From positions 1 to 64,000 of the forward strand of contig JAIXZX010000003.1 in NCBI GenBank assembly GCA_027489335.1: DNA of 64,000 bases, written 5' to 3'. The notes below the pieces were generated by a model. It did no database searches. It was given only the letters and a program-made list of their open reading frames with translations, and was not told the DNA's origin. This document shows, one piece after another, positions 1-64,000 of the stretch (positions are counted from its first letter, which is position 1; every line of letters begins with the position of its first letter). The stretch comes from Caulobacteraceae bacterium. Its GTDB lineage: Bacteria; Pseudomonadota; Alphaproteobacteria; Caulobacterales; Caulobacteraceae. The translations under genes were made by a program, and so were the position numbers.

Positions 1-195
1 GCCGAGCCCTATGCCGTGGCCAGGGACGCCGACGCGGTGGTGATCATCACCGAATGGGATCAGTTCCGGGCGCTCGACCTCGACCGCCTGAAGGCGGCCA
101 TGACGACCCCGGTTCTCGTAGATCTGCGCAATATCTACCGGCCTGAGGACGTTAGAGGGCTCGGGCTGGACTACACCAGCATCGGGCGAGCCTAA
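1..195 (+). CDS. ugd: UDP-glucose 6-dehydrogenase, C-terminal end (partial)
   Basis: Only the last 64 codons are in the window; the gene enters from the left edge in frame and stops with TAA. The visible part is the UDP-binding C-terminal domain of the UDP-glucose/GDP-mannose dehydrogenase family, with the tell-tale pieces ITEWDQFRALD, PVLVDLRNIY and the ending GLDYTSIGR. The family oxidises UDP-glucose to UDP-glucuronate with NAD+ in the cytoplasm. Three bases separate it from the sulfotransferase gene downstream, so the two are probably co-transcribed. Its place at the head of the polysaccharide genes implies that the polymer contains a uronic acid. A GDP-mannose dehydrogenase is less likely because the terminal motif is the Ugd type. 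Confidence 0.9.
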   Translation, partial: AEPYAVARDADAVVIITEWDQFRALDLDRLKAAMTTPVLVDLRNIYRPEDVRGLGLDYTSIGRA

Positions 196-198
196 GCG

Positions 199-1140
199 AT
201 GAGGGGGCGAGGGGCGGCTGTAGACGCAGTCATAATCGGCGCGCAGAAGGCTGGCTCCACAAGCCTCCAGGCAGGCTTGTCAGCGCATCCGGCTATCTAT
301 GCCCCAGGTGGCGAAGACCCGGTCTTCGAGCGGCAAGATCTCAATGAGGCGCAGCGTCAAGCGCACCTGGAACGACGTTTCCGTAGGGCTCACGATCGGG
401 TGAGGCTCTTAAAGCGACCCAACTATCTAGGCCTCGACGGGCCCGCCTCCCGGCTTTTCAGCATCGCCCCCGACTGCCGCCTCCTGGTGATGCTGCGAGA
501 GCCCCGGGAGCGGGCAGTCTCCGCATATGTTCACTACCAGCGGTTTGGCTTCCTCCCTGCTGAGCCCGTCGCGGAAGGTTTGGCGAAGGTGTTCGCTGGC
601 GACTACGACGCGCAGTACGCTCGCGCCGCAGAGGTGCGGGAGTTTGGCCTTTATGCGGCTGCGCTAACGCGCTGGAGCGATGTGTTTCCCCGCGAGCAAC
701 TGCTCGTTGTGACCTTCGAGTCGTTCAAGATCGAGCCGCGCGCGGTCTTTGACAGGGCTTGCGCCTTTCTAGGCGTCCAACAGGGGCAATATCCTTCAGC
801 TCTGTTCGAGAGAGCCAATGAAGGCGCCTATTCGCCCGACTCTATGGCGGCCTATCAGACCGTGAATGATGTGTTCTTCAGGTATTCTGAGGGGCGTATG
901 ACCCGGAGGCTTCGGCCGTCTTTGTCGCCGGCCAAGCTTCTGAAGGGTGTGTCGGCCCTGTCGCTGGCGCGGTCCGCGCGCCAGAGCAAAAGCGCCAAGC
1001 CGATCCTGCCACACGATCTGGCGGCTCGGATCTCCGACTACTACGCGCACGATTTGGCGCGGCTGGAGAAAGACTGGGGCATCAGCTTCGGCGCGCCAGC
1101 CATGGCGCCCCATGAATATCCTGAGCGCCAGCATGGCTGA
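199..1140 (+). CDS. PAPS-dependent sulfotransferase (carbohydrate type)
   Basis: A 313-residue cytoplasmic protein with no signal peptide. The 5'-phosphosulfate binding loop is GAQKAGSTS at residues 14-22 (catalytic Lys17). The 3'-phosphate site is LREPRERAVSAYVHY near residues 98-113, with the invariant Arg and Ser. The family moves sulfate from PAPS to a sugar hydroxyl and releases PAP. The ATG at 199 follows the ugd stop by three bases, with GGGCGAG inside ugd as a possible ribosome site. The end overlaps the next glycosyltransferase by 8 bases, which indicates translational coupling. Together with two further sulfotransferases and cysQ in the same locus, it points to sulfation of the polysaccharide; the acceptor sugar cannot be told from sequence. 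Confidence 0.88.
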   Translation: MRGRGAAVDAVIIGAQKAGSTSLQAGLSAHPAIYAPGGEDPVFERQDLNEAQRQAHLERRFRRAHDRVRLLKRPNYLGLDGPASRLFSIAPDCRLLVMLREPRERAVSAYVHYQRFGFLPAEPVAEGLAKVFAGDYDAQYARAAEVREFGLYAAALTRWSDVFPREQLLVVTFESFKIEPRAVFDRACAFLGVQQGQYPSALFERANEGAYSPDSMAAYQTVNDVFFRYSEGRMTRRLRPSLSPAKLLKGVSALSLARSARQSKSAKPILPHDLAARISDYYAHDLARLEKDWGISFGAPAMAPHEYPERQHG

Positions 1141-2239
1141 GCATCGGCTCCTGATCTACCATGAGACAGATGGCCGGAAATACTTCCGGCTGCTGGACGA
1201 CGTGTCGGCAGACCTCGGTTTGGCGCTCCCCCAATATCGTAACATTGTGGTGGTCAAGCGCTTGGCTAAGGATCTGGTCCGCCGGCAGCCAGGGCGAGAA
1301 GCCATCGCGCGCTTTGCGAACAACCTGCCGCTCCGCCTGTCGAGCGCTGGCCGGCGGGGGGAGGTCGTGGTGGCGGGCTTGCCGCCTTTCGATTTACGCG
1401 TTGGCCGATTGCTCGCCCTGGCGCGCCATAATCGCGTGATCTACCACAACTCCTGGCATGATTGGGGCGGCGACTTTCAGCCGCGCAGGTACGGTCCGCT
1501 GACCAAGCAGGCGAAGGCGTTGTGGCGCCGCTTCCTCTCCCATCCCAATGTGGAGACGGTTGCGGTCACGCCGCTTTCGCAGAAGGGTCTGGCCGACTTT
1601 GCCGGTCGAGAGACCCACCTCATACCGCATGCGGTCGAGGAGGGCTTCTACCTCGCCGCCCGCGAGGCGCTGGACCCGCCGGGTCCTATTCGCTTGCTTT
1701 ATGTGGGTTACCTTGAAGAGCGTAAGGGTGTCCCGCTGGTTCTCGATCTGGCGGCGAGACTTGGCGTCACGGCGCAGGTCGTACTGGCCGGCGATGGGCC
1801 GCTACGTCGAGACGTGGAGGCTGCGCAGGCTTCAGGCCAGGTGACCTATCTCGGCCCCATCGGCGACCGGCGACGCATGATGGACGTGTTCGGGCAGGCC
1901 GACTTGCTGCTGGCGCCTTCCAAGCGCACAGCCAAGTGGGAAGAGTTGTTCGGCCGCGTCATTGTGGAGGCCTTCGCCTCTGGCGCTCCGGTGTTCGCTT
2001 CCGATCACGTGGGGCCCCGCTTGCTGATCCAGCCTGGAATCAATGGCGAATTGTTCGCTGAGGACGACATCGCCGCCTATGCCACGAAGATTGAGGCCTT
2101 GGCCGCCGACCGCGTGAGACTGGGCCGTATGGCTGATGCAGCGCGCGCCTCTGCGGCGCCATATGCAGACAGCGCGGTGTTCGATCTCTGGCGCGCTCTG
2201 ATCGCCCGCAACCTCGCCGCGGCCGAGGCGCTGCGATGA
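1133..2239 (+). CDS. GT4-family glycosyltransferase
   Basis: A 368-residue protein from the ATG at 1133, which overlaps the sulfotransferase stop. The frame stays open further upstream, but residues before this ATG would lie in the sulfotransferase and look like shadow sequence. The C-terminal half has the GT-B nucleotide-sugar site: RLLYVGYLEERKGVPLVLDL near residue 190, then PSKRTAKWEELFGRVIVEAF with the paired glutamates (E-x7-E) of retaining GT4 enzymes. It probably transfers one sugar to the growing lipid-linked repeat unit at the inner membrane. Donor and linkage cannot be predicted. The stop overlaps the start of the next glycosyltransferase (ATGA). Confidence 0.87.
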   Translation: MAEHRLLIYHETDGRKYFRLLDDVSADLGLALPQYRNIVVVKRLAKDLVRRQPGREAIARFANNLPLRLSSAGRRGEVVVAGLPPFDLRVGRLLALARHNRVIYHNSWHDWGGDFQPRRYGPLTKQAKALWRRFLSHPNVETVAVTPLSQKGLADFAGRETHLIPHAVEEGFYLAAREALDPPGPIRLLYVGYLEERKGVPLVLDLAARLGVTAQVVLAGDGPLRRDVEAAQASGQVTYLGPIGDRRRMMDVFGQADLLLAPSKRTAKWEELFGRVIVEAFASGAPVFASDHVGPRLLIQPGINGELFAEDDIAAYATKIEALAADRVRLGRMADAARASAAPYADSAVFDLWRALIARNLAAAEALR

Positions 2240-3426
2240 GGGTCCTGCTGGTCAATGACTACTATCCCCCCCAGACGGTCGGCGGCGCGGAGGTCGTTGT
2301 GGCCGAACTGGCCGCGGCCCTCATCGGACGGGGCCATGAGGTAACTGTTTTGACGTCGTTCCAGGCTGAAAGTCTGGCCGGCGAAGAAATCCGCAGCACA
2401 GGCGCCCTGGCCCGCTACGGCGCACCGGGCGCAGAACGTTCCATCCTGAGCCGCGCCGAGCGGATGCTTCTAGCCCCGGAGCGGGTCGCCCCGGTGTTGG
2501 CGGAGGCCCTGGCTGGGGCTGGGCGCTTCGACGTGGTCCATACCCATAACTTGCGCCTGCTCGGGCTCTCCGCCTGGGCCTGGCTTAGTGCGCATGTCGC
2601 GCCGGTCGTCCACACGGCCCACGACTACTTTCTCGTCTGTCCATTCAGCGGGATGTACCGCGGTGGGCGAAGGTGTGAGGAGGCTTGTGGACGTTGTGCG
2701 CTCTACCACGCCCGCCGTCAGGACAGAATGTCTGCCCTGACTGGGCTTACGGCCCCCAGTCGTCATGTTCTTGAGTTGTTGGAGGCAAAGGTCGGCGGGG
2801 TGGCCAGAGTTCCCTGGCGGCGCGTCGTCCCCAATGGGGTTTCGCTTCCGAACAGGATGGCCCAGAGAACCCTGGCGACCGACGGAGCTCTGCGCGTCGG
2901 CTATCTGGGCCGCCTGGTGGACCGGAAAGGGATCCACGCCTTCCTGGCTGCCGCGTCGAGGCCCTATGAACAGCCCATCCGTTTCCTCGTTGCGGGCCGC
3001 GGAGAGGGCGCGAGTCAGGCCGCCGTGGAGGCTGCGGCGGCGCGGGGTGATATCGTCTATCTTGGCCACACTGATCGTGAGGCCTTTTTTGATCAGATCG
3101 ATCTTCTGGTCGTCCCATCAGAGTGGGATGAGCCATTCGGCCTCGTCATCTCAGAGGCGCAACTGCGGGGCGTGCCGGTGCTGGCCAGCGCCCGTGGGGC
3201 CTTGCCGGAAATGTTGGCCGTCTGGGGCGGCGGCGAGGCTTTCGACGGGGAAGATCTGGGGCAGGCGCTTAGCGGTGCGCTCGTCCGACTGTGCGCAGAA
3301 CCCGACCGCTTCAAGGCGTGGCTTACACGCTTGGATCGGCCGAGCGCTGAGGGCATGGGGTGGGCCGATGCCGCGGCCGCCTATGAAGAACTTTACCTCA
3401 CGGTCGTCGCCGATGGCCAGAGATAG
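2236..3426 (+). CDS. GT4-family glycosyltransferase
   Basis: A 396-residue GT-B glycosyltransferase. The N-terminal domain begins MRVLLVNDYYPPQTVGGAE, the usual GT4 opening with a glycine-rich loop. The C-terminal donor domain has YLGRLVDRKGI and then PSEWDEPFGLVISEAQLRG, carrying the E-x7-E pair. A cysteine-rich insert around residues 139-156 (CPFSGMYRGGRRCEEACGRC) resembles inserts seen in some bacterial family members and might bind metal or form disulfides; this is inference. It overlaps the upstream glycosyltransferase by four bases (ATGA) and precedes the acyltransferase gene by 15 bases, so it is part of the same plus-strand operon. Confidence 0.87.
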   Translation: MRVLLVNDYYPPQTVGGAEVVVAELAAALIGRGHEVTVLTSFQAESLAGEEIRSTGALARYGAPGAERSILSRAERMLLAPERVAPVLAEALAGAGRFDVVHTHNLRLLGLSAWAWLSAHVAPVVHTAHDYFLVCPFSGMYRGGRRCEEACGRCALYHARRQDRMSALTGLTAPSRHVLELLEAKVGGVARVPWRRVVPNGVSLPNRMAQRTLATDGALRVGYLGRLVDRKGIHAFLAAASRPYEQPIRFLVAGRGEGASQAAVEAAAARGDIVYLGHTDREAFFDQIDLLVVPSEWDEPFGLVISEAQLRGVPVLASARGALPEMLAVWGGGEAFDGEDLGQALSGALVRLCAEPDRFKAWLTRLDRPSAEGMGWADAAAAYEELYLTVVADGQR

Positions 3427-3441
3427 GTCAGAGCAGCGTCC

Positions 3442-4557
3442 ATGGTGCTGAAAATCTTCAAGCGTGCTTTGGCGATTTTATCGGAGCCTCCGAGCCCAAC
3501 TGCGCCGCGTCACCTTCCAACGCTCGACGGTATTCGGGGTCTTGCGGCGCTCATCGTGTTCGTCAGTCACGCCGCGAACCTAGGTTTCCTGCCGAGCATA
3601 CTTGGCGGCGGTGCTGGCAAGCTCGGCGTGGCGATGTTCTTCATCCTGAGCGGATTCCTGATGTCATATCTCTATGGGGATGACGTATTCGGCAGGGATA
3701 GCGTATCCCGTTACTGGCGCCATAGATTGGCTAGGGTTCTTCCTCTGTACTTCTTGGTTGTGATTACATCTATTGGAATATCGGGCGCCGCAGGATTGTG
3801 GATATTTCCGATAGATGACGCACAGTCCATATTGGTCCATATGTTCATGATTCATGGGGTCAACACCCTGTGGACGATACCTGTTGAGGTCCATTTCTAT
3901 CTGGCGTTCATCTTTATCTGGTGGATGGCAAGTCAGCGCCGCTTGGTGGCGGGGCTGATCATAGTCCAAGTGGCGGCGGCGGGGCTCGCCCTTGGCCTGC
4001 TCGGCCGCACCGACACCTATGTCATCTGGTTCTGGATTCATCTGTTTTTGCTTGGCGCAACCGTTGGGATGCTCTGGAAGCGGCGACACGTCCAGCTCAC
4101 GGCGTTGCGGACTCGATGGTGGGCTCAAGCGCTTGGTTGGATCAGTCTCGGGGCGGTAGTCCTGGCCTTCCCCAAGGTGCGAGCCACTCTGGGTGCGCCC
4201 GTTCTGCCTGAGTGGGCCGACCCGTTGATTGTCGGCTCAGCCGCTGCTTTCCTACTCGCAATGCTGGTCGAGGTCGGACCCTCAGCCTGGATGAAGCACC
4301 GCTTCATGGTGTGGATGGGATCGATCTCGTATGGGTTCTACCTGATCCACTACCCGGTTCTGCGAACCCTGGAGCTGCACTTCCAGCCAACATCGACAAT
4401 GTCAGGGTTGGGTCTGGCGCTCCTCGGACTGGGTGTGACTGCGCTTATCTCGCAAGTATCACTGATGATGTTTGAGCGACCAGTGCAGAAGCTGGTTGCA
4501 GAGGCGGGCGTTCGGACCGCCGGGGCATCCATGCCCAAGCAGGATAGAATTGGATAG
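3442..4557 (+). CDS. Acyltransferase-3 family membrane protein
   Basis: A 371-residue integral membrane protein with about ten hydrophobic segments. The acyltransferase-3 signature is clear near the N-terminus: LDGIRGLAALIVFVSHAAN, with the conserved Arg and catalytic His, followed by GVAMFFILSGFLMSY. Members O-acetylate or otherwise acylate sugars at the inner membrane. There is no C-terminal SGNH domain, in contrast to its neighbour. Bases from about 3690 to 3870 are noticeably richer in A/T than the surrounding genes, which may reflect transfer from another genome. It probably decorates the repeat unit built by the neighbouring glycosyltransferases. Confidence 0.88.
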   Translation: MVLKIFKRALAILSEPPSPTAPRHLPTLDGIRGLAALIVFVSHAANLGFLPSILGGGAGKLGVAMFFILSGFLMSYLYGDDVFGRDSVSRYWRHRLARVLPLYFLVVITSIGISGAAGLWIFPIDDAQSILVHMFMIHGVNTLWTIPVEVHFYLAFIFIWWMASQRRLVAGLIIVQVAAAGLALGLLGRTDTYVIWFWIHLFLLGATVGMLWKRRHVQLTALRTRWWAQALGWISLGAVVLAFPKVRATLGAPVLPEWADPLIVGSAAAFLLAMLVEVGPSAWMKHRFMVWMGSISYGFYLIHYPVLRTLELHFQPTSTMSGLGLALLGLGVTALISQVSLMMFERPVQKLVAEAGVRTAGASMPKQDRIG

Positions 4558-4600
4558 TTGTAATGTGTCGCAGCTTCCAAATCGAATTGAGGGTCAGTTA

Positions 4601-6553
4601 GTGGAATATCGGCGAGATATAGACGGCTTGAGAGCGGTCGCCGTTGGCACTGTAGTGATATTCCATGCTTTTCCGCTGGCCCTGCCGGGCGGTTACATCG
4701 GCGTTGATGTTTTTTTTGTGATATCCGGATATTTAATCACGTCTATAATTCATAGAGAAATCCAAGAAAGCAGGTTCTCTATAAGAAAATTCTACGAGCG
4801 GAGATTTCGGAGAATCATTCCCGCTCTCATGTTTGCTATTGTGCTTACAACTATCGCCGGGTGGATAGTTCTGTCGCCACCAGACTTCACCGAGTACGGT
4901 GAAAGTCTTGTTGCTACGTCCGCGTTCATGTCGAATATATATTTCTGGCTAACAGGCGGATATTTTAGCGGGCCAGCTCACGAGAAGGCGTTGCTGCACA
5001 CGTGGTCGCTGGCAGTTGAGGAGCAATTCTACGTCATTTGGCCTATTGTTCTCATCGCTCTCGCCAAAGTTCCACGGAAGTGGTTTGTAACCGCGTTCGC
5101 AGCCATCTTCCTTGGCTCCTTGTTCTTGGCCGAGTTCCGGTTAAGCGAGCAGCCGTTGGAAGTATTTTTCGGCTTCCACACCCGGGCTTGGGAGCTTCTG
5201 GTGGGCGCCGCAATCGCTGTCGGGCTTGTTCCGATGCTCAAGGGACGTCGCGTTGCCGACTTCCTTGTTCTGATGGGGCTGGCCCTTATCATTGGGAGCG
5301 CATTGCTTCTGCAGCCTGAAAGTCGCTTTCCAGGAATCGCCGCCCTACCAGCGTGCATTGGAACTTTGCTAGTTATCCAGTACGGCGCCGACGCCCAGAC
5401 CGCATCAATACTCAGGCTGCGCCCTGTGGTATTCATTGGTCTCATCTCATACTCCCTTTATCTTTGGCATTGGCCGGTCCTGGTTCTGGGGCGACTCTCT
5501 CTAGAGCAGCCGCCCTCGACAGGGCAGACGTTCCTGATGCTTGTGGTCGCGGTCATCGGCGCTGTGGTGTCTTGGCGTTTTGTCGAAAGGCCGTTCCGCC
5601 GACCCAGTCCAGAGCGTCTGCCGCTATCCAGCTTCGCGCCCCCTATCGGGGCCCTGGCGCTGGCCGGCGCAGCGGGCGGCTTTCTGCTGCTGACTGATGG
5701 GGCGGAGTTTCGCGCTCCCCCGCAATCGCTTCGCTACGCCAGCGTTGGAGACGACTTCAATCCCAGGCGCGCCGCCTGCCTCACTGATCAATACAGTGGC
5801 CACGTCGCTCCATTAGATGGCTGCACCTTCGGCGGTGAACCGATCTCGATCGTCGTGTGGGGAGACTCTCATGCCGACGCCATAACGCCGGGGGTCGAGG
5901 AATGGGCCGTCCGGCAAGGGCTCGGTGGCCGGCAGATCACGAAGAGCGCCTGCCCACCGCTGCTGGGCGTGACCCTCGCGACGCTGGCCGGCCCTCGCCT
6001 TGGTTGCGCCAGGGCGAACTTGGAAACCCTGAAGGCAATCGAGATGACGCAGCCGGCGATCGTATTCCTGGCTGCTCGCTGGTCGCGCTACGTTGAGGCT
6101 TCACCTTCGCAGGAGGGCGGCGAGTTCTTCCTCACCGATGCTGATCCCTTAACTGACCGCGCCGGGAACCGGCAGAGCTTCTCAACGGCCCTGGATGAAA
6201 CAGTGGCGCGGATCAAAGGGGTCGCCCCGGAAACACGGGTCGTAATCCTTGGTCCCCTGCCGGAATGGGACGCCAACCCTGTTCGCTGCGCGGTCCGTAA
6301 GGCTTTTCGTGGCAACGTAGCGGACGGGTGCTTTGAGCGCCCCAGCACGGAGTTTGAAGCCCACACCAGAGTCGTCGAGAACAGCATTAGGGCGACGGTT
6401 GCAACCAGCCGAGCTGCAGCTGTGTGGCCTGGGGACGTTCTATGTGACGCTAGCGTGTGCCGTGCCGCCATAGGCGGGGAGTTGCTCTATCGCGATGACG
6501 ATCATCTCTCAGCGATGGGGGCCAAGATCCTTGTGAGGCGGCTGTTGGACTAG
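4601..6553 (+). CDS. Acyltransferase-3 with C-terminal SGNH hydrolase domain (OafA-like)
   Basis: About 650 residues from GTG 4601, which follows GAGGGT at a suitable distance; GTG 4565 is an in-frame alternative. The protein starts EYRRDIDGLRAVAV, with the conserved His in IFHAFP and VDVFFVISGYLI, as in OafA-type acyltransferases. Roughly ten membrane segments are followed by a periplasmic SGNH domain from about residue 390. That domain shows the GDSH block in IVVWGDSHADAI and the DxxH block in DDDHLSAMG. The membrane half takes the acyl group and the SGNH half is thought to place it on the glycan in this family. The first about 400 bases are AT-rich (a run of seven T at about 4709), unlike the 3' half, suggesting mosaic origin. 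Confidence 0.88.
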   Translation: MEYRRDIDGLRAVAVGTVVIFHAFPLALPGGYIGVDVFFVISGYLITSIIHREIQESRFSIRKFYERRFRRIIPALMFAIVLTTIAGWIVLSPPDFTEYGESLVATSAFMSNIYFWLTGGYFSGPAHEKALLHTWSLAVEEQFYVIWPIVLIALAKVPRKWFVTAFAAIFLGSLFLAEFRLSEQPLEVFFGFHTRAWELLVGAAIAVGLVPMLKGRRVADFLVLMGLALIIGSALLLQPESRFPGIAALPACIGTLLVIQYGADAQTASILRLRPVVFIGLISYSLYLWHWPVLVLGRLSLEQPPSTGQTFLMLVVAVIGAVVSWRFVERPFRRPSPERLPLSSFAPPIGALALAGAAGGFLLLTDGAEFRAPPQSLRYASVGDDFNPRRAACLTDQYSGHVAPLDGCTFGGEPISIVVWGDSHADAITPGVEEWAVRQGLGGRQITKSACPPLLGVTLATLAGPRLGCARANLETLKAIEMTQPAIVFLAARWSRYVEASPSQEGGEFFLTDADPLTDRAGNRQSFSTALDETVARIKGVAPETRVVILGPLPEWDANPVRCAVRKAFRGNVADGCFERPSTEFEAHTRVVENSIRATVATSRAAAVWPGDVLCDASVCRAAIGGELLYRDDDHLSAMGAKILVRRLLD

Positions 6554-6570
6554 GTTTGCCGCGCCATGTG

Positions 6571-7926
6571 TCAGGCGCTCTGCCAGGAATGGCTCCTGTT
6601 CGGCGCCGTGGAGCCGCGGAGCAGCCTTAGCAGGAGAGCAAACGCTACAACTGGGATGACAATCAGGACGTATCGTCGCGGCGAAATGTTGCTGACGCCG
6701 AACTGAATCATGTCGGAGATGAACTGAACCCCGAGGACAAGGCTGAATGGGTTGATGAGGTAGTCTCTGTAGCGGTCTCGTAGGGCCCCGAGGATTAACC
6801 CGGTCAGAATGCCACATACGAGGGGCCCCAAGAGGCCGAAGTTGTAGAACCACTCCCCAGGACCAGAGATAGGCAACCCCATAATGCGAGTGGGCTCGAA
6901 GATGCGCGCCACTTCCACGCCGGTGTTGATCACTTCGGGCTTCCCAGGCCACGCCCACCGAGGAATGACGCTAACAAGAGCTAGCCACATATCCTGGCCA
7001 TATCGTAGCGGGAGACCTCCATCGATCATCTTCACGATCGATGTAAAGGCATCATAGATATGCAGGTTAACCGAAATCATTAAATTCTGGGCGTCGAGAC
7101 CAGTGTACGTGCGGGTCTCGATATTGCGTGTCAGCGTCTGGCGGAGATTCGCCAAAAAGAATAGCAATAGTGCTGGAAGGAGGCCGGCCATTACCAGAAC
7201 GGCGGTGCTTTTCTTGGGCAGTCGCCCTTGGCGCATGGCAAGGCGCCAATCACCACCATAGAGCCAAAAGCCGCCGAGAAGTGCTACTATAGGAAGAACT
7301 ACAGAGTTCCGGGATCCCATCAGAGCGATGAAGGCGCCAAAGAATACAAACAGAACAAGACCACCATACATAAGCATCTTCTGGCGACGCTGATACATGA
7401 GTAGCACGAAGGCGCTCGTGAAATACATCGTCGACGGAAGGATCTCTGTAAGGCGGCCGGCGACCCCTAACCCCTTATCAATGCGAACATATCGCATCAT
7501 CTGGGTTATCGAAGGTACAGTTGCAATGATGACCACCACTGCGACTAGTGAGGCAGCCCAAAACACGGCGGTTGCGGTCAGTATGACCTTGGTTTCATCC
7601 TGATGCGGGACGTGGGGAATGATATTCCTGAGGACAGTGCCCCGTGCACTGAGGGCGAGCCCGACAAAGACGCCCAAAAGCATTTCGACAACGAGGAGAT
7701 GGGTCAGTGCGAACAGACCCGTATCCCCGCGGAAGTCTGGAAGGAAGGCGGGACTCGGGCTGAGACCAAAGAGATGGACCCCTGCGGCGCGCACAAGGAA
7801 CACAAGCGCGAAATAGCCGCAGAAGATGCCAACCACATCCACCGGATACCGCCCAAAAGTTCGGTAGACCGCCGCCAGAGCGCCGGCGGTCACCGCCAGG
7901 CCCATCAAGACTGTCAGCGTGTACAT
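6571..7926 (-). CDS. Wzy-like O-antigen/oligosaccharide repeat-unit polymerase
   Basis: A 451-residue protein made mostly of hydrophobic segments (about 11-12). It carries ALMGSRNSVVLPIVAL in mid-protein and later SVIPRWAWPGKPEV and PISGPGEWFYNFGLLGP, patterns I associate with the oligosaccharide repeat unit polymerase family. Wzy enzymes join flipped lipid-linked repeats on the periplasmic face. Its stop is 17 bases from the convergent acyltransferase stop, and it lies 4 bases after the sulfotransferase gene on the same strand, so those two are co-transcribed. Polymerase assignment rests on topology and short motifs because Wzy sequences diverge strongly. A second polymerase/ligase-family protein lies at 20588-21961. 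Confidence 0.75.
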   Translation of the reverse strand: MYTLTVLMGLAVTAGALAAVYRTFGRYPVDVVGIFCGYFALVFLVRAAGVHLFGLSPSPAFLPDFRGDTGLFALTHLLVVEMLLGVFVGLALSARGTVLRNIIPHVPHQDETKVILTATAVFWAASLVAVVVIIATVPSITQMMRYVRIDKGLGVAGRLTEILPSTMYFTSAFVLLMYQRRQKMLMYGGLVLFVFFGAFIALMGSRNSVVLPIVALLGGFWLYGGDWRLAMRQGRLPKKSTAVLVMAGLLPALLLFFLANLRQTLTRNIETRTYTGLDAQNLMISVNLHIYDAFTSIVKMIDGGLPLRYGQDMWLALVSVIPRWAWPGKPEVINTGVEVARIFEPTRIMGLPISGPGEWFYNFGLLGPLVCGILTGLILGALRDRYRDYLINPFSLVLGVQFISDMIQFGVSNISPRRYVLIVIPVVAFALLLRLLRGSTAPNRSHSWQSA

Positions 7927-7930
7927 GGGC

Positions 7931-8788
7931 TCAAATCTCCGAAGACGCTGATCGCGGGTTGGCGCCCCAGCCCGCTAAGTCACGTCCAGTCATAGCCTGC
8001 AGTTGATGTATGTCAGGTGCAAGGCTGGCGGCCATGGCCTGGAGGATGTCGGCCGGGGGCGCGGCGTTGGCGTCGAACCGGCCACGTTCAAACAGGGTCC
8101 GCTGCAGCAAGGGGTTATATTTGGCGATCCCGACCAGGCGGGAGAGGCCGATGGCCCGCAGGGCCCATCCACCTTTGCGCAACAGATTCACGAGACCAGG
8201 CGCCCTCGCCCTGCCGCCTTCCAGAACGCGCTCTTCGTAGGGCAGGTCGGGGAAGAAGGGGGCGCCTACGGCCTCGCATAGCTGGCGTCCGAAGCCGACC
8301 GGATCTGCCTTGAGGTCGTCGAACCACAGCAACCGCACCTGGTCGGGGGGGAAACGCTTGTAGACATGGGTCAGATGTTCTGCGTAGCGGCTGTGGTCGA
8401 GGATTTCCGGGAAAATTTCCAGCGCCTCTGATAGAGGCGCCCGGGTCCGCCCAACCCGCAGCATGTATTTGTAGTGGGATACGGCCCGTTCGACGGGATC
8501 GCGTAGCGACACGAGCAACCGGACACCCGGCAGGTCTGTGGCGATCCGGTCAATGGCCTCGGCCGAGTAGAGATAATCATGAGACAATTCGCCCACGGCG
8601 GCGGCGTCGTGGGGCGCGCCTGCGAAGTGTCGTCCATACCAGTCTGCACCGAAGTGGTAGAATTTGTCGAAATAGTACAGGTCTTTGACCTCGGGCACGT
8701 AGACGGCTGGATGGGCTTCCAGGATTTTGTAGATCCAGGTGGAGCCGGCCTTGTCCGCGCCGATGTAGAGGAAGGTGGGCTTTGTCAT
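7931..8788 (-). CDS. PAPS-dependent sulfotransferase
   Basis: A 285-residue protein from the ATG at 8788 (MTKPTFLYIGADKAGSTW). A longer in-frame start at 8875 would add 29 residues with no family resemblance. The PAPS 5'-loop is GADKAGSTW and the 3'-phosphate block is SLRDPVERAVSHYKYM, both textbook for the carbohydrate sulfotransferase fold. It is followed after 4 bases by the Wzy-like gene. It is the second of three sulfotransferases in the locus and is distinct in sequence from the one at 199-1140, so the two probably act on different hydroxyls or sugars. Confidence 0.87.
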   Translation of the reverse strand: MTKPTFLYIGADKAGSTWIYKILEAHPAVYVPEVKDLYYFDKFYHFGADWYGRHFAGAPHDAAAVGELSHDYLYSAEAIDRIATDLPGVRLLVSLRDPVERAVSHYKYMLRVGRTRAPLSEALEIFPEILDHSRYAEHLTHVYKRFPPDQVRLLWFDDLKADPVGFGRQLCEAVGAPFFPDLPYEERVLEGGRARAPGLVNLLRKGGWALRAIGLSRLVGIAKYNPLLQRTLFERGRFDANAAPPADILQAMAASLAPDIHQLQAMTGRDLAGWGANPRSASSEI

Positions 8789-9018
8789 GCGATTGGTGCG
8801 CGCTTCCGGGTCGGTGGGATCGGATTGAGCCAAGGGCCCAGCCTTCGAGGGGGAATGCAGCAAGGGGCGCGCCACGCGGCGCTCTCCCTCATGTGCTGAT
8901 CACCGAACTGGCTGTCAGTCCGACGGCGCCCTATTCCGGCGCCCGTCTCGTGGCGGAATGGCATGGGCTCTGCTAGTCGAACAACAGATTGTTGCGGCGC
9001 ACACGAAGAGGTCCCGAG
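8789..9018. promoter_or_regulatory. Divergent intergenic region between two sulfotransferase genes
   Basis: The 230 bases separate a minus-strand sulfotransferase (start 8788) from a plus-strand one (start 9019) and must carry both promoters. No consensus promoter pair stands out. Part of the stretch is open in several frames but without family similarity. The only clear signal is GAAGAGG at 9005-9011, the ribosome site for the plus-strand gene. Confidence 0.35.
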
Positions 9019-9657
9019 ATGACGCAAGCGGCCAGGACGAAAGTCTTCTGCGTAGGGCTGGGGAAGACGGGCACGAGCACCTTTGGCGCAGCCATGAAGA
9101 TGCTCGGATATCGGCACTACTGCCGGCCGAGGCTTCTGCTGAAGATGGGGCCTGGTCGTGACCTTGCATTGGCCCGGGACGTGCTGGAGCGCCATGACAG
9201 CTTCGACGATTTTCCCTGGCCGTTGGTTTTCCGCGAGCTGGACGCCGCCTATCCTGACGCCAAGTTTGTATTGACGGTCCGCAAGGACAGTCAGACTTGG
9301 CTCCGTAGCCTGGTCTCCCATGCTCAGCGCACGGGTGCGAATGCGATGAAGAAAGCGGCGTACGGGCATAGGACGCCCATTGGCGCTGAAGACGCTCATG
9401 TCGCCTTTTATGAAGCGCACAATGCCGCGGTTATTGACCACTTCAGCGACCGTCCTGGAAAGCTCCTCACAGTCTGCTGGGAGCAGGGGGATGGCTGGCG
9501 GGAGCTCTGCGAACATCTGGGCGTTCAGCCGCCGGCCGAAGCGCCCTTTCCTATGGCCAACGCCGGCCAAGTCGGGCCCCTGCGGACCCTCGCCCGCAGG
9601 CTCCGGCGAATCTACAACCAGACAGTTTTCGGCATTCTTGACCGGAAATATCAGTAG
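9019..9657 (+). CDS. Small sulfotransferase-family protein (Sulfotransfer_4 type)
   Basis: A 212-residue protein from the ATG at 9019, preceded by GAAGAGG. The P-loop-like PAPS site is GLGKTGTSTFGAAMKMLGY near residues 13-31. Later come DDFPWPLVFRELDAAYPDAK and FVLTVRKDSQTWLRSL, the arrangement seen in the short sulfotransferase/P-loop family related to eukaryotic NAD-dependent-epimerase-associated sulfotransferases. It stands alone on the plus strand within a minus-strand block and runs into the convergent glycosyltransferase at 9666. Function is inferred: a third sugar or small-molecule sulfotransferase. Confidence in the exact reaction is lower than for the other two. Confidence 0.75.
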   Translation: MTQAARTKVFCVGLGKTGTSTFGAAMKMLGYRHYCRPRLLLKMGPGRDLALARDVLERHDSFDDFPWPLVFRELDAAYPDAKFVLTVRKDSQTWLRSLVSHAQRTGANAMKKAAYGHRTPIGAEDAHVAFYEAHNAAVIDHFSDRPGKLLTVCWEQGDGWRELCEHLGVQPPAEAPFPMANAGQVGPLRTLARRLRRIYNQTVFGILDRKYQ

Positions 9658-9665
9658 GCGAGAGG

Positions 9666-10787
9666 TCACGAGGCCAGCTTGCTCTCTCTGGGCATTTCGA
9701 CGCCCATGGCCTGCAGGCTCTCGGTGAACCTGCGCTTGAACATGGCGCGGCTGAAGTTGCCTGCGTGATTGGCGATGAGTTCGGGCGAGAAGCTCGCCGC
9801 CTCGACATCGAATCGTTCGATCGCCTCCATCAGCGATTCAACCGTGGGCTCCTCGAAGAGAATGCCGCTGAGACCTGGCGTCACGGTATCCAGCGCCCCT
9901 CCGCGGCCGTAGGCGATGACCGGTCGGCCGGCGGCCATGGCTTCAACGGGGACGATGCCGAAGTCCTCCTCCCCGGGAAAAACCAAGGCTCGACAACTTT
10001 GAAGCGCCTGACGAAGTTCGGCTGTGCTGGCTCGACCCAGGAATTCGATGTTCGGAGGCGCGCCGTGCTCCAGCGCCTTGCGCTCTTCTCCATCGCCGAT
10101 GACGACGAGGCGCCGGCCATTACGTCGGAACGCCTCTACGGCCAGATCGGGACGTTTGTAGTAGGTCAGTTCGCCAACCCAGAGGAAGAAGTCTCCCGGT
10201 GCGCCTCCAGGGCCGATCTGATCGACATCCACAGGGGGCGGGACCACGTCCGCCTCACGGCGATAGTACTTCTCGATGCGGGCCGCCACGTGGTGAGAAT
10301 TGGCGACGAAACGATCAACGCGTGCGGCTGAAGTGGTGTCCCAGATCCGCAGGTAATGAGTGAGCAACGGCATCGATAGCTTTGCCAGCCAACCGGCTGA
10401 TCGTCTGTAGATGTGATAGTGATCCCATATATAGCGCATCGGCGAATGGCAGTAGCAGATGTGCTTCGCTGTCGGCGGCGGAACAACACCTTTAGCGGGA
10501 CCAGATTCGCTGGAGATGATCAGATCATAGCCGCCGAGATCCAGCTCCTCCAAGGCCAAAGGCATCAGCGGTAGGTAGGACTTGTACCGCCGCTTCGCCC
10601 CCGGAAGCTTCGAGATCATGGTGGTGCGGACATCCATCGCCCGGATGGCTGGCGAGACGGCCCCTGGGTCATAGGCGTGCGTGTAGATGTGGGCGTGCGG
10701 GAAAAGTTCGCAGATCGCCTCGAGAACCTTCTCGCCGCCACGCATACCCACGAGCCAGTAGTGGATGATCGCAACCTTCAGCGCCAT
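9666..10787 (-). CDS. GT4-family glycosyltransferase (WbaZ/mannosyltransferase-like)
   Basis: A 373-residue GT-B enzyme. The opening KVAIIHYWLVGMRGGEKVLE and the block CYCHSPMRYIWDHYH are typical of the WbaZ-like group, which often transfers mannose, though the donor cannot be proven here. The donor domain has FLWVGELTYYKRPDLAVEAF and FPGEEDFGIVPVEAMAAGRP with the E-x7-E pair. It follows the flippase gene by 17 bases on the minus strand and is probably the last gene of the galE/cysQ/flippase-side transcription group. Confidence 0.86.
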   Translation of the reverse strand: MALKVAIIHYWLVGMRGGEKVLEAICELFPHAHIYTHAYDPGAVSPAIRAMDVRTTMISKLPGAKRRYKSYLPLMPLALEELDLGGYDLIISSESGPAKGVVPPPTAKHICYCHSPMRYIWDHYHIYRRSAGWLAKLSMPLLTHYLRIWDTTSAARVDRFVANSHHVAARIEKYYRREADVVPPPVDVDQIGPGGAPGDFFLWVGELTYYKRPDLAVEAFRRNGRRLVVIGDGEERKALEHGAPPNIEFLGRASTAELRQALQSCRALVFPGEEDFGIVPVEAMAAGRPVIAYGRGGALDTVTPGLSGILFEEPTVESLMEAIERFDVEAASFSPELIANHAGNFSRAMFKRRFTESLQAMGVEMPRESKLAS

Positions 10788-10804
10788 GATGAATCCCGCA
10801 GGCT

Positions 10805-12265
10805 TTAGAGGAACTTACGGAGCCGTGCGGGTGCGACCGCGGCTATGGGCTCATAGACATCAGGCGCAGCCCAGCGAACGATGAAGCGAACTGAGACGGC
10901 ATAGACGATCGCGCCAAGCGCCACCGCTCCCGCGATCACCGCCCAGATGGCGAAGCCATCAGGTCGCACGGCCAGGAGAAGGAGTCGCGCCGAAGCGTAG
11001 CACGCCAACGCTGAGCCGCCGTAGGCGAGTATTATCCTTGCCTGGACCCGCCACGATGCGCCGACCAGGCGAGACGCCGTAAACACGCCTGCCGGCGTTG
11101 TGATCAGGCTGCGGCCGACAAAGCCTAAGGCGGCTCCAAATACACCGAAGACGCTCCCGATACTGGTTGCAATCAGACCAGCGATGACGCTGCCGATCGA
11201 CAGTCTCGATGAAACGAGAGGCTGACCTCTGGCGATCAGAGCGGGGGTCAGAACTTGCAGCGGCACCGTTGCAAATACGGCGAAGCAAAGAATGCCGGCA
11301 AGCTCGGCCCCGACGCGCCATTCTTCTCCCAGCAGCAACGGCAAAATTACTGGGGCTACAGCCGCGGCGCCCAGGAACCCAGGAAAGGCGAAAGCGCATA
11401 CGGCCGCGAATGCGCGCAAATAGTGGCGCTCGAAGTCGGTCTCGACGCGTGAGAAGACCGGCAGCAGGACGCGTACGATAGGCGCGGCGACTGTCTGCGT
11501 GAGAAACTGGTTCACCTGAGAGCCGATCCGGAAGAAGGCCGTCGCTTCCGGCCCCAGAAACAACCCGACAATAAGCTGGGCGAAACGAAGATTGCCGTTA
11601 GTGAAGGTGAACGAGATCATAAGCGGCCACGCGAAGCTGATCTGCTCTCGGGCCTCACGAGCGCTGAACTGGAAGCGGGGAAGCCACCGGGCGAGACCCA
11701 GTGTGACAAGTGTCAGGGCCGCCGCCTCGACGATGTTGTACAATATCAACGCCCAAGCCCCAGCACCAGCGAGCGCCGAGCCCACGCCGACCGCCGCCGC
11801 GACAAGAGAGGCGAATAGCTGGGCGATGGTAAGTGTCTTGTGCCGAAATGCGCGCTCCAGCCGCGCTTCCTGCACAGCCGAAAGCCCTGCGATCAATGGA
11901 AGAAGGGATGACAGGGCTAATAGAGGCCCGAGGTTGGGTTGCCCGTAGGCAGCGGCGATGAGTGGCGTCGCGGCCAGGAGGCCGAGGCTCAGGAGAGCCG
12001 CAAAGGAAAGGTTGAGCCAGAAGGCCGTGTTGAGCGCCACATCAGTCAGATCCGCCCGCTGGATCACAATATCGCGCAAGCCACGCTGAAGCGCTGCTCT
12101 TAAAATCATCGCGACCGCTGCGGCGATCGACGCCAGGCCGAAGGCCTCTGGCGACACAAGGGCTGCGATCGCAAAGAACGCGACTGTATTGGCCGCCTGG
12201 CGGCCCCCGGCCCGCAAGAATAGCCAAGCTGCGCTGCGTACCGCCGATGTCCTAAGCCCCTTCAT
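10805..12265 (-). CDS. Wzx-type polysaccharide flippase
   Basis: A 486-residue membrane protein with about 12-14 hydrophobic helices and almost no soluble domain. It matches the lipopolysaccharide biosynthesis protein group of the MATE-like flippases: an N-terminal GLASIAAAVAMILRAALQRG segment with a following Arg-rich loop, and repeated LPVFSRVETDFERHY-like loops. Wzx moves undecaprenyl-linked repeat units from the cytoplasmic to the periplasmic face. It sits between cysQ upstream (27-base gap) and the GT4 gene downstream, within a Wzx/Wzy-dependent locus. Confidence 0.85.
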   Translation of the reverse strand: MKGLRTSAVRSAAWLFLRAGGRQAANTVAFFAIAALVSPEAFGLASIAAAVAMILRAALQRGLRDIVIQRADLTDVALNTAFWLNLSFAALLSLGLLAATPLIAAAYGQPNLGPLLALSSLLPLIAGLSAVQEARLERAFRHKTLTIAQLFASLVAAAVGVGSALAGAGAWALILYNIVEAAALTLVTLGLARWLPRFQFSAREAREQISFAWPLMISFTFTNGNLRFAQLIVGLFLGPEATAFFRIGSQVNQFLTQTVAAPIVRVLLPVFSRVETDFERHYLRAFAAVCAFAFPGFLGAAAVAPVILPLLLGEEWRVGAELAGILCFAVFATVPLQVLTPALIARGQPLVSSRLSIGSVIAGLIATSIGSVFGVFGAALGFVGRSLITTPAGVFTASRLVGASWRVQARIILAYGGSALACYASARLLLLAVRPDGFAIWAVIAGAVALGAIVYAVSVRFIVRWAAPDVYEPIAAVAPARLRKFL

Positions 12266-12292
12266 GGGCGCCGCGTTGCGGGAAGGCTCTGC

Positions 12293-13036
12293 TTAACCGA
12301 GGGCATTCATCAGCCGGTCTTTCAGCTCCGGACGGCAGACGACGAGGTCGGGGAGGTAGGTGTCTTTCTGATTGTAGATCATCGGCGCGCCGTCCAGGCG
12401 CGAAACGTGGAAACCGGCCGACAGGGCGACAGCTACGGGGGCGGCGGAGTCCCATTCGTATTGACCGCCAGCATGAACGTAGGCGTGGGCTTCGCCGCGG
12501 ACCACGGCCATGACCTTGGCGCCGGCCGACCCCATGCCCACCAGCTCGGCGCCCAGGATCTCGGCGGCGCGGCTGGCGACCTCAGGAGGCCGCGAACGGC
12601 TGACCAGGATTTTGAGGCCCTCAGGCGCCGCCGGCATGGGCGGCGGGGTGGCGGTGTCGAGCACCAAACCCAGGCCCGGCAGGGCCACGGCGCCGATGGT
12701 CGGATGGCCATCGATGCACAGGGCCACGTGGATGGCCCAATCGTCGCGGCCTTCGGAGAACTCCCGCGTGCCGTCCAGGGGGTCGATGACCCAGACGCGG
12801 GAGCGAACGAGCCGGCTCTCATCGTCGGCGGCCTCCTCGGACAGGACCGCGTCATGGGGGCGAAGGGCTGAAAGGCTGTGGCTCAGGAACCCCTGGCCGA
12901 CGGCGTCTCCAAGCCCGCCCAGGGGCTTGCCCGTCAGCGGGGTGAGGGCTCGGGCCGACAGGAGAAGCTGGCCGGCCTGACCCGCCAGGGCGCTGGCCAG
13001 ACGGGCGTCATCGGATAGATCATACGCTTGCGACAT
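12293..13036 (-). CDS. cysQ: 3'(2'),5'-bisphosphate nucleotidase (PAP phosphatase)
   Basis: A 247-residue protein from the ATG at 13036 (MSQAYDLSDD). The frame is open for 78 more codons upstream, but those residues overlap the neighbouring gene region and look non-coding. Metal-binding motifs of the inositol-monophosphatase superfamily are all visible: LSEEAADD (first acidic site), VWVIDPLDGTREF (D-P-L-D-G-T) and YEWDSAAPVAVAL (W-D). The CysQ type hydrolyses PAP to AMP. PAP is the product and inhibitor of PAPS sulfotransferases, so its presence amid three of them makes strong functional sense. It lies 27 bases upstream of the flippase gene on the same strand. Confidence 0.9.
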   Translation of the reverse strand: MSQAYDLSDDARLASALAGQAGQLLLSARALTPLTGKPLGGLGDAVGQGFLSHSLSALRPHDAVLSEEAADDESRLVRSRVWVIDPLDGTREFSEGRDDWAIHVALCIDGHPTIGAVALPGLGLVLDTATPPPMPAAPEGLKILVSRSRPPEVASRAAEILGAELVGMGSAGAKVMAVVRGEAHAYVHAGGQYEWDSAAPVAVALSAGFHVSRLDGAPMIYNQKDTYLPDLVVCRPELKDRLMNALG

Positions 13037-13122
13037 CAGAAGCCAGGCCCCCGCCCCGGCGATACTTGAGGCCCTGGCGATACGCTCCGCCAGGCCGCCC
13101 AAACGACTTGAGATAGGTTGGT

Positions 13123-13842
13123 CTAGTAGGAACCGCTGCGCATCAGCACGGCCGGCACCGTGGCGGCCATGATCTGGACGTAGCGGCGTACGCCGATAGT
13201 CTTGGCGTAAAGCACGTCCAAGGCCACCCGGCGACGGTAGGAAACATCGTTGCGGCCGTTCACCTGCCACAGGCCCGTCACGCCCGGCTTGACGGCGCAG
13301 TAGTAGGCGAACCAGCGCCCATAGCGGGGCACCTCGGCGGCGACGATGGGGCGGGGGCCGACAAGGCTCATCTCGCCCTTCAGGACATTGAACAGCTGCG
13401 GCAGTTCATCGAGGCTGGACTTGCGCAGGAAGGCGCCGAGGGCGGTGATGCGCGGATCCTTGCGCAGCTTGTGGTCGGCTTCCCACTCCTTGCGGGCCTC
13501 AGGATCGCGGGCCAGCAGGGCGTTCAGCCGGACCTCGGCGTCGATCACCATGGTGCGAAACTTGAGGCACTTGAAGGTCTTGCCGCCCTCGCCGATGCGG
13601 CTTTGACGGAAAAGGGCAGGGCCCCCGTCCTGGGCCCGGATCATCAGCGAAATCGCCAGCATCAGCGGCGCGATGAAGATCAGGACCGAAAAGGCGATGA
13701 TGATGTCAAGCAACCGACACAAATCGAGGCTGATCTGCGCGCCAAGCTTGGCGGGCCTGGTCGCGGAATACCGCACATGATCCCCCAGAGCCTGAAGGCT
13801 CGTACTGTCGAGGGTGATGTCTTTCGTCCCGGAAAGATACAC
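13123..13842 (-). CDS. Undecaprenyl-phosphate sugar phosphotransferase (ExoY/WbaP C-terminal type)
   Basis: A 239-residue initiating sugar transferase read from GTG 13842, with AAGGGG upstream. One membrane segment (LLDIIIAFSVLIFIAPLMLA) precedes the catalytic domain. The domain has the usual blocks FKCLKFRTMVIDAE, RKSSLDELPQLFNVLKGEMS, LVGPRPI and KPGVTGLWQVNGR. This family places the first sugar-1-phosphate on undecaprenyl phosphate. The size matches ExoY-type proteins that lack the four-helix N-terminal part of full WbaP. It probably starts the repeat unit; Gal-1-P or Glc-1-P are likely given galE next door, but this is inference. Confidence 0.9.
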   Translation of the reverse strand: MYLSGTKDITLDSTSLQALGDHVRYSATRPAKLGAQISLDLCRLLDIIIAFSVLIFIAPLMLAISLMIRAQDGGPALFRQSRIGEGGKTFKCLKFRTMVIDAEVRLNALLARDPEARKEWEADHKLRKDPRITALGAFLRKSSLDELPQLFNVLKGEMSLVGPRPIVAAEVPRYGRWFAYYCAVKPGVTGLWQVNGRNDVSYRRRVALDVLYAKTIGVRRYVQIMAATVPAVLMRSGSY

Positions 13843-13944
13843 GAGGCAGCCCCTTACGGTTGTCGCGGTCTTTACCCTGCGAATTTAGGACCATCCAGTC
13901 CTTTCAACGCGCGGTGGAAAGAAGTTATTGGCGCTCAAAGCGTC

Positions 13945-13967
13945 GGGCGCCAGCTAGGCAGGCGCCC
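13945..13967 (-). terminator. Hairpin between galE and the sugar phosphotransferase gene
   Basis: GGGCGCC at 13945-13951 pairs with GGCGCCC at 13961-13967 (7 bp, 9-base loop), just after the galE stop on the minus strand. No T tract follows, so it may be a weak or Rho-assisted terminator, or an RNA-stability hairpin. Confidence 0.4.
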
Positions 13968-13993
13968 AAAGTGTGCAGTGCGGTAAGAATTCA

Positions 13994-14989
13994 TCAGGTT
14001 GCGGTGAGTTTCAGCCTTGGCAGGCCCTCGGTGTGCCATCGCCAGGCGCTTTCGAGGATGGCGCTCAGGCCATGCTGCGGCGCCCAGCCGAGCACCTCGC
14101 GGGCCTTGCGGTTATCGGCGACGAGGGCAGGGGCGTCACCCTCCCGACGCGGTGCGTCGGTGACCTCGAAGGGCCGCCCCGATACGCCGCTGATGGCGTC
14201 GACCAGTTCCTGGACCGTGGAGCCGGTCCCGGTGCCCAGGTTGAAAGCGGCGCTCTCACCTCCGGCCAGCAGGTGCTTCAACGCCCGGACATGGGCGTCG
14301 GCCAGATCCAGCACATGGATATAGTCCCGCACCGCGGTGCCATCCCGGGTTGGATAGTCCCGGCCAAAGATCTTGAAGCCGGCGTTGGCGCCCATGGCCG
14401 CAGCGATGGCCAGCGGAATGGCGTGGGTTTCCGGATCGTGCCATTCGCCGATGCGAGCCTCGAAATCGGCGCCGGCGGCGTTGAAATAGCGCAGGCAGAC
14501 CGACCGGAACCCGCTGTAGCGGTCCAGGTCGCTCAGAACCTGTTCGACCATCAGCTTGGTGCGGCCATAGGGATTGAGGGGGACTTGCGGATGGGTTTCG
14601 TCCATCGGGATCTGCTGGGGATCGCCATAGGTGGCGCAGGTCGAAGAGAAGACCATGGCCCCGACGCCGGCCCGGCGGGCGGCGTCGATCAGGGTCAGGG
14701 CGCCGGCGACATTGTTCTCGTAGAAGCGGTCGGGGTGGCGGACCGACTCGCCAACCTCGATCAGGGCCGCAAAGTGCAGGACGGCCACCGGGCTATACTT
14801 GGCGAAGACCTCGTCCAGGCGCGCGCCGTCGCGAATGTCGCCGATTTCCAGCGGGCCCCATTGGGCGAACTCGGCATGGCCATTGCTGAGATTGTCATAG
14901 GCCACGGGAAGGAACCCGGCCTCCGCAAGTCGAAGACTGGTGTGCGAACCTACATAGCCCGCGCCGCCGGTGACCAAGACCGTCTGCAT
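13994..14989 (-). CDS. galE: UDP-glucose 4-epimerase
   Basis: A 331-residue protein from the ATG at 14989 (MQTVLVTGGAGYVGSHT); an upstream in-frame start adds only eight residues. The NAD-binding TGGAGYVGS lies at the N-terminus. The catalytic Ser is in SSTCATYG and the Tyr-x3-Lys pair is NPYGRTKLMVEQ. LRYFNAAGA and RDYIHVLDLADAH are typical GalE blocks. It interconverts UDP-glucose and UDP-galactose (or the N-acetyl forms) in the cytoplasm, supplying galactose-type donors for the polysaccharide. It is the first gene of the minus-strand group that continues with the sugar phosphotransferase. Confidence 0.92.
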   Translation of the reverse strand: MQTVLVTGGAGYVGSHTSLRLAEAGFLPVAYDNLSNGHAEFAQWGPLEIGDIRDGARLDEVFAKYSPVAVLHFAALIEVGESVRHPDRFYENNVAGALTLIDAARRAGVGAMVFSSTCATYGDPQQIPMDETHPQVPLNPYGRTKLMVEQVLSDLDRYSGFRSVCLRYFNAAGADFEARIGEWHDPETHAIPLAIAAAMGANAGFKIFGRDYPTRDGTAVRDYIHVLDLADAHVRALKHLLAGGESAAFNLGTGTGSTVQELVDAISGVSGRPFEVTDAPRREGDAPALVADNRKAREVLGWAPQHGLSAILESAWRWHTEGLPRLKLTAT

Positions 14990-15251
14990 GCCGCTGTCCA
15001 CTTTCACCCCCATGGCCGTTTAGGCGCTCGTCCTTGCGCCCTGACGACAGGCTCAAGACAAATTTGAGATGGCGGCCCTTCAGGCGCGCGCGCGATGAGT
15101 CGTCGAGCCGCCCGCTATGGGCCCAGGCGATCGGCGTCGCCCGAGGCTGACTCTCGAGCCACTTCGGCCAAGATCAGGAAAGTCTTCGCGCGGAGAGAGT
15201 TTGTTAGCCGCCACCTGTTATCACCTGCTGGACCTTCGGGAGGAACCGGAC

Positions 15252-15533
15252 GTGGGCGCCAAACTTAAGCCTTTGACCGCAGAAGCGGTCGCAACACCTG
15301 ATGCCGCCTCGCCGGAGCCTGCGCTCTGGTCGGCCAGACTGGCTTCGCCGAGCGATCTCGGCGCCGAAAGTCCGGCCCTGCGGCTCCAGGACCATCTGCG
15401 CCGCTCGCTCGAGGCGGCGCCGCAGGATCACTGGTCGGCCCGCAGAACCCTGGCCTTTGTGGTCGCGACCTGCAGCGCCTTCTGGATCGCCACGGCGCTT
15501 CTCTTCCAGCTGGCGGCCCGCGCGCTCGGCTGA
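15252..15533 (+). CDS. Small single-pass membrane protein of unknown function
   Basis: A 93-residue protein from GTG 15252, chosen because GGGAGGA lies a few bases upstream. The frame is open back to 15117, but that part resembles non-coding sequence. It has a hydrophilic, alanine/proline-rich N-terminal 65 residues and one C-terminal membrane segment (TLAFVVATCSAFWIATALLF), a tail-anchored layout. No family recognised. It is convergent with the tyrosine autokinase gene (22-base gap), and its location in the polysaccharide locus is the only clue to its role. Confidence 0.6.
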   Translation: MGAKLKPLTAEAVATPDAASPEPALWSARLASPSDLGAESPALRLQDHLRRSLEAAPQDHWSARRTLAFVVATCSAFWIATALLFQLAARALG

Positions 15534-15555
15534 GCGCGCGGACCGCCGATCTGGG

Positions 15556-17814
15556 TCAGCTCACATAGTACTTCTTGTACTCTGCGTAGTAGTAGCCCGG
15601 GTCGCCGTAGCCGTACTTGGACTGCTGCTTCATATCGACCTGGGTCAGCGCAACGCCCGCCAGATGGGCGCCGGTGCCTGAAAGCAGCCGGAAGGCCGCC
15701 TCGATGGCGTGCTGCGGGGTCTTGCGCCAATGGGTGAGGAAGACCACCACGTCGGCCTTGGGGGCCAGGACGCGGGTGTCGGCCACGGGCAGCACGGGCG
15801 CGGTGTCCAGGATCACCAGATCATAGGTGCGGCGCAGTTCTTCCAGCAGCCGGTCCATGGCGGCTGAACCGAACACATCCTTTGGCGTGAGGCTGGACTT
15901 GGCGAGCGGCAGGAGCCGGGCCCCAGTAGTCTGGTCGATGGTCAGGACCTCGTCCAGGGTCGCTTCACCGGCCAGGACCTCGATCAGGCCGCGGCTCGGC
16001 TCAGCGCCGAACAGGCGATTGACCGAGCGACGACGCAGGTCGCAGTCGACCAGGATGACCTTCAATCCCTGCTGGGCGGCCGACCGGGCCAGACAGACCG
16101 AGGTGGTGGTCTTGCCTTCGCCAGGCAGGGAGGAGGTGATCGCCACCACCTTCACGGGCTCGCCGAGACGGGAATAGGTCACCGAAGCCCGCAGGTTTCG
16201 GAAGGCCTCGGCGAAGCTCGAAAGCGGCTTTTCGATCACATAGTCGATGGGCGAGCTCGCCTTGCCCTCGGCCACCGAGGCCAGGAGCGGAATGGCGCCC
16301 AGATAGGAGACGTCCAAGCGCTGCTCGACGTCTTCAGCGGTCGCCAGACCGGCGTCCAGCATCTCGGCCAGGACCACGGCGGCGACGCCGGCGCCAAGGG
16401 CCAGCACCAGCCCAAGGGCGAGGTTGAGCGGCACCTTCGGCGAGCTCTGCCCCGTCGGGATGGTGGCCTGGGAGACGATGCGGGCGTCAGAGGCTTCAAT
16501 GCCCTGCTGCGAGCTCGTCTCCTTGTAGCGGGTCAGGTAGCTCTCATAGAGGGTGCGGGAAGCCTCGGCCGTCCGCTCGAGCTCGTTCAGCCGGACCTGG
16601 GCCTGGTTGTTGCCGGCCAGGGTGCCACGGGCGTTGGACAGGCTGCCGCCGATGGCCGCGGCCCGCTGACGGGACACCTGAACCTTGGCTTCCAGGTTGG
16701 AGATGATCCGCTGGATCTCGGCCTGGATCTGGCCGTCGATGTCGGTCAGCTGCCGGTTGGCGGTGAGCATCTCTGGATGACGTTCGCCGTAGCGGCCCTG
16801 CAGGTCGGCCACCTTGGCCGACACCGTCGCCCGCTGCTGGCGCAGTTGCTGAATGACCGGCGAGCTTAGCGCTTCGCCGAGGTCGTCCCCGGTCGAGCCG
16901 CGGGCCAGCTGGCTGCGGGCGGTGTTCAGACGCGCCTCGTCCTCGGCCACCTGCGCCCGGGCCTGGGACAGAGTCATGTTGTAGTTTGAGATTTCCTGCT
17001 CGGTCAGGTTGGTGCCCGCCGCGCTCAGCAGGTTATTGGCGATCCGGTACTGCTGAACGGCGGCCTCAGCGGCCAGCACCTGGTCGCGCAGGCCCTCCAG
17101 GCGGGAATTCAGCCAGGTGGTGGCCTGCTGGGTGGCGTCGAACTTCGCCTCCAGCTGCTCAAGCAGATAGAGCTCGGCGAACTTGTTGGCGATGGTCGCG
17201 GCCTTGGGCGCGCTCTCGGCCTCGAAGCTCACATTGATGACGTAGGTCAGGCCCGAGCGCCGGACAGACAGGCCGCGCAGGACGCTGTCGACCACGCGCT
17301 CCTGCGCCTTCTGCTCGGCGATGGCGGTGTCCTGGACCTCCTGCGGCCGGACCGAAGCCAGGGCGCCGCTGATGGCGCCCTTGACCGCGGCCACGGGGCC
17401 AGGCGAGCGCAGGGCGGGGTTGAATTCCGGGTCTTTGTCCAGTTGCAGAGCGTTCACGACGCGCTCAGCCAGACGACGGGACTTGAGGATCTCCGCCTCG
17501 GTGTCAACGACGCTGGAGTCGGCCGGAAGTCCAGACAGGACCGCCTCAACATTGACCACCTGCTCGCGACGCGTGTCGAGCATCACATTGGCGGTGGCGG
17601 TGTACATCGGGGTGGCGGTCAAGGTGACCAGCACGACGGCGATGAAGACGAGGGCGGCGACAGCCCCGAACAGACGCATCCGCCGCCGGAACATGTTGCC
17701 GAGACGACGAAGGTCAAATTGTTCGGCAAGGCCGCCCGCACCGCGGCGCCCCCCCGGAGACCCACCAGCCTCCTCGAAGCCGGGGTCTGTGGAGGGATGA
17801 GAAAATGCGTTCAT
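15556..17814 (-). CDS. Polysaccharide co-polymerase with tyrosine autokinase domain (Wzc/ExoP-like)
   Basis: A 752-residue inner-membrane protein. A first membrane helix at about residues 45-65 is followed by the Wzz domain (MYTATANVMLDTRREQVVNV), a long coiled-coil periplasmic region (about 220-420) and a second helix near 465-485. The BY-kinase domain has Walker A SSLPGEGKTTTS at about 560, Walker A' VILVDCDLRRR and Walker B LVILDTAPVLPV. The C-terminus is a tyrosine cluster (YGYGDPGYYYAEYKKYYVS), the autophosphorylation tail. It sets chain length and drives export together with Wzy and the Wza-like protein. All parts are on one chain, as in ExoP/Wzc of proteobacteria. Confidence 0.93.
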   Translation of the reverse strand: MNAFSHPSTDPGFEEAGGSPGGRRGAGGLAEQFDLRRLGNMFRRRMRLFGAVAALVFIAVVLVTLTATPMYTATANVMLDTRREQVVNVEAVLSGLPADSSVVDTEAEILKSRRLAERVVNALQLDKDPEFNPALRSPGPVAAVKGAISGALASVRPQEVQDTAIAEQKAQERVVDSVLRGLSVRRSGLTYVINVSFEAESAPKAATIANKFAELYLLEQLEAKFDATQQATTWLNSRLEGLRDQVLAAEAAVQQYRIANNLLSAAGTNLTEQEISNYNMTLSQARAQVAEDEARLNTARSQLARGSTGDDLGEALSSPVIQQLRQQRATVSAKVADLQGRYGERHPEMLTANRQLTDIDGQIQAEIQRIISNLEAKVQVSRQRAAAIGGSLSNARGTLAGNNQAQVRLNELERTAEASRTLYESYLTRYKETSSQQGIEASDARIVSQATIPTGQSSPKVPLNLALGLVLALGAGVAAVVLAEMLDAGLATAEDVEQRLDVSYLGAIPLLASVAEGKASSPIDYVIEKPLSSFAEAFRNLRASVTYSRLGEPVKVVAITSSLPGEGKTTTSVCLARSAAQQGLKVILVDCDLRRRSVNRLFGAEPSRGLIEVLAGEATLDEVLTIDQTTGARLLPLAKSSLTPKDVFGSAAMDRLLEELRRTYDLVILDTAPVLPVADTRVLAPKADVVVFLTHWRKTPQHAIEAAFRLLSGTGAHLAGVALTQVDMKQQSKYGYGDPGYYYAEYKKYYVS

Positions 17815-17932
17815 CGAAGTCGATGTCCCGAAACTGGCTTTGAGTCAGCCTGAGCGTGCAAGCTCGAGGCCAGATTGAAGCCGGAAGACGCCGGGAATGG
17901 GGCGGCTGGGCGCAAGGCCCAGCCGCCGCCGG

Positions 17933-19246
17933 TCAAAACTGGAGGGCGAGGGTCGCGCCGATCTTGTTGACCTTGAAGTCCTGGCCGCCCACGCCGCTGG
18001 AGTCCATTTCCATGTGGCTGTAGGCGACGGTCAGGCCGGCGTTCCGGTTGAGGAGATAGGTCGCCCCGAGGCCGGCGTTGAAGCGATCATCTTCGCGGGT
18101 GATGCCCTGATAGTCGTCCTTACCCTGGGACACATTGCCCGTCAGGATGACGTTGCGCATCAGCTCGTGGTCGACCTTCACCCCGACATTCGCCGAGGTA
18201 TAGCCGGCCGAGCCGGGAGACGCGCTTTCTTCGATGGTGCGCGAACCCGTGAAGGTCACCGTGGTCAGTTGGGTCGGGAACCACTCGACCTGAGCGCGGG
18301 CGCCGAACCCGTCGATGTCGCTCAGGGTCGGGTCGTCATATTCCTGGCTCAGGTAACCCACCGCGATCTCGCCACGGGCGGTCGCGCCGGTCTCGAAGTT
18401 GGCGCCGACCAGGGCGCGGTAGCCCTCGGAGTCACGAACCAGGGTCACGGCGGGGCGGTTCAGACGATAGTCACGCTCGTTACGGGCGATTTCCACGAAC
18501 AGGGCGGCCGCCGGGCTCACCGCATAGTCGGCGCGCGCGGTCAGGGTGTGCTCGTCGCGGTCGCGGTACTGCTGGGTGATCACGCCGCCGGCGGGATTGC
18601 GGCCGTCCTCGTAATCATAGGTCTTCAGGTCGTAGCCACCCGACAGACGCAGGCGGTTCAGCTCATGGCTGATCGCGATCCGGGCGCCGGTGGTTTCGTA
18701 CTCCGTAGGCGCCACCGCGCCGGAGACGGCGTTCGGCGAGGTCCGGGGTTCAACCAGCTGGGCCCAGTCGGCGCCGAACGAGATGAAGCTGTTGCGCAGC
18801 AGGTCGATCTGACCCGAGGCGCCCACCGTAATGTCCTCGGAGTTCTCGGTGTCGAAGTCCTGGTAACGCAGGATCGAGGCGCGGGCGAAAGCGTTCAGAG
18901 AGTGCCGCGACCAGTCCGAAGATAGGTTGATCTCCGGCGCGACCTTCCAGATGAGGTCGTCGGTCTCGCCGCCATCGGTGGCGTAGATGTTGTCATTGAA
19001 CTCCGCGCCCACCGACAGCTTCGGGTAGGCCATGAAGGAGCCCATCCGCAGGCCGACGGCCTGGTAGCCGTCGCGAGGCCGCTGGGTCACGCTGACATTG
19101 CGGTCGCGGGCGAAGTTGGTGTCGACGTCGCTGGCCGAGGCCAGTTCGCCGCGGGCTGACTGAGCCGCCGCCGGTTGGGAGAGGCCTGCTGCGATCGCGA
19201 TCGCGGCGCCAGCCATGAGGATCTTTTTGTCCGCAGTCACGGGCAT
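17933..19246 (-). CDS. Outer-membrane beta-barrel protein of exopolysaccharide loci
   Basis: A 437-residue protein with a signal peptide ending near AAAQS (residues 1-29), read from ATG 19246 preceded by AAGGG. The rest alternates short amphipathic strands with turns such as GAEFNDNIYATD and LTVAYSHMEMDSSG, and it ends in an aromatic-terminated strand (IGATLALQF), which is the outer-membrane sorting pattern. It resembles the outer membrane beta-barrel family often next to Wzc/Wza genes (for example HfsB-region or VpsM-like proteins). A plausible job is an outer-membrane exit pore, which matters because the Wza-like protein here is short. Confidence 0.8.
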   Translation of the reverse strand: MPVTADKKILMAGAAIAIAAGLSQPAAAQSARGELASASDVDTNFARDRNVSVTQRPRDGYQAVGLRMGSFMAYPKLSVGAEFNDNIYATDGGETDDLIWKVAPEINLSSDWSRHSLNAFARASILRYQDFDTENSEDITVGASGQIDLLRNSFISFGADWAQLVEPRTSPNAVSGAVAPTEYETTGARIAISHELNRLRLSGGYDLKTYDYEDGRNPAGGVITQQYRDRDEHTLTARADYAVSPAAALFVEIARNERDYRLNRPAVTLVRDSEGYRALVGANFETGATARGEIAVGYLSQEYDDPTLSDIDGFGARAQVEWFPTQLTTVTFTGSRTIEESASPGSAGYTSANVGVKVDHELMRNVILTGNVSQGKDDYQGITREDDRFNAGLGATYLLNRNAGLTVAYSHMEMDSSGVGGQDFKVNKIGATLALQF

Positions 19247-19352
19247 ACCCTTGGTCCTGTGGGCTGCGCGAGGCGCAGAGCCAGGTTGAGATGAAAAGCT
19301 GCAAATCGGATCTCAGCGCCACGGTCCGCCGCGGCGCCGAGATCAGTACGCT

Positions 19353-19838
19353 TTACGGCGTCGCGCCGGGGGGCACATAGATGGGCGCGGTAATGGTGGT
19401 GGGCGGCGCCGGCGGGGCCCCAGCGTCGCCGGGTGAGACGGCGGCGGGCGCCTGAGCCACCGCCACCTGGGCGGCGGCCGAGGCCGTCTGGATCGCGGCG
19501 GTCACCGCCGGGGTGCTGATGCCGGCGGCAGCGAGAATGGTCGCAGCCTGGGGGACCGCGGCGGCGACGACGGCCGCCGGAAGGCCGCTGGCCGCGACGG
19601 TCGCCTCGATGGCGGCCTCGATAGCGGCCTCTTGAGCCTCTTCGGACATCCCTTCGGTCGCCGCAACGGCTTCCGCCACCGCTTCGGCGATGGCCTCGGC
19701 GAGAGCCGCGACCTGGGCCGGATCGGGCGCCGCGTCCTGGGCGACGGCCAAGGTGGCCGGGAGCGCAATCAGGCCAAGACCCGCAGCTGCAACCATGGCG
19801 CGCGCCACGGCGCTGACGCCAAACACTTTGAGGCTCAT
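19353..19838 (-). CDS. Alanine-rich exported protein of unknown function
   Basis: A 161-residue protein from the ATG at 19838, with GGGAGAGG upstream. A signal peptide runs to about residue 33 (LPATLAVAQDAA). The mature part is about half alanine with regularly spaced Glu and Val (AEAIAEAVAEAVAATEGMSE), predicting long helices, and ends in a Pro/Thr-rich tail (APPAPPTTITAPIYVPPGATP). No family recognised. It is 106 bases upstream of the outer-membrane barrel gene on the same strand. A structural or scaffold role for the secreted polymer machinery is conceivable but unproven. Confidence 0.6.
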   Translation of the reverse strand: MSLKVFGVSAVARAMVAAAGLGLIALPATLAVAQDAAPDPAQVAALAEAIAEAVAEAVAATEGMSEEAQEAAIEAAIEATVAASGLPAAVVAAAVPQAATILAAAGISTPAVTAAIQTASAAAQVAVAQAPAAVSPGDAGAPPAPPTTITAPIYVPPGATP

Positions 19839-19908
19839 GGCGCCTCTCCCTTGAGGAACGTTAACGGCGTAACTGCCGCGCTCACCTAAAGTCACAAGAC
19901 GAGCCCTA

Positions 19909-19928
19909 TCTCAAGGGGATTCTTGAGA
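19909..19928. promoter_or_regulatory. Perfect inverted repeat upstream of the alanine-rich exported protein
   Basis: TCTCAAG at 19909-19915 and CTTGAGA at 19922-19928 form a 7-bp perfect inverted repeat with a 6-base gap, about 70 bases before the minus-strand start. It could be an operator, or a weak hairpin since TTTT follows shortly on the plus strand. The two possibilities cannot be separated by eye. Confidence 0.4.
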
Positions 19929-19979
19929 AGTTTTAGTAATCATCGCCTGTTTTGGGGTGAATTCGCGCGTTGATTGAGC

Positions 19980-20591
19980 TTATGGCGCTTGATCTTGCGG
20001 CATGCCCGATTCCAGGCGGTGCGCGCTGACCCGCCGGGCATGATCCCTCTGGATGCGTTTGGCCCAAAAGGCTGCGGGTACAGCCCCGATGGGCGAATCT
20101 ACGGCGGCGAGCGCGGTGAGGAGTTCGCGCCGTCGACCTGTCTGCGCGAAGGCGAAGGTCTCGGCCTCTACTGCACGTCGAACATCGGGGGTCAGATTTC
20201 CCCAATGGTTGAGTGCGAAACTAATGCGCCAGGTCGACACATATTGATCGAAGGGCAGCAGTTGGTAGGACAGGGCGAGCGCAGACAGGCCTTCGTCACC
20301 CAGCTGGCCGTCCAGGCTGTCAATATAGGCGATCCGGAGGCGTGCGCTGGAATCATAGGGGGCCAGGGCGACGATGCGGCCGTTGGCCTCTGCGGCGACC
20401 CTCAGGTCTGGCGGCGCTTCGGCGAGGGCGGCGTCGATCGTTCGGCTCTGGCCAAGGGTGAGGACGAGGGGGGACTTGATCGGCGCACCGATCGGGTCGA
20501 GCGCCAGCAGCGCGGCGAGCGCCATGCCGAGGCTCAGGATGGCGAACGCCACCAGCCCTCCGGTCAACAATTGCGGGCGGAAAGCGCTCAT
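19980..20591 (-). CDS. Membrane-anchored protein coupled to the O-antigen ligase-family gene
   Basis: A 203-residue protein from the ATG at 20591, which overlaps the stop of the gene upstream (ATGA); a longer open frame starting at 20876 lies inside that gene and is shadow. It has one N-terminal membrane helix (LLTGGLVAFAILSLGMALAA) and then a helical, probably periplasmic domain with ALAYDSSARLRIAYIDSLDG-like and LSYQLLPFDQYVSTWR segments. Family not recognised. Strict coupling to the polymerase/ligase gene suggests a partner subunit or assembly factor. TPR-like helical character is possible but not clear. Confidence 0.65.
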   Translation of the reverse strand: MSAFRPQLLTGGLVAFAILSLGMALAALLALDPIGAPIKSPLVLTLGQSRTIDAALAEAPPDLRVAAEANGRIVALAPYDSSARLRIAYIDSLDGQLGDEGLSALALSYQLLPFDQYVSTWRISFALNHWGNLTPDVRRAVEAETFAFAQTGRRRELLTALAAVDSPIGAVPAAFWAKRIQRDHARRVSAHRLESGMPQDQAP

Positions 20592-21961
20592 CGCTGCGAC
20601 CCCTGTGACAGGGCGAACTGGAGCCCGAGCAGGTAGGCCCACATCAACGCCATGGACGGCGTCTGCAGGGCGAAATCGGACATGCCGTGGACGAGGAAGA
20701 CCAGGTTCGAGGCCATAAGGGCGAAGAGCACATAGGTCATGCGGGATCGACGGGCGCCGCGTAGCAGGCTGATCAGCATAACCGCAGCGATGGCCGTGAA
20801 CATAGGCAGGGCCCCGGCAAGGCCCGCCTCTTCCAGCCATTGCAGATAGACATTGTGGGTCGCCCGGATGCGCCACAGCTCATCTACGGAGGTGGTGTCG
20901 AGCAGGGTGCGATGGATCGTATCAAAGCTGCCCAGGCCGTAGCCCGACAGCGGCGAAGCCATGAAGGCGCGCCAGTGCATGGCGAACAGCTCGGCCCGGC
21001 CGATGGCGCTTTCTTCGACCTCGGTGAAGCGGTTGATCAGGTTCTCGCCGAACATATAGAGCGCGCCGACCGCCGCCAGCAGGGCGCCCAAAGTGATCAG
21101 GCTGACTCGGCCCCAGCTGACGCGGCCGGCGAAGATGAGCATCAACACAAGGCCGACGATGCCGGCGCCGGCGCCGAGCGCTGCCCCCCGCGAGGCGGTG
21201 GCCAGCAGGCAGACGGCGAGCACCAGCAGGGCGATCCAGTATCCAGTGGCCGCCTGAAGGGCGCGACCTGGGCTGACGCCGCGAAGATTGCGCATGAGCG
21301 GCCCGAGGCTGATCACCAGCAGGGCCGCAAAGAAGGTGCCCGCGGTGTTCGGGCTCATCAGGGTCCCCTCTAGGCGGCCCCTTTGAGTCTGAAACTGAAC
21401 GCCGGTGGCGAAGCTGATGAAGGCCCACAGGCCGAAGAGAACCGCCAGGAGAAGCAGCAGATTGACGGCGGTCTTGGCGCGGCCATCGGAGGCGCCTGTG
21501 GCTGCGCCCACCAGGAAGAGGCAACCCAGCCCTAGGAGCTTCACCAATTCCAGGAGGGTCGCGGACCGATCCAAGGTCGCTGAGCCGGGGCCCAGACCCA
21601 CATAGTCCCAGGTAGGGTGCGGCCCCCCCAGGGCGTAGGGGGTCAGCGACACGAGCCCCATAAGCAGGGTCAGGGCGAACAGGGCGGCGGGAAGGCCGAG
21701 GCCCCGAATACGCAACAGGTCCCGCCGCAGGTTTGGAATGGCGAGGCAGGCCAGCAGCAATAGGGCCGAGGCCCCAACGGCGATCAGATTGGCCTCGATC
21801 CGCAAGACCCCGTAGGCGAGGTGGGCCAGAAAGATCAGGCCAAGGCCGGCCAGGGCGATCCCTGCGCCTTCGGGCGGCGGCCACAGGCGGCCTGCCGCGG
21901 ATCGGGGAGGCCGGCCTTCAGCCTGGCTCTTGCTGCGTTTCGACCCCACGCCCTTGTCCAT
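20588..21961 (-). CDS. O-antigen ligase/polymerase family membrane protein (Wzy_C)
   Basis: A 457-residue protein from the ATG at 21961 with GGGGGA upstream. It has about 10-12 membrane helices and a large periplasmic loop late in the sequence. That loop contains AFMASPLSGYGLGSFDTIHR and ATHNVYLQWLEEAGLAG, the His-containing pattern of the O-antigen ligase/Wzy_C family. SPNTAGTFFAALLVISL and TASRGAALGAGAG are further family blocks. It either polymerises repeats or ligates glycan to an acceptor. With a separate Wzy-like protein at 6571-7926, the division of labour is open. Confidence 0.83.
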   Translation of the reverse strand: MDKGVGSKRSKSQAEGRPPRSAAGRLWPPPEGAGIALAGLGLIFLAHLAYGVLRIEANLIAVGASALLLLACLAIPNLRRDLLRIRGLGLPAALFALTLLMGLVSLTPYALGGPHPTWDYVGLGPGSATLDRSATLLELVKLLGLGCLFLVGAATGASDGRAKTAVNLLLLLAVLFGLWAFISFATGVQFQTQRGRLEGTLMSPNTAGTFFAALLVISLGPLMRNLRGVSPGRALQAATGYWIALLVLAVCLLATASRGAALGAGAGIVGLVLMLIFAGRVSWGRVSLITLGALLAAVGALYMFGENLINRFTEVEESAIGRAELFAMHWRAFMASPLSGYGLGSFDTIHRTLLDTTSVDELWRIRATHNVYLQWLEEAGLAGALPMFTAIAAVMLISLLRGARRSRMTYVLFALMASNLVFLVHGMSDFALQTPSMALMWAYLLGLQFALSQGSQR

Positions 21962-22079
21962 CCCCCAGTGTCGAGGCCCTGACGGCCTGCGACATTCCCG
22001 ACGTCCTGTCCTGGAGCGGGATTCCGCCTCGAGACCGGAGGGCTGCAAGCAAGCTACGGGCCCCCGAGGGAGGTTTCCC

Positions 22080-23279
22080 TCAGTGCAGGCGGCCGCGCAA
22101 GGGGCCGCCGGCGCCGAGCTGGGCCAGGGTGATGGGCGACTTCAAGTCTTCATCCCGTTCCACGGACGCCGGCGTCGGCGAGGTCACGCCGTTCGGCCGG
22201 CCGGTAAAGGCTTCGGTCCGCAGCAACCGCAGGGGCTGCCCAGCCTCCAGCGGGTTCGGCGCGGCCTCAATCGGCTGCTCGGCGAGGGGCCGGGGCGCTG
22301 CGAGCGGCTGGGCCGGGGACTCTGCGGTCAGGCTGGTGTTCACCATAGCCCAGCGGAAAGGCGCCCCGGCCACCTGACGTTCGCGCCAGGTCAGGCTCGC
22401 CTTGCGCCAGGGCAGGATCCAAGGGGTGAGGCTGTCGAGCACATAGTCTCCCTGGTCGGTGGCGACCAGCAGCACAGCGTGGCTTTCGCCCCAGCTCGTG
22501 GTGGCCACCGCGATGGACAGGACGCTTGCGGGCAGGCCGGCTTCGATCAGGGCGCGGCGCTTCTCCAGAACATAGTCCTCGCAGTCGCCAAGATTGTCTC
22601 CGGCCGCCAGCGGCGTCGCCCACTTGTCCAGAACCCCATAGGTCTGGATATCGGCCCGGCGCACGATCTGCCGGTTCACCTTGTCATTGATGCGGTTCAG
22701 CTGGCCCCACAGGGTTGGCGTCATAGCCGCTCGCCGAACATCTTCGGCGGCGGTCTGTTGCGTCGCCGGCGACGGCACGGCCACGGGCGCCGCATCCCCC
22801 AGGCGTTGCAGGCGGGGCGCGCCGGCCAACGAGGAGGTGTTGAGGTTCACCAGCAGGGGCGCAGCGAGGGCCGCCGGTTGAGCCTCGGCCAGAGCCGCTT
22901 CTACGGCGGCGTTGGACTGTTCGGCAGCCTCGCGCCGAAGGCGGGCCTCGGCGAAGGCGCTGCCCCAGTTCACATTGCGTCCCTGGAGGGCCGCCGTGGT
23001 GGTGCGTCGCCCGCCTGCGAGGATCAGCTGCGCCTCAGATGCGTTGCGCCGGGCCAGCTCAACCTCGGCCACCTTGCGGATAACAGCGGCCGGCGCGCCG
23101 CCGCAGTCCTCCGGCTGTCTTTGGCAAAAGTCGAGATAGCCGGTCGGGGCCGCCGCGGCGACGCCCAGGCCCATTGGGCTGCTCGGCTCCGGCATCGTTG
23201 CACAGGCTGCCAGGGTTATTGAAGCACTAACGATAGCCGCATGAGTAAAGAGAGTCTTCTTGACCACCACCACACACAC
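22080..23279 (-). CDS. Transglutaminase-like cysteine protease lipoprotein (BTLCP/LapG-like)
   Basis: A 399-residue protein. The start is one of a run of GTG codons after AAGGGG; the longest is GTG 23279. A lipobox SITLAAC near residue 25 predicts an outer-membrane or periplasmic lipoprotein. The C-terminal half is the bacterial transglutaminase-like domain with Cys in LGDCEDYV (about residue 233), His in GESHAVLLV (about 267) and Asp in YVLDSLTPWI (about 282), the expected catalytic triad. The middle is Ala/Pro-rich. LapG relatives cut adhesins, but here no adhesin gene is adjacent and the setting is polysaccharide export, so the target is unknown. Confidence 0.82.
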   Translation of the reverse strand: MCVVVVKKTLFTHAAIVSASITLAACATMPEPSSPMGLGVAAAAPTGYLDFCQRQPEDCGGAPAAVIRKVAEVELARRNASEAQLILAGGRRTTTAALQGRNVNWGSAFAEARLRREAAEQSNAAVEAALAEAQPAALAAPLLVNLNTSSLAGAPRLQRLGDAAPVAVPSPATQQTAAEDVRRAAMTPTLWGQLNRINDKVNRQIVRRADIQTYGVLDKWATPLAAGDNLGDCEDYVLEKRRALIEAGLPASVLSIAVATTSWGESHAVLLVATDQGDYVLDSLTPWILPWRKASLTWRERQVAGAPFRWAMVNTSLTAESPAQPLAAPRPLAEQPIEAAPNPLEAGQPLRLLRTEAFTGRPNGVTSPTPASVERDEDLKSPITLAQLGAGGPLRGRLH

Positions 23280-23558
23280 CCCTTCTGGAGTTCTGTTGTG
23301 TGGTGTTTACGATAAAGCCGCTTAAGCATTGCTGTAGTTATAGGGTATACATATCTCTACGAAACGCGGTTGCTGTCGCGTTAAGGTTTACATCGTCTGA
23401 ATGGGCTGTTCATCCCTGGTAAATGTTCTATTCTGCTTTTGTTATCCTTAGTCTTGCGGACCGTCCTGGTCGCGGACCCATGGGAGTTTCCCGGCTCGCC
23501 GCACTGCGGTAGAAGGGAGGCTGTGGGGGACGCTTAAGAGATGTGGAGCGTGGTTTAG
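23280..23558. promoter_or_regulatory. AT-rich divergent promoter region (cysteine protease / Wza-like gene)
   Basis: The 279 bases between divergently transcribed export genes include an unusually AT-rich core (about 23320-23460, with TATAGGGTATACATATC and TTTTGTTATCC). Both transcription units must start here. Several AT-rich hexamers could serve as -10 elements, but I see no unambiguous -35/-10 pair and no clear CtrA-type TTAA-N7-TTAA site. Confidence 0.4.
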
Positions 23559-24128
23559 ATGCAGAGGTTCATGTCCCTGCTGGTCGCCGTGGCGACCCTT
23601 TGTGCAGCGGCCTTCGCCCCGGCTGTGGTGAGCGCTCAGGAGGCGACGGCCGCCGAGGTCCGCGTCTTGCCGGAATACCGCCTGGGGTCCGGCGATAAGG
23701 TGCGCGTGATCACCTATGGTGAGGAGAGCCTCACCGGTGAGTTCTTCGTGGGCGGCTCGGGCAACATCTCCCTGCCGCTGATCGGCGAGGTGAAGGCCCA
23801 GGGTCTGACGATCCCGGAGATCCAGACCTCGATCCAGACCGCCTTGAAGGAAGGCTACCTCCGTGACCCCCGTGTCAGCGTCGAGGTGCTCAACTACCGG
23901 CCCTTCTATATCCTCGGTGAGGTCGAGAGCCCCGGCGAGTACCCCTATACCAATGGTCTCTCTGTGCTGAACGCCGTGGCCACGGCTGGCGGCTTCACCT
24001 ACCGGGCCAACAACCGCCGGGTGTTCATCAAGCGCAGCGACACCGATGATGAGCGGGAATACCCGCTCACACCGCTTACGCCTGTGGCGCCGGGCGACAC
24101 CATCCGGATCACCGAGCGCTTCTTCTGA
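23559..24128 (+). CDS. Polysaccharide export protein, short Wza/ExoF type
   Basis: A 189-residue secreted protein. The signal peptide ends at VVSAQE near residue 27; ATG 23571 is an alternative start giving a better spaced AGAGG. The Poly_export domain is YRLGSGDKVRVITYGEESLTG plus GNISLPLIGEVKAQG, followed by one SLBB-type repeat (FYILGEVESPGEYPY and LSVLNAVATAGGFTYRA). It stops at DTIRITERFF, so it lacks the extra repeats and amphipathic C-terminal helix that form the outer-membrane pore of long Wza. It probably forms a periplasmic ring that needs a separate barrel, perhaps the protein at 17933-19246. No lipobox is seen. Confidence 0.9.
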   Translation: MQRFMSLLVAVATLCAAAFAPAVVSAQEATAAEVRVLPEYRLGSGDKVRVITYGEESLTGEFFVGGSGNISLPLIGEVKAQGLTIPEIQTSIQTALKEGYLRDPRVSVEVLNYRPFYILGEVESPGEYPYTNGLSVLNAVATAGGFTYRANNRRVFIKRSDTDDEREYPLTPLTPVAPGDTIRITERFF

Positions 24129-24476
24129 TCCAGATTGGGCCAGGGCGCCTGGATTGAGCGCTCAGACCCCTTGCTCCAGACCGCCCTCCGCCGGCTTAAG
24201 GCGGATCGGGCGGTCTTTCTTTTTTGGGGGCAGGCGAGACGAGGTGGAGCGAGTTGACCGTGCAGGTTCAGGCGCGTGGCCCCGGGTCTCCGGCCTGATG
24301 CGCCGTTCGGCGATAGGCGCATGCGCAGGTCGTCAAGAGCGCAATCCTGACCTCGGGTGCAAAAAATCCGGCGGCCCGCGGTTTGCACACTCGACGTCAC
24401 GCATTATGGACTTGTTCATAAACGACACCGGCAGCCGATGGCCTGCCGAGCCGACGGCCAGGTGATGGAGACCTTC
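24129..24476. other. Intergenic region between the export gene and pckG
   Basis: This 348-base stretch holds the intrinsic terminator of the export gene (listed separately) and, further on, the presumed pckG promoter. TTGCAC at 24383-24388 followed by TATGGA at 24405-24410 (16-base spacer) is a weak candidate pair. The rest, including the open frame running into pckG from 24357, shows no recognisable protein, RNA or repeat. Confidence 0.5.
24178..24225 (+). terminator. Strong intrinsic terminator after the Wza-like gene
   Basis: AGACCGCCC at 24178-24186 pairs with GGGCGGTCT at 24208-24216, and an inner stem TCCGCC/GGCGGA sits within the loop. A T-rich tract (TTTCTTTTTT) continues to 24225. 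It ends the polysaccharide locus on the plus strand. Confidence 0.9.
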
Positions 24477-26333
24477 ATGACGGATGCGACCTCGACCAAG
24501 AGCGTGGACGCTGCGCCGACCCGCCATGCCGGGCTCAATGCCTGGGTGAACGAGATCGCCGCCCTGACCAAGCCCGACGCCGTCTACTGGTGCGACGGCT
24601 CTGAGGCCGAATGGACCAAGCTCACGGGGGACCTGGTCAAAAGCGGCACGCTGAAACCTCTGAACCCCGACCTGCGTCCCAATTCCTTCTACGCCGCCTC
24701 TGATCCGCGCGACGTCGCCCGGGTCGAAAGCCGCACCTTCATCTGCTCCCAGGATGAGGTCGACGCCGGCCCGACCAACAACTGGGCCGAGCCGCAGGAG
24801 ATGCGCGCCAAGCTGAACGGTCTGTTCGACGGCTGCATGCGCGGGCGCACCATGTATGTGGTGCCCTTCTGCATGGGCCCCCTAGGCTCCAAGATCAGCG
24901 CCATCGGCGTGGAGATCACCGACAGCGCCTATGTGGCCATCTCCATGCGGGTCATGACCCGTATGGGGACGCCGGCGCTTGAGCAACTCGGCGAGGACGG
25001 CTTCTTCGTTCCGGCCGTCCACAGCGTGGGCGCGCCCCTGAACCCGGGTCAGGCCGATGTGCCGTGGCCCTGCAACGAAGAGAAGTACATCGTCCATTTC
25101 CCCGAAACCCGGGAGATCTGGTCCTACGGCTCGGGCTATGGCGGCAATGCCCTGCTGGGCAAGAAGTGCTTCGCCCTGCGCATCGCCTCGGTGATGGCCC
25201 GGGATGAAGGGTGGCTGGCCGAGCACATGCTCATCCTTAAGCTCACCTCGCCGGAGAAGGACGTCCGCTACATCGCCGCGGCTTTCCCAAGCGCGTGCGG
25301 CAAGACCAACATGGCCATGCTTCAGCCGACCCTGCCGGGCTGGACGGCCGAGACCATCGGCGACGACATCTGCTGGATGCGCTTTGGCCAGGACGGCCGG
25401 CTCTACGCCATCAATCCGGAGGCCGGCTTCTTTGGCGTGGCGCCGGGCACGGGCCTGGAGACCAACCGCAACGCCATCGACGCCCTGCACGCCAACTGCG
25501 TCTTCACCAATGTGGCCCTGACGCCCGATGGCGACGTATGGTGGGAAGGCCTCACCAAGGATCCGCCGCCGGTGCTGACCGACTGGCGCGGCAATCCCTG
25601 GACCCCGGCGTCCGAGACCCCTGCAGCCCATCCCAACGCCCGGTTCACCGTCCCGGCCGACCAGTGCCCGGTGATCGCGCCGGAGTGGGAGGATCCCGCC
25701 GGCGTGCCGATCTCGGCCATTCTCTTCGGCGGTCGCCGCGCCTCGGCCGTACCGCTGGTGACGGAGGCCTTCGACTGGCGCCATGGGGTCTTCATGGCTT
25801 CCAACGTGGCCTCGGAAGGCACGGCGGCAGCCGAGAACGCCATCGGCGAGCTGCGCCGCGACCCCTTCGCCATGCTGCCCTTCTGCGGCTACAACATGGG
25901 CGATTACTTCAATCACTGGCTGAAGCTTGGCGCCCAGGCCGACGCCGAAAAGCTGCCGCGCATCTATTTCGTGAACTGGTTCCGCAAGGACGAACGCGGC
26001 AAGTTCGTGTGGCCGGGCTTCGGCGAGAACAGCCGGGTTCTGAAGTGGATCGTCGAGCGCCTCGGCGGCCGCGCTGAGGCGGTGGACACCCCGATCGGCC
26101 GCCTGCCGACCCGCGAAAGCCTGGATCTGGCCGGTCTCGACCTGACCGACGCCCAGCTCGACCTCCTGCTCACCGTCGACGCCGACATCTGGACCCAGGA
26201 AGCCGCGCTGATCCCGCCGGCCTATGAGCGGTTCGGCGAGCGCCTGCCCAAGGCGCTTTGGGACGAACACGCCGCCCTGGTGGCCCGCCTCGCCGCAGAG
26301 CGTCGGGGCCAGGCTGTGGCGGCGGCGGAATAG
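24477..26333 (+). CDS. pckG: Phosphoenolpyruvate carboxykinase, GTP-dependent
   Basis: A 618-residue enzyme, the usual size for the GTP class. ATG 24477 is preferred because GGAG lies six bases upstream; ATG 24465 would add four residues. Family blocks include the substrate loop [26 protein letters not shown], the nucleotide loop with the reactive cysteine [13 protein letters not shown], and [11 protein letters not shown](N)HW near the C-terminus. It converts oxaloacetate and GTP to PEP and CO2 for gluconeogenesis, and so would supply sugar precursors during growth on amino or organic acids. It stands alone between a terminator and a small gene. Confidence 0.96.
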
Positions 26334-26426
26334 TGCGCAAGACCCTGATCGATTTGGCTGCGGACAGGCTCTGCGGCCAGCCGGGCAGGGATCGAAACTT
26401 GACAGGGCGCGTTCAGGAGCCGTCTG

Positions 26427-26675
26427 ATGTCTGAGTATGTTGCAGCGCAACAGGGGCTGGGTATGTCTGAGCCACTTTTCGCCTATTCCATGAGCCAGGA
26501 CACCATGGGCTGGGCCTGGAGCGTCTATGACGAGGCCGGCGAGATCGTCGCCTCAGGTCTGGACGCCTGCCAGGACACCGCCAAGGCCGCTGTGGACCGC
26601 GCCATGCGCCATGTGGCCTGGATCGGGCTCGCCGCCCCTGGCGGTCGCCGCCGCGCCCCCGCTGGATCGGCCTGA
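26427..26675 (+). CDS. Small conserved-looking protein of unknown function
   Basis: An 82-residue protein from ATG 26427, chosen over the internal ATG at 26463 because AGGAG lies seven bases upstream. The core MGWAWSVYDEAGEIVASGLDACQDTAKAAVDRAM has the look of a compact beta-hairpin plus helix. The tail is basic and Pro/Ala-rich. No family recognised and no signal peptide or membrane segment. It follows pckG by 93 bases and may be read from its own promoter. Confidence 0.55.
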   Translation: MSEYVAAQQGLGMSEPLFAYSMSQDTMGWAWSVYDEAGEIVASGLDACQDTAKAAVDRAMRHVAWIGLAAPGGRRRAPAGSA

Positions 26676-26743
26676 AGACGTCACACTGAAACGGGTTGGG
26701 GTTGGATCGGGCGAAGGGCGCTCGGCCCTTCGGCGTCGAGGAC

Positions 26744-28687
26744 TCAGCCCTGTCCGCCGCCGGCCACAACCTTGAGCTTGGGCGCGCCGCCGGGACGCTG
26801 ACCGCGGATCTGCCCCACCAGATCAAACAGCGCCGTACGCACCCCTTCGGAGTCCGCCTGTTCGGCCAGGGCTTCGAGGGTTTGCAGATGGCCAGGCGTG
26901 ATCCGCACTGCTGAATTCGACACCACCTGCATCACCTTGGGCGCACAGGGCGTGGCGTGCTCATTGTCGTCCAGCAAGGTCTCGTTGAGCTTCTCGCCAG
27001 GGCGCAGGCCGGTGATCTTGATCTCGATGTCCTGGCCAAGGGTGCGGCCGGAGAGGGCGATCATCTGGCGAGCCAGATCCATGATGCGGACCGGCTGACC
27101 CATTTCCAGAAGGAACAGGCGGGCCCGGGCGTCCTGATCCTCGGCGCTGGCGGCGGTGGCGTGCATGACCAGCTGCGCGGCTTCCGGAATGGTCATGAAG
27201 AAGCGGGTCATGTCCGGATGAGTCAGGGTCACCGGCCCGCCGCGCTCGATCTGTGATTTGAAAATCGGCACCACCGATCCTGCAGAGGCCAGAACATTGC
27301 CGAACCGAACGGCGGCGAAGCGGGTCTTGGCGCCATTGGTCTGCTGGGCCTGGATCACCGCCTCGGCCAGACGCTTGGTGGCGCCCATGACATTGGTCGG
27401 ATCGACAGCCTTGTCGGTGGAGATCAGCACCATCTGGGCCGCCCCGCACAGGCGCGCGGCCTCGGCGACATTCCAGGTGCCGATCACATTGGTCAGCACC
27501 CCCTCGCACGGGTGACGCTCGACCATGGAGACGTGTTTCAGCGCCGCGGCGTGGAACACCAGGTCCGGCGCCTGCACCTTGAAATGGCCCTGCAGGCGGC
27601 CAGCGTGGCGAACGTCGCACAGGACGGCGGCGCGAGAGAGGTCGGGATAGGTCTCGGCCAGTTCGCGGTCGATGGTGAAGAGGGCGGCCTCTGAACTGTC
27701 CATCAGGGTCAGGTGGGCGCAGCCAAAGCCCGCCGCCTGCCGGGCCAGTTCACTGCCGATGCTGCCGCCGGCGCCGGTGATCAAGACCCGGCGGTCGCGG
27801 ATCAGGGCGGCGACCGGCGCGCGGTCCAGCTGGATGGGCTCGCGGGCCAGAAGCTCTTCGACGCTGACGTCGCGCAGCGGCATGAGCGCCGCGCCCTCAT
27901 GGTGTCGCAGCTCGACGATGCTGGGCAGACGCAGCATGCGCACGCCGTCGGCCCGGAACCGGCCCAGATGGTCCGGATTGAGGCCCTTCATCTGGCTCGG
28001 CTCATCCAGGAACAGGACGGCCCGCGGATATCGGTTCCAGCGACGCAGGTCGTCCAGCGCCTCTTCCAGACGGTCCAGGCTCTCGATGATGCAGACGCCC
28101 CGGACCTGCTGGCCCACGTCGCGCATATCGATGCCGATGATTCCCACCGGGGTATAGCGTCGGTCATAGGCCCGGGCGGCGTCGCGCAGATAGGTGTCGG
28201 CAAGCGCCGGCGGGCCGATCAGCAGCAGCGGCGGCGCCTGGGGGCCTGCTGAGCTGCGCAGCGGCGCGACCTTCACCAGGGCATGTTCATGAATGGCGCG
28301 CCGGAACACCCGCAGGCCCAGGCAGCCGGTGACATGGAAGACCGCGCCCATGGCGAGCGCTGAGCGGGGCAGGGTCGAGGCGCGGTCGACGATCCAGACG
28401 GTGAGCAGGAAAAGGCCGGCCGTCAGGGCCGCGATGCGGGCGATGACCAGCGCGTCCGGGATGGAGGCGTAGCGCCAGGGCGACAGCTCGCCACGGAAGA
28501 GGGTGGTGAAGATGGCGGCGTAGGCCGCGTAGATCGCCGCCAGCTGAATTATGTTCAGAGAGGCCTGGCCGTCGAACCCAAGATCAGGAACCGCCGACGG
28601 CGACAGAAGGTAAGCGCATATGAAAGCCAGGGCGGCGATGGCGACATCGACGATTACGGTTTGCGCTCGGAAGGCCATCCGCATCAT
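26744..28687 (-). CDS. Membrane nucleotide-sugar 4,6-dehydratase (CapD/WbpM/FlmA family)
   Basis: A 647-residue protein. Four N-terminal membrane helices (residues about 10-115) are followed by a CoA-binding-like domain and a C-terminal extended SDR domain. The SDR part shows the NAD loop ITGAGGSIGSELARQA, the AALKHVSMVERHP block and the active-site region ISTDKAVDPTNVMGATKR, typical of UDP-GlcNAc 4,6-dehydratases of the PglF/WbpM type. These start synthesis of deoxy-amino sugars such as QuiNAc or bacillosamine. Though about 2.6 kb beyond the export locus, it very probably supplies that or another surface glycan. No sugar genes are adjacent to it. Confidence 0.88.
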   Translation of the reverse strand: MMRMAFRAQTVIVDVAIAALAFICAYLLSPSAVPDLGFDGQASLNIIQLAAIYAAYAAIFTTLFRGELSPWRYASIPDALVIARIAALTAGLFLLTVWIVDRASTLPRSALAMGAVFHVTGCLGLRVFRRAIHEHALVKVAPLRSSAGPQAPPLLLIGPPALADTYLRDAARAYDRRYTPVGIIGIDMRDVGQQVRGVCIIESLDRLEEALDDLRRWNRYPRAVLFLDEPSQMKGLNPDHLGRFRADGVRMLRLPSIVELRHHEGAALMPLRDVSVEELLAREPIQLDRAPVAALIRDRRVLITGAGGSIGSELARQAAGFGCAHLTLMDSSEAALFTIDRELAETYPDLSRAAVLCDVRHAGRLQGHFKVQAPDLVFHAAALKHVSMVERHPCEGVLTNVIGTWNVAEAARLCGAAQMVLISTDKAVDPTNVMGATKRLAEAVIQAQQTNGAKTRFAAVRFGNVLASAGSVVPIFKSQIERGGPVTLTHPDMTRFFMTIPEAAQLVMHATAASAEDQDARARLFLLEMGQPVRIMDLARQMIALSGRTLGQDIEIKITGLRPGEKLNETLLDDNEHATPCAPKVMQVVSNSAVRITPGHLQTLEALAEQADSEGVRTALFDLVGQIRGQRPGGAPKLKVVAGGGQG

Positions 28688-28850
28688 GGGCTGCTCTCCG
28701 CGACTCCCTGCGAGCCGACAACATAGACGGGGCGCGACCCACGTCCAACCAAACTCAATTGAGGGAAGAAGCGATCCCCCGGCGGGGCGCTCAGCCTGGC
28801 CAAGCGACTCAATGTCCGGAGGGTTTGCCGGTCGAATTTGGTGAAAATGA

Positions 28851-28881
28851 GAAAGGCCGCCGCCAGGGGCGACGGCCTTTC
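28851..28881 (-). terminator. Intrinsic terminator of the TorF-like porin gene
   Basis: GAAAGGCCG at 28851-28859 and CGGCCTTTC at 28873-28881 form a GC-rich hairpin just after the minus-strand porin stop. A short T-containing tail follows in that direction. Confidence 0.75.
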
Positions 28882-28903
28882 AAGATCTAAAGATCAGCGT
28901 CGC

Positions 28904-29590
28904 TTAGAAAGCGGCGGTGAGGCTCGCGGCCAGACGGCCTTCGCCGATCTTGCCCAGGCCCGATTCGTCAGTGTCGTGCCAGCGAACGTCGACGCCGATG
29001 GTGTCGTTGATCGCGAAGCCGAGGCCCACGTTCCAGGTGGTGTAGTCGAGGCCGGTGTCGACTTCCTGACGGCCCACGGCGCCGCTCAGGCTCAGACGCT
29101 CGGTCAGGGGCGCAGCGGCGTTCACTTCGTAATAGAAGGAGTCGCCCGTGCCGCCGAAGAAGTCGGGCGAGTAGTAGACGGCCGCGCCGAGTTCAGCCGG
29201 ACCAGCCGGGATCGTGCCGGCGGCGGAGAATTCCCAGAAGTTGTAGTCCGAGCCCGACGGGGCGTCGATGTACGAGTAGTAGATCACGCCGAAGTCCATC
29301 GACGCGATGCCGAGCGTCGGGGTGACGCCGGCGTAGAAGTCGACTTCGCCCACGGTGTCGTCATTGAAATCGACGTTGGACGCCCAGATGCCGGCATAGC
29401 CCATTTCGCCGATGGCGAGGTCGACGCCACCAAAGACCTGCGGGCCTTCATCGGTCTGGCTGACGCCGCGGTAAACATAGTCGGACGCAACGCCGAGGTT
29501 GAAGCTGACCGGCGATTCCTGCGCAGCGGCAGCGCCGCCCATGGCCAGAGTCGCAGCGGCGGCGAGAAGCGTAAGCTTGAGAGTTTTCAT
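28904..29590 (-). CDS. TorF-family putative outer-membrane porin
   Basis: A 228-residue protein with a clear signal peptide (MKTLKLTLLAAAATLAMGGAA, cleavage near AAAQE). The mature part begins with the family pattern FNLGVASDYVYRGVSQTDEGP and continues as beta strands (VDFYAGVTPTLG, NVGLGFAINDTIGVDVRWHD), ending in a C-terminal Phe (LAASLTAAF) for outer-membrane insertion. The family is described as putative porins (Gcw_chp/TorF). It has its own terminator and a long leader, so is likely well expressed as a single gene. The substrate is unknown. Confidence 0.88.
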   Translation of the reverse strand: MKTLKLTLLAAAATLAMGGAAAAQESPVSFNLGVASDYVYRGVSQTDEGPQVFGGVDLAIGEMGYAGIWASNVDFNDDTVGEVDFYAGVTPTLGIASMDFGVIYYSYIDAPSGSDYNFWEFSAAGTIPAGPAELGAAVYYSPDFFGGTGDSFYYEVNAAAPLTERLSLSGAVGRQEVDTGLDYTTWNVGLGFAINDTIGVDVRWHDTDESGLGKIGEGRLAASLTAAF

Positions 29591-29740
29591 TCGTTATCCC
29601 CTTGAGTTCCCGATCCGGCTTCGCCCGACCGACGTTCTGCATCCTCATGGTGAAGGCGCGTAGATCAACGCAGGCTGGCGGCTCAGATGCCCCTGCATAG
29701 ACCGTGGCTATTATTTCGGCACCCCTTGGCAGCAGCGCCC

Positions 29741-29773
29741 AAAAAAAAGGCTCGCAACTGTCACGCTTGCGCC
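29741..29773 (-). terminator. Intrinsic terminator of the SDR gene
   Basis: On the minus strand a GGCGCAA/TTGCGAGCC hairpin directly after the SDR stop is followed by eight T (29741-29748 on the plus strand as A). It separates the SDR gene from the porin gene. Confidence 0.75.
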
Positions 29774-29779
29774 ACAGGC

Positions 29780-30583
29780 CTAGCGCATGCTGAGCGGCGC
29801 CGCCCCAAGGTGAGTCCCGGCGTCCACCAGCAAGGTCTCGCCGGTGATGTGGCGCGCCGCCGGAGAGGCCAGGAAGACCGTGGCGCCGGCCACATCTTCA
29901 GCGGTTGAGGCGGCCTTGAGCGGGGTCGAGGCCTCGGCGCCCTGGCGCATCTTCTCCGCCCGTCCTGCCGGCAGCCCCTTCTCAAACCAGGGGGTGTCGA
30001 TGAAGCCGGGGCAGACGGCGTTGACCCGGATCTTGGGCGCCAGAGCGCGGGCCAACGACAGGGTCATGGTGGTCAGCGCCCCTTTGGACGCCGCATAGGG
30101 CACTGACGAGCCGATCCCCATGACGCCGGCGATGGAGGAGGTGTTCACCACCGCGCCGGGCTGGGGCGCGGACTCCAGCAGGCTGCGGCAGGCGCGCAGG
30201 GTCTGATAGGCGCCCACCACGTTGATCCGGTAGAGATCGAGGAAGTCCTGGGCCTGCACGGCGTCGAGGTCGGCGTGATTGGGCGCGAACTTGGTGACGC
30301 CTGCATTGTTGAAGAGGGCGTCGATCCGGCCGAACGGGGCGGCCGCCGCGGCGATCTTCCGGCAGTCCTCGTCCTCGCCCACATCACCCTGGACCAGCAG
30401 CCCTTGAGCGCCGTGGGCGGCCACCAGACGGGCGGTCTCCTCAGCCTCGTCCCGGCTGCGGGCATAGTTGATGATCACCGCCGCTGCGCCGCGGGACGCC
30501 GTCTCCACCGCGATGGCGCGGCCAAGCCCCGTGGAGGCGCCCGTCACCACCACCACATAGTCCTTGAAGTCCTGTCCGCTCAT
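29780..30583 (-). CDS. Short-chain dehydrogenase/reductase
   Basis: A 267-residue classical SDR from ATG 30583, preceded by AGGAGG. The cofactor loop is TGASTGLGRAIA, the NNAG block is present (LFNNAGVTKF), and the catalytic Ser and Tyr-x3-Lys are in NTSSIAGVMG and YAASKGALTT. CPGFIDTPWF and a C-terminal GETLLVDAGTHLG complete the fold. It most resembles 3-oxoacyl-ACP reductase or glucose dehydrogenase-like SDRs. The substrate is not predictable, and the gene is isolated from obvious pathway partners. Confidence 0.88.
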   Translation of the reverse strand: MSGQDFKDYVVVVTGASTGLGRAIAVETASRGAAAVIINYARSRDEAEETARLVAAHGAQGLLVQGDVGEDEDCRKIAAAAAPFGRIDALFNNAGVTKFAPNHADLDAVQAQDFLDLYRINVVGAYQTLRACRSLLESAPQPGAVVNTSSIAGVMGIGSSVPYAASKGALTTMTLSLARALAPKIRVNAVCPGFIDTPWFEKGLPAGRAEKMRQGAEASTPLKAASTAEDVAGATVFLASPAARHITGETLLVDAGTHLGAAPLSMR

Positions 30584-30711
30584 GGGCTGTTCCTCCTGGC
30601 GCAGGATCATGGCCTGCGGGTTCTTCTGGGAGCTCAGTCATAGCCAGACCTGTTCCACATGTCGCGGGGGCGCCAGTTGCCCAGCCGCGGCGTCGCGGTT
30701 AAAGCCCGCTC

Positions 30712-31167
30712 ATGGAAGAGACCCATCTGACGCAACTTGGCCAGGATGTCCGAGGCTTCGACAGTCCCGAGGCCGCGGTTCTGGAGCGTGTCGCCAACCC
30801 GCAGGCCGACACACTTTATCTGGCCCGGTTCACGGCCCCGGAGTTCACCTCCCTCTGCCCCGTGACCGCCCAGCCTGACTTCGCCCACCTGGTCATCGAC
30901 TATGCGCCTGATCAGTGGCTCATCGAGTCCAAGTCGCTGAAGCTCTATCTGGCCTCGTTCCGCAATCACGGGGCCTTTCACGAGGACTGCACGGTGTCGA
31001 TCGGCCGCAAGATCATGGCGGTGGCCGAGCCGCGCTGGCTGCGCATCGGCGGCTATTGGTATCCCCGCGGCGGCATTCCCATAGATGTGTTCTGGCAGTC
31101 GGGGCCTGCGCCGGCCGATCTATGGCTGCCAGATCAGGGCGTCGCGCCCTATCGGGGACGGGGATAG
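30712..31167 (+). CDS. queF: preQ1 synthase (7-cyano-7-deazaguanine reductase)
   Basis: A 151-residue protein of the short unimodular QueF type. It has the nucleophile Cys in [13 protein letters not shown], the QueF motif [15 protein letters not shown] and the HEDC zinc/substrate block. It reduces preQ0 to preQ1 with NADPH in queuosine tRNA modification. It is a stand-alone plus-strand gene; no other queuosine genes and no clear preQ1 riboswitch were seen nearby. Confidence 0.95.
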
Positions 31168-31334
31168 CGCCTGACCTGCGCCCTCAACCAGTCCTGATGC
31201 GGGTGGGCACAGTTGTGTATCCTGATTACGGCCAAGCTTGTTGAGAATTTCTAGCGCTGATCCCAGGCTGGGGCTTGGCTTGGGCGCGGCAATACGGGCC
31301 CTGTCTGGCGGCAAGGGCGTTAAACTGCTATATA

Positions 31335-31401
31335 GAGTGGGCCCAACTCTCCTCGGGCGTGTCACGGAGACCGGTCGGCGCCTGCGCCGGCCGGTCTTTT
31401 T
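31335..31401 (+). ncRNA. Candidate small RNA ending in an intrinsic terminator
   Basis: A GCTATATA box at 31327-31334 resembles the Caulobacter-type -10 element (GCTANAWC). About 30 bases later a very stable hairpin forms (31368-31381 with 31384-31397, 14 bp including one G-T), followed by TTTTT to 31401. The stretch does not code for a recognisable protein. It could be the late terminator of queF instead, since the hairpin is 200 bases past that stop. Confidence 0.4.
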
Positions 31402-31409
31402 GATGCAGC

Positions 31410-31979
31410 TTAGCCGCTCCAGGGGGTGACGAGACTTTCGGGGTTTGGCCGAACCCGTTCCAGGGGCGCTTCCTTGGGTGACCCCATCAGGATGTAGCCG
31501 GCCACCCGTTCTCCGGCCTCCAGTCCAAGGATCTTCAGGGCGTCTGGATCATAGGCGTACCAGTCGGTGATCCAGTTGGCCCCATAGCCCATGGCCGTCG
31601 CGCCATAGAGCAGGTTGGTGCAGACCGCCGCCGCTGACAGCAGCTGCTCCCATTCCGGGATCTCGCTCAGCTGCGGCCGCGCCACCACCGCCACGCACAG
31701 GGGCGGGGTCTTCAGCTTGGCGAGCTTGGCGGCCGCCTTGGTGTCTTCGCGGGCCAGGGCCAGGGCTTCCAGACGCGCCGCAAACTCCGCTTTCGGCGCG
31801 GTCTCCAGGACGATCAGGCGCCAGGGCGTGAGCTTCCCATGGTCGGGCACGCGACAGGCCAGGCGGACCAGGGCGCTCAACTCTTCTGCCGATGGACCTG
31901 GCGCCTCCAGGGTCAGGGCTGAGGCCGAGCGGCGCGTGGCCAGGAAATCAAGAACCTCAGGCCGGGCGGTCTGGGGCAT
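31410..31979 (-). CDS. Nitroreductase-family flavoprotein (YdjA-like)
   Basis: A 189-residue protein from ATG 31979 (MPQTARPEVLDFL). Alternatives at 31991 or further upstream add poorly conserved residues. Family features are the FMN-site RRSASALTLEAPGPSAEEL and the strongly conserved RVPDHGKLTPWR, then GYGANWITDWYAYDP and GYILMGSPKE near the end. YdjA-type enzymes are FMN-dependent NAD(P)H oxidoreductases of uncertain natural substrate. The gene is convergent with the candidate RNA or terminator at 31335-31401. Confidence 0.87.
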   Translation of the reverse strand: MPQTARPEVLDFLATRRSASALTLEAPGPSAEELSALVRLACRVPDHGKLTPWRLIVLETAPKAEFAARLEALALAREDTKAAAKLAKLKTPPLCVAVVARPQLSEIPEWEQLLSAAAVCTNLLYGATAMGYGANWITDWYAYDPDALKILGLEAGERVAGYILMGSPKEAPLERVRPNPESLVTPWSG

Positions 31980-32095
31980 GGGCGCGCCCATCGGGACGGG
32001 ATCGGGCAGGGACAGGGGCAAGGGATACCTTTTCGTGGACGCGCCACAGATTCTGGCGCTCAAGTTCAATTCAACCGGCCGCTCTAGTTGAGAAT

Positions 32096-32704
32096 ATGTC
32101 GCAGAAACCGTCCTGGCGCCAGCCCCATGGTCAACCTTGGCGCGCCGGTCCAGCCCGCCGCCTCTATGACAATCCCTGGATCGCGCTCGAGGAGTATGAC
32201 GCGGTGGCGCCCACGGGGGCGGCGGCGCTCTACGGTGTGGTGCGGTTCAAGAACCTCGCCCTGGCCATCCTGCCCCTGCATGAGGACGGCACGGTGACCC
32301 TGGTGGGACAGAACCGCTTTCCCCATGGCGACTATAGCTGGGAAATCCCCGAGGGCGGCGGGCCGCTCGATGGCGATCCTCTGGAGCATGCGCGGCGTGA
32401 ATTACGCGAAGAGGTGGGGCTGGAGGCCGCCGACTGGCGCGAGGTCTTGCGCGCGCAGCTCTCAAACTCAGTCACCGACGAGCGCGCCGTGGGGTTCATC
32501 GCCATGGATCTTCGCCCCGTGGCGCAGGCTCCGGACGAGACGGAGGACCTGGCGGTGGCGCGGATTCCCTTCAAGGAGGCCCTCGAAACCGCGCTTGCCG
32601 GCCATATGCCTGATATGCTGACGGTGGCGATGCTGCTTCGGGCTTACCATATGGCGCAGGAAGGGGCCTTGCCGCCGGCGCTCGCACGCCGGCTGCTAAG
32701 TTAG
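32096..32704 (+). CDS. Nudix hydrolase
   Basis: A 202-residue protein from ATG 32096, taken because the Nudix fold begins soon after (RRLYDNPWIALEEYDAV). The frame remains open upstream from 31892 but overlaps the opposite nitroreductase gene. The Nudix box is GGGPLDGDPLEHARRELREE with the REx2EE core. It resembles ADP-ribose/ADP-sugar pyrophosphatases. It is divergent from the nitroreductase gene, with about 116 bases shared between them, and is followed after 11 bases by cysE. Confidence 0.87.
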   Translation: MSQKPSWRQPHGQPWRAGPARRLYDNPWIALEEYDAVAPTGAAALYGVVRFKNLALAILPLHEDGTVTLVGQNRFPHGDYSWEIPEGGGPLDGDPLEHARRELREEVGLEAADWREVLRAQLSNSVTDERAVGFIAMDLRPVAQAPDETEDLAVARIPFKEALETALAGHMPDMLTVAMLLRAYHMAQEGALPPALARRLLS

Positions 32705-32715
32705 GGAGAGAGCCC

Positions 32716-33558
32716 ATGGGACGGGAAGACGCCGCGAGGCTGGAAGTTATCGATCCGGGGCACGCCCCGCCGGTCTGGGCCGCCCTGCGCAACGAGGCCG
32801 AGCGCGCCGCCCGCGACGAGGCGGCGCTCGCCTCGCTGCTGAACGCGGTGATCCTCAGCCATCACAGCCTGGGTGATGCGCTCTCCTATCAGCTGGCGCG
32901 CAAGCTCGGCGACCAGGAGCTGCGGGCCATGAGCCTGCGCGACATCGCCGAACAGGCCTATGCCGCCGCCCCCGGGCTTGTGGACGTGGCTGAGGCCGAT
33001 CTGCGGGCTGTCTTCGAACGTGACCCGGCCTGCAAGGGCTATGTGCAGCCCTTCCTGTTCTTCAAAGGCTTCCTGGCCCTTCAGACCCAGCGGGTCGCCC
33101 ACTGGCTGTGGAGCCAGGGCCGCGACACCATGGCCTTCTATCTGCAGAGCCGTATGTCCGAGGTCTTCCAGGTGGACATCCATCCGGCCACCCGGATCGG
33201 CTCTGGCGTCTTCATCGACCACGGCACCGGCATCGTCATCGGCGAGACCGCGGTCATCGGGGATGACGTGTCCCTGCTGCAGGGCGTGACCCTTGGGGGC
33301 ACCGGCGCTGAGCGCGGCGACCGCCACCCCAAGATCGGCCGCGGCGTCCTGCTGGGCGCCGGCGCCAAGGTGCTCGGCAACATCACCATCGGCGACTACG
33401 CCAAGGTGGCCTCAGGCTCAGTGGTGCTGAAGCCTGTGCCCGCCCACTGCACGGCGGCCGGCGTGCCGGCCCGTCTGGTCAACTGCCCGACCTGCGAGGA
33501 ACCGGCCCGCAGCATGGACCACACCCTGGCCGAGGCTGTGTACGACTACGTCATCTGA
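32716..33558 (+). CDS. cysE: Serine O-acetyltransferase
   Basis: A 280-residue enzyme. The N-terminal helical domain (SHHSLGDALSYQLARKLGD, CKGYVQPFLFFKGFLALQ) is followed by left-handed beta-helix hexapeptides with the catalytic region IDHGTGIVIGETAVIGDD and VTLGGTGAERGDRHPKIG. It transfers acetyl from acetyl-CoA to serine, the first step of cysteine synthesis. It shares an operon with the Nudix gene. It would compete with PAPS formation for assimilated sulfur, but a direct link with the sulfotransferase locus is speculative. Confidence 0.94.
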   Translation: MGREDAARLEVIDPGHAPPVWAALRNEAERAARDEAALASLLNAVILSHHSLGDALSYQLARKLGDQELRAMSLRDIAEQAYAAAPGLVDVAEADLRAVFERDPACKGYVQPFLFFKGFLALQTQRVAHWLWSQGRDTMAFYLQSRMSEVFQVDIHPATRIGSGVFIDHGTGIVIGETAVIGDDVSLLQGVTLGGTGAERGDRHPKIGRGVLLGAGAKVLGNITIGDYAKVASGSVVLKPVPAHCTAAGVPARLVNCPTCEEPARSMDHTLAEAVYDYVI

Positions 33559-33590
33559 GCGGAAATCGACCTGGTCGAGGTTTAACAGGG

Positions 33591-33616
33591 GGCCGCGAAC
33601 GTCTAGGTTCGCGGCC
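33591..33616 (+). terminator. Hairpin terminator between cysE and the DUF3126 gene
   Basis: GGCCGCGAAC (33591-33600) and GTTCGCGGCC (33607-33616) form a perfect 10-bp stem with a 6-base loop, followed by TCTT. The T tract is short, so read-through into the next gene is possible. Confidence 0.7.
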
Positions 33617-33641
33617 TCTTCAGATTCCAAAGGAGCCCCCC

Positions 33642-33848
33642 GTGGACGAACGCGCCATGCGTAAAGTCGAAGGCCACCTGCGCGGCGCCTTCGCCAACGC
33701 CAGGATCACCCTGGTGCCCCGCCCCAAGCAGAAGGACTCCGCCGAGGTCTACATCGCTGATGAGTTCATCGGCGTGGTCTTCGAAGACGAGGACGAGGCC
33801 GGCTCCTACATGTTCGAAATGGCGATCCTGGCCGAAGATCTGCCCTGA
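33642..33848 (+). CDS. DUF3126 family small protein
   Basis: A 68-residue protein from GTG 33642, with AGGAG six bases upstream. The sequence MRKVEGHLRGAFANARITLV, EVYIADEFIGVVFEDEDEAG and the acidic ending MAILAEDLP match the alphaproteobacterial DUF3126 family. Function is unknown. It is compact and soluble with a beta-rich core, and lies just after the cysE terminator. Confidence 0.88.
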   Translation: MDERAMRKVEGHLRGAFANARITLVPRPKQKDSAEVYIADEFIGVVFEDEDEAGSYMFEMAILAEDLP

Positions 33849-33961
33849 GGCGCGCCTGGCGCCCCCCGTTTAGGCTGAACAAGCTCATCAAAGCGGCATT
33901 TGACGTCCCGTTAACCCCCGCAGGTTGACCCTTACCCAAATCGGGTTGGGTGGGTTTTCGA

Positions 33962-36829
<2,868 letters not shown>

Positions 36830-36873
36830 ACCCGGCGGCTAAGAGACGCCATGCGGTCCTGCGGAGCGAGTCC

Positions 36874-37836
36874 ATGCTGAAGGTTGTCGCTCTGTCTCTC
36901 GGGGCCCTCCTGATCCTTTGGATCGGGGCGGGCCTCGTGATCGAGGCCCTGTTCGCCCCCCGGGATGTCCGCGGCCAGATGGTCGAGGTGGGCGACCGCC
37001 GCCTGAGACTGGTCTGCGCAGGCCCATCGGAAGGCCCCCTGGTGTGGCTGGAGGCCGGCGCCTTCGGGTTCTCTGCCGATTTTGCCGATCTGCAAGATGC
37101 TCTGGCGGCGGAAGGGGTGCGCAGCTGCGCCTATGACCGCGCCGGCCTCGGCTATTCTGATCCAGGCCCGCGCCCCCGCGACAGCGCGGCCATCGTCACC
37201 GACCTGGAACGGCTGATGACCGCCGCCGGGGTGAACACGCCCGTGGTTCTGCTGGGCCACTCCATGGGCGGCCAGCATGTGCGCCTGTTCGCCACCCGTC
37301 ATCCTGAGCGGGTCGCCGGCATTGTCCTGGTGGACGCCGCCACGCCCGAAGCGGTGCAGATCCCGCTGGTCCGCCGGTTCGTCACCACCTTTGGCAATCT
37401 CTCCCAGGGGACGGCGGTGGCCATCAGTCTGGGTCTGGCCAAGCCTTTGTTCTTCTTCGGCGACCGGATCGGCCTGACGGGTCCGGCCGTGCGCGAGAAG
37501 CAGGCGGCCTTCGTCTCGGGGCGTCATGCCCGCAACGCCGCCAATGAAGCTTCGAACTGGCTGGGCAGCGCGGCCATGGCGCGCGCGGCTGGAAAACTCG
37601 ATCCCGCCTGGCCGGTTGCGGTGGTCACCGCCGGCGCCGCGGCTGATCGCAATGGCGAATGGGGCCGGGCGCGGCTCGCCCCCGTGGAGGCCTCCGACCA
37701 CGGGAGCTACGCCGCGGTCACCCAGGCTGGCCACGCCACCATTCTCTCCCACGCCCACAACGCCGAGATCGTCGCAGCTGTACAACGGGTGATCGCCAGC
37801 GCAGCCCCCGCGCGTGCGGCTGTCACGGCTGACTAG
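36874..37836 (+). CDS. Alpha/beta hydrolase with N-terminal membrane anchor
   Basis: A 320-residue protein. One N-terminal hydrophobic helix (VVALSLGALLILWIGAGLVI) precedes an alpha/beta-hydrolase fold. The fold has the nucleophile elbow LLGHSMGGQHVR, the AYDRAGLGYSDPG block, and a catalytic His likely in QAGHATILSH near the end. The fold suggests an esterase or peptidase of broad type. The gene follows the hybrid kinase by 44 bases and overlaps the convergent hydrolase stop by four bases. Confidence 0.85.
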   Translation: MLKVVALSLGALLILWIGAGLVIEALFAPRDVRGQMVEVGDRRLRLVCAGPSEGPLVWLEAGAFGFSADFADLQDALAAEGVRSCAYDRAGLGYSDPGPRPRDSAAIVTDLERLMTAAGVNTPVVLLGHSMGGQHVRLFATRHPERVAGIVLVDAATPEAVQIPLVRRFVTTFGNLSQGTAVAISLGLAKPLFFFGDRIGLTGPAVREKQAAFVSGRHARNAANEASNWLGSAAMARAAGKLDPAWPVAVVTAGAAADRNGEWGRARLAPVEASDHGSYAAVTQAGHATILSHAHNAEIVAAVQRVIASAAPARAAVTAD

Positions 37837-38687
37837 GCAGGCTTGAGCGCCGCGGCGTCGAACTCCGCCTTCCAGGCCGCAAGGGTCGGGGAGGTGGCCT
37901 TCTGATCCCAGGGATGGAAGCCCGGCCGGTACCAGGCGAAATAGGTCTTCCAGCCGCGCCGGAAGAGGCCAGGCTGCACCCAGACGAACTGCTTCACCGC
38001 CTTGAGGGCCGCGTCGGGCGTATAGCCGTCGGCCTCCAACAGCCTGGCGGCGTAGCGGCTGATGTTGCGGGTGAACATGATGGTGATCAGCGCCATGGCG
38101 ATGCAGCGGCGGCGATAGCGCAGGAAGGGCGACCAGTCCTTGGTCGCTTCCATGAAGACGTCATAGGCGACCGCCTTGTGCTCGGTCTCCTCAAGCGCAT
38201 GCCAGCGCCAGAGCCGCTCGATGGCCGGATCGGTCTTCTGGAACAGCTCGTCGCGGTGGCGGATGTGCACCTCGGCCATCATGGCGGTGAAGTGCTCGAG
38301 CGCGATAGTGGAGATCAGCATGGCCATCGGCCCGCGGCCGCGGCTGAAGGCCACCCGCTCGCGCACCTGGGCCTCGATCTCGGCCACGGGATAGCGGTCC
38401 CGGTCGATCAGCTGGTTGAGGCTGTGATGCTCCCGCGAATGGATCGCCTCCTGGGCGATGAAGCCCCGAACATCCTCGGCCAGCTTGCCCGAGACCCGGT
38501 CGCGATAGTGGCGCACGGCGTCCATGAACAGGCGCTCCCCATCGGGGAAGGTCAGCGACAGGGCGTTGAACACCGCCGTGGCCACCGGGTCGCCGTCCAG
38601 CCAGTGGCCGGAGTTGGTCGGGCTGGCGTCGAAATGAATGTCCCGAGGGGCCACCTCGACATCGGCGGGCGTGGTCTTGCGCGTCAT
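37833..38687 (-). CDS. Metal-dependent hydrolase family protein (PF10118)
   Basis: A 284-residue protein from ATG 38687. The pattern matches the predicted metal-dependent hydrolase family: HFDASPTNSGHWLDGDPVAT, FIAQEAIHSREHHSLNQ, LIALEHFTAMM-like SAIALEHFT and WHALEETEHKAVAYDVF. Its repeated His/Glu pairs suggest a ferritin-like di-metal centre. Substrates are unknown. It is divergent from a TetR regulator, which probably controls it. Confidence 0.87.
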   Translation of the reverse strand: MTRKTTPADVEVAPRDIHFDASPTNSGHWLDGDPVATAVFNALSLTFPDGERLFMDAVRHYRDRVSGKLAEDVRGFIAQEAIHSREHHSLNQLIDRDRYPVAEIEAQVRERVAFSRGRGPMAMLISTIALEHFTAMMAEVHIRHRDELFQKTDPAIERLWRWHALEETEHKAVAYDVFMEATKDWSPFLRYRRRCIAMALITIMFTRNISRYAARLLEADGYTPDAALKAVKQFVWVQPGLFRRGWKTYFAWYRPGFHPWDQKATSPTLAAWKAEFDAAALKPA

Positions 38688-38738
38688 GGCATGATCCTGT
38701 GGAACGGGGGCGGCGGGCCCGTGGCTTGTCTTGAACAC

Positions 38739-38766
38739 AGATTAGAGTTACCGACAAAAATGTCAA
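38739..38766 (-). promoter_or_regulatory. Consensus-like promoter for the PF10118 gene overlapping the TetR start
   Basis: Read on the minus strand: TTGACA (38761-38766), 16 bases, TAATCT (38739-38744). The -35 element lies on the first codons of the divergent TetR gene, so a regulator bound here could affect both genes. Confidence 0.6.
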
Positions 38767-39371
38767 TAGAGCCTGCCCGTCGCGTGCGTCGGTCGCCTGA
38801 GGCGGCCCGCGAGAACATCCTGCAGTCAGCCGAGCGCCTGCTGCTGGAGCGGGGCCCGCAGGGCTTGAAGCTGGTGGAGGTGGCCCAGGGCGCAGGCGTC
38901 TCCCACGCCACGGTGCTGCACCACTTCGGCTCCATCGATGGCGTTCAGACCGCGCTCGCCGAAGCGATGATCCGCCAACTGGTCGCCCGCGTGTTAGAGG
39001 CCGAGCGGCCCGATGATCCGGAGGCGCAGCTGGAAGGGGTCGGTCAGGTGCTGTTCGACGCGTTTGAGTCCGCCGGCGGCGCCCGCCTGGCCGCCTGGCT
39101 GGAACTGACGGGCGAAACCCGCCGCCTCACCCTGGTTCGCGAAGCCGTCGCCGAAGTGATCTCCGGTCCCATGGCCCAGAAGGGCGTCGACCCTGAGCGC
39201 GCGACCAATCTGATCCTGGTGGCTGTCTCTCTGGCCATGGGCGTCGGCCTGATCGGCCGCTCGCTCGCCGAACTGGTCGGCCGTCCGCCCGAAACCACCC
39301 GTGAGGCGGCGCTGGCCTTCCTCAAGACCGGCCTGGCCGCAGCGATAAAGACCGAGGGCCGGGCGGGCTGA
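38760..39371 (+). CDS. TetR-family transcriptional regulator
   Basis: A 203-residue protein from ATG 38760; the frame is open far upstream but that part lies opposite the hydrolase gene. The HTH is in the N-terminal 60 residues: ENILQSAERLLLERGPQGLK followed by EVAQGAGVSHATVLHHFGSID. The C-terminal ligand domain is helical with ATNLILVAVSLAMGVGLIGR. The ATG lacks a strong ribosome site. It is divergent from the PF10118 hydrolase, whose promoter overlaps its start. Confidence 0.88.
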   Translation: MSIEPARRVRRSPEAARENILQSAERLLLERGPQGLKLVEVAQGAGVSHATVLHHFGSIDGVQTALAEAMIRQLVARVLEAERPDDPEAQLEGVGQVLFDAFESAGGARLAAWLELTGETRRLTLVREAVAEVISGPMAQKGVDPERATNLILVAVSLAMGVGLIGRSLAELVGRPPETTREAALAFLKTGLAAAIKTEGRAG

Positions 39372-39385
39372 AGCGCCGCCCGGCC
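39357..39385. terminator. GC-rich hairpin between convergent TetR and PhoH genes
   Basis: GGCCGGGCGG (39357-39366) pairs with CCGCCCGGCC (39376-39385), spanning the TetR stop and ending before the PhoH stop. It has no T tract, but the symmetry would serve both directions. Confidence 0.5.
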
Positions 39386-39393
39386 GCAGGACC

Positions 39394-40155
39394 TCAGAGA
39401 ACGCCCAGCATTTCGGCCACCAAGGGGTGGCGGACGATGTCGCGGTCTTTCAGGCGGACCACGGCGATATTGGGGACGGTGTCCAGCTTCTCGGCCACCG
39501 GGCCCAGGCCCGACAGCTCCGGCAAGAGGTCCGACTGGGCCGGGTCGCCGGTGACCACCATGGTGGAATGCCAGCCGAGCCGGGTCAGCAGCATCTTCAG
39601 CTGCACATAGGTGCAGTTCTGCGCCTCATCGATCACCACGAAGGCGTTGTTCAGGGTGCGGCCGCGCATGAAGCCCACCGGCGCGATCTCGATGGCGCCC
39701 TCGGCCATCAGGGCCCGCACCCGCTTCATGGAAAGACGATCTGACAGGGCGTCGTAGAGCGGCCGCAGATAGGGGGCGAGCTTGTCCTCCATCTCGCCGG
39801 GCAGGAATCCGATGGATTCGCCGGCCTCCACCGCCGGGCGCGACAGGACGATGCGGCCGACGCGGCCGGCCTCCAGAGCCTCGACAGCCTTGGCGATGGC
39901 CAGATAGGTCTTGCCGGTGCCCGCCGGTCCCAGGGCCAGCACCAGATTCTTGGCGTCGATGGCGGCGATCAGCTCTTCCTGCCCCGGGGACTTGGCCTTG
40001 ATCGTCTTGAGATAGCCCTGGTCACGGCCCTCTTCGCCGGGCCCCAGCGGCGACCACCCCCGTTCGATGGGCAGCCGGCGGATTTTCGAATCTTCAAACT
40101 GCTCGGCGTCGAAGGCGCCTTCGCGCAGCTGTCGCTTCAGGGCACGCTTGGTCAT
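39394..40155 (-). CDS. PhoH-family ATPase (short form)
   Basis: A 253-residue P-loop protein from ATG 40155 (MTKRALKRQLREG). The frame remains open to 40329 without family resemblance. It has Walker A LALGPAGTGKTYLA, LSRPAVEAGESIGFLPG, Walker B FVVIDEAQNCT and VVTGDPAQSDL. It belongs to the PhoH-like group of short length rather than the KH-domain YbeZ form. The family is linked to RNA metabolism, but its biochemical role is poorly known. A terminator in its leader (40177-40207) suggests attenuation or a separate upstream transcript. Confidence 0.9.
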   Translation of the reverse strand: MTKRALKRQLREGAFDAEQFEDSKIRRLPIERGWSPLGPGEEGRDQGYLKTIKAKSPGQEELIAAIDAKNLVLALGPAGTGKTYLAIAKAVEALEAGRVGRIVLSRPAVEAGESIGFLPGEMEDKLAPYLRPLYDALSDRLSMKRVRALMAEGAIEIAPVGFMRGRTLNNAFVVIDEAQNCTYVQLKMLLTRLGWHSTMVVTGDPAQSDLLPELSGLGPVAEKLDTVPNIAVVRLKDRDIVRHPLVAEMLGVL

Positions 40156-40480
40156 CAAAGCCTCCATGGGGGCATGAAAAAGGGGCGAGTCCGGAACGGA
40201 CCGCCCCTGGGGGGAGGACGACAGAGAAGGAAGGGGGGCCAGGGCCGCGCCAGGGGGCGACCCATCCCCGACATAGGCCGGGTCATCGGTGGCGAGGGGG
40301 CCTCGCCGGGATCGAAAACGCAGCGCCATGCACTCCGTCCAAATCGAACCTTGCAGACCGGAAGCCGGTCCGGCGCGGATCGTCGGGGTATGATCCCCTC
40401 GAATCGCATCGCAACTATGATGCTAGCGTGGTTAACCGAGCCTGAAGTGCGACGTTTTTGACAAGATATGGGGTGTGCGG
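40156..40480. other. Divergent leader region of the PhoH and gamma-carbonic anhydrase genes
   Basis: This 325-base stretch holds a minus-strand intrinsic terminator at 40177-40207. It also has an in-frame extension of the PhoH frame up to 40329, with a possible start preceded by GGACGGAG. Near 40420-40435, GCTAGC next to GGTTAACC is a candidate promoter zone for one or both genes. No RNA gene or repeat is recognised. Confidence 0.45.
40177..40207 (-). terminator. Intrinsic terminator in the PhoH leader
   Basis: On the minus strand GGGGCG...CGCCCC with an inner GTCCG/CGGAC stem is followed by TTTTT (40177-40181), only about 20 bases before the PhoH ATG at 40155. It would end transcription before the gene unless bypassed. 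Confidence 0.7.
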
Positions 40481-41011
40481 ATGAGTGTCTTTAATTTGGG
40501 CGATGTGGCTCCTCAGCTGCCGCCGGAGGGTGAATACTGGATTGCGCCCACCGCTGCGGTGATGGGTAATGTCATCCTGAAGCAAAACGCCTCTGTCTGG
40601 TTCGGCGCCACCCTTCGCGGCGACAATGATCCGATCATCATCGGCGAAAACTCAAATATTCAGGACGGCTCTGTTCTCCACACGGATACCGGCTCGCCCC
40701 TGACCATTGGCCGGGATGTCACCGTCGGCCACATGGTCATGCTGCATGGCTGCACCATCGGCGACAACAGCCTGGTGGGCATCGGCTCGATCATCCTGAA
40801 CGGAGCTAAGATCGGGAAGAACTGTCTGATCGGCGCCAACTGCCTGATCACCGAGGGCAAGGAAATCCCCGACAACAGCCTTGTGATGGGCGCGCCCGGC
40901 AAGGTGGTGCGCGAGGTCTCAGAGGGTCAGGCCAGGATCCTGACCGCCTCGGCCCACCACTATGTGGAAAACTGGAAGCGTTATCACCGCGAGCTCGTCC
41001 GCACCGCCTGA
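40481..41011 (+). CDS. Gamma-class carbonic anhydrase family protein
   Basis: A 176-residue protein from ATG 40481 with GGGG upstream; GTG 40475 is an alternative. Left-handed beta-helix hexapeptides run through the sequence, with the metal-ligand region [14 protein letters not shown] and [17 protein letters not shown]. The fold is that of the PaaY/YrdA/gamma-carbonic anhydrase group. Whether it hydrates CO2 or acts on CoA esters cannot be told. It is followed 10 bases later by the convergent thioesterase gene. Confidence 0.9.
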
Positions 41012-41021
41012 GGCGGGGGCC

Positions 41022-41825
41022 CTAGAAGACCCGCAGGATCATCGACTGGCTGGCGGTGGCCATCAGCTCTCCGTCCTGAGCGAACAGGGCCATGCTCCCA
41101 TGGCCGAAACCGCCGTGGACGCCGTCGATGCGGATGTCGCAGAGCACCCAATCGGTAGGGACGATCCGGCGGTAGCGGATGGTGTTGTCCAGGCTGTTGC
41201 CGCCGGCGTTCAGCTGCAGGGCGTTGCCGAGGGCGCCGGGCACGAAGTCCGCGACGATGGCCAGGAAGGTGGAGTCGATGGGCAGGCCTTCCCGCGACCG
41301 GACCCAGAGCAGCAGGCGGCCGTCGCTGGCCGGTTCGCCAGCGCTCGCCCCGCCATATCGACCCTTGGCCACTCGCACTTCGATGCGGCTATGCAGGTCA
41401 TCGCCGCCGCCGCGCCAATGGCCGGCTTCCACGCAGTCTTCGGGGGCGGGGGCGTCTGGGGCCTGCACCCACTGCGTCGAATGCTCGCTCTCCCGGGCGC
41501 CCAGGGCGGCGTTGACCGTGAAGATCTCCTTGTCGCCCACATGGCCGATCACCCGGGCCTGGCTGTTGTACTTGCCAGAGGCCGGCACCCAGACGTCCAG
41601 GTCCACAATGCTGGGCGGCCGGGCGTAGGAGAGATACTGGGCCGTCGCCCAGATGGCCGGGCGGCCGCAGGTGCGCTCCAGCGCTGCAATGGCCGCGGCC
41701 ATACCCACCCCGCCGAACATGAACAGGTTGTCCGGCGGACCGACGCAGACCGCGGGGCTCAGCGGCAACAGCCAGCGGTGCGGATTGTGGGTCGCTTGCA
41801 GGTTGAAGAACAGAGGCTGGCTCAT
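41022..41825 (-). CDS. Acyl-CoA thioesterase-like protein (TesB-type double hotdog)
   Basis: A 267-residue protein with two hotdog-like halves. The N-terminal half has FGGVGMAAAIAALERTCGRP and ATAQYLSYARPPSIVDLDV. The C-terminal half has NSLDNTIRYRRIVPTDWVL and HGSMALFAQDGELMATASQS, the characteristic TesB ending. It likely cleaves acyl-CoA thioesters. It is a single gene between the carbonic-anhydrase-like gene and the peptide island. Confidence 0.85.
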   Translation of the reverse strand: MSQPLFFNLQATHNPHRWLLPLSPAVCVGPPDNLFMFGGVGMAAAIAALERTCGRPAIWATAQYLSYARPPSIVDLDVWVPASGKYNSQARVIGHVGDKEIFTVNAALGARESEHSTQWVQAPDAPAPEDCVEAGHWRGGGDDLHSRIEVRVAKGRYGGASAGEPASDGRLLLWVRSREGLPIDSTFLAIVADFVPGALGNALQLNAGGNSLDNTIRYRRIVPTDWVLCDIRIDGVHGGFGHGSMALFAQDGELMATASQSMILRVF

Positions 41826-41927
41826 CGGGGTCGCTCACGGCCGCAGGGTGGGGGGCGGAACCTGTCCCAGGGCGGGCGCAAGCTCAACCTGAACTTTGTC
41901 GCGGCCCGCACTTCAACGCCGTCGAGC

Positions 41928-43190
41928 TCAGGCGGGCGGCGTCTTGGGCAGGACGGCGAGCAGGCGATCCACGTCATTCATGTCGTTGAACACCGCCAGC
42001 GACACCCTGAACCGGTTCTGCGACAGGCCCAGCCGGATGTTGGCGCTGGTCAGCCGCTCAGCCAGCTTGGCCCGGGCATCCTTGAGCGAAAACGCCACCA
42101 GGGGCGTGCGGCTGTGGAGCGGGGTCAGGGGGGCATAGCCCCGCGCGCGCAACTCAGTCTGCACAGCGTCAGCCATGGGCTGGCGCCAGGCCTGGATGGC
42201 CTCCACCCCGACCCGGTTCAGCCAGGCCAGGGACCAGTTCAGTTGCACCACCCCGGTCCAGGGCGCCGCTCCCATGGCGAACAGCCCCGCCGCGCTGTCG
42301 GCGGCTTCATAGTCGGCCACCGTGTCGCCGGGCGCATCGTGGGGGTAGACGTGGGTCTGGAACTTGGCGACCTGGTGGTAGCCCCACCAGGGCCTGCGCA
42401 GCTTTTCCTGGATCTCCCGGCGCACATAGAGGAAGGCCAGGCCGAAGTCGCCCATCAGCCACTTGTATGAAGCGCTGGAGGCGAAATCGACGCCCGCGGC
42501 GCGCAGGTCGATGGGGGTCGTGCCGGCCCCATGGATGATGTCGGCGAACACATAGGCGCCATGCGCATGGGCGAGGTCGCAAACGGCCTTCAGGTCGTGC
42601 TCGAACCCGTTGACCGTCGAGACGTGGCTGATGGCCACCAGCTTGGTCTGGTCATTGATGGCCTGCGCCATCTTGTCCATGTCGATCCGGCCATCGGCCT
42701 CCAGGGGCAGGGTGACCACGTCCATGCCCGCCCGGCCTATCTCGCCGTAGGTGTAGAAGGAGCCGAAGAAGTGCAGGGCGTCGGTGACGATGCGGCCGCC
42801 CGCCTCTGGCAAGCCCAGCGCCAGCAGGGCCAGATTCTCGCCCATGGTGGTCGACTGAATGATGCAAAGCTCGTCGGGGCTTGCGCCCACCAGTGTCCCG
42901 AAGGCGGCGATCATCTCGCTCTCCTGTCCCCCGACCCGCAGGGACCTCGCCGACCCATCCAGGGTCTTCTCCCGCAGATAGGCCTCCACGGCCGCCTGGG
43001 CCCCCAGGGGCATGGGATGGGTGGCGCCGGCGTCCAGATAGGTCAGCGGCATGTCGGCGAAGTCCGCCTTGGCCGGAAGCGCTGGCCGGCCGCCGCCCGG
43101 GGCGGCGTCCTGGCTCTGGGCCTCTGAGGCGACCGCGGCGAGGCTGGGTCCCGCGGCGGCGGCGGCGATCAGGCTACGGCGAGTCAGCAT
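41928..43190 (-). CDS. Exported class V PLP enzyme with Tat signal
   Basis: A 420-residue protein from ATG 43190, preceded by GAGGGA. It opens with MLTRRSLIAAAAAG, a twin-arginine signal, with likely cleavage before residue 35. The mature part is a fold-type I PLP enzyme of the class V aminotransferase/isopenicillin-N-epimerase group. It shows LDAGATHPMP, the cofactor block STTMGENLALLAL, VAISHVSTVNGFEHDL and the Schiff-base Lys in SSASYKWLMGDFG. Tat export would carry the folded holoenzyme to the periplasm. Its reaction is unknown (lyase, epimerase or transaminase). An Lrp gene lies directly upstream on the same strand. Confidence 0.82.
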   Translation of the reverse strand: MLTRRSLIAAAAAGPSLAAVASEAQSQDAAPGGGRPALPAKADFADMPLTYLDAGATHPMPLGAQAAVEAYLREKTLDGSARSLRVGGQESEMIAAFGTLVGASPDELCIIQSTTMGENLALLALGLPEAGGRIVTDALHFFGSFYTYGEIGRAGMDVVTLPLEADGRIDMDKMAQAINDQTKLVAISHVSTVNGFEHDLKAVCDLAHAHGAYVFADIIHGAGTTPIDLRAAGVDFASSASYKWLMGDFGLAFLYVRREIQEKLRRPWWGYHQVAKFQTHVYPHDAPGDTVADYEAADSAAGLFAMGAAPWTGVVQLNWSLAWLNRVGVEAIQAWRQPMADAVQTELRARGYAPLTPLHSRTPLVAFSLKDARAKLAERLTSANIRLGLSQNRFRVSLAVFNDMNDVDRLLAVLPKTPPA

Positions 43191-43309
43191 GGGTCCCTCG
43201 GGGCTCGTCCCGGCGGCCGGGCCAGGCAAGGTTAGGGCGCGGCGCCGACATTATCTTGTCCATCTCGCCCCCTGCGGAGGGGGCGGATGGCTAATCTATT
43301 CTCCAGGTG

Positions 43310-43792
43310 TCAGCGCAGCGGCCTGACCCGCAGGGGCACGGCTGTGGTGTTCTTGGAATCCGCCAGGGTGACGATGGAGCGCACGTCGACCACGCCCGGC
43401 AGCTTCAGGATCGTGGAGAAGACGAAGTCCTGATACCAGTTCACGTCCGGCGCCAGGATCTTCAGCATGGCGTCCATCTCGCCGAACACCGTGTAGCATT
43501 CCAGGATCTCGGGAATGTTCTCGATGGCCCGGTGAAAGCGCGCCCGCTCTTCATCGCTTAGCGTGGTCATCTTGACCTGGGCGAAAATCTGCATGGTGAA
43601 GCCGAGCTTGTGCCGGTCCACCAGGGCCACGGTCCCCTTGATGTAGCCATCCTCCCGCAGTCTCTGGATGCGACGCCAGCACGGCGACTGGGACAGGCCC
43701 ACCCGCTCAGCCAGGTCGGCGGTCGAGAGCGACGCGTCCTTCTGAAGAATCTCCAGAATCTTGACGTCGATGGCGTCCAGCTGGGCCGGCAT
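43310..43792 (-). CDS. Lrp/AsnC-family regulator (copy A)
   Basis: A 160-residue regulator. The N-terminal HTH is LSTADLAERVGLSQSPCWRRIQ, followed by the RAM/effector domain (VFGEMDAMLKILAPDVNWYQ and GVVDVRSIVTLADSK). It is nearly identical in length and sequence to copy B at 48330-48812 (for instance both contain VGLSQSPCWRRIQRL and FSTILKLPGVVDVRSIVTL). It likely senses an amino acid and controls neighbours. Two GCAT-N5-ATGC elements, one over its own start codon, suggest autoregulation. It is upstream of the class V PLP enzyme gene and divergent from TIGR02587. Confidence 0.93.
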   Translation of the reverse strand: MPAQLDAIDVKILEILQKDASLSTADLAERVGLSQSPCWRRIQRLREDGYIKGTVALVDRHKLGFTMQIFAQVKMTTLSDEERARFHRAIENIPEILECYTVFGEMDAMLKILAPDVNWYQDFVFSTILKLPGVVDVRSIVTLADSKNTTAVPLRVRPLR

Positions 43793-43832
43793 AGCTTATG
43801 CTCCGAAGGGCGATCCTGCGCATAACGGATGC
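43789..43832. promoter_or_regulatory. Tandem GCAT-N5-ATGC palindromes at the lrp copy A start
   Basis: GCATAGCTTATGC at 43789-43801 and GCATAACGGATGC at 43820-43832 are two perfect GCAT-N5-ATGC elements whose starts are 31 bp apart (about three helical turns). The first overlaps the start codon. They lie in the divergent region shared with the TIGR02587 gene. Confidence 0.6.
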
Positions 43833-43985
43833 CTTGGCTGTGCGAGTCAAGGCGATCAGGCCCCAGCGTCGCCGCAACCCGCCCGTCGCCGCCGGATCGC
43901 GCATCTTTGCGCCTTGCGCTGGGAACCCTCGGTTGAGTTTGGACCTAAACTGTCGGCGCCTCGGGCGCAGCAGCATGGGGTCATC

Positions 43986-44828
43986 ATGTCGACAGCGATT
44001 GCTTCGCCGCATGCGTTCAAGGCCGATGCGGCCTTCCTGCGCGGTCTGGGCAGGGCCTTCGCCGGCGCCTTGATCTTCGCCCTGCCCATGCTGATGACCA
44101 TGGAGATGTGGCAGCTTGGCTTCTACATGGACCCGCTGCGTCTGGCGTTGCTCCTGGCCCTCACCGTACCCACCCTGGTGGGGCTGTCGCGGTTCGGCGG
44201 CCTGCGCCCCACGGCGCGGCTTCGTGACGATGTGGCCGACGCCCTTGTGGTCCTGCTGGTGGCGGCCCTGGCCGCGACGGTCACGCTCTACATCTTCGGC
44301 ATCCTTGCGCCGGGCATGTCAGCCCGGGAAATCATCGGCAAGATCGTGCTCCAGACCGTGCCCGGCAGCTTCGGCGCGATGCTGGCCCGCAGCCAGCTGG
44401 GCGGCGAGCCGGAGGGGGAGCGGGAGAAGGACCCGCCGACCTACTGGGGCGAGCTCTTTCTGATGGGGGCGGGCGCGCTCTTCCTGTCCTTCAACATGGC
44501 GCCCACCGAGGAGATGGTGCTGATCGCCTACAAGATGTCGGCCTGGCAGTCGGTGAGCCTGGCCCTGGTGTCACTCGGGCTCATGCACGCTTTCGTCTAC
44601 GCCCTGAACTTCAAGGGCGGCTCGGCGCGACCTGATCACATACCGGCCTGGAGCCTGTTCGCCCGCTTCTCCCTGGTGGGATACGCCATCGTGCTTGGCG
44701 TCAGCCTGTTCAGCCTCTGGGTGTTCGGCCGCACTGACGGCGACAGCCTGAAAGAGATCATCAGCGCCAGCATCGTCCTGGGCTTCCCCGGCGCCATCGG
44801 CGCAGCTTCGGCGAGGTTGCTGCTGTGA
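43986..44828 (+). CDS. TIGR02587 family integral membrane protein
   Basis: A 280-residue protein from ATG 43986. It has about seven to eight membrane helices (ALIFALPMLMTMEMWQLGFY, LVVLLVAALAATVTLYIFGI, LFLMGAGALFLSFNMAPTEE). The motif LSFNMAPTEEMVLIAYKMSA is characteristic of the TIGR02587/DUF2391 family. Function is unknown. The overlapping partner gene encodes a TIGR02588 protein, and the pair is conserved in other genomes as I know it, which supports a two-subunit membrane complex. Confidence 0.85.
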   Translation: MSTAIASPHAFKADAAFLRGLGRAFAGALIFALPMLMTMEMWQLGFYMDPLRLALLLALTVPTLVGLSRFGGLRPTARLRDDVADALVVLLVAALAATVTLYIFGILAPGMSAREIIGKIVLQTVPGSFGAMLARSQLGGEPEGEREKDPPTYWGELFLMGAGALFLSFNMAPTEEMVLIAYKMSAWQSVSLALVSLGLMHAFVYALNFKGGSARPDHIPAWSLFARFSLVGYAIVLGVSLFSLWVFGRTDGDSLKEIISASIVLGFPGAIGAASARLLL

Positions 44829-45256
44829 GCTGGTCTGACGTGGGCGAACCCGAGAAGGCCAACCCCACCCAGCCGGCCCTGGAGAGCACCTCGCCGCTGG
44901 AATGGGTCATCGCCGCCATCGGCGGGCTGCTGGTGGTTGCGGCCATCGCCTATATGGTCGTCTTCGCCGCCGCGGAGCCGAAACGGCCGCCGACGGTGAC
45001 CTTGTCGGTGACCTCTGTCACCACCACGCCTGGGGGCTATCTGGTCTCGTTCCGGGCCGCCAACGCTGGCGGCGCCACGGCGGCCGGACTGCAGGTCAGC
45101 GGGGAGCTGCGGGAGGGCGGGGCGGTGGTCGAGACGAGCGCCGTGACCATCGACTACCTCCCTCAACAGTCCGAGCGCGAGGGCGGCCTGTTCTTCACCC
45201 GCGATCCAGAGGACCTGGCCCTTTCCCTCCGCGCCGAAGGTTACTCAGAGCCCTGA
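44825..45256 (+). CDS. TIGR02588 family protein
   Basis: A 143-residue protein from GTG 44825, overlapping the TIGR02587 stop (GTGA). One membrane helix (residues about 27-47, VIAAIGGLLVVAAIAYMVVF) precedes a periplasmic domain rich in beta strands (VTLSVTSVTTTPGGYLVSF and LQVSGELREGGAVVETSAVT), resembling a small Ig/CARDB-like fold. Function is unknown. The reading-frame overlap with TIGR02587 supports a joint complex. Its end overlaps the convergent S10 peptidase stop by 16 bases. Confidence 0.84.
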   Translation: MSWSDVGEPEKANPTQPALESTSPLEWVIAAIGGLLVVAAIAYMVVFAAAEPKRPPTVTLSVTSVTTTPGGYLVSFRAANAGGATAAGLQVSGELREGGAVVETSAVTIDYLPQQSEREGGLFFTRDPEDLALSLRAEGYSEP

Positions 45257-46734
45257 GCGGCCTGCCGGATGAAGGCGCGGACGTCGGCGGCCAGGGCCCT
45301 GGCGCTGTCGGCGCCGAGATAGGGCATGTGGCCGGACGGATAGGCCTTCACGGTCACGCGCTCTGGCGGCAGGTCCACCTGGTTCAGGGCGTATTCCGCG
45401 GCGCCCACCGTGGTCACCAGGTCGTAGTGGCCGGCCGCCACGAACAGCCGCAGGGACGGATTGCGCCGCAGGGCCTGGGCGAGCTCGGCCGCGGCGTCGC
45501 GGCCCCGGGGGCCGCCTGGGCCATAGTCCCACTTGGAGTTCACCTGGCTGAAGGCGATGGGGATGTAGGGGGCCTCCATCCGCACCTTCAACTCGCCGGT
45601 CAGATAGCTGTTCATCGCCCCGACAAAGGCCGGCGTGTACTGGCCCATGGCCGGATCATCGGCCACGGGATCGGCGCCGGTGGCCTTCAGGGGCAGCACG
45701 TAGCGGCTGTCATAGGCGCCGACCTGCAGGCCCTTGTCCTTCAAAAGCTCCCGGGAAAAGGCGCCAAGCCCGAGCCGCAGGCGGTTGGCGAGCCACGTCT
45801 GGGCCGGCACGCCGGTCAGGGCGGCTAGTTGCTCGGCCAGCGCCAGCCGATCTGCGGCTGGCACGGCGTTCCCCAGATAGAGGGCGCGCATATAGCCGTC
45901 CGCCGCCAGGGATCGCGCCGCCTCGACGGCTGCGTCCAAGGACCGTCCCTGGCGCAGCTCAGGGCGGTGATACCAGGCGCTCGCCGCCATGGCCGGAAGA
46001 TTGGCGCCGTAAAGGTGGTCGCCCACCGCCCCGCCCATGGCCGGCCCCAGCACCAGAATGCCGTTCAGGGTGATGGCGCCCAGTTCGCCTGAGGGCGAGG
46101 TGGGGCCGCCCATCAGGGTGGTGGCCAGCGCCGCCGCCCGGGTCGTTCCATAGCTCTCGCCCATGACGAACTTGGGCGAGGCCCAGCGGTCATTGCGGGT
46201 CAGCCAGTCGGCGATGAATTTGGCGACGGCCAGGGCGTCCTGATTGACGCCGTAAAAGTCCTCCGTCCGCCCGCCTGGCAGCACGCGGCTGAAGCCGGTG
46301 CCCGGCGGGTCGATGAAGACGAGGTCTGCGACATCCAGCAGGGCGTTGGGATTGTCCTTCAGGGGGAAGGGCGGGACCGTGGGCGGATTGACCTCATCGG
46401 CGAAGTCCACCTGCCGGGGACCGGCCATGCCGAGGTGCAGCCACACTGAAGACGAGCCCGGGCCGCCGTTGAAGATGAAGACCACCGGACGGTCTGGCTT
46501 GGCGACCTTCTCCACATAGCTGAACGAGAACAGGGCCGCAGCCGGGGCGTCCTTGGCGTCGCGCAGGATCGTCTCCCCAGCGGTGGCCTCATAGGCCACC
46601 CGTCGTCCGCCGAAGACGCCCACATGCTGGGTGACGAAGCTCCGGGCCGCCGGCTCCGCCTGGCCGGGCTGCGGGAGCGCCGCCAGCAGACCTAGGGCGA
46701 GGGCTGCGGTCAGCAGGCGTGCTGCGAACCTCAT
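45241..46734 (-). CDS. S10-family serine carboxypeptidase-like protein (second of a tandem pair)
   Basis: A 497-residue protein from ATG 46734, overlapping the stop of the paralog upstream (ATGA). A signal peptide (LLTAALALGLLAALPQPGQA) is followed by VVFIFNGGPGSSSVWLHLGM (oxyanion block), VFIDPPGTGFSR and the nucleophile elbow FVMGESYGTTRAAAL. The catalytic Asp and His are probably in VAAGHYDLVTT and PSGHMPYLG near the end. These periplasmic serine peptidases trim C-terminal residues from peptides. Coupling to the neighbouring S10 gene implies complementary specificities. Confidence 0.88.
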   Translation of the reverse strand: MRFAARLLTAALALGLLAALPQPGQAEPAARSFVTQHVGVFGGRRVAYEATAGETILRDAKDAPAAALFSFSYVEKVAKPDRPVVFIFNGGPGSSSVWLHLGMAGPRQVDFADEVNPPTVPPFPLKDNPNALLDVADLVFIDPPGTGFSRVLPGGRTEDFYGVNQDALAVAKFIADWLTRNDRWASPKFVMGESYGTTRAAALATTLMGGPTSPSGELGAITLNGILVLGPAMGGAVGDHLYGANLPAMAASAWYHRPELRQGRSLDAAVEAARSLAADGYMRALYLGNAVPAADRLALAEQLAALTGVPAQTWLANRLRLGLGAFSRELLKDKGLQVGAYDSRYVLPLKATGADPVADDPAMGQYTPAFVGAMNSYLTGELKVRMEAPYIPIAFSQVNSKWDYGPGGPRGRDAAAELAQALRRNPSLRLFVAAGHYDLVTTVGAAEYALNQVDLPPERVTVKAYPSGHMPYLGADSARALAADVRAFIRQAAQGSE

Positions 46735-48221
46735 GGGGCGGCTGTCACAAAGGCCCGGACGTCGGCCATCATCTGGGCCAGGCTCGCCTCCACCGAATAG
46801 GCCATATGCCCGCCCTGATAGCTCAGCGCCTGGGCGCGGTCCTTGGGCCATCCCGACAGGGCCAGGCCGTAGTCCATGGCGCCGGTGGTGGTCTGGGTGT
46901 CCTGATGGCCATTCATCATCAAGACCCGGAAGTCGGGATTGAGGGCGAACACCTCGCTGACCGGGCTCATGAACGGATAGTCCGAAAAGGGCGAGGCCGG
47001 CCCTTCGGCGTAGCGCCATCCGGCGGTCACGGGGCTGCGGGAGTTGTAGGCGCCCAGGTCGCCCACCTTCAGGGTGTCGCGGGCATAGACCTCGAAGGCG
47101 GCGATCAGCGCCTCAGGCAGCACCCGGGACGGATCGGCGGCCCGCTGGCCAGCCGGCGCCGAAGGGCCGGTATATCGGGCGTCGGCCATGCCAAGCGTCA
47201 GGCCCTGATCCTTCAGGAGTTCGACCCGGAAGCGCTCCTTGGTGATCCGCAGATTGTTCTCGACATAGAAGGCCGCCGGAATGCCGCTATAGGCCTCAAG
47301 CTTCTGGGCGACGGCGGCCCGGACCGCGGGGACGAGATCATCCCCCTGGGCGAGCGCGGTCAGGTATTCGGTGCGGGCGAAGGTGCGAATCTCGGCCATC
47401 CAGGCCTCGAAGTCCTGGCCCTTCAGGTCGGCCTTGCCGTGCCACCAGGCGCTGGCCGCCAGCGTCGGAAGGGAAACCACATAGCTGATGATGTTCTGCG
47501 GCCGCTGGACGTATTCGACGATGTTCATCGCCTGACCCATGAACACCGCGCCGCGCAGGTTCTGGTCCTGCGGCAGCTTCTGGATCTGATTGACGGCGAC
47601 GGCGGCCCGGATGGTGCCGTAACTTTCGCCGAACAGATATTTGGGCGAGGCCTCGCGACCATGGGCCTTCGACCAGGCCACGACGAAGTCGGTCAGCTGG
47701 CGGGCGTCGGCCTCCACCGAGAAATAGGTCTGCGGATCGACCCCTTCGGCGAAGCGGCTGAACCCGGTGCCAGCCGGGTCGAAGAAGACCAGATCGGCCA
47801 CATCGAGCACGGTATAGGGATTGTCGACGATCTTGAAGCTGGCCGGATCGGCGCTCAGGTCATCGGGAACCGCCAGCCGCTTGGGCCCGAATGCGCCCAT
47901 GTGCAGATAGGGCGAGGGCGAGATGGGCCCGCCGTTGAACACGAAGATCACTGGCCGCTCAGGGTTGGCTGTGCGCCCTGTGGCCACATAGGCGGTGCTC
48001 ACCAGACGCACACCTGGACCGCCCTCGGGGCCTGGCAGGTCAAAGGCTTCGACCCGGGCCTGGTAGGCGACCGTCTTGCTATTGAAGACGCCCCGGTGCT
48101 GGGTCACCACCGGTGCTTCCAGGGTGACGGGCGCCAGGGGCGGGGCTGGTTGGGCGTTTGCGGCGCCCAGGCTCAGGGCCAGGCAGGCCCCGATGGCGAG
48201 TCCCCGTCCGAAGATGCTCAT
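46731..48221 (-). CDS. S10-family serine carboxypeptidase-like protein (first of a tandem pair)
   Basis: A 496-residue protein from ATG 48221, chosen because GGGAGGG is eight bases upstream; ATG 48227 and GTG 48248 are in-frame alternatives. The signal peptide is LAIGACLALSLGAANAQPA. The oxyanion block reads FVFNGGPISPSPYLHMG, where the usual Gly-Ser-Ser is replaced by Ile-Ser-Pro. The nucleophile is in LFGESYGTIRAAV, and the terminal His in YQGGHMAYS. The changed oxyanion region might alter activity. It is downstream of Lrp copy B on the same strand. Confidence 0.87.
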   Translation of the reverse strand: MSIFGRGLAIGACLALSLGAANAQPAPPLAPVTLEAPVVTQHRGVFNSKTVAYQARVEAFDLPGPEGGPGVRLVSTAYVATGRTANPERPVIFVFNGGPISPSPYLHMGAFGPKRLAVPDDLSADPASFKIVDNPYTVLDVADLVFFDPAGTGFSRFAEGVDPQTYFSVEADARQLTDFVVAWSKAHGREASPKYLFGESYGTIRAAVAVNQIQKLPQDQNLRGAVFMGQAMNIVEYVQRPQNIISYVVSLPTLAASAWWHGKADLKGQDFEAWMAEIRTFARTEYLTALAQGDDLVPAVRAAVAQKLEAYSGIPAAFYVENNLRITKERFRVELLKDQGLTLGMADARYTGPSAPAGQRAADPSRVLPEALIAAFEVYARDTLKVGDLGAYNSRSPVTAGWRYAEGPASPFSDYPFMSPVSEVFALNPDFRVLMMNGHQDTQTTTGAMDYGLALSGWPKDRAQALSYQGGHMAYSVEASLAQMMADVRAFVTAAP

Positions 48222-48308
48222 GGCCATGACCCTCCCAGCTGACGACACAGCCTAGCCGCAGGTCCTCAGATTATCTTGCCCTTGTGGGCGCGGCCCCGGC
48301 GGCCCCTT

Positions 48309-48321
48309 GGATAGGCTATGC
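48309..48321. promoter_or_regulatory. Near-match to the GCAT-N5-ATGC element upstream of the S10 pair
   Basis: GGATAGGCTATGC differs from GCAT-N5-ATGC at one position and lies about 90 bases before the S10 start, right after the lrp copy B stop. On its own it is weak; it is listed because of the other sites. Confidence 0.3.
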
Positions 48322-48329
48322 GGCGGCGC

Positions 48330-48812
48330 CTAGCGGAAGGTCCGGTGCCGCAGGGGCACGGCCGTGGTGGATTTGGACTCCGACAGGGTCACGATGGAGC
48401 GCACATCGACCACGCCTGGCAGCTTCAGGATCGTGGAGAAGATGAAGTCCTGGTACCAGTTCACGTCGGGCGCCAGCACCTTCATCATGCAGTCCATCTC
48501 GCCGAAGACGGCGTAGCACTCCAGGATCTCGGGGATGTCGTGGATGGCCTTGAAGAAGCCCTCCCGCTCCTGGTCGGTGAGGGTGGTCATCTTCACCTGG
48601 GCGAAGACCTGCATCTTGAAGCCCAGCAGCTGGCGATCAACGATGGCCACGGTCGCCTTGATATAGCCCTCGTCCTTCAGCCGCTGAATCCGGCGCCAGC
48701 AGGGGGACTGCGACAGGCCCACCCGCTCGGCCATCTCGGCGGTGGAGAGCGAGGCGTCCTTCTGCATCAGGTCGAGGATCTTGAGGTCGATCGCGTCCAA
48801 GGCCGACGGCAT
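48330..48812 (-). CDS. Lrp/AsnC-family regulator (copy B)
   Basis: A 160-residue regulator, paralog of copy A (43310-43792), with the same HTH (VGLSQSPCWRRIQRL) and effector domain (DVNWYQDFIFSTILKLPGVV). The two could bind the same DNA and form mixed oligomers. Conserved promoter spacing of the GCAT-N5-ATGC elements upstream of both genes points to a recent duplication including the regulatory region. It is upstream of the tandem S10 genes and divergent from the class I/II aminotransferase. Confidence 0.93.
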   Translation of the reverse strand: MPSALDAIDLKILDLMQKDASLSTAEMAERVGLSQSPCWRRIQRLKDEGYIKATVAIVDRQLLGFKMQVFAQVKMTTLTDQEREGFFKAIHDIPEILECYAVFGEMDCMMKVLAPDVNWYQDFIFSTILKLPGVVDVRSIVTLSESKSTTAVPLRHRTFR

Positions 48813-48852
48813 ATCTTATGTCTCCCCATCTCGCACGGAGCATAGCGGATGC
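48809..48852. promoter_or_regulatory. Tandem GCAT-N5-ATGC elements at the lrp copy B start
   Basis: GCATATCTTATGT at 48809-48821 (one mismatch) and GCATAGCGGATGC at 48840-48852 (perfect) repeat the 31-bp spacing and start-codon overlap of copy A. The region is shared with the divergent aminotransferase gene. Confidence 0.6.
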
Positions 48853-48975
48853 GGAGACCACCCCTGTCAAGGAACACAAAGGCAAGAAAAACCAAGGCCC
48901 GTAACTAGGATCGGTTCCTGGGCGCCTGCCGCTTTCTGGCGGGCCAGGGAGTGTGCTGGCCATGGGGGCGAGGCC

Positions 48976-50145
48976 TTGAATTCAGCGAGTGCGCGGCTGA
49001 GCCTGCCATCCGGCGACGGGTTTCGCTCAGGGCTCGAGGGCGGCTACACCGCCTGGGTTCGCGAGGTCCTGGGCGCGGTGGCGACCGAGCCGCGAGCCGC
49101 CGTCCTGTTCGACTCCACCATCAAGGAGCCCACCGACCTGCTGGCCGCCGTCGTGCGCGAGGCGTTCCGGGATGGGGTCACCGACCGCTTTGAAAGCACC
49201 TTCGCCGGGGGCAATCGCTATGTGGCCGCCGCGGTCGCCAAACGCCACGGCGTCCAGCCCGAGCAGGTGATCTGCACGACTGGCGCCACCAGCGCCATGG
49301 CGATGGCCATGACCGCCTTCGTCGCTCCGGGTGATCATGTGATCGTCGAGGCGCCGGCCTTCGACCTGCTGCCCGCCCTGGCGCAACAGGCCCAGGCGAA
49401 GATCACGCCGCTGCCCCGTCGGGCGCCGGACTTCGCCATCGACCTGGATGAGCTGCGGGCGCTGGTGCGGCCTGACACCCGCCTGATCCTGCTGACCCAG
49501 GTGCACAATCCGTCGGGAGCGGTCCTGGACGCCCAGACCCTGCGGGCTATCGCCGACATCGCCCGGACTGCGGGCGCCCGCGTCCTCATCGATGAGGTCT
49601 ATGCCGATTTCGCCGATGTGGGGTCTGCGGTCGGTCTGTCTGACGTCTTCATCAGCGCCGGCAGCCTGACCAAGGTGCAGGGCCTGTTCGCCCTTAAGTG
49701 CGGCTGGGCCGTCGGGTCCGCGGCCAACATCGCCGCCATTCAGGCCGCGAACCCGCAGGGGGACCTCGGGGTCTCCAAGCTCGCCCACGCCATTGGCGCC
49801 CTGGTGCTGGAGGACATGGCGCCGTTCGACGCCCATTGGCGGGGCGTGCTGGCGGCCGCCCGCCCGGTGCTCTGCGCCCATGTGGACCGCATGGCGGCTG
49901 ACGGTCTGATCGTCGGCGAGCCGCCCGCCTATGGGTGCATGTACTTTCCCCAGGTGGTCGGGGTCGGCGACACCCTCAGTCTCGCCTCCCGGCTCTGGAG
50001 CGAAGAGAAGATCGTCGTGGCGCCGGGCGAGTTCTTTGGTCAGCCAGGGCATGTTCGGATCGGCTTTGGCGGGGACGCCGAGGCGCTCGATGCTGGGCTC
50101 GGTCGTCTGCACGCCGCCCTGCTGCGCCGCCGGGGAGCGCCGTGA
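48976..50145 (+). CDS. Class I/II PLP-dependent aminotransferase
   Basis: About 389 residues from TTG 48976, the first plausible start before the conserved part; a run of G lies 7 bases upstream. The exact start is uncertain. The fold is aminotransferase class I/II with the cofactor block TTGATSAMAMAMTAF, NPSGAVLDAQTLRAI, LIDEVYADF and the Schiff-base Lys in ISAGSLTKVQGLFALKCGW. The usual SLSK-type site is SLTK here. It has no signal peptide, so it acts in the cytoplasm on imported amino acids. It is divergent from Lrp copy B and upstream of the TonB receptor. Confidence 0.83.
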   Translation: MNSASARLSLPSGDGFRSGLEGGYTAWVREVLGAVATEPRAAVLFDSTIKEPTDLLAAVVREAFRDGVTDRFESTFAGGNRYVAAAVAKRHGVQPEQVICTTGATSAMAMAMTAFVAPGDHVIVEAPAFDLLPALAQQAQAKITPLPRRAPDFAIDLDELRALVRPDTRLILLTQVHNPSGAVLDAQTLRAIADIARTAGARVLIDEVYADFADVGSAVGLSDVFISAGSLTKVQGLFALKCGWAVGSAANIAAIQAANPQGDLGVSKLAHAIGALVLEDMAPFDAHWRGVLAAARPVLCAHVDRMAADGLIVGEPPAYGCMYFPQVVGVGDTLSLASRLWSEEKIVVAPGEFFGQPGHVRIGFGGDAEALDAGLGRLHAALLRRRGAP

Positions 50146-50426
50146 GCGGGCGGGTCCAGTGCGCCCCGGCGCTTGGATGCGACAGTCGGTCTCGCCTGAG
50201 GGTCCGCATTGGACATGCGACGTGGCCTGACCGTCTGCATAAACGATTTGCGACATGCCGGTGACGCTTGGGCTTTCGAAAAGAAAAACCGGCGGTGGCT
50301 GACTAGTCTGACGTGACTGCAATCACGGGCTTCGGGCCATGCCCAACGCACCTGCTCAAAGACGGTGGGGCGTGCGGGTCTGAGGCGCTTGGATTTTGGG
50401 GGCCGCTTCGGCCAATGGGGGATGCA
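50146..50426. promoter_or_regulatory. Leader region of the TonB receptor operon with GCAT-N5-ATGC element
   Basis: GCATTGGACATGC at 50206-50218 is a perfect copy, and GCATAAACGATTT at 50237-50249 is a degenerate second one exactly 31 bp on, matching the spacing at both lrp promoters. The region also has a purine-rich stretch (AAAAGAAAAACC near 50280). Otherwise no clear promoter or RNA. Confidence 0.55.
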
Positions 50427-53372
50427 ATGAGCTATCAGTCGATCCGGGGGCGCCTGCTCGCCACCACCATGTTGGGCGCGGCGATGGCCGCGGCGCTCTC
50501 GGCCGCGCCGGCCGTCGCTCAGACGGGCGACGACACCCAGCTGCAGGAGATCATCGTCACCGGCTCGCGGATCCGCCGCGTCGAGGTGGACACCGCAGCG
50601 CCGGTCCTGTCGGTGGATCAGCAGTCCTTCACCGACCGCGGGGTGGTGCAGGTCGGCGATCTGATGAACCAGATCAGCTCCAACATCCCCAACTATCCCA
50701 TCGCCGCGGGCTCTGGCTCGGCGGCGGGCGCGGGCCAGCAGTTCCCCAACCTCTTTGGCCTGGGCGCCGGGCGCACCCTGACCCTGGTCAATGGCCGGCG
50801 CTTCGTGGCCTCGTCCAATGGCCTGGCCGGCTCGTCGGTGGACACCAACATGATCCCGCTCGGTCTGCTGGACCGGGTCGAGGTGGTGCAGGGCGGCGGC
50901 GCGGCCGTCTATGGCTCCGACGCCATCGCAGGCGTGATCAACTATGTGCTGAAGACCAATTTCGAAGGCGTCGAGCTCGACGCCCAGACCGGGATTTCGT
51001 CGCGCAGCGACTATCCGGTCCACGCCCTGCGCGGCACCTTCGGCAAGAACTTCATGGATGACCGGGGCAATGTGGCCCTGAACCTGGAATGGTCGCAGAA
51101 CGACTCCCTGCTCGACTATGACCGGCCGCGGAGCAATCTGGGCCGCATCACCGTGCCCAATTCCGCCAACACCTCGAGCACCGACGGCATCCCCTCGGTG
51201 AAGGAAATCTTCGACGCCCGGTTCTGGGAGTTCAATCCCAATGGCGTCATCTTCACCACGCCGGCTCCGGTCCCCGGCTTCCTGCTCGGCCAGCAGTTCA
51301 CCTCGGCCGGCGGGCTCGCGGCCTACAACCCCGGCTCGATCCAGGGCGTGCCCTTCGCCAGCGGTGGCGACGGCCTGACCTATCGTGAGCTGGCCGCCCT
51401 GCGCACCGGCGTCGAGCGCTTCAGCGCCAACGCCATCGGCCACTTCGACCTGACCGACCGGGTCCGCCTGACCGGGGAGTTGCTCTATGGCCGCACAGAG
51501 GGGACCGATCCCTATGCGGCCCAGGCCAACAACACCGTGCTCAACAACGCCGCCTCCGGCTCCGGCGTCATCGCCTTCACCCGCAACAACGCCTTCCTGA
51601 CGCCGGCGACGGTGGCCCAGCTCACCGCCCTGCGGCCGGCCTTCGGGGCCGGCGCGCCGCTGTTCCTGTCCAAGTGGTTCGACGATCTGCTGCCGACCCG
51701 CGAAGGCAGCCAGGTGACCGAGAGCTACCGCGCCCTGGCCGGCCTGGAAGGTGACTTCGACTACGCCGACCGCAACTTCTACTGGAGCGCCACGGTCAGC
51801 CGCGGCGTCACCGATGGTCGCCAGGAGGCCTGGGGCGTCGACACCGCGCGCTTCAACAACGCCGTCAACGCCGTGCGTAACGGCGCCGGGACCATTGTCT
51901 GCGCCATCAACGCCGACGCCAGCACCGCCAATGACGACGCCGCCTGCGCGCCGATCAATCCGTTCGGCGACGGCAATGTCTCGCCCGAGGCCCGCGCCTA
52001 CGCCACGGTCCAGACCGGTCAGGAGTTCTACAACGTCCAGGACAACTTCCTGGCCACCCTCGGCGGGGATCTCTTCAACCTGCCGGCCGGCCCGGCCAAG
52101 TTCTCCCTGGCCTACGAATATCGTCGCGAAAGCGCCAAGTTCGTGCCGCTTGAGGCCTCTCAGCGGGGTCTGACCGGCTCGCGCGTGCCCACCGTGGCCA
52201 CCCGCGGCGAGTACGACACCAACGAGTATTCGGCCGAGCTGCTGATCCCGATCATCGGCGGCGACGTGACCTTGCCCTTCGCCCAGGCGGTCGACTTCGA
52301 AGGCGCCTTCCGGCGGGTGAAGAACTCCCTGGCCGGCAGCGAGGATGTCTGGGGGGCTGGCCTGCGCTGGGAGGTCTTTGAGGGCCTGACCCTGCGTGGA
52401 TCGCGCAGCCGCAACTTCCGGGCGCCGACCCTGGAGCAGCTGCTGGCCCCGTCGCGCACCGCCCTGGCCAGCGTCGGCCAGGATCCCTGCGACGCCGACC
52501 GCATCAGCGGCGGCCCGGCCCCGGCCACCCGTCTGGCCAACTGCCAGGCCCTGTTCGCCGCCAATCCGGGCTATGGCCCCCTGGCGACCTTCCAGAACCC
52601 GGCGGAGAACTTCAATGCGGCCCTGGTCACCACCGGCGGCAATCCGAACCTGCGCAATGAGATCTCCGACACCATCACCTACGGCCTGATCTTCCAGCCG
52701 ACCTTCGCGCCGGGCCTCACCCTGGTGGTCGACCGGATCGAGGTGGATCTGACCGACGGCCTGTCGCCGTTCACACCGCAGAACTTCATGGAGACCTGCT
52801 ACGACTCCAGTCCGCAGCCGGTCGACATTTGCAGCCGCTTCACCCGTGACGCCACGGGCGCCACCGCCACGGCCCAGACCACCACCTTCAACGCCGGTGA
52901 GGGCACCTATCGCGGCGAAACCTATTTCGCCGGCTACACCTTCGCGCCCGGCCGCTTCTTCGGCGACGCCGACTGGGGCACGCTCGACCTGTCCATCGAG
53001 GCCACCCACACCTCCAAGCTGGAGACCTCGGTGACCGGCTTCGACCTCACCCGGTCGGACGGCACGGTGGCCATCCCGGACTGGACCACGCGGTTCGACG
53101 CCCGGCATGTGATTGGTCCGGTACGGCTGACCTATTCGATGATCTACCTGCCTGAGGTGAAGGCGAGCCCGACGGCGACGATCGAGAACAACCCGAACCC
53201 GATCATCGAGCGCAACATCCGCCACAGCGTCTCGGGGCAGTACGACTTCGGCAAGTACACGGTGCGCGCCGGTGTCATCAACCTGACCGACGAAGAGCCG
53301 TCCTACCCGACCCGCAACCATGGCGACATCCTGGGCCGCCAGTACTATGTCGGCCTGAACGCCCGCTTCTAG
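50427..53372 (+). CDS. TonB-dependent outer-membrane receptor
   Basis: About 981 residues from ATG 50427, with GGGGGA upstream. A signal peptide ends at APAVAQ (about residue 33). It is followed by a TonB-box-like EIIVTGSRIRR, the plug domain (QVGDLMNQISSNIPNYPIA, LVNGRRFVASSNG, RVEVVQGGGAAVYGSDAIAG) and a large beta barrel with the C-terminal aromatic signature YVGLNARF. The receptor imports a large substrate through the outer membrane by TonB energy. With peptidases, a permease and amino-acid enzymes downstream on the same strand, a peptide or amino-acid derivative is the likely cargo. Confidence 0.93.
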   Translation: MSYQSIRGRLLATTMLGAAMAAALSAAPAVAQTGDDTQLQEIIVTGSRIRRVEVDTAAPVLSVDQQSFTDRGVVQVGDLMNQISSNIPNYPIAAGSGSAAGAGQQFPNLFGLGAGRTLTLVNGRRFVASSNGLAGSSVDTNMIPLGLLDRVEVVQGGGAAVYGSDAIAGVINYVLKTNFEGVELDAQTGISSRSDYPVHALRGTFGKNFMDDRGNVALNLEWSQNDSLLDYDRPRSNLGRITVPNSANTSSTDGIPSVKEIFDARFWEFNPNGVIFTTPAPVPGFLLGQQFTSAGGLAAYNPGSIQGVPFASGGDGLTYRELAALRTGVERFSANAIGHFDLTDRVRLTGELLYGRTEGTDPYAAQANNTVLNNAASGSGVIAFTRNNAFLTPATVAQLTALRPAFGAGAPLFLSKWFDDLLPTREGSQVTESYRALAGLEGDFDYADRNFYWSATVSRGVTDGRQEAWGVDTARFNNAVNAVRNGAGTIVCAINADASTANDDAACAPINPFGDGNVSPEARAYATVQTGQEFYNVQDNFLATLGGDLFNLPAGPAKFSLAYEYRRESAKFVPLEASQRGLTGSRVPTVATRGEYDTNEYSAELLIPIIGGDVTLPFAQAVDFEGAFRRVKNSLAGSEDVWGAGLRWEVFEGLTLRGSRSRNFRAPTLEQLLAPSRTALASVGQDPCDADRISGGPAPATRLANCQALFAANPGYGPLATFQNPAENFNAALVTTGGNPNLRNEISDTITYGLIFQPTFAPGLTLVVDRIEVDLTDGLSPFTPQNFMETCYDSSPQPVDICSRFTRDATGATATAQTTTFNAGEGTYRGETYFAGYTFAPGRFFGDADWGTLDLSIEATHTSKLETSVTGFDLTRSDGTVAIPDWTTRFDARHVIGPVRLTYSMIYLPEVKASPTATIENNPNPIIERNIRHSVSGQYDFGKYTVRAGVINLTDEEPSYPTRNHGDILGRQYYVGLNARF

Positions 53373-53480
53373 GGCGACAAAGGAAAGCGCCGGGCCTTAG
53401 CGCCTGGCGTCCCTGCGGGGGCGGCGCGGTGGCATCCCCATCGCCCGCCCCCGTCTCCATCTCCGAAGGAGGCTCGCCGC

Positions 53481-54419
53481 ATGGCCGCGCAGGCCGCCGA
53501 TCCCATCGTCATCGACGCCGCCGGCGTGCGTCAGGCCCTGACCTACGCCGCGGCGATCCCGGTGGTCCGCGAGGCGATGATTGCGCTCTCCGATGGCCGG
53601 GTGCGCCAACACCTGCGCAGCTTCATCGGCCTGGGCGAGGGCCGCACCTTCGCCATCATGCCCGCCGCCCTGTCGGCGGACGGCGTCTTTGGCGCCAAGC
53701 TGGTCAGCGTTTTCCACGACGGGACCGGCCGCAAGGCCCATGAGGGCCTGGTGGTGATCTTCGACGGCGCCACGGGCGCGCCGGTCTGCCTGGCCGATGC
53801 GGCCGAGGTCACCGCCATCCGCACCGCAGCCGCCAGCGCCGTGGCCACCGAGGCTCTGGCTGCGCCAGGCGCCCGCAGCCTCGCCATACTGGGCCTGGGC
53901 AAGCAGGCCCTGGCTCATCTGGAGGCCCTGCGCCTGGTTCGGCCCCTGGAGGACATCCGGGTCTGGGGCCGGGACTTCGGCCGCGCCCAGGCCTTCGCCG
54001 AACGCCATGGCCTGCGCGCCTGTGAGACGGTCGAACACGCCGTCGATGGGGCGCAGATCATCTGCACCGTCACCGGCGCCGCCGATCCGATCCTGGAGGG
54101 GCGTCTGGTTTCCCCCGGCGCTCACGTCAATGCGGTGGGCTCCAGCGGCCCGGGACAGGCCGAAATCGATACGGACCTGGTGGCCCGATCCCGCTTCATT
54201 GTCGACCATCGCGAGCATGTGCTGGCCCACGGGGGCGAGTTCCTCCGCTCGGGCCTGCCGGCCGATCACATCGCCGCGGAGATCGGCGAGGTGCTGGCCG
54301 GCGCGAAGCCTGGCCGGACCGCCGCCGATCAGATCACCGTCTACAAGTCCCTGGGCCACGCGGCCCAGGACCTTGCCGTCACGGACTGGCTCTATCGTCA
54401 GAAGGACAAGCGACCATGA
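53481..54419 (+). CDS. Ornithine cyclodeaminase/mu-crystallin family protein (first copy)
   Basis: A 312-residue Rossmann enzyme. It has FGAKLVSVFHD (the substrate-binding Lys block), the NAD loop SLAILGLGKQALAHLEALRL and ADAAEVTAIRTAAASAVATE. At the place where true ornithine cyclodeaminases have the catalytic GGDCPGKTE region it reads NAVGSSGPGQAEIDTDLV, lacking the catalytic Asp. It is more likely an imine reductase or amino-acid dehydrogenase of the family. Its stop overlaps the permease start (ATGA), so it is co-translated. Confidence 0.85.
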   Translation: MAAQAADPIVIDAAGVRQALTYAAAIPVVREAMIALSDGRVRQHLRSFIGLGEGRTFAIMPAALSADGVFGAKLVSVFHDGTGRKAHEGLVVIFDGATGAPVCLADAAEVTAIRTAAASAVATEALAAPGARSLAILGLGKQALAHLEALRLVRPLEDIRVWGRDFGRAQAFAERHGLRACETVEHAVDGAQIICTVTGAADPILEGRLVSPGAHVNAVGSSGPGQAEIDTDLVARSRFIVDHREHVLAHGGEFLRSGLPADHIAAEIGEVLAGAKPGRTAADQITVYKSLGHAAQDLAVTDWLYRQKDKRP

Positions 54420-55741
54420 GCGAGCCTGCGCCGCCTTCCGCCGACACCACAGGCCTGCTGCACAGGGGAGTCGACCTCTGGGCGGTGATCTCGCTGGGCC
54501 TCGGGACGGCGGTCGGGGTGGCGATCTTCTCCGTGATCGCGCCGGCCACGGCGCTCGCCGGACCTGGCATGCTGCTGGCGGTGCTGATCGCAGCTGTCCC
54601 GATGTTCGTGATCGCGGTGACCTACGCCTTCATGGGCTCGGCCCTGCCGACCTCGGGCGCCTCGTTCGAGTGGTCGCGACGGTTCGTCAGCCCCTTCCTC
54701 GGCTTCATGATCGCCTGGCTGCGTATCATCTCCAACCTGGGCGCCATCCTGGTCCTGGCCCTGGTGCTGGTGCGCTATCTGAACATGGTCGTGCCGCTGC
54801 CCACCAAGCCGGCCATGTTCGGGATCTTCGTGATCTTCTGGGCGGTGAACATCATCGGCGTCGGTCTCGCGGGCCGTCTGCAGGTGCTGATGATCGCCGC
54901 CATGATCGGGCTTTTCGCCCTGTTCGCCGCCTGGGGCGCGCCCTCGATCACGCCGCAGGCCTATGCGCCGCTGCTGCCCCAGGGATGGGCCGGCGTCCTG
55001 GCGGCCATCCCGCTGCTGATCGGCCTCTTCTTCGGCATCGAGTCCTCCACCGAGATCGGCGATGAGGTGAAGAACCCCCGCCGGACCATCCCCCTGGGTC
55101 TGGCCCTTTCGATCCTGGCGGCGGTGGCGCTCTATATGATTGTGGCGGGCGTCACCATGGGCGTGCTGGGCGCCGATGCGTTGGGGGCGAGCGAGACGCC
55201 GCTGCTGGACGCCGCCGAGGTCTTCATGGGGCCGCTCGCCAAGCCGCTGATCGTCACGGCCGCCGTGGTGGCCATCGGCACCTCGATCAACTCCCTCTAT
55301 CTGGGCTTCTCCCGGAACCTCTTCGCCATGGCCCGGGCCGGCATGCTGCCGGCTGTCTTCACGAAGGTGCATCCGCGCACGGGCGCGCCTTACGTGGCGC
55401 TCAGCGTCATCCTGGCGGGCGCGACGCTTGGCCTGGCCGCGCCGATGAACCTGACCGCGCTCTTCCTGGCGGTGAATATCCCGACCCTGCTGAAGTACGC
55501 CGGGGTCAACCTGGCGGCCGCTGTCGTCGTGCGACGGCACCCCGAAATCTATGAGGCGGCGACGTTCCGCCTGTCGAAACCGGCCACCGTCTTCTGGGCC
55601 TATGCCGGGACGCTGATGGCCCTGGTCGTCGCCCTGCTGGGTCTGGGCGCCGACTGGACGCCCTATGCGGCGCTGGCCGTCTGGGCGGTGCTGGGAACGG
55701 GCTATTACCTCGCCTTCGTTCGCCAGCGTGAAGCGGTCTGA
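54416..55741 (+). CDS. APC-family amino-acid permease
   Basis: A 441-residue inner-membrane protein with about 12 helices. It opens with the family pattern VISLGLGTAVGVAIFSVIAP, then YAFMGSALPTSGASFEWSRR and FGIESSTEIGDEVKNPRRTI, the conserved loop of amino acid/polyamine permeases. It would take the imported amino acid into the cytoplasm. It lies between and overlaps the two ornithine-cyclodeaminase-family genes, which probably act on the same substrate. Confidence 0.9.
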   Translation: MSEPAPPSADTTGLLHRGVDLWAVISLGLGTAVGVAIFSVIAPATALAGPGMLLAVLIAAVPMFVIAVTYAFMGSALPTSGASFEWSRRFVSPFLGFMIAWLRIISNLGAILVLALVLVRYLNMVVPLPTKPAMFGIFVIFWAVNIIGVGLAGRLQVLMIAAMIGLFALFAAWGAPSITPQAYAPLLPQGWAGVLAAIPLLIGLFFGIESSTEIGDEVKNPRRTIPLGLALSILAAVALYMIVAGVTMGVLGADALGASETPLLDAAEVFMGPLAKPLIVTAAVVAIGTSINSLYLGFSRNLFAMARAGMLPAVFTKVHPRTGAPYVALSVILAGATLGLAAPMNLTALFLAVNIPTLLKYAGVNLAAAVVVRRHPEIYEAATFRLSKPATVFWAYAGTLMALVVALLGLGADWTPYAALAVWAVLGTGYYLAFVRQREAV

Positions 55742-56691
55742 TGCGGGTCATCGGCCAGGATGAGGTCCGAGCGCGGCTGACCTTTGAAGTCTGCATCCCC
55801 ATCATGCGCCAGGCTATGATCGCGTTTTCCAGGGGGGAGACCCGCCAGCTGCTGCGCAGCATCATCCCCCTGGACCAGGGCCGCATGTTCGGGGTCATGC
55901 CCGGCGCCCTGGGGGAGCGGGCCTGTTTCGGCGCCAAGCTGGTCAGCGTGTTTCCAGAGAACTTCGCCCTGGGCCGCCAGTCCCACCAGGGCGTGGTGGT
56001 CCTGTTCGACGGGGAGAGCGGCGTTCCCATCTGCGTGGCACATGCCGGGGAGATCACGGCCATCCGCACCGCTGCCGCCAGTGCGGCGGCCACCGACGCC
56101 CTGGCCCGGCCTGAGGCTCATCGCCTGGCTCTGCTGGGCTATGGCGAGCAGGCCAGGACCCACCTTCGGGCCATATCCAGGGTGCGCGCGCTGAGCGATG
56201 TGCGCGTCTGGGGACGGGACTTCGGCCGGGCCCAGGTCTTCGCCGCCGAAATGTCCGTCGAGACCGGCATTCGGGTGCGCGCCGTTGCGGGCGCGCAGGC
56301 CGCGGTGGACGAGGCCGACATCATCTGCACGCTCACCAGTTCCAAGACGCCGGTCTTGCTGGGCGCCTGGGTCGCGCCTGGCGCGCACCTCAATCTGGTC
56401 GGCTCGAGCTATGCGGGCCCTGTGGAGGTCGATCATGACCTGGTGCTGCGCGCCCGGCTGATCGCCGACAGCCGCGAGGGCGTCCTGGCCCAGGGCGCCG
56501 AGGTGCTGGCCGCCAAGGCCGCGGGCCTGATCGACGACGCTCATGTGGTGGGCGAGATCGGCGAGGTGTTCGACGGCCGTCTGGCCGGCCGCCAGTCCCC
56601 CGACCAGATCACCGCCTACAAGTCCCTGGGCCACATTGTGCAGGATCTGGCCAGCGCCCAGGCCCTGATGGAGCTTCAAACCGCCCGATGA
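55741..56691 (+). CDS. Ornithine cyclodeaminase/mu-crystallin family protein (second copy)
   Basis: A 316-residue paralog of the protein at 53481-54419. It has FGAKLVSVFPE, the NAD loop LALLGYGEQARTHLRAI and the AGEITAIRTAAASAAATD block. The corresponding catalytic-site segment reads NLVGSSYAGPVEVDHDLV, again without the cyclodeaminase Asp. The start shares one base with the permease stop and the stop overlaps the M61 start. Two copies around one permease suggest sequential steps or two related substrates. Confidence 0.85.
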   Translation: MRVIGQDEVRARLTFEVCIPIMRQAMIAFSRGETRQLLRSIIPLDQGRMFGVMPGALGERACFGAKLVSVFPENFALGRQSHQGVVVLFDGESGVPICVAHAGEITAIRTAAASAAATDALARPEAHRLALLGYGEQARTHLRAISRVRALSDVRVWGRDFGRAQVFAAEMSVETGIRVRAVAGAQAAVDEADIICTLTSSKTPVLLGAWVAPGAHLNLVGSSYAGPVEVDHDLVLRARLIADSREGVLAQGAEVLAAKAAGLIDDAHVVGEIGEVFDGRLAGRQSPDQITAYKSLGHIVQDLASAQALMELQTAR

Positions 56692-58385
56692 ACGCCAAGG
56701 TCCTCAGCCTCGCCGCCGCCCTCGTCCTGTGGAGTCAGTCCGCCGCGGCCGCCGAACCCGCCGCGCTCACCGTCCTCATCGCGCCCGGTCTGATGAACGA
56801 GATCCGGGGCCTCGGACATGTGGACATCACCCTGACCCTGTCGGACCTCGACGCCGCGGCGGGCGACGTGCTGGTCAGCCTGCCTATTGTTATCGCCAAT
56901 ACCGAGACGGTGGCCGAGCACCTGATTGGGCTTTCCGCCCGGGACGATCAGGGGACCGTTCCTCTGCAGGTGCGCGATGATCCTGAGGCCCTGGTCTATG
57001 CGCGCCACTGGCTGGCTGGCCGGCCCGTCAGCGGCGATCTGGTGATCAGCTATCGCGCGCCCATCGACAACACACCGCCGCGGCGGGGGTCGGGTCCGCC
57101 CTATCAGCTGCGCACCGAAGGCGGCGGCTTTTCGGCGGTGGGCAACACCTTCCTGCTGACGCCCCCGGACGGCCGCGACTACCAGGTCACGATCGACTGG
57201 GATCTCAGCGCCATGGGGCAGGGCGCCACGGCCACCTCCAGCTGGGGGGAGGGCGATGCGGTCCTGCCGGGCGCCGGCTCAGCCGACCGCCTGTGGTCCG
57301 GGGTGTTCATGGCAGGCCCCATGAAGCGTTATCCGGCCCACCCGCAGAACAACGGCTTTTCCGCCGCCTGGCTCGGGACCCCACCCTTCGATCCGGCGCC
57401 GCTCATGGCCTGGACCGAGACCCTGCACACCTGGATGAGCGACTTCTTCCAGGAGACCGACGAGCCGCCCTACCGGGTCTTCTTGCGGTTCAATCCGATC
57501 AACGCCGGCGGTGGGGCGGCGCTCACCAACTCGTTCCTCACCACCTATGGCCAGGCCACCACGGCCGAGAGCATCAAAGGCACGCTGGCCCACGAGATGA
57601 TCCACACCTGGACCTCGCTGGGTCCTGGCCAATGGTATTCCGAGGGCAATGCGGTCTTCTATCAGGCGCAACTGCCCTGGCGGGCGGGGCTGATCTCCAC
57701 CGAGGACTATCTGCAGGACATCAACGACACCGCCCGGCGCTATTACACCAACGCGCTCAACGACACGCCCAACGACCAGATCGCCGCCCGCTTCTGGGAG
57801 GACACCCGGGTGCGGACCCTGCCTTACGACCGGGGCGGGCTGTACTTCGCAGTGCTGAACGATCGCATCCGCAAGGCCTCGGCCGGTCAGCGGTCGGTGG
57901 ATGATCTGATCCTGGCCATGATCGCCCGGCGCCGGGCGGGCCTGCCGGTGAGCGAGGCCGACTGGCAGGACCTGGTGGTCGCTGAGCTGGGGGAGGCGGG
58001 CGCGCAGCTCACCGCCGACATGCTGGCGGGTGGTCTGATGCTGCCGGAATCGGACGCATTTAGCCCCTGTTTTGCGCGCATAACCCGGCCTTTTCGTCGC
58101 TTTGAGCTGGGTTTTGAACCGCGGTCTCTGGTCGGACACGTCAAAACCATCGCCGGGCTGATGCCAGGCTCGGAGGCCGAGAAGGCCGGGCTCAGAAACG
58201 GCGATGTAGTCACCTATGCGGTGGCCATGGATTCGGTGCAGGGCGATCCCGAGCGCACCCTGACCCTGCAGGTGACCCGCGACGGCGAGACCTTCCCCAT
58301 CACCTATCTGCCTCGGGGCGAATGGGTGGAGGCCTACCAGTGGGCCCGCAGGCCCGAGGTTCCGGAGGCCGCCTGCCGGCCGTAA
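56688..58385 (+). CDS. M61-family metallopeptidase with PDZ domain
   Basis: A 565-residue secreted protein. The signal peptide ends near SAAAAEP (residue 24). The gluzincin zinc site is HEMIHTW at residues 302-308, and the third ligand is probably Glu in WYSEGNAVFYQ. The C-terminal part is a PDZ domain (SLVGHVKTIAGLMPGSEAEK, AGLRNGDVVTYAVAMDS). M61 enzymes (glycyl aminopeptidases) remove N-terminal residues. It ends the receptor/permease operon and would trim imported peptides in the periplasm. It has a paralog without PDZ at 61192-62721. Confidence 0.87.
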   Translation: MNAKVLSLAAALVLWSQSAAAAEPAALTVLIAPGLMNEIRGLGHVDITLTLSDLDAAAGDVLVSLPIVIANTETVAEHLIGLSARDDQGTVPLQVRDDPEALVYARHWLAGRPVSGDLVISYRAPIDNTPPRRGSGPPYQLRTEGGGFSAVGNTFLLTPPDGRDYQVTIDWDLSAMGQGATATSSWGEGDAVLPGAGSADRLWSGVFMAGPMKRYPAHPQNNGFSAAWLGTPPFDPAPLMAWTETLHTWMSDFFQETDEPPYRVFLRFNPINAGGGAALTNSFLTTYGQATTAESIKGTLAHEMIHTWTSLGPGQWYSEGNAVFYQAQLPWRAGLISTEDYLQDINDTARRYYTNALNDTPNDQIAARFWEDTRVRTLPYDRGGLYFAVLNDRIRKASAGQRSVDDLILAMIARRRAGLPVSEADWQDLVVAELGEAGAQLTADMLAGGLMLPESDAFSPCFARITRPFRRFELGFEPRSLVGHVKTIAGLMPGSEAEKAGLRNGDVVTYAVAMDSVQGDPERTLTLQVTRDGETFPITYLPRGEWVEAYQWARRPEVPEAACRP

Positions 58386-58494
58386 CGGCCTTGTGGGCGC
58401 CACGGGCTTCGACCTTGGCGCGGGCGACCTCTATGCTTACCTCCGCAAGCTGGCCGCCGCAGGCGCTGGCCAAGGCACCATTGAGAGGTAGAGC

Positions 58495-59112
58495 ATGAAA
58501 TCCCACCTGTTGGCCGCTGTGGCGGCGATTGTCCTGGCCTCGCCCGTCATGGCCCAGGCGCCAGCCATGCCCGGCCAGCCCGAAGCCTCCCGCGTTGTGG
58601 CCGGCAGCTACAAGGTCGACACCAACCACACCCAGGTCGTCTGGTCGGTGGATCATATGGGATTTTCGACCCTCTATGGGATGGTCGGTGAGATGACCGG
58701 GACGCTGAACCTCGATCCGGCCAATCTGTCGGCCGCCAGCCTGTCGATCGACATTCCCCTGTCGGGCCTGACGGTGACCTCGGAAGCCTTTGGCAAGCAC
58801 CTGGCCTCGGCCGACTTCTTCGAGGTGGAGAAGTTCCCCACCGCCAAGTTCGTGTCGACCTCGGTGGTGGCCAACGGCAATGAGGCCAAGATCACGGGCG
58901 ACCTGACCCTGCATGGCGTCACCAAGCCGGTGGTGCTGGACGCCAAGCTGATGGGCGCCGGCGCCAACCCCATGAACAAGGCCCAGACGGTGGGCTTCAC
59001 CGCCACCTCGACCCTGAAGCGCAGCGACTTCGGCCTGGGCTATGCCGCCCCGGTGGTCTCTGACGAGGTCGAATTGAAGATCACGGCGGCCTTCGAACTG
59101 GCCGCGTCCTAA
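58495..59112 (+). CDS. YceI-family secreted lipid-binding protein
   Basis: A 205-residue protein with a signal peptide (LLAAVAAIVLASPVMAQA). The YceI lipocalin-like fold is clear: YKVDTNHTQVVWSVDHMGFS, SLSIDIPLSGLTV, KHLASADFFEVEKFPTAKFV and TGDLTLHGVTKPVVL. The family binds isoprenoid-like lipids in the periplasm. It is 109 bases after the M61 gene and is convergent with the amidohydrolase gene. The link to the peptide genes is not evident. Confidence 0.92.
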   Translation: MKSHLLAAVAAIVLASPVMAQAPAMPGQPEASRVVAGSYKVDTNHTQVVWSVDHMGFSTLYGMVGEMTGTLNLDPANLSAASLSIDIPLSGLTVTSEAFGKHLASADFFEVEKFPTAKFVSTSVVANGNEAKITGDLTLHGVTKPVVLDAKLMGAGANPMNKAQTVGFTATSTLKRSDFGLGYAAPVVSDEVELKITAAFELAAS

Positions 59113-59118
59113 GGACGC

Positions 59119-59151
59119 CGCCCGGCCGCCTCATTGAGGGGCGGCCGGGCG
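59119..59151. terminator. Convergent hairpin between yceI-like and amidohydrolase genes
   Basis: CGCCCGGCCGCC (59119-59130) and GGCGGCCGGGCG (59140-59151) form a perfect 12-bp stem with a 9-base loop between two convergent stops. It lacks a T tract but is suited to both directions. Confidence 0.65.
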
Positions 59152-59157
59152 CGACGC

Positions 59158-61182
59158 CTACTGCGCCGGGGTGACCGGCGGCGGGGCCGCGAACGGCTTC
59201 ACATTGAGGTGGTCGTAGATTTCGGCCGGGTAGTAGGCCACCCCGCCGACCATGGTCATGCGCACCTTGCGGATGTCGCTGATGTCGGTGGTGGGATCGC
59301 CCTCTACCAGGATCAGGTCGGCGAGCTTGCCGCGGGCGATGGAGCCCAACTCATGGTCGCGGCCGAAATAGCGCTCGGCGTCCAGGGTGGCCAGGCGCAG
59401 GGTCTTGGCCGGGGAAATCCCCGCCATCACATAGACCTCCAGCTCCCGATGGACCGAGAAGCCCGTGCCGTCGTCGGTGCCGGGCAGCAGCTGGACATCG
59501 TTGTCGTCCAACAGCTTGAGCACCTCCAGCACCTTGCCGAAGCCGGCCTGATAGGCGGCGTCGGTCTCGTACTGGCCCTCGCCCAGGGTCACGAAGGAGC
59601 GCTTACGGTAGCGCTGATAGGCCACCGGCACATGGTCGAAATAGGGGGCGTCAGCCGGGTGCACCTGGCCTGAGCGGCTGAGCATCAGCCGCTCCAGGAT
59701 CATGGCGGTGGTGTCCAGCGCCTTGCCGTTCTCGCGCATGTACCGGACGGTCGAGAGCACGCGTTCGGAGTTCAAATCGAGGTCTGACGCCCGCGCCATG
59801 CCCGTCAGGCGCAGGGGCGTACGGGTGTCTTCTTCCGGATCCAGGATCCAGCCCAACATCAGCTGATTGATGTGGGCGATGTCGTCATAGCCGTCCATCA
59901 GGACGCGATCGGGGCTGGAAAAGGCCGGCACGTGGCCGGTCACGCCCATGCCCAGGCGCCGGGCCTCGGCCGCCAGGGGACCCACCCAATCGGGGTTCAT
60001 CGAGTTGTAGATCTTGATCTGCCAGTAGCCGCGCTCGGCGTACCAGCGGACGTTCTCCAGGCCTTCTTCCAGGGTCTCCGGGATGAATCCATGGCGGGCG
60101 GAATAGGGGCTGCGGCCTTCCAGGAAGCCGTTGCGCACGATGCGCGGACCGGCCAGCTCGCCGGACTCCAGGCCTTTGACCATGCCCATCAGCCGCTCAT
60201 TGTCATTGCCCTGATCCCGCGTCGCGGTGACCCCGGCGGCCAGGTAGAAGAGGTTGGAGGACAGCGAGGTATGGGAGTGCATGTCGTGCAGGCCAGGCAT
60301 CAGAGTTCCACCCTGGCCATCGATCACCACCTGTCCCTCCGGCGCCGGCGCGTCGGTCTCCGGCTGAATGCTGGTGATCCGGTCGCCGAACACCACGACG
60401 GTGGAGAGCCCGCCCCGCGTCATGGTCTCAGGGTCAAAGATCCGGACGTTACGGATGCGCACCGGCGTGTCGAACCGGTGGGCGAGCTTGGCCTGGGCTG
60501 CCTTGGCCTGATCGAGCGAGATTTCCTGGGCCAGGGCGCTGAGCTCTTCCAGGTGCGTCTCATAACCTTCCCGGATCAGGCCGCCGCCCAGGACGCCGAA
60601 CAGGTCGCCGCGGGCGTCAACCATCACGTAGCTGGGGTTGAGATCAACGCCGGACAGCTCATAGACGGTCAGCTTCACCGCTGAGGCGCCTTCGCCCAGG
60701 GTGACCTTGCGGACCTCCTGCAGGCGCATGGCGCCCGATGGCAGGGCGGGCAGGGTCTGGCCGGGCGCCTTCAGCAGCGCCTTGACGTACTGGCCGAGAA
60801 TCCAGGGGCTGCCGTCATTGGGGACGTAGAGGACGGGACCGGAAACCTCGGCCTGGCCCTCGTCGGCCTGGCTGACCCACCGGGCCGTACCGCCCTGGCG
60901 GCTGAAGGACTCCTGCACGGGGCTGCCGAACAGGGAGGAGCCTTCGATGGCCCAGGTCACCGGCGCACCGGCGGCGTCCACCGTGATCTGCTCGCGGGCC
61001 TTGGGGCCGCGGCCATTGTTGTCGATGGCGAAGTCGACTGAGGTGGTGCGGCCATCCACCTCGGCCACCAGATGGCCGACCTTCTCGCCCCCGGCCATGG
61101 CGACGAACCGGTGGGTGGCGGCTTCGGCGGCGCCGGCGAAGGCGACGAGGGCGGCCAGGAGGAGGGGGCGAGCAAGCATCAT
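59158..61182 (-). CDS. Exported amidohydrolase-family protein
   Basis: A 674-residue protein with a signal peptide (LLLAALVAFAGAAEA). An N-terminal beta-rich region (about 25-220) precedes a metal-dependent amidohydrolase domain. The domain carries the HxH block LMPGLHDMHSHTSLS, later TGHVPAFSSPDRVLMDGYDD and the Asp block LLPGTDDGTGFSV, ending with GSIARGKLADLILVEGDPTT. The family includes imidazolonepropionases and dipeptidases; a peptidase or cyclic-amide hydrolase is a fair guess. It follows the M61 paralog by 9 bases on the minus strand. Confidence 0.88.
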   Translation of the reverse strand: MMLARPLLLAALVAFAGAAEAATHRFVAMAGGEKVGHLVAEVDGRTTSVDFAIDNNGRGPKAREQITVDAAGAPVTWAIEGSSLFGSPVQESFSRQGGTARWVSQADEGQAEVSGPVLYVPNDGSPWILGQYVKALLKAPGQTLPALPSGAMRLQEVRKVTLGEGASAVKLTVYELSGVDLNPSYVMVDARGDLFGVLGGGLIREGYETHLEELSALAQEISLDQAKAAQAKLAHRFDTPVRIRNVRIFDPETMTRGGLSTVVVFGDRITSIQPETDAPAPEGQVVIDGQGGTLMPGLHDMHSHTSLSSNLFYLAAGVTATRDQGNDNERLMGMVKGLESGELAGPRIVRNGFLEGRSPYSARHGFIPETLEEGLENVRWYAERGYWQIKIYNSMNPDWVGPLAAEARRLGMGVTGHVPAFSSPDRVLMDGYDDIAHINQLMLGWILDPEEDTRTPLRLTGMARASDLDLNSERVLSTVRYMRENGKALDTTAMILERLMLSRSGQVHPADAPYFDHVPVAYQRYRKRSFVTLGEGQYETDAAYQAGFGKVLEVLKLLDDNDVQLLPGTDDGTGFSVHRELEVYVMAGISPAKTLRLATLDAERYFGRDHELGSIARGKLADLILVEGDPTTDISDIRKVRMTMVGGVAYYPAEIYDHLNVKPFAAPPPVTPAQ

Positions 61183-61191
61183 CTTGAAGTC

Positions 61192-62721
61192 CTACCAGTT
61201 GCGGCAGAGGTCGTCGGGGACGTCGGTTTGACGCACCCACTCATAGCGATCGACAGGGCCGCGGCCTTCGATCTCATAGGTCTTGTCCCGGCGGGTGAAG
61301 CAGGGGCCAAAGGCGTTCGGATGGGGGGCGAAGGCCTCGCCGCGCAGGATGCGGGCCTCGAACTCCTCACCGGCCCCCGGCCCGATCTCGGCGCTGATCA
61401 GGGCGATCCAGGCGGCATGGTCGAAGGTCTGGCCGGCCTGGCGGGCCTCGAACATGGGGCGCAGCACAGTGTCCAGGGTGCGGGCCCCGCCGGACCGCTC
61501 GCGGATACGGGCGTCCAGGTCTGCGAAATAGAAGGCGCCGCGGTGGTAAGGGATGTGGCGGATATCCCCATCTGCGAAACCCACCTCGACGATCTCCTGC
61601 GCGCTCAGATCCTGCGCGGCCAGACCATAAAGGGCCTGGGCGGAATGATCGATGTGCGCCCCATAGGCGGCGACCGAATCCAGACCGCCGCGCAGCATCA
61701 TCAGGCGGGTGTAGTGGGTGGTCAGACCCTCGGTGAACCAGCTGGTGACGCCCTGTGGCCCCTCGATCCCACCGACCCACATATGGACCATCTCGTGGAC
61801 CAGGGTCTCCCGCGGGGATGGGGCCGTTTCACCCTCCGCCAGGGCGCAGTGGGCGTACATGAAGGAGGCGCCGAGCGCGGTGCCCCCGCCGCAGGGTGCG
61901 CCGTCCACGAAGCGCATGAAGACTCGGTAGGGCGGGACGGGATCGAGATATCCGAAGGCCTCGCCCAGATAGGTGTAGGCGTCGGCCGCCCAGGCCATTT
62001 CGGCGCCCGCATCGAAGGGCGCGCGTCCGAGCCAGCTGGCGCTGAAACCGGCGCTCTGCCCCGCGCCCACATAGCGGCCGAACGGACCGGCCATGTACCA
62101 GCCCTGCATCAGGCGCGAGGGCGGGCCGTCCACCTGCGTGTCGCCCTCACCGAAGCTGGTCCTGGCGCCTGATCCGGCGGGCAGCTCAGACAGGTCCCAG
62201 CTCAGCTGCGAGTGTGAGGTCTGAACGCCGCGGGGCAGGAGCAGAAAGCCAGAGCCCGCCCCACTCAGTCCGCCCCCTGAAGCGCGCAGGTCAAAGGGCG
62301 GGCCGCCCCGGCCGCCGGGCGTCCGCACCCGGGCGACATACGACACCTCAACTTCGCCGCTGACAGGCCGCTCGGCGGTCCAGTGGCGGAAATGGGGGAA
62401 GCCGCCAGGGTGAGGCGGGTCATCGGTGGTGGTGAAGGCGATCGGCCCTGCGGCGTCCCGGGCCGAAATGGACTCCATCCGGTCGGCGACGCCCTCAACG
62501 CCCGCATAGGTGATCGGCGCGGCAAGGTCCAAGGCTGAACCCGCCGGCAGGATGACCTGCCATCGAACAGCCAGGGCGTCGACATCATCGTCGCCCCCGG
62601 TGAGCGGCTTGAGCGTCATCTGGAAGGGCGCAGGCTCGGCCATGGCAGGGGCGGGGGTGAGGCCGAAGGCCAGGGTCGCCAGCAGGGCGGCCGCGCCACG
62701 CCAGAACTGCTCGCCGTTCAT
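61192..62721 (-). CDS. M61-like metallopeptidase without PDZ domain
   Basis: A 509-residue secreted protein from ATG 62721, preceded by GGAGGGG. The signal peptide ends near PAMAEP. The zinc site is HEMVHMW at residues 309-315, and the helix holding the third ligand is in WFTEGLTTHYTR. It is a clear paralog of the protein at 56688-58385 (matching AFYFADLDARIRE- and LRPMFEARQAGQ-like regions). Where the other has a PDZ domain it goes straight to the short ending FTRRDKTYEIEGRGPVDRYE. It is probably the first gene of an operon with the amidohydrolase. Confidence 0.82.
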   Translation of the reverse strand: MNGEQFWRGAAALLATLAFGLTPAPAMAEPAPFQMTLKPLTGGDDDVDALAVRWQVILPAGSALDLAAPITYAGVEGVADRMESISARDAAGPIAFTTTDDPPHPGGFPHFRHWTAERPVSGEVEVSYVARVRTPGGRGGPPFDLRASGGGLSGAGSGFLLLPRGVQTSHSQLSWDLSELPAGSGARTSFGEGDTQVDGPPSRLMQGWYMAGPFGRYVGAGQSAGFSASWLGRAPFDAGAEMAWAADAYTYLGEAFGYLDPVPPYRVFMRFVDGAPCGGGTALGASFMYAHCALAEGETAPSPRETLVHEMVHMWVGGIEGPQGVTSWFTEGLTTHYTRLMMLRGGLDSVAAYGAHIDHSAQALYGLAAQDLSAQEIVEVGFADGDIRHIPYHRGAFYFADLDARIRERSGGARTLDTVLRPMFEARQAGQTFDHAAWIALISAEIGPGAGEEFEARILRGEAFAPHPNAFGPCFTRRDKTYEIEGRGPVDRYEWVRQTDVPDDLCRNW

Positions 62722-62776
62722 CCGCCCCTCCACCGCTGGCCTAGTTTCCTGGGGTGAACTCTAGCGGCAAGGCCCC

Positions 62777-62829
62777 GCATAGTGCTTGCGTTGTCCCGGC
62801 GACCCCGGCGACCGGCGCATAGTTCATGC
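62777..62829. promoter_or_regulatory. GCAT-N5-ATGC element between divergent M61 and S10 genes
   Basis: GCATAGTTCATGC at 62817-62829 is a perfect element and extends to GGCGCAT-N5-ATGCGCC. A one-mismatch copy, GCATAGTGCTTGC, sits at 62777-62789 (40 bp apart). Both lie in the divergent promoter region. Confidence 0.55.
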
Positions 62830-62965
62830 GCCGCAGACCCTGGCCTGTGGCGGGCTACGGCCCACTGGCGGCAGATCAGCCGCACAACGAAATGCTTTTC
62901 TACCGGCCACCGCATAGGCTGATCGCCGAAGAGCGTCTGTTCCGAACCGCTGCGCGAGGCCTGCA

Positions 62966-64000
62966 TGCTGCGACACTTCCTGGTCATCCTCGTGTTGGCG
63001 GCCAGCCTGAGCGGCGCCGCGGTGGCGCAGGCGCCGGCCGTCAGCGCCCACAGCGGCGTCTTCAACGGCCAGCCCGTGACCTATCAGGCCCGAGTGGAGG
63101 CCTGGCGGGTGAGCCCGGGCGAGGGCGAGCCGAGTGGTCAGATCATCACCACCAGCTATGTGCGGACTGATGTCCCGTCCGGTCCGCGCCCGGTCATCTT
63201 CCTGTTCAATGGCGGCCCCGGCGCATCGACCACCCCGCTGCACTTTGGCGCCTTCGGACCCAAGCGGCGGCTGGGGGAGGGGGCCGAGCAGCGGATGGTC
63301 GACAATCCCGACAGCCCTCTGGACGCCGCCGACCTGGTGTTCATCGATCCCGTGGGCACGGGTTACAGCCGCCCGCTCAGCGAGGGCCAGGGCCAGGCCT
63401 TCTGGACGCCTGACGGCGACGCCCTGTCGGTCAAGGCGGTGATCGCCGACTGGCTGAAGACCCATGGCCGAGAGGCCTCGCCGCGCTATGTGCTGGGCCA
63501 GAGCTACGGCACCACCCGGGCGGCGCTGATCGCCCACCATGGGGCGGACCTGAAGCTGGATGGGGTGCTGCTGTTCGCCCTGGTGGCCCGGCCGCCCGGG
63601 TTCGAGATGCCCTATGTCACCACTCTGCCAAGCTTTGCCGCCAGCGCCTGGAGCCACGGCCGTATCCCCCGGGAGGGCCGCACGGCGCAGGATGTCTATG
63701 ACGCCGCCGTCGAATTCGCCCGCACCGACTATGTGCGCGCCCTGATCGCCGGGGCCAGTTTGCCAGAGGATGAGAAGCGCACGGTGGCGCAGGCCATGTC
63801 GGCGCTGATCGGCCTGCCGACCGAGCTGATCCTGGAGAAGAACCTGCGACTGAGCCGCGCTGACTTCTATCTCAACCTGCTCAAGGATCAGGGCCTGCGC
63901 ACCGGCCAGCTGGACACCCGCGCCACCCGGCCCCTGGATGCGCCGGCTCAGCGGCCGCCCTATGACGATCCGGGCCTCAGCTACACGCCGCCGCGGCCGC
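62966..64000 (+). CDS. S10-family serine peptidase (partial, runs off the right edge)
   Basis: 345 codons are visible from ATG 62966, with GCGAGG just upstream; no stop before the window end. The signal peptide is FLVILVLAASLSGAAVAQA. It shows FLFNGGPGASTTPLHFG, VFIDPVGTGYSR and the nucleophile elbow VLGQSYGTTRAAL, where Gln replaces the usual Glu. It is the third S10 paralog in the window. Divergent from the M61 paralog, it shares that promoter region and its GCAT-N5-ATGC elements. Confidence 0.86.

Follow-up and report, generated by a model that had tools for sequence, protein, structure and literature searches.

A putative local Lrp/AsnC regulon with GCAT-N5-ATGC operators in a peptide and amino-acid island of a Caulobacteraceae bacterium

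The palindrome GCAT-N5-ATGC is very probably the landing site of a neighbouring Lrp-type regulator in the 64,000-nucleotide stretch of Caulobacteraceae DNA, from a Phenylobacterium, analysed here (the window). The explanation we favour, and consider probable from sequence comparison, is that a local Lrp/AsnC regulator represses its own gene and activates a peptide and amino-acid island through these operators. Position and co-occurrence lead us to infer that the binder is LrpA or LrpB. The two regulator genes and the operators at their promoters are:

43310..43792, minus strand: lrpA, Lrp/AsnC-family regulator, 160 aa (Pfam HTH_AsnC-type and AsnC_trans_reg)
43789..43801: perfect operator over the lrpA start codon (motif scan)
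43820..43832: perfect operator over the lrpA -10-like region, 31 bp from the 43789 copy; TTGAC begins 18 bp ahead
48330..48812, minus strand: lrpB, Lrp/AsnC-family regulator, 160 aa (same Pfam domains)
48809..48821: operator with one mismatch, covering the lrpB start codon; for the divergent aminotransferase gene the same site is the -75 operator
48840..48852: perfect operator covering the lrpB -10-like region; for the aminotransferase gene the same site is the -44 operator

LrpA and LrpB are 78% identical, and in both a PF13404 HTH domain is followed by PF01037 (RAM), each above cut-offs, which places them in the Lrp/AsnC family. All 9 aligned orthologs are identical in the HTH segment (columns 28-44).

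All five perfect copies of the palindrome listed in the preliminary description (43789, 43820, 48840, 50206 and 62817) were recovered at their positions, as were one-mismatch copies at 48809, 62777 and 48309; the near copy at 50237 is also present but has two mismatches. The distance of 31 bp from start to start was found at the lrpA, lrpB and receptor pairs. Five perfect copies had been called unexpected on an estimate of roughly one chance match per 64 kb. A first-order model of the window raises that expectation to 1.65, making five copies only mildly surprising within the window, and matches with at most one mismatch show no enrichment there, with 28 against a shuffle mean of 33.4. The whole genome (3.10 Mb) holds 27 perfect copies, 5 of them in the window, compared with 3 for the reversed control and about 80 predicted from window dinucleotides. 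Relative to the genome rate, the Poisson P is 2.8e-4 for five copies in 64 kb and 9e-7 for five in a 19-kb stretch picked post hoc, and both values are affected by the possible non-independence of the lrpA and lrpB copies. By codon-usage score, 9 of the 15 copies read among the 22 outside the window are clearly coding, 3 are ambiguous and 3 apparently non-coding. The enrichment in the window is modest and, alone, too weak to serve as the main proof; decisive support for the reality of the palindrome comes from the conservation of its sites in relatives.

Across 40 sequences surrounding Lrp orthologs, palindromes with a gap of 5 gave 98 perfect copies, as against 3-20 for each of nine other gaps (2-4 and 6-11). 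Among 15 other four-letter palindromes only TCGA is as common (100 copies; GATC has 61 and the remainder 0-20), and 31 is absent from the six commonest spacings of the 48 close TCGA pairs. For GCAT-N5-ATGC, 24 of 44 pairs lying within 120 bp have starts exactly 31 bp apart, the whole-helical-turn operator spacing of the Lrp/AsnC family, here a property of the sites rather than of the protein. The proposal of a probable Lrp regulon in the preliminary description is borne out on both of the points that we examined. The motif is not equally common inside genes: 78 of the 98 perfect copies lie at most 400 bp upstream of an annotated start, 6 are genic and 14 neither, where "annotated" in relatives means matched by a window protein, other genes being unmarked. 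The sites also recur in orthologous promoters of the lrp, TonB receptor, S10 and SufS-like genes. The aminotransferase and plus-strand S10 queries behind this gene marking, and the receptor query of a preceding table, were translated out of frame (8, 6 and 12 stops); identities and start distances obtained with them for these genes are disregarded here, and the window promoters were placed with corrected starts. One sequence on a short contig (L072) was excluded by hand from these 40-sequence counts, the box test and the lrp promoter count; close relatives of the window (L046-L049) stayed unthinned in the gap, spacing, gene-position and lrp counts and were thinned by an 88% rule in the box test and promoter columns.

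At the lrp genes themselves, the operator over the -10 region is present in all 37 genes that share at least 74% identity with LrpA or LrpB and perfect in 36, near-identical relatives included, and TTG-N-C stands exactly 18 bp ahead of it in 36 of the 37. The operator over the start codon occurs in 21 of these genes and is missing in 16. Part of these two operators is dictated by the start-codon ATG and the -10 region. Among lrp genes of lower identity, 4 of 9 keep a one-mismatch GAAT form at the same place.

Judged from sequence, the operators are part of a larger promoter module that the earlier reading lacked. A common composite recurs at the target promoters. It consists of operators at -75 and -44, the box ARGAWAAWCC occupying the -35 place, and TAnnnT. 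We modelled this composite (R1) and the box alone (R2). Six target promoters in the window fit the register, with two boxes and one operator degenerate. The target genes and promoter elements of the island are:

48884..48893, plus strand: aminotransferase gene, AAGAAAAACC box occupying the -35 place, with TAGGAT at 48906
48964..50145, plus strand: PLP-dependent aminotransferase, class I/II (Pfam PF00155)
50206..50218: receptor promoter, perfect operator at -75
50237..50249: receptor promoter, operator with two mismatches at -44
50281..50290, plus strand: receptor gene, AAGAAAAACC box occupying the -35 place, with TAGTCT at 50304
50415..53372, plus strand: TonB-dependent receptor (Pfam Plug and TonB_dep_Rec_b-barrel; query 50313-53372)
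48309..48321: S10 peptidase promoter, operator with one mismatch at -44
48268..48277, minus strand: S10 gene, AAGATAATCT box occupying the -35 place, with TAGGCT at +23
46731..48221, minus strand: S10-type serine carboxypeptidase-like protein (Pfam PF00450)
45241-46878: second S10-type carboxypeptidase-like protein, after the 46731..48221 gene
43289..43301: SufS-like gene, degenerate sequence resembling an operator at -44, with three mismatches, from the R1 alignment and not counted as a site
43248..43257, minus strand: SufS-like gene, AAGATAATGT box occupying the -35 place, outside the training set, with TAACCT at +23
41928..43190, minus strand: class V aminotransferase / SufS-like PLP enzyme (Pfam PF00266)
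62817..62829: perfect operator between divergent genes, at -75 of S10 (plus strand) and -43 of the M61-like gene (minus strand), registers set by hand
62892..62901, plus strand: S10 gene, -35 place aligned through the ACAACGAA lead-in, box degenerate, with TAGGCT at +23
62777..62786, minus strand: -35 place of the M61-like gene, 23 bp before TAGAGT, lead-in ACAACGCA, box degenerate
61192..62733, minus strand: M61-like zinc peptidase candidate (label of the preliminary description), with an HEMVH motif and without a Pfam match
62965..64000, plus strand: S10-type peptidase, truncated by the window end (Pfam PF00450)
53481..61182: remaining island with no operator assigned, holding two ornithine-cyclodeaminase-family genes, an amino-acid permease, an M61 peptidase, a gene that we take to be YceI-like and an amidohydrolase

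In the divergent M61/S10 region the site at 62817 stands, and the 62777 copy more plausibly represents the -35 place of the M61-like gene than a second operator. We rejected the two as an operator pair, their starts being 40 bp apart.

In relatives, 54 non-redundant boxes were found outside annotated genes. An operator with at most two mismatches lies at -44 or -75/-76 of 50 of them (both places in 34), all 35 perfect operators upstream of these boxes are at 44, 75 or 76, and TAnnnT follows at +22/+23 in 51 of the 54. The box pattern was written post hoc, after inspection of the sites in relatives, and the promoter-column profile is partly circular, the promoters having been selected for box and operator. 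Nine further boxes were counted as genic; one of these (L074) has an operator at 75 and served in training. In Brevundimonas, two SufS-like promoters keep the box, one of them with a one-mismatch operator at -75. We also considered whether divergent promoters share operators, since R1 matches overlap on both strands in several genomes. Of eight such stretches read, seven have the pattern box on one strand only and one has no box, and the overlaps may be partly explained by palindromic operators matching either strand.

Could the copies be chance, promoter or start-codon sequence, kept through the close kinship of the genomes? The modest window statistics would fit such an origin, as would the copies that overlap ATG and the -10 region. 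We give it hardly any credence, however, as distances of 31, 44 and 75 bp are seen repeatedly upstream of different genes, in promoters at most 88% identical whose spacers are nearly uninformative. The gap of 5 is likewise exceptional among gaps, and the copies before the receptor, S10 and SufS-like genes do not overlap a start codon.

Under the favoured explanation, LrpA and LrpB would use GCAT-N5-ATGC as their operator and control an island for peptide and amino-acid utilisation. Linked Lrp dimers would occupy two operators 31 bp apart, about three helical turns, on one face of the DNA. At the TTGAC-type lrp promoter one operator covers the -10 region, and roughly half of the orthologs have another at the start codon; binding should therefore repress lrp. 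The target promoters, without TTGACA, have operators at -75 and/or -44 and ARGAWAAWCC in the -35 place, 17 bp before TAnnnT. If transcription is assumed to start about 7 bp past TAnnnT, the operators would be centred near -72 and -103, which would suit activation through contact with RNA polymerase. Between lrpB and the aminotransferase gene, one operator pair would serve both roles, repressing lrp and activating the target. We likewise infer the direction of regulation, the start points and the ligand, presumably an amino acid derived from peptides. It is conceivable instead that Lrp binds and represses the targets as well, or wraps the DNA: operators over the lrp -10 region suggest an ability to repress, and PMC2995911 describes E. 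coli Lrp as repressor or activator. We judge this unlikely, because the target operators are upstream of the presumed -35 place and the targets lack TTGACA, whereas lrp has TTGAC. With regard to the box, one may tentatively speculate that ARGAWAAWCC is a substitute -35 dedicated to the regulon, which RNA polymerase uses only with an Lrp array 44 and 75 bp upstream, or which is read directly, either by wrapped Lrp or by a partner as yet unrecognised; the two operators, the box and the -10 would then form one rigid unit repeated at the targets of the island.

The composite accompanies Lrp across Phenylobacterium. R1 scored E 2.4e-14 or better in 32 of 33 genomes with an Lrp ortholog, the exception (G486) having Lrp without a detected composite, and its best E among the 68 genomes without Lrp was 1.3e-3. 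Marginal matches (E 0.01 or better) in 14 of these 68 are more than the nominal E-values predict; the search tool describes its E-values as rough. Lrp orthology was the basis for choosing the loci, and training promoters came from many of the 32 positive genomes, so that the co-occurrence is partly shared inheritance; most genomes without Lrp are also without the close receptor. In several fragmented assemblies some R1 matches are on other contigs.

It is also possible that a different regulator binds the palindrome and that lrp is merely one of its targets. The palindrome is without the AT-rich centre reported for the Lrp-type protein BarR in the part of PMC10201364 consulted, and four relatives (L051, L052, L059 and L078) carry a second Lrp-like gene, with 31-36% identity, within the examined stretch. 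This seems very unlikely to us, given that the operator is found at lrp in every close ortholog, that the composite tracks Lrp through the genus, and that no other regulator was recognised among the window proteins run against Pfam, a subset of the ORFs. The spacing also matches that of published Lrp proteins in the consulted parts of PMC10201364 and PMC2995911.

The regulon looks local rather than genome-wide, as judged by model searches, and its predicted targets adjoin the regulator gene, as in local amino-acid and peptide Lrp regulons. In the source genome the top three R1 matches are training promoters (E 7e-12 or better), the next four lie in the island (E 0.007-0.038; one set of lrpA sites accounts for two of them, matched on either strand), and the best match outside it has E 0.044, a thin margin. 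No strong composite match was found by R1 outside the island of the source genome, a search that single operators without a box would escape, and this absence speaks against a genome-wide regulon; most of 13 weaker matches read are in coding sequence. The box might belong to a general alternative-sigma promoter class, with Lrp operators as only one input, considering that it occupies the -35 position and is unlike TTGACA. We find this quite unlikely, as R2 gave no match at E 0.01 or better beyond the lrp neighbourhood in 14 genomes (7 with Lrp and 7 without), bearing in mind that R2 was trained on these promoters, scored 150 first-look candidates per genome and could miss diverged members. Our confidence in a self-repressing local activator is limited by the thin margin of R1 in its own genome, the marginal matches in genomes without Lrp and the registers set by hand.

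This analysis would define a bacterial Lrp regulon at the level of sequence, with a fixed operator, a fixed spacing and a fixed promoter. If the reading is true, a single operator pair represses its own regulator and activates a divergent gene. Lrp activation, which degenerate sites often blur, could then be tested element by element thanks to the fixed geometry. An uncharacterised TonB receptor, S10 peptidases and PLP enzymes would be placed in one physiological unit. Literature searches for the palindrome in three spellings found no mention of it, nor of Phenylobacterium, Lrp and regulon together, within a scope that took in few subscription papers and no preprints; further searches gave no title on this regulon.

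The consensus of E. coli Lrp is AT-rich, and the palindrome of the window is without such a consensus. Both window proteins resemble E. coli Lrp in having full-length HTH and RAM domains and in their best NCBIfam match, and its structure 2gqq is among three PDB sequences at E 1e-20 or better (the best being 3i4p). They differ from it in scoring 119.7 and 113.3 bits on the NF008370 equivalog, below the cut-off of 233, and in that the strong composite matches are confined to one island. PutR and BkdR are local Lrp/AsnC regulators of amino-acid catabolism. Set side by side by description, they share with the present system a regulator gene that adjoins its targets and a link to amino-acid breakdown, whereas the targets here include an outer-membrane receptor and peptidases and have a common promoter module that contains the box. 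BarR, an Lrp-type protein of Sulfolobales, activates a beta-alanine aminotransferase and has several sites at regular distances between two promoters; according to the portion of PMC10201364 consulted, the sites are 15 bp long with spacers of 15-17 bp, from which we compute a centre-to-centre spacing of 30-32 bp. The 2016 BarR abstract (PMC4977709) sets BarR against classical Lrp-like factors. As far as these partial sources go, BarR is like the present system in being a local Lrp-type regulator beside an aminotransferase gene with regularly spaced sites, and differs in its archaeal transcription machinery and AT-rich site centres (PMC10201364).

In the window itself, the excess of the GCAT-N5-ATGC palindrome is modest. 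Five perfect copies had been described at 43.8-62.8 kb, near two lrp genes, peptidase genes and the gene for a TonB receptor, and all are present, as are the reported near copies, of which that at 50237 carries two mismatches. Perfect palindromes number 27 in the genome (3.10 Mb, 14 contigs), versus 3 for the backwards-read pattern, and 5 of the 27 lie in the window. The preliminary description considered five copies confined to one functional island unexpected; at the genome's own rate, five in the window have a Poisson P of 2.8e-4, but the local excess is weak by itself because the window's dinucleotide content already predicts 1.65 perfect copies there. Palindromes with at most one mismatch show no excess there (28 observed, 33.4 expected). 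Fifteen of the 22 copies outside the window were inspected, of which 9 are clearly coding, 3 ambiguous and 3 apparently non-coding. The genome-wide count is below the ~80 predicted from the window's dinucleotide content.

Conservation in relatives was assessed in 40 sequences (the window and 39 loci around Lrp orthologs; 652,507 bases). Palindromes with the 5-bp gap number 98 there, versus 3-20 for gaps of 2-4 and 6-11, and a spacing of exactly 31 bp accounts for 24 of the 44 pairs that lie within 120 bp of each other. Of fifteen alternative four-letter palindromes counted at this gap, TCGA is equally common (100 copies, 48 pairs), GATC has 61 and the rest 0-20; 31 bp is absent from the six commonest pair spacings of TCGA in these sequences. 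The comparison of promoter and genic positions proposed earlier favours promoters, with 78 of the 98 copies at most 400 bp upstream of the start of an annotated gene (one matched by a window protein), 6 within such a gene and 14 in neither place.

Reading of the upstream regions revealed a second conserved element, the box ARGAWAAWCC. Searched by pattern only, with no operator required, it turns up 83 times across the 40 sequences, with 74 occurrences outside annotated genes, or 54 once near-identical ones are removed. Counted from the box, an operator with at most two mismatches stands at -44 or -75/-76 for 50 of these 54 (at both positions in 34), and all 35 perfect operators upstream of them fall at -44, -75 or -76. 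For 51 of the 54, TAnnnT follows at +22 or +23, as it does for two of the nine box places within annotated genes; one of these two, in locus L074, is preceded by an operator at -75 as well and is probably a genuine promoter that an overextended gene match overlaps. Across 51 selected promoters, sequence information resides mainly in both operators, an AnAACGAA lead-in, the box and CTAGnnT, with the box in the -35 place before a 17-bp spacer and bearing no resemblance to TTGACA. The box is clear in four target promoters of the window (aminotransferase, receptor, S10 and SufS-like); the divergent M61-like/S10 pair can be fitted to the composite through its lead-in or -10. Across the window's target promoters, one operator and two boxes are degenerate.

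Whole genomes were searched for the composite with R1, a model built from the sequences of the 51 promoters alone. Within the window's own genome it gives three strong matches, all of them training promoters in the island and at E 7e-12 or better, and the next four (E 0.007-0.038; three places) are island sites outside the training set. The SufS-like promoter, absent from that set, was still found. The margin is thin, since a match outside the island (E 0.044) directly follows; most of 13 weaker matches inspected are in coding sequence. Overlapping R1 matches on the two strands of eight stretches from relatives (L169-L174, L176 and L177) may reflect divergent gene pairs sharing operators; seven of the eight stretches have a pattern box on one strand only, and the eighth has none.

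An Lrp ortholog is present in 33 of 101 Phenylobacterium genomes. Composites at E 2.4e-14 or better occur in 32 of the 33, and each of these 32, many of which contributed training promoters, has between three and seven matches at 0.01; the R1 scan found no composite in the remaining one, G486. The 68 genomes without the ortholog gave a marginal match in 14 (best 1.3e-3) and none in 54. In five little-fragmented genomes (G021, G022, G028, G454 and G459) the matches listed all lie within ~12 kb, around lrp; for fragmented assemblies, among them G002, G472, G478, G483 and G488, some of the matches listed are on other contigs. Among 199 genomes drawn from the family, matches were strong in 3 of another genus and marginal in 3 of a third. 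The co-occurrence of Lrp and composite is partly shared inheritance: the receptor, too, is present in 31 of the 33 genomes, at E 1e-150 or better. It was matched in 17 of the 68 without Lrp, at 37-40% identity in 14 and 52-53% in three; R1 gave a single marginal match (0.005) in one of these three, G468, and nothing in G016 or G035. A model of the box alone, R2, gave no match at E 0.01 or better away from the lrp neighbourhood in 14 genomes (7 with Lrp, 7 without). The genomes tested gave no indication that the box is a general promoter element, and a role specific to this regulon is therefore plausible.

LrpA and LrpB are Lrp/AsnC-family proteins of 160 residues each, 78% identical. Their closest named relatives, among 40 loci, are in Phenylobacterium, along with a few in other Caulobacteraceae and beyond, including some metagenome bins. 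A tree of 40 Lrp proteins places the two in separate, fully supported groups (six and five rows), and 6 of the 33 genomes with an ortholog have two copies. In line with the earlier warning that the lrpA and lrpB sites are not independent if the genes were duplicated, the two promoters are related, yet both are retained in several relatives. The helix-turn-helix segment is invariant among nine aligned orthologs, suggesting a common DNA specificity for both proteins.

At lrp itself, an operator lies 39-41 bp before the start codon in all 37 genes whose products share at least 74% identity with LrpA or LrpB, close relatives of the window included (perfect in 36). TTG-N-C begins exactly 18 bp ahead of it in 36 of the 37, so the -10 hexamer falls inside the operator, and a second operator covers the start codon in 21. 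Four of nine more distant lrp genes have a one-mismatch form at the same place. Four Brevundimonas-type relatives (L080, L082, L083 and L084) carry GAATAG-NN-AATGC ~41 bp before lrp, the same distance, possibly a diverged operator. In the window, a DUF2391 membrane-protein gene is divergent from lrpA (43833-43986); no pattern box is listed before it, unlike the aminotransferase gene divergent from lrpB. Locus L060 keeps lrpA beside DUF2391 (7900-8480), and the 16 kb fetched yielded no match to an aminotransferase, receptor or S10 gene. Its LrpA is a long branch in the tree and its start-codon operator is lost, as if the regulator were drifting after its targets were lost; from matching features, our guess is that L060 comes from G486.

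With this arrangement in mind, one may propose that Lrp represses its own gene, as its predicted binding would cover the -10 region, and activates the targets, where the operators precede a promoter whose -35 place is non-standard. The single operator pair shared by lrpB and the divergent aminotransferase gene would do both jobs. The permease, peptidases, ornithine-cyclodeaminase-family and PLP enzymes of the island hint that the ligand is an amino acid freed from imported peptides. If transcription starts ~7 bp after TAnnnT, the target operators would be centred near -72 and -103, which match positions used by CRP in class I activation. Lrp-family proteins are described as binding sites on one face of the DNA, two or three helical turns apart, with either repression or activation possible (PMC2995911), and the site spacing given for BarR is comparable to that of the operators described here (PMC10201364).
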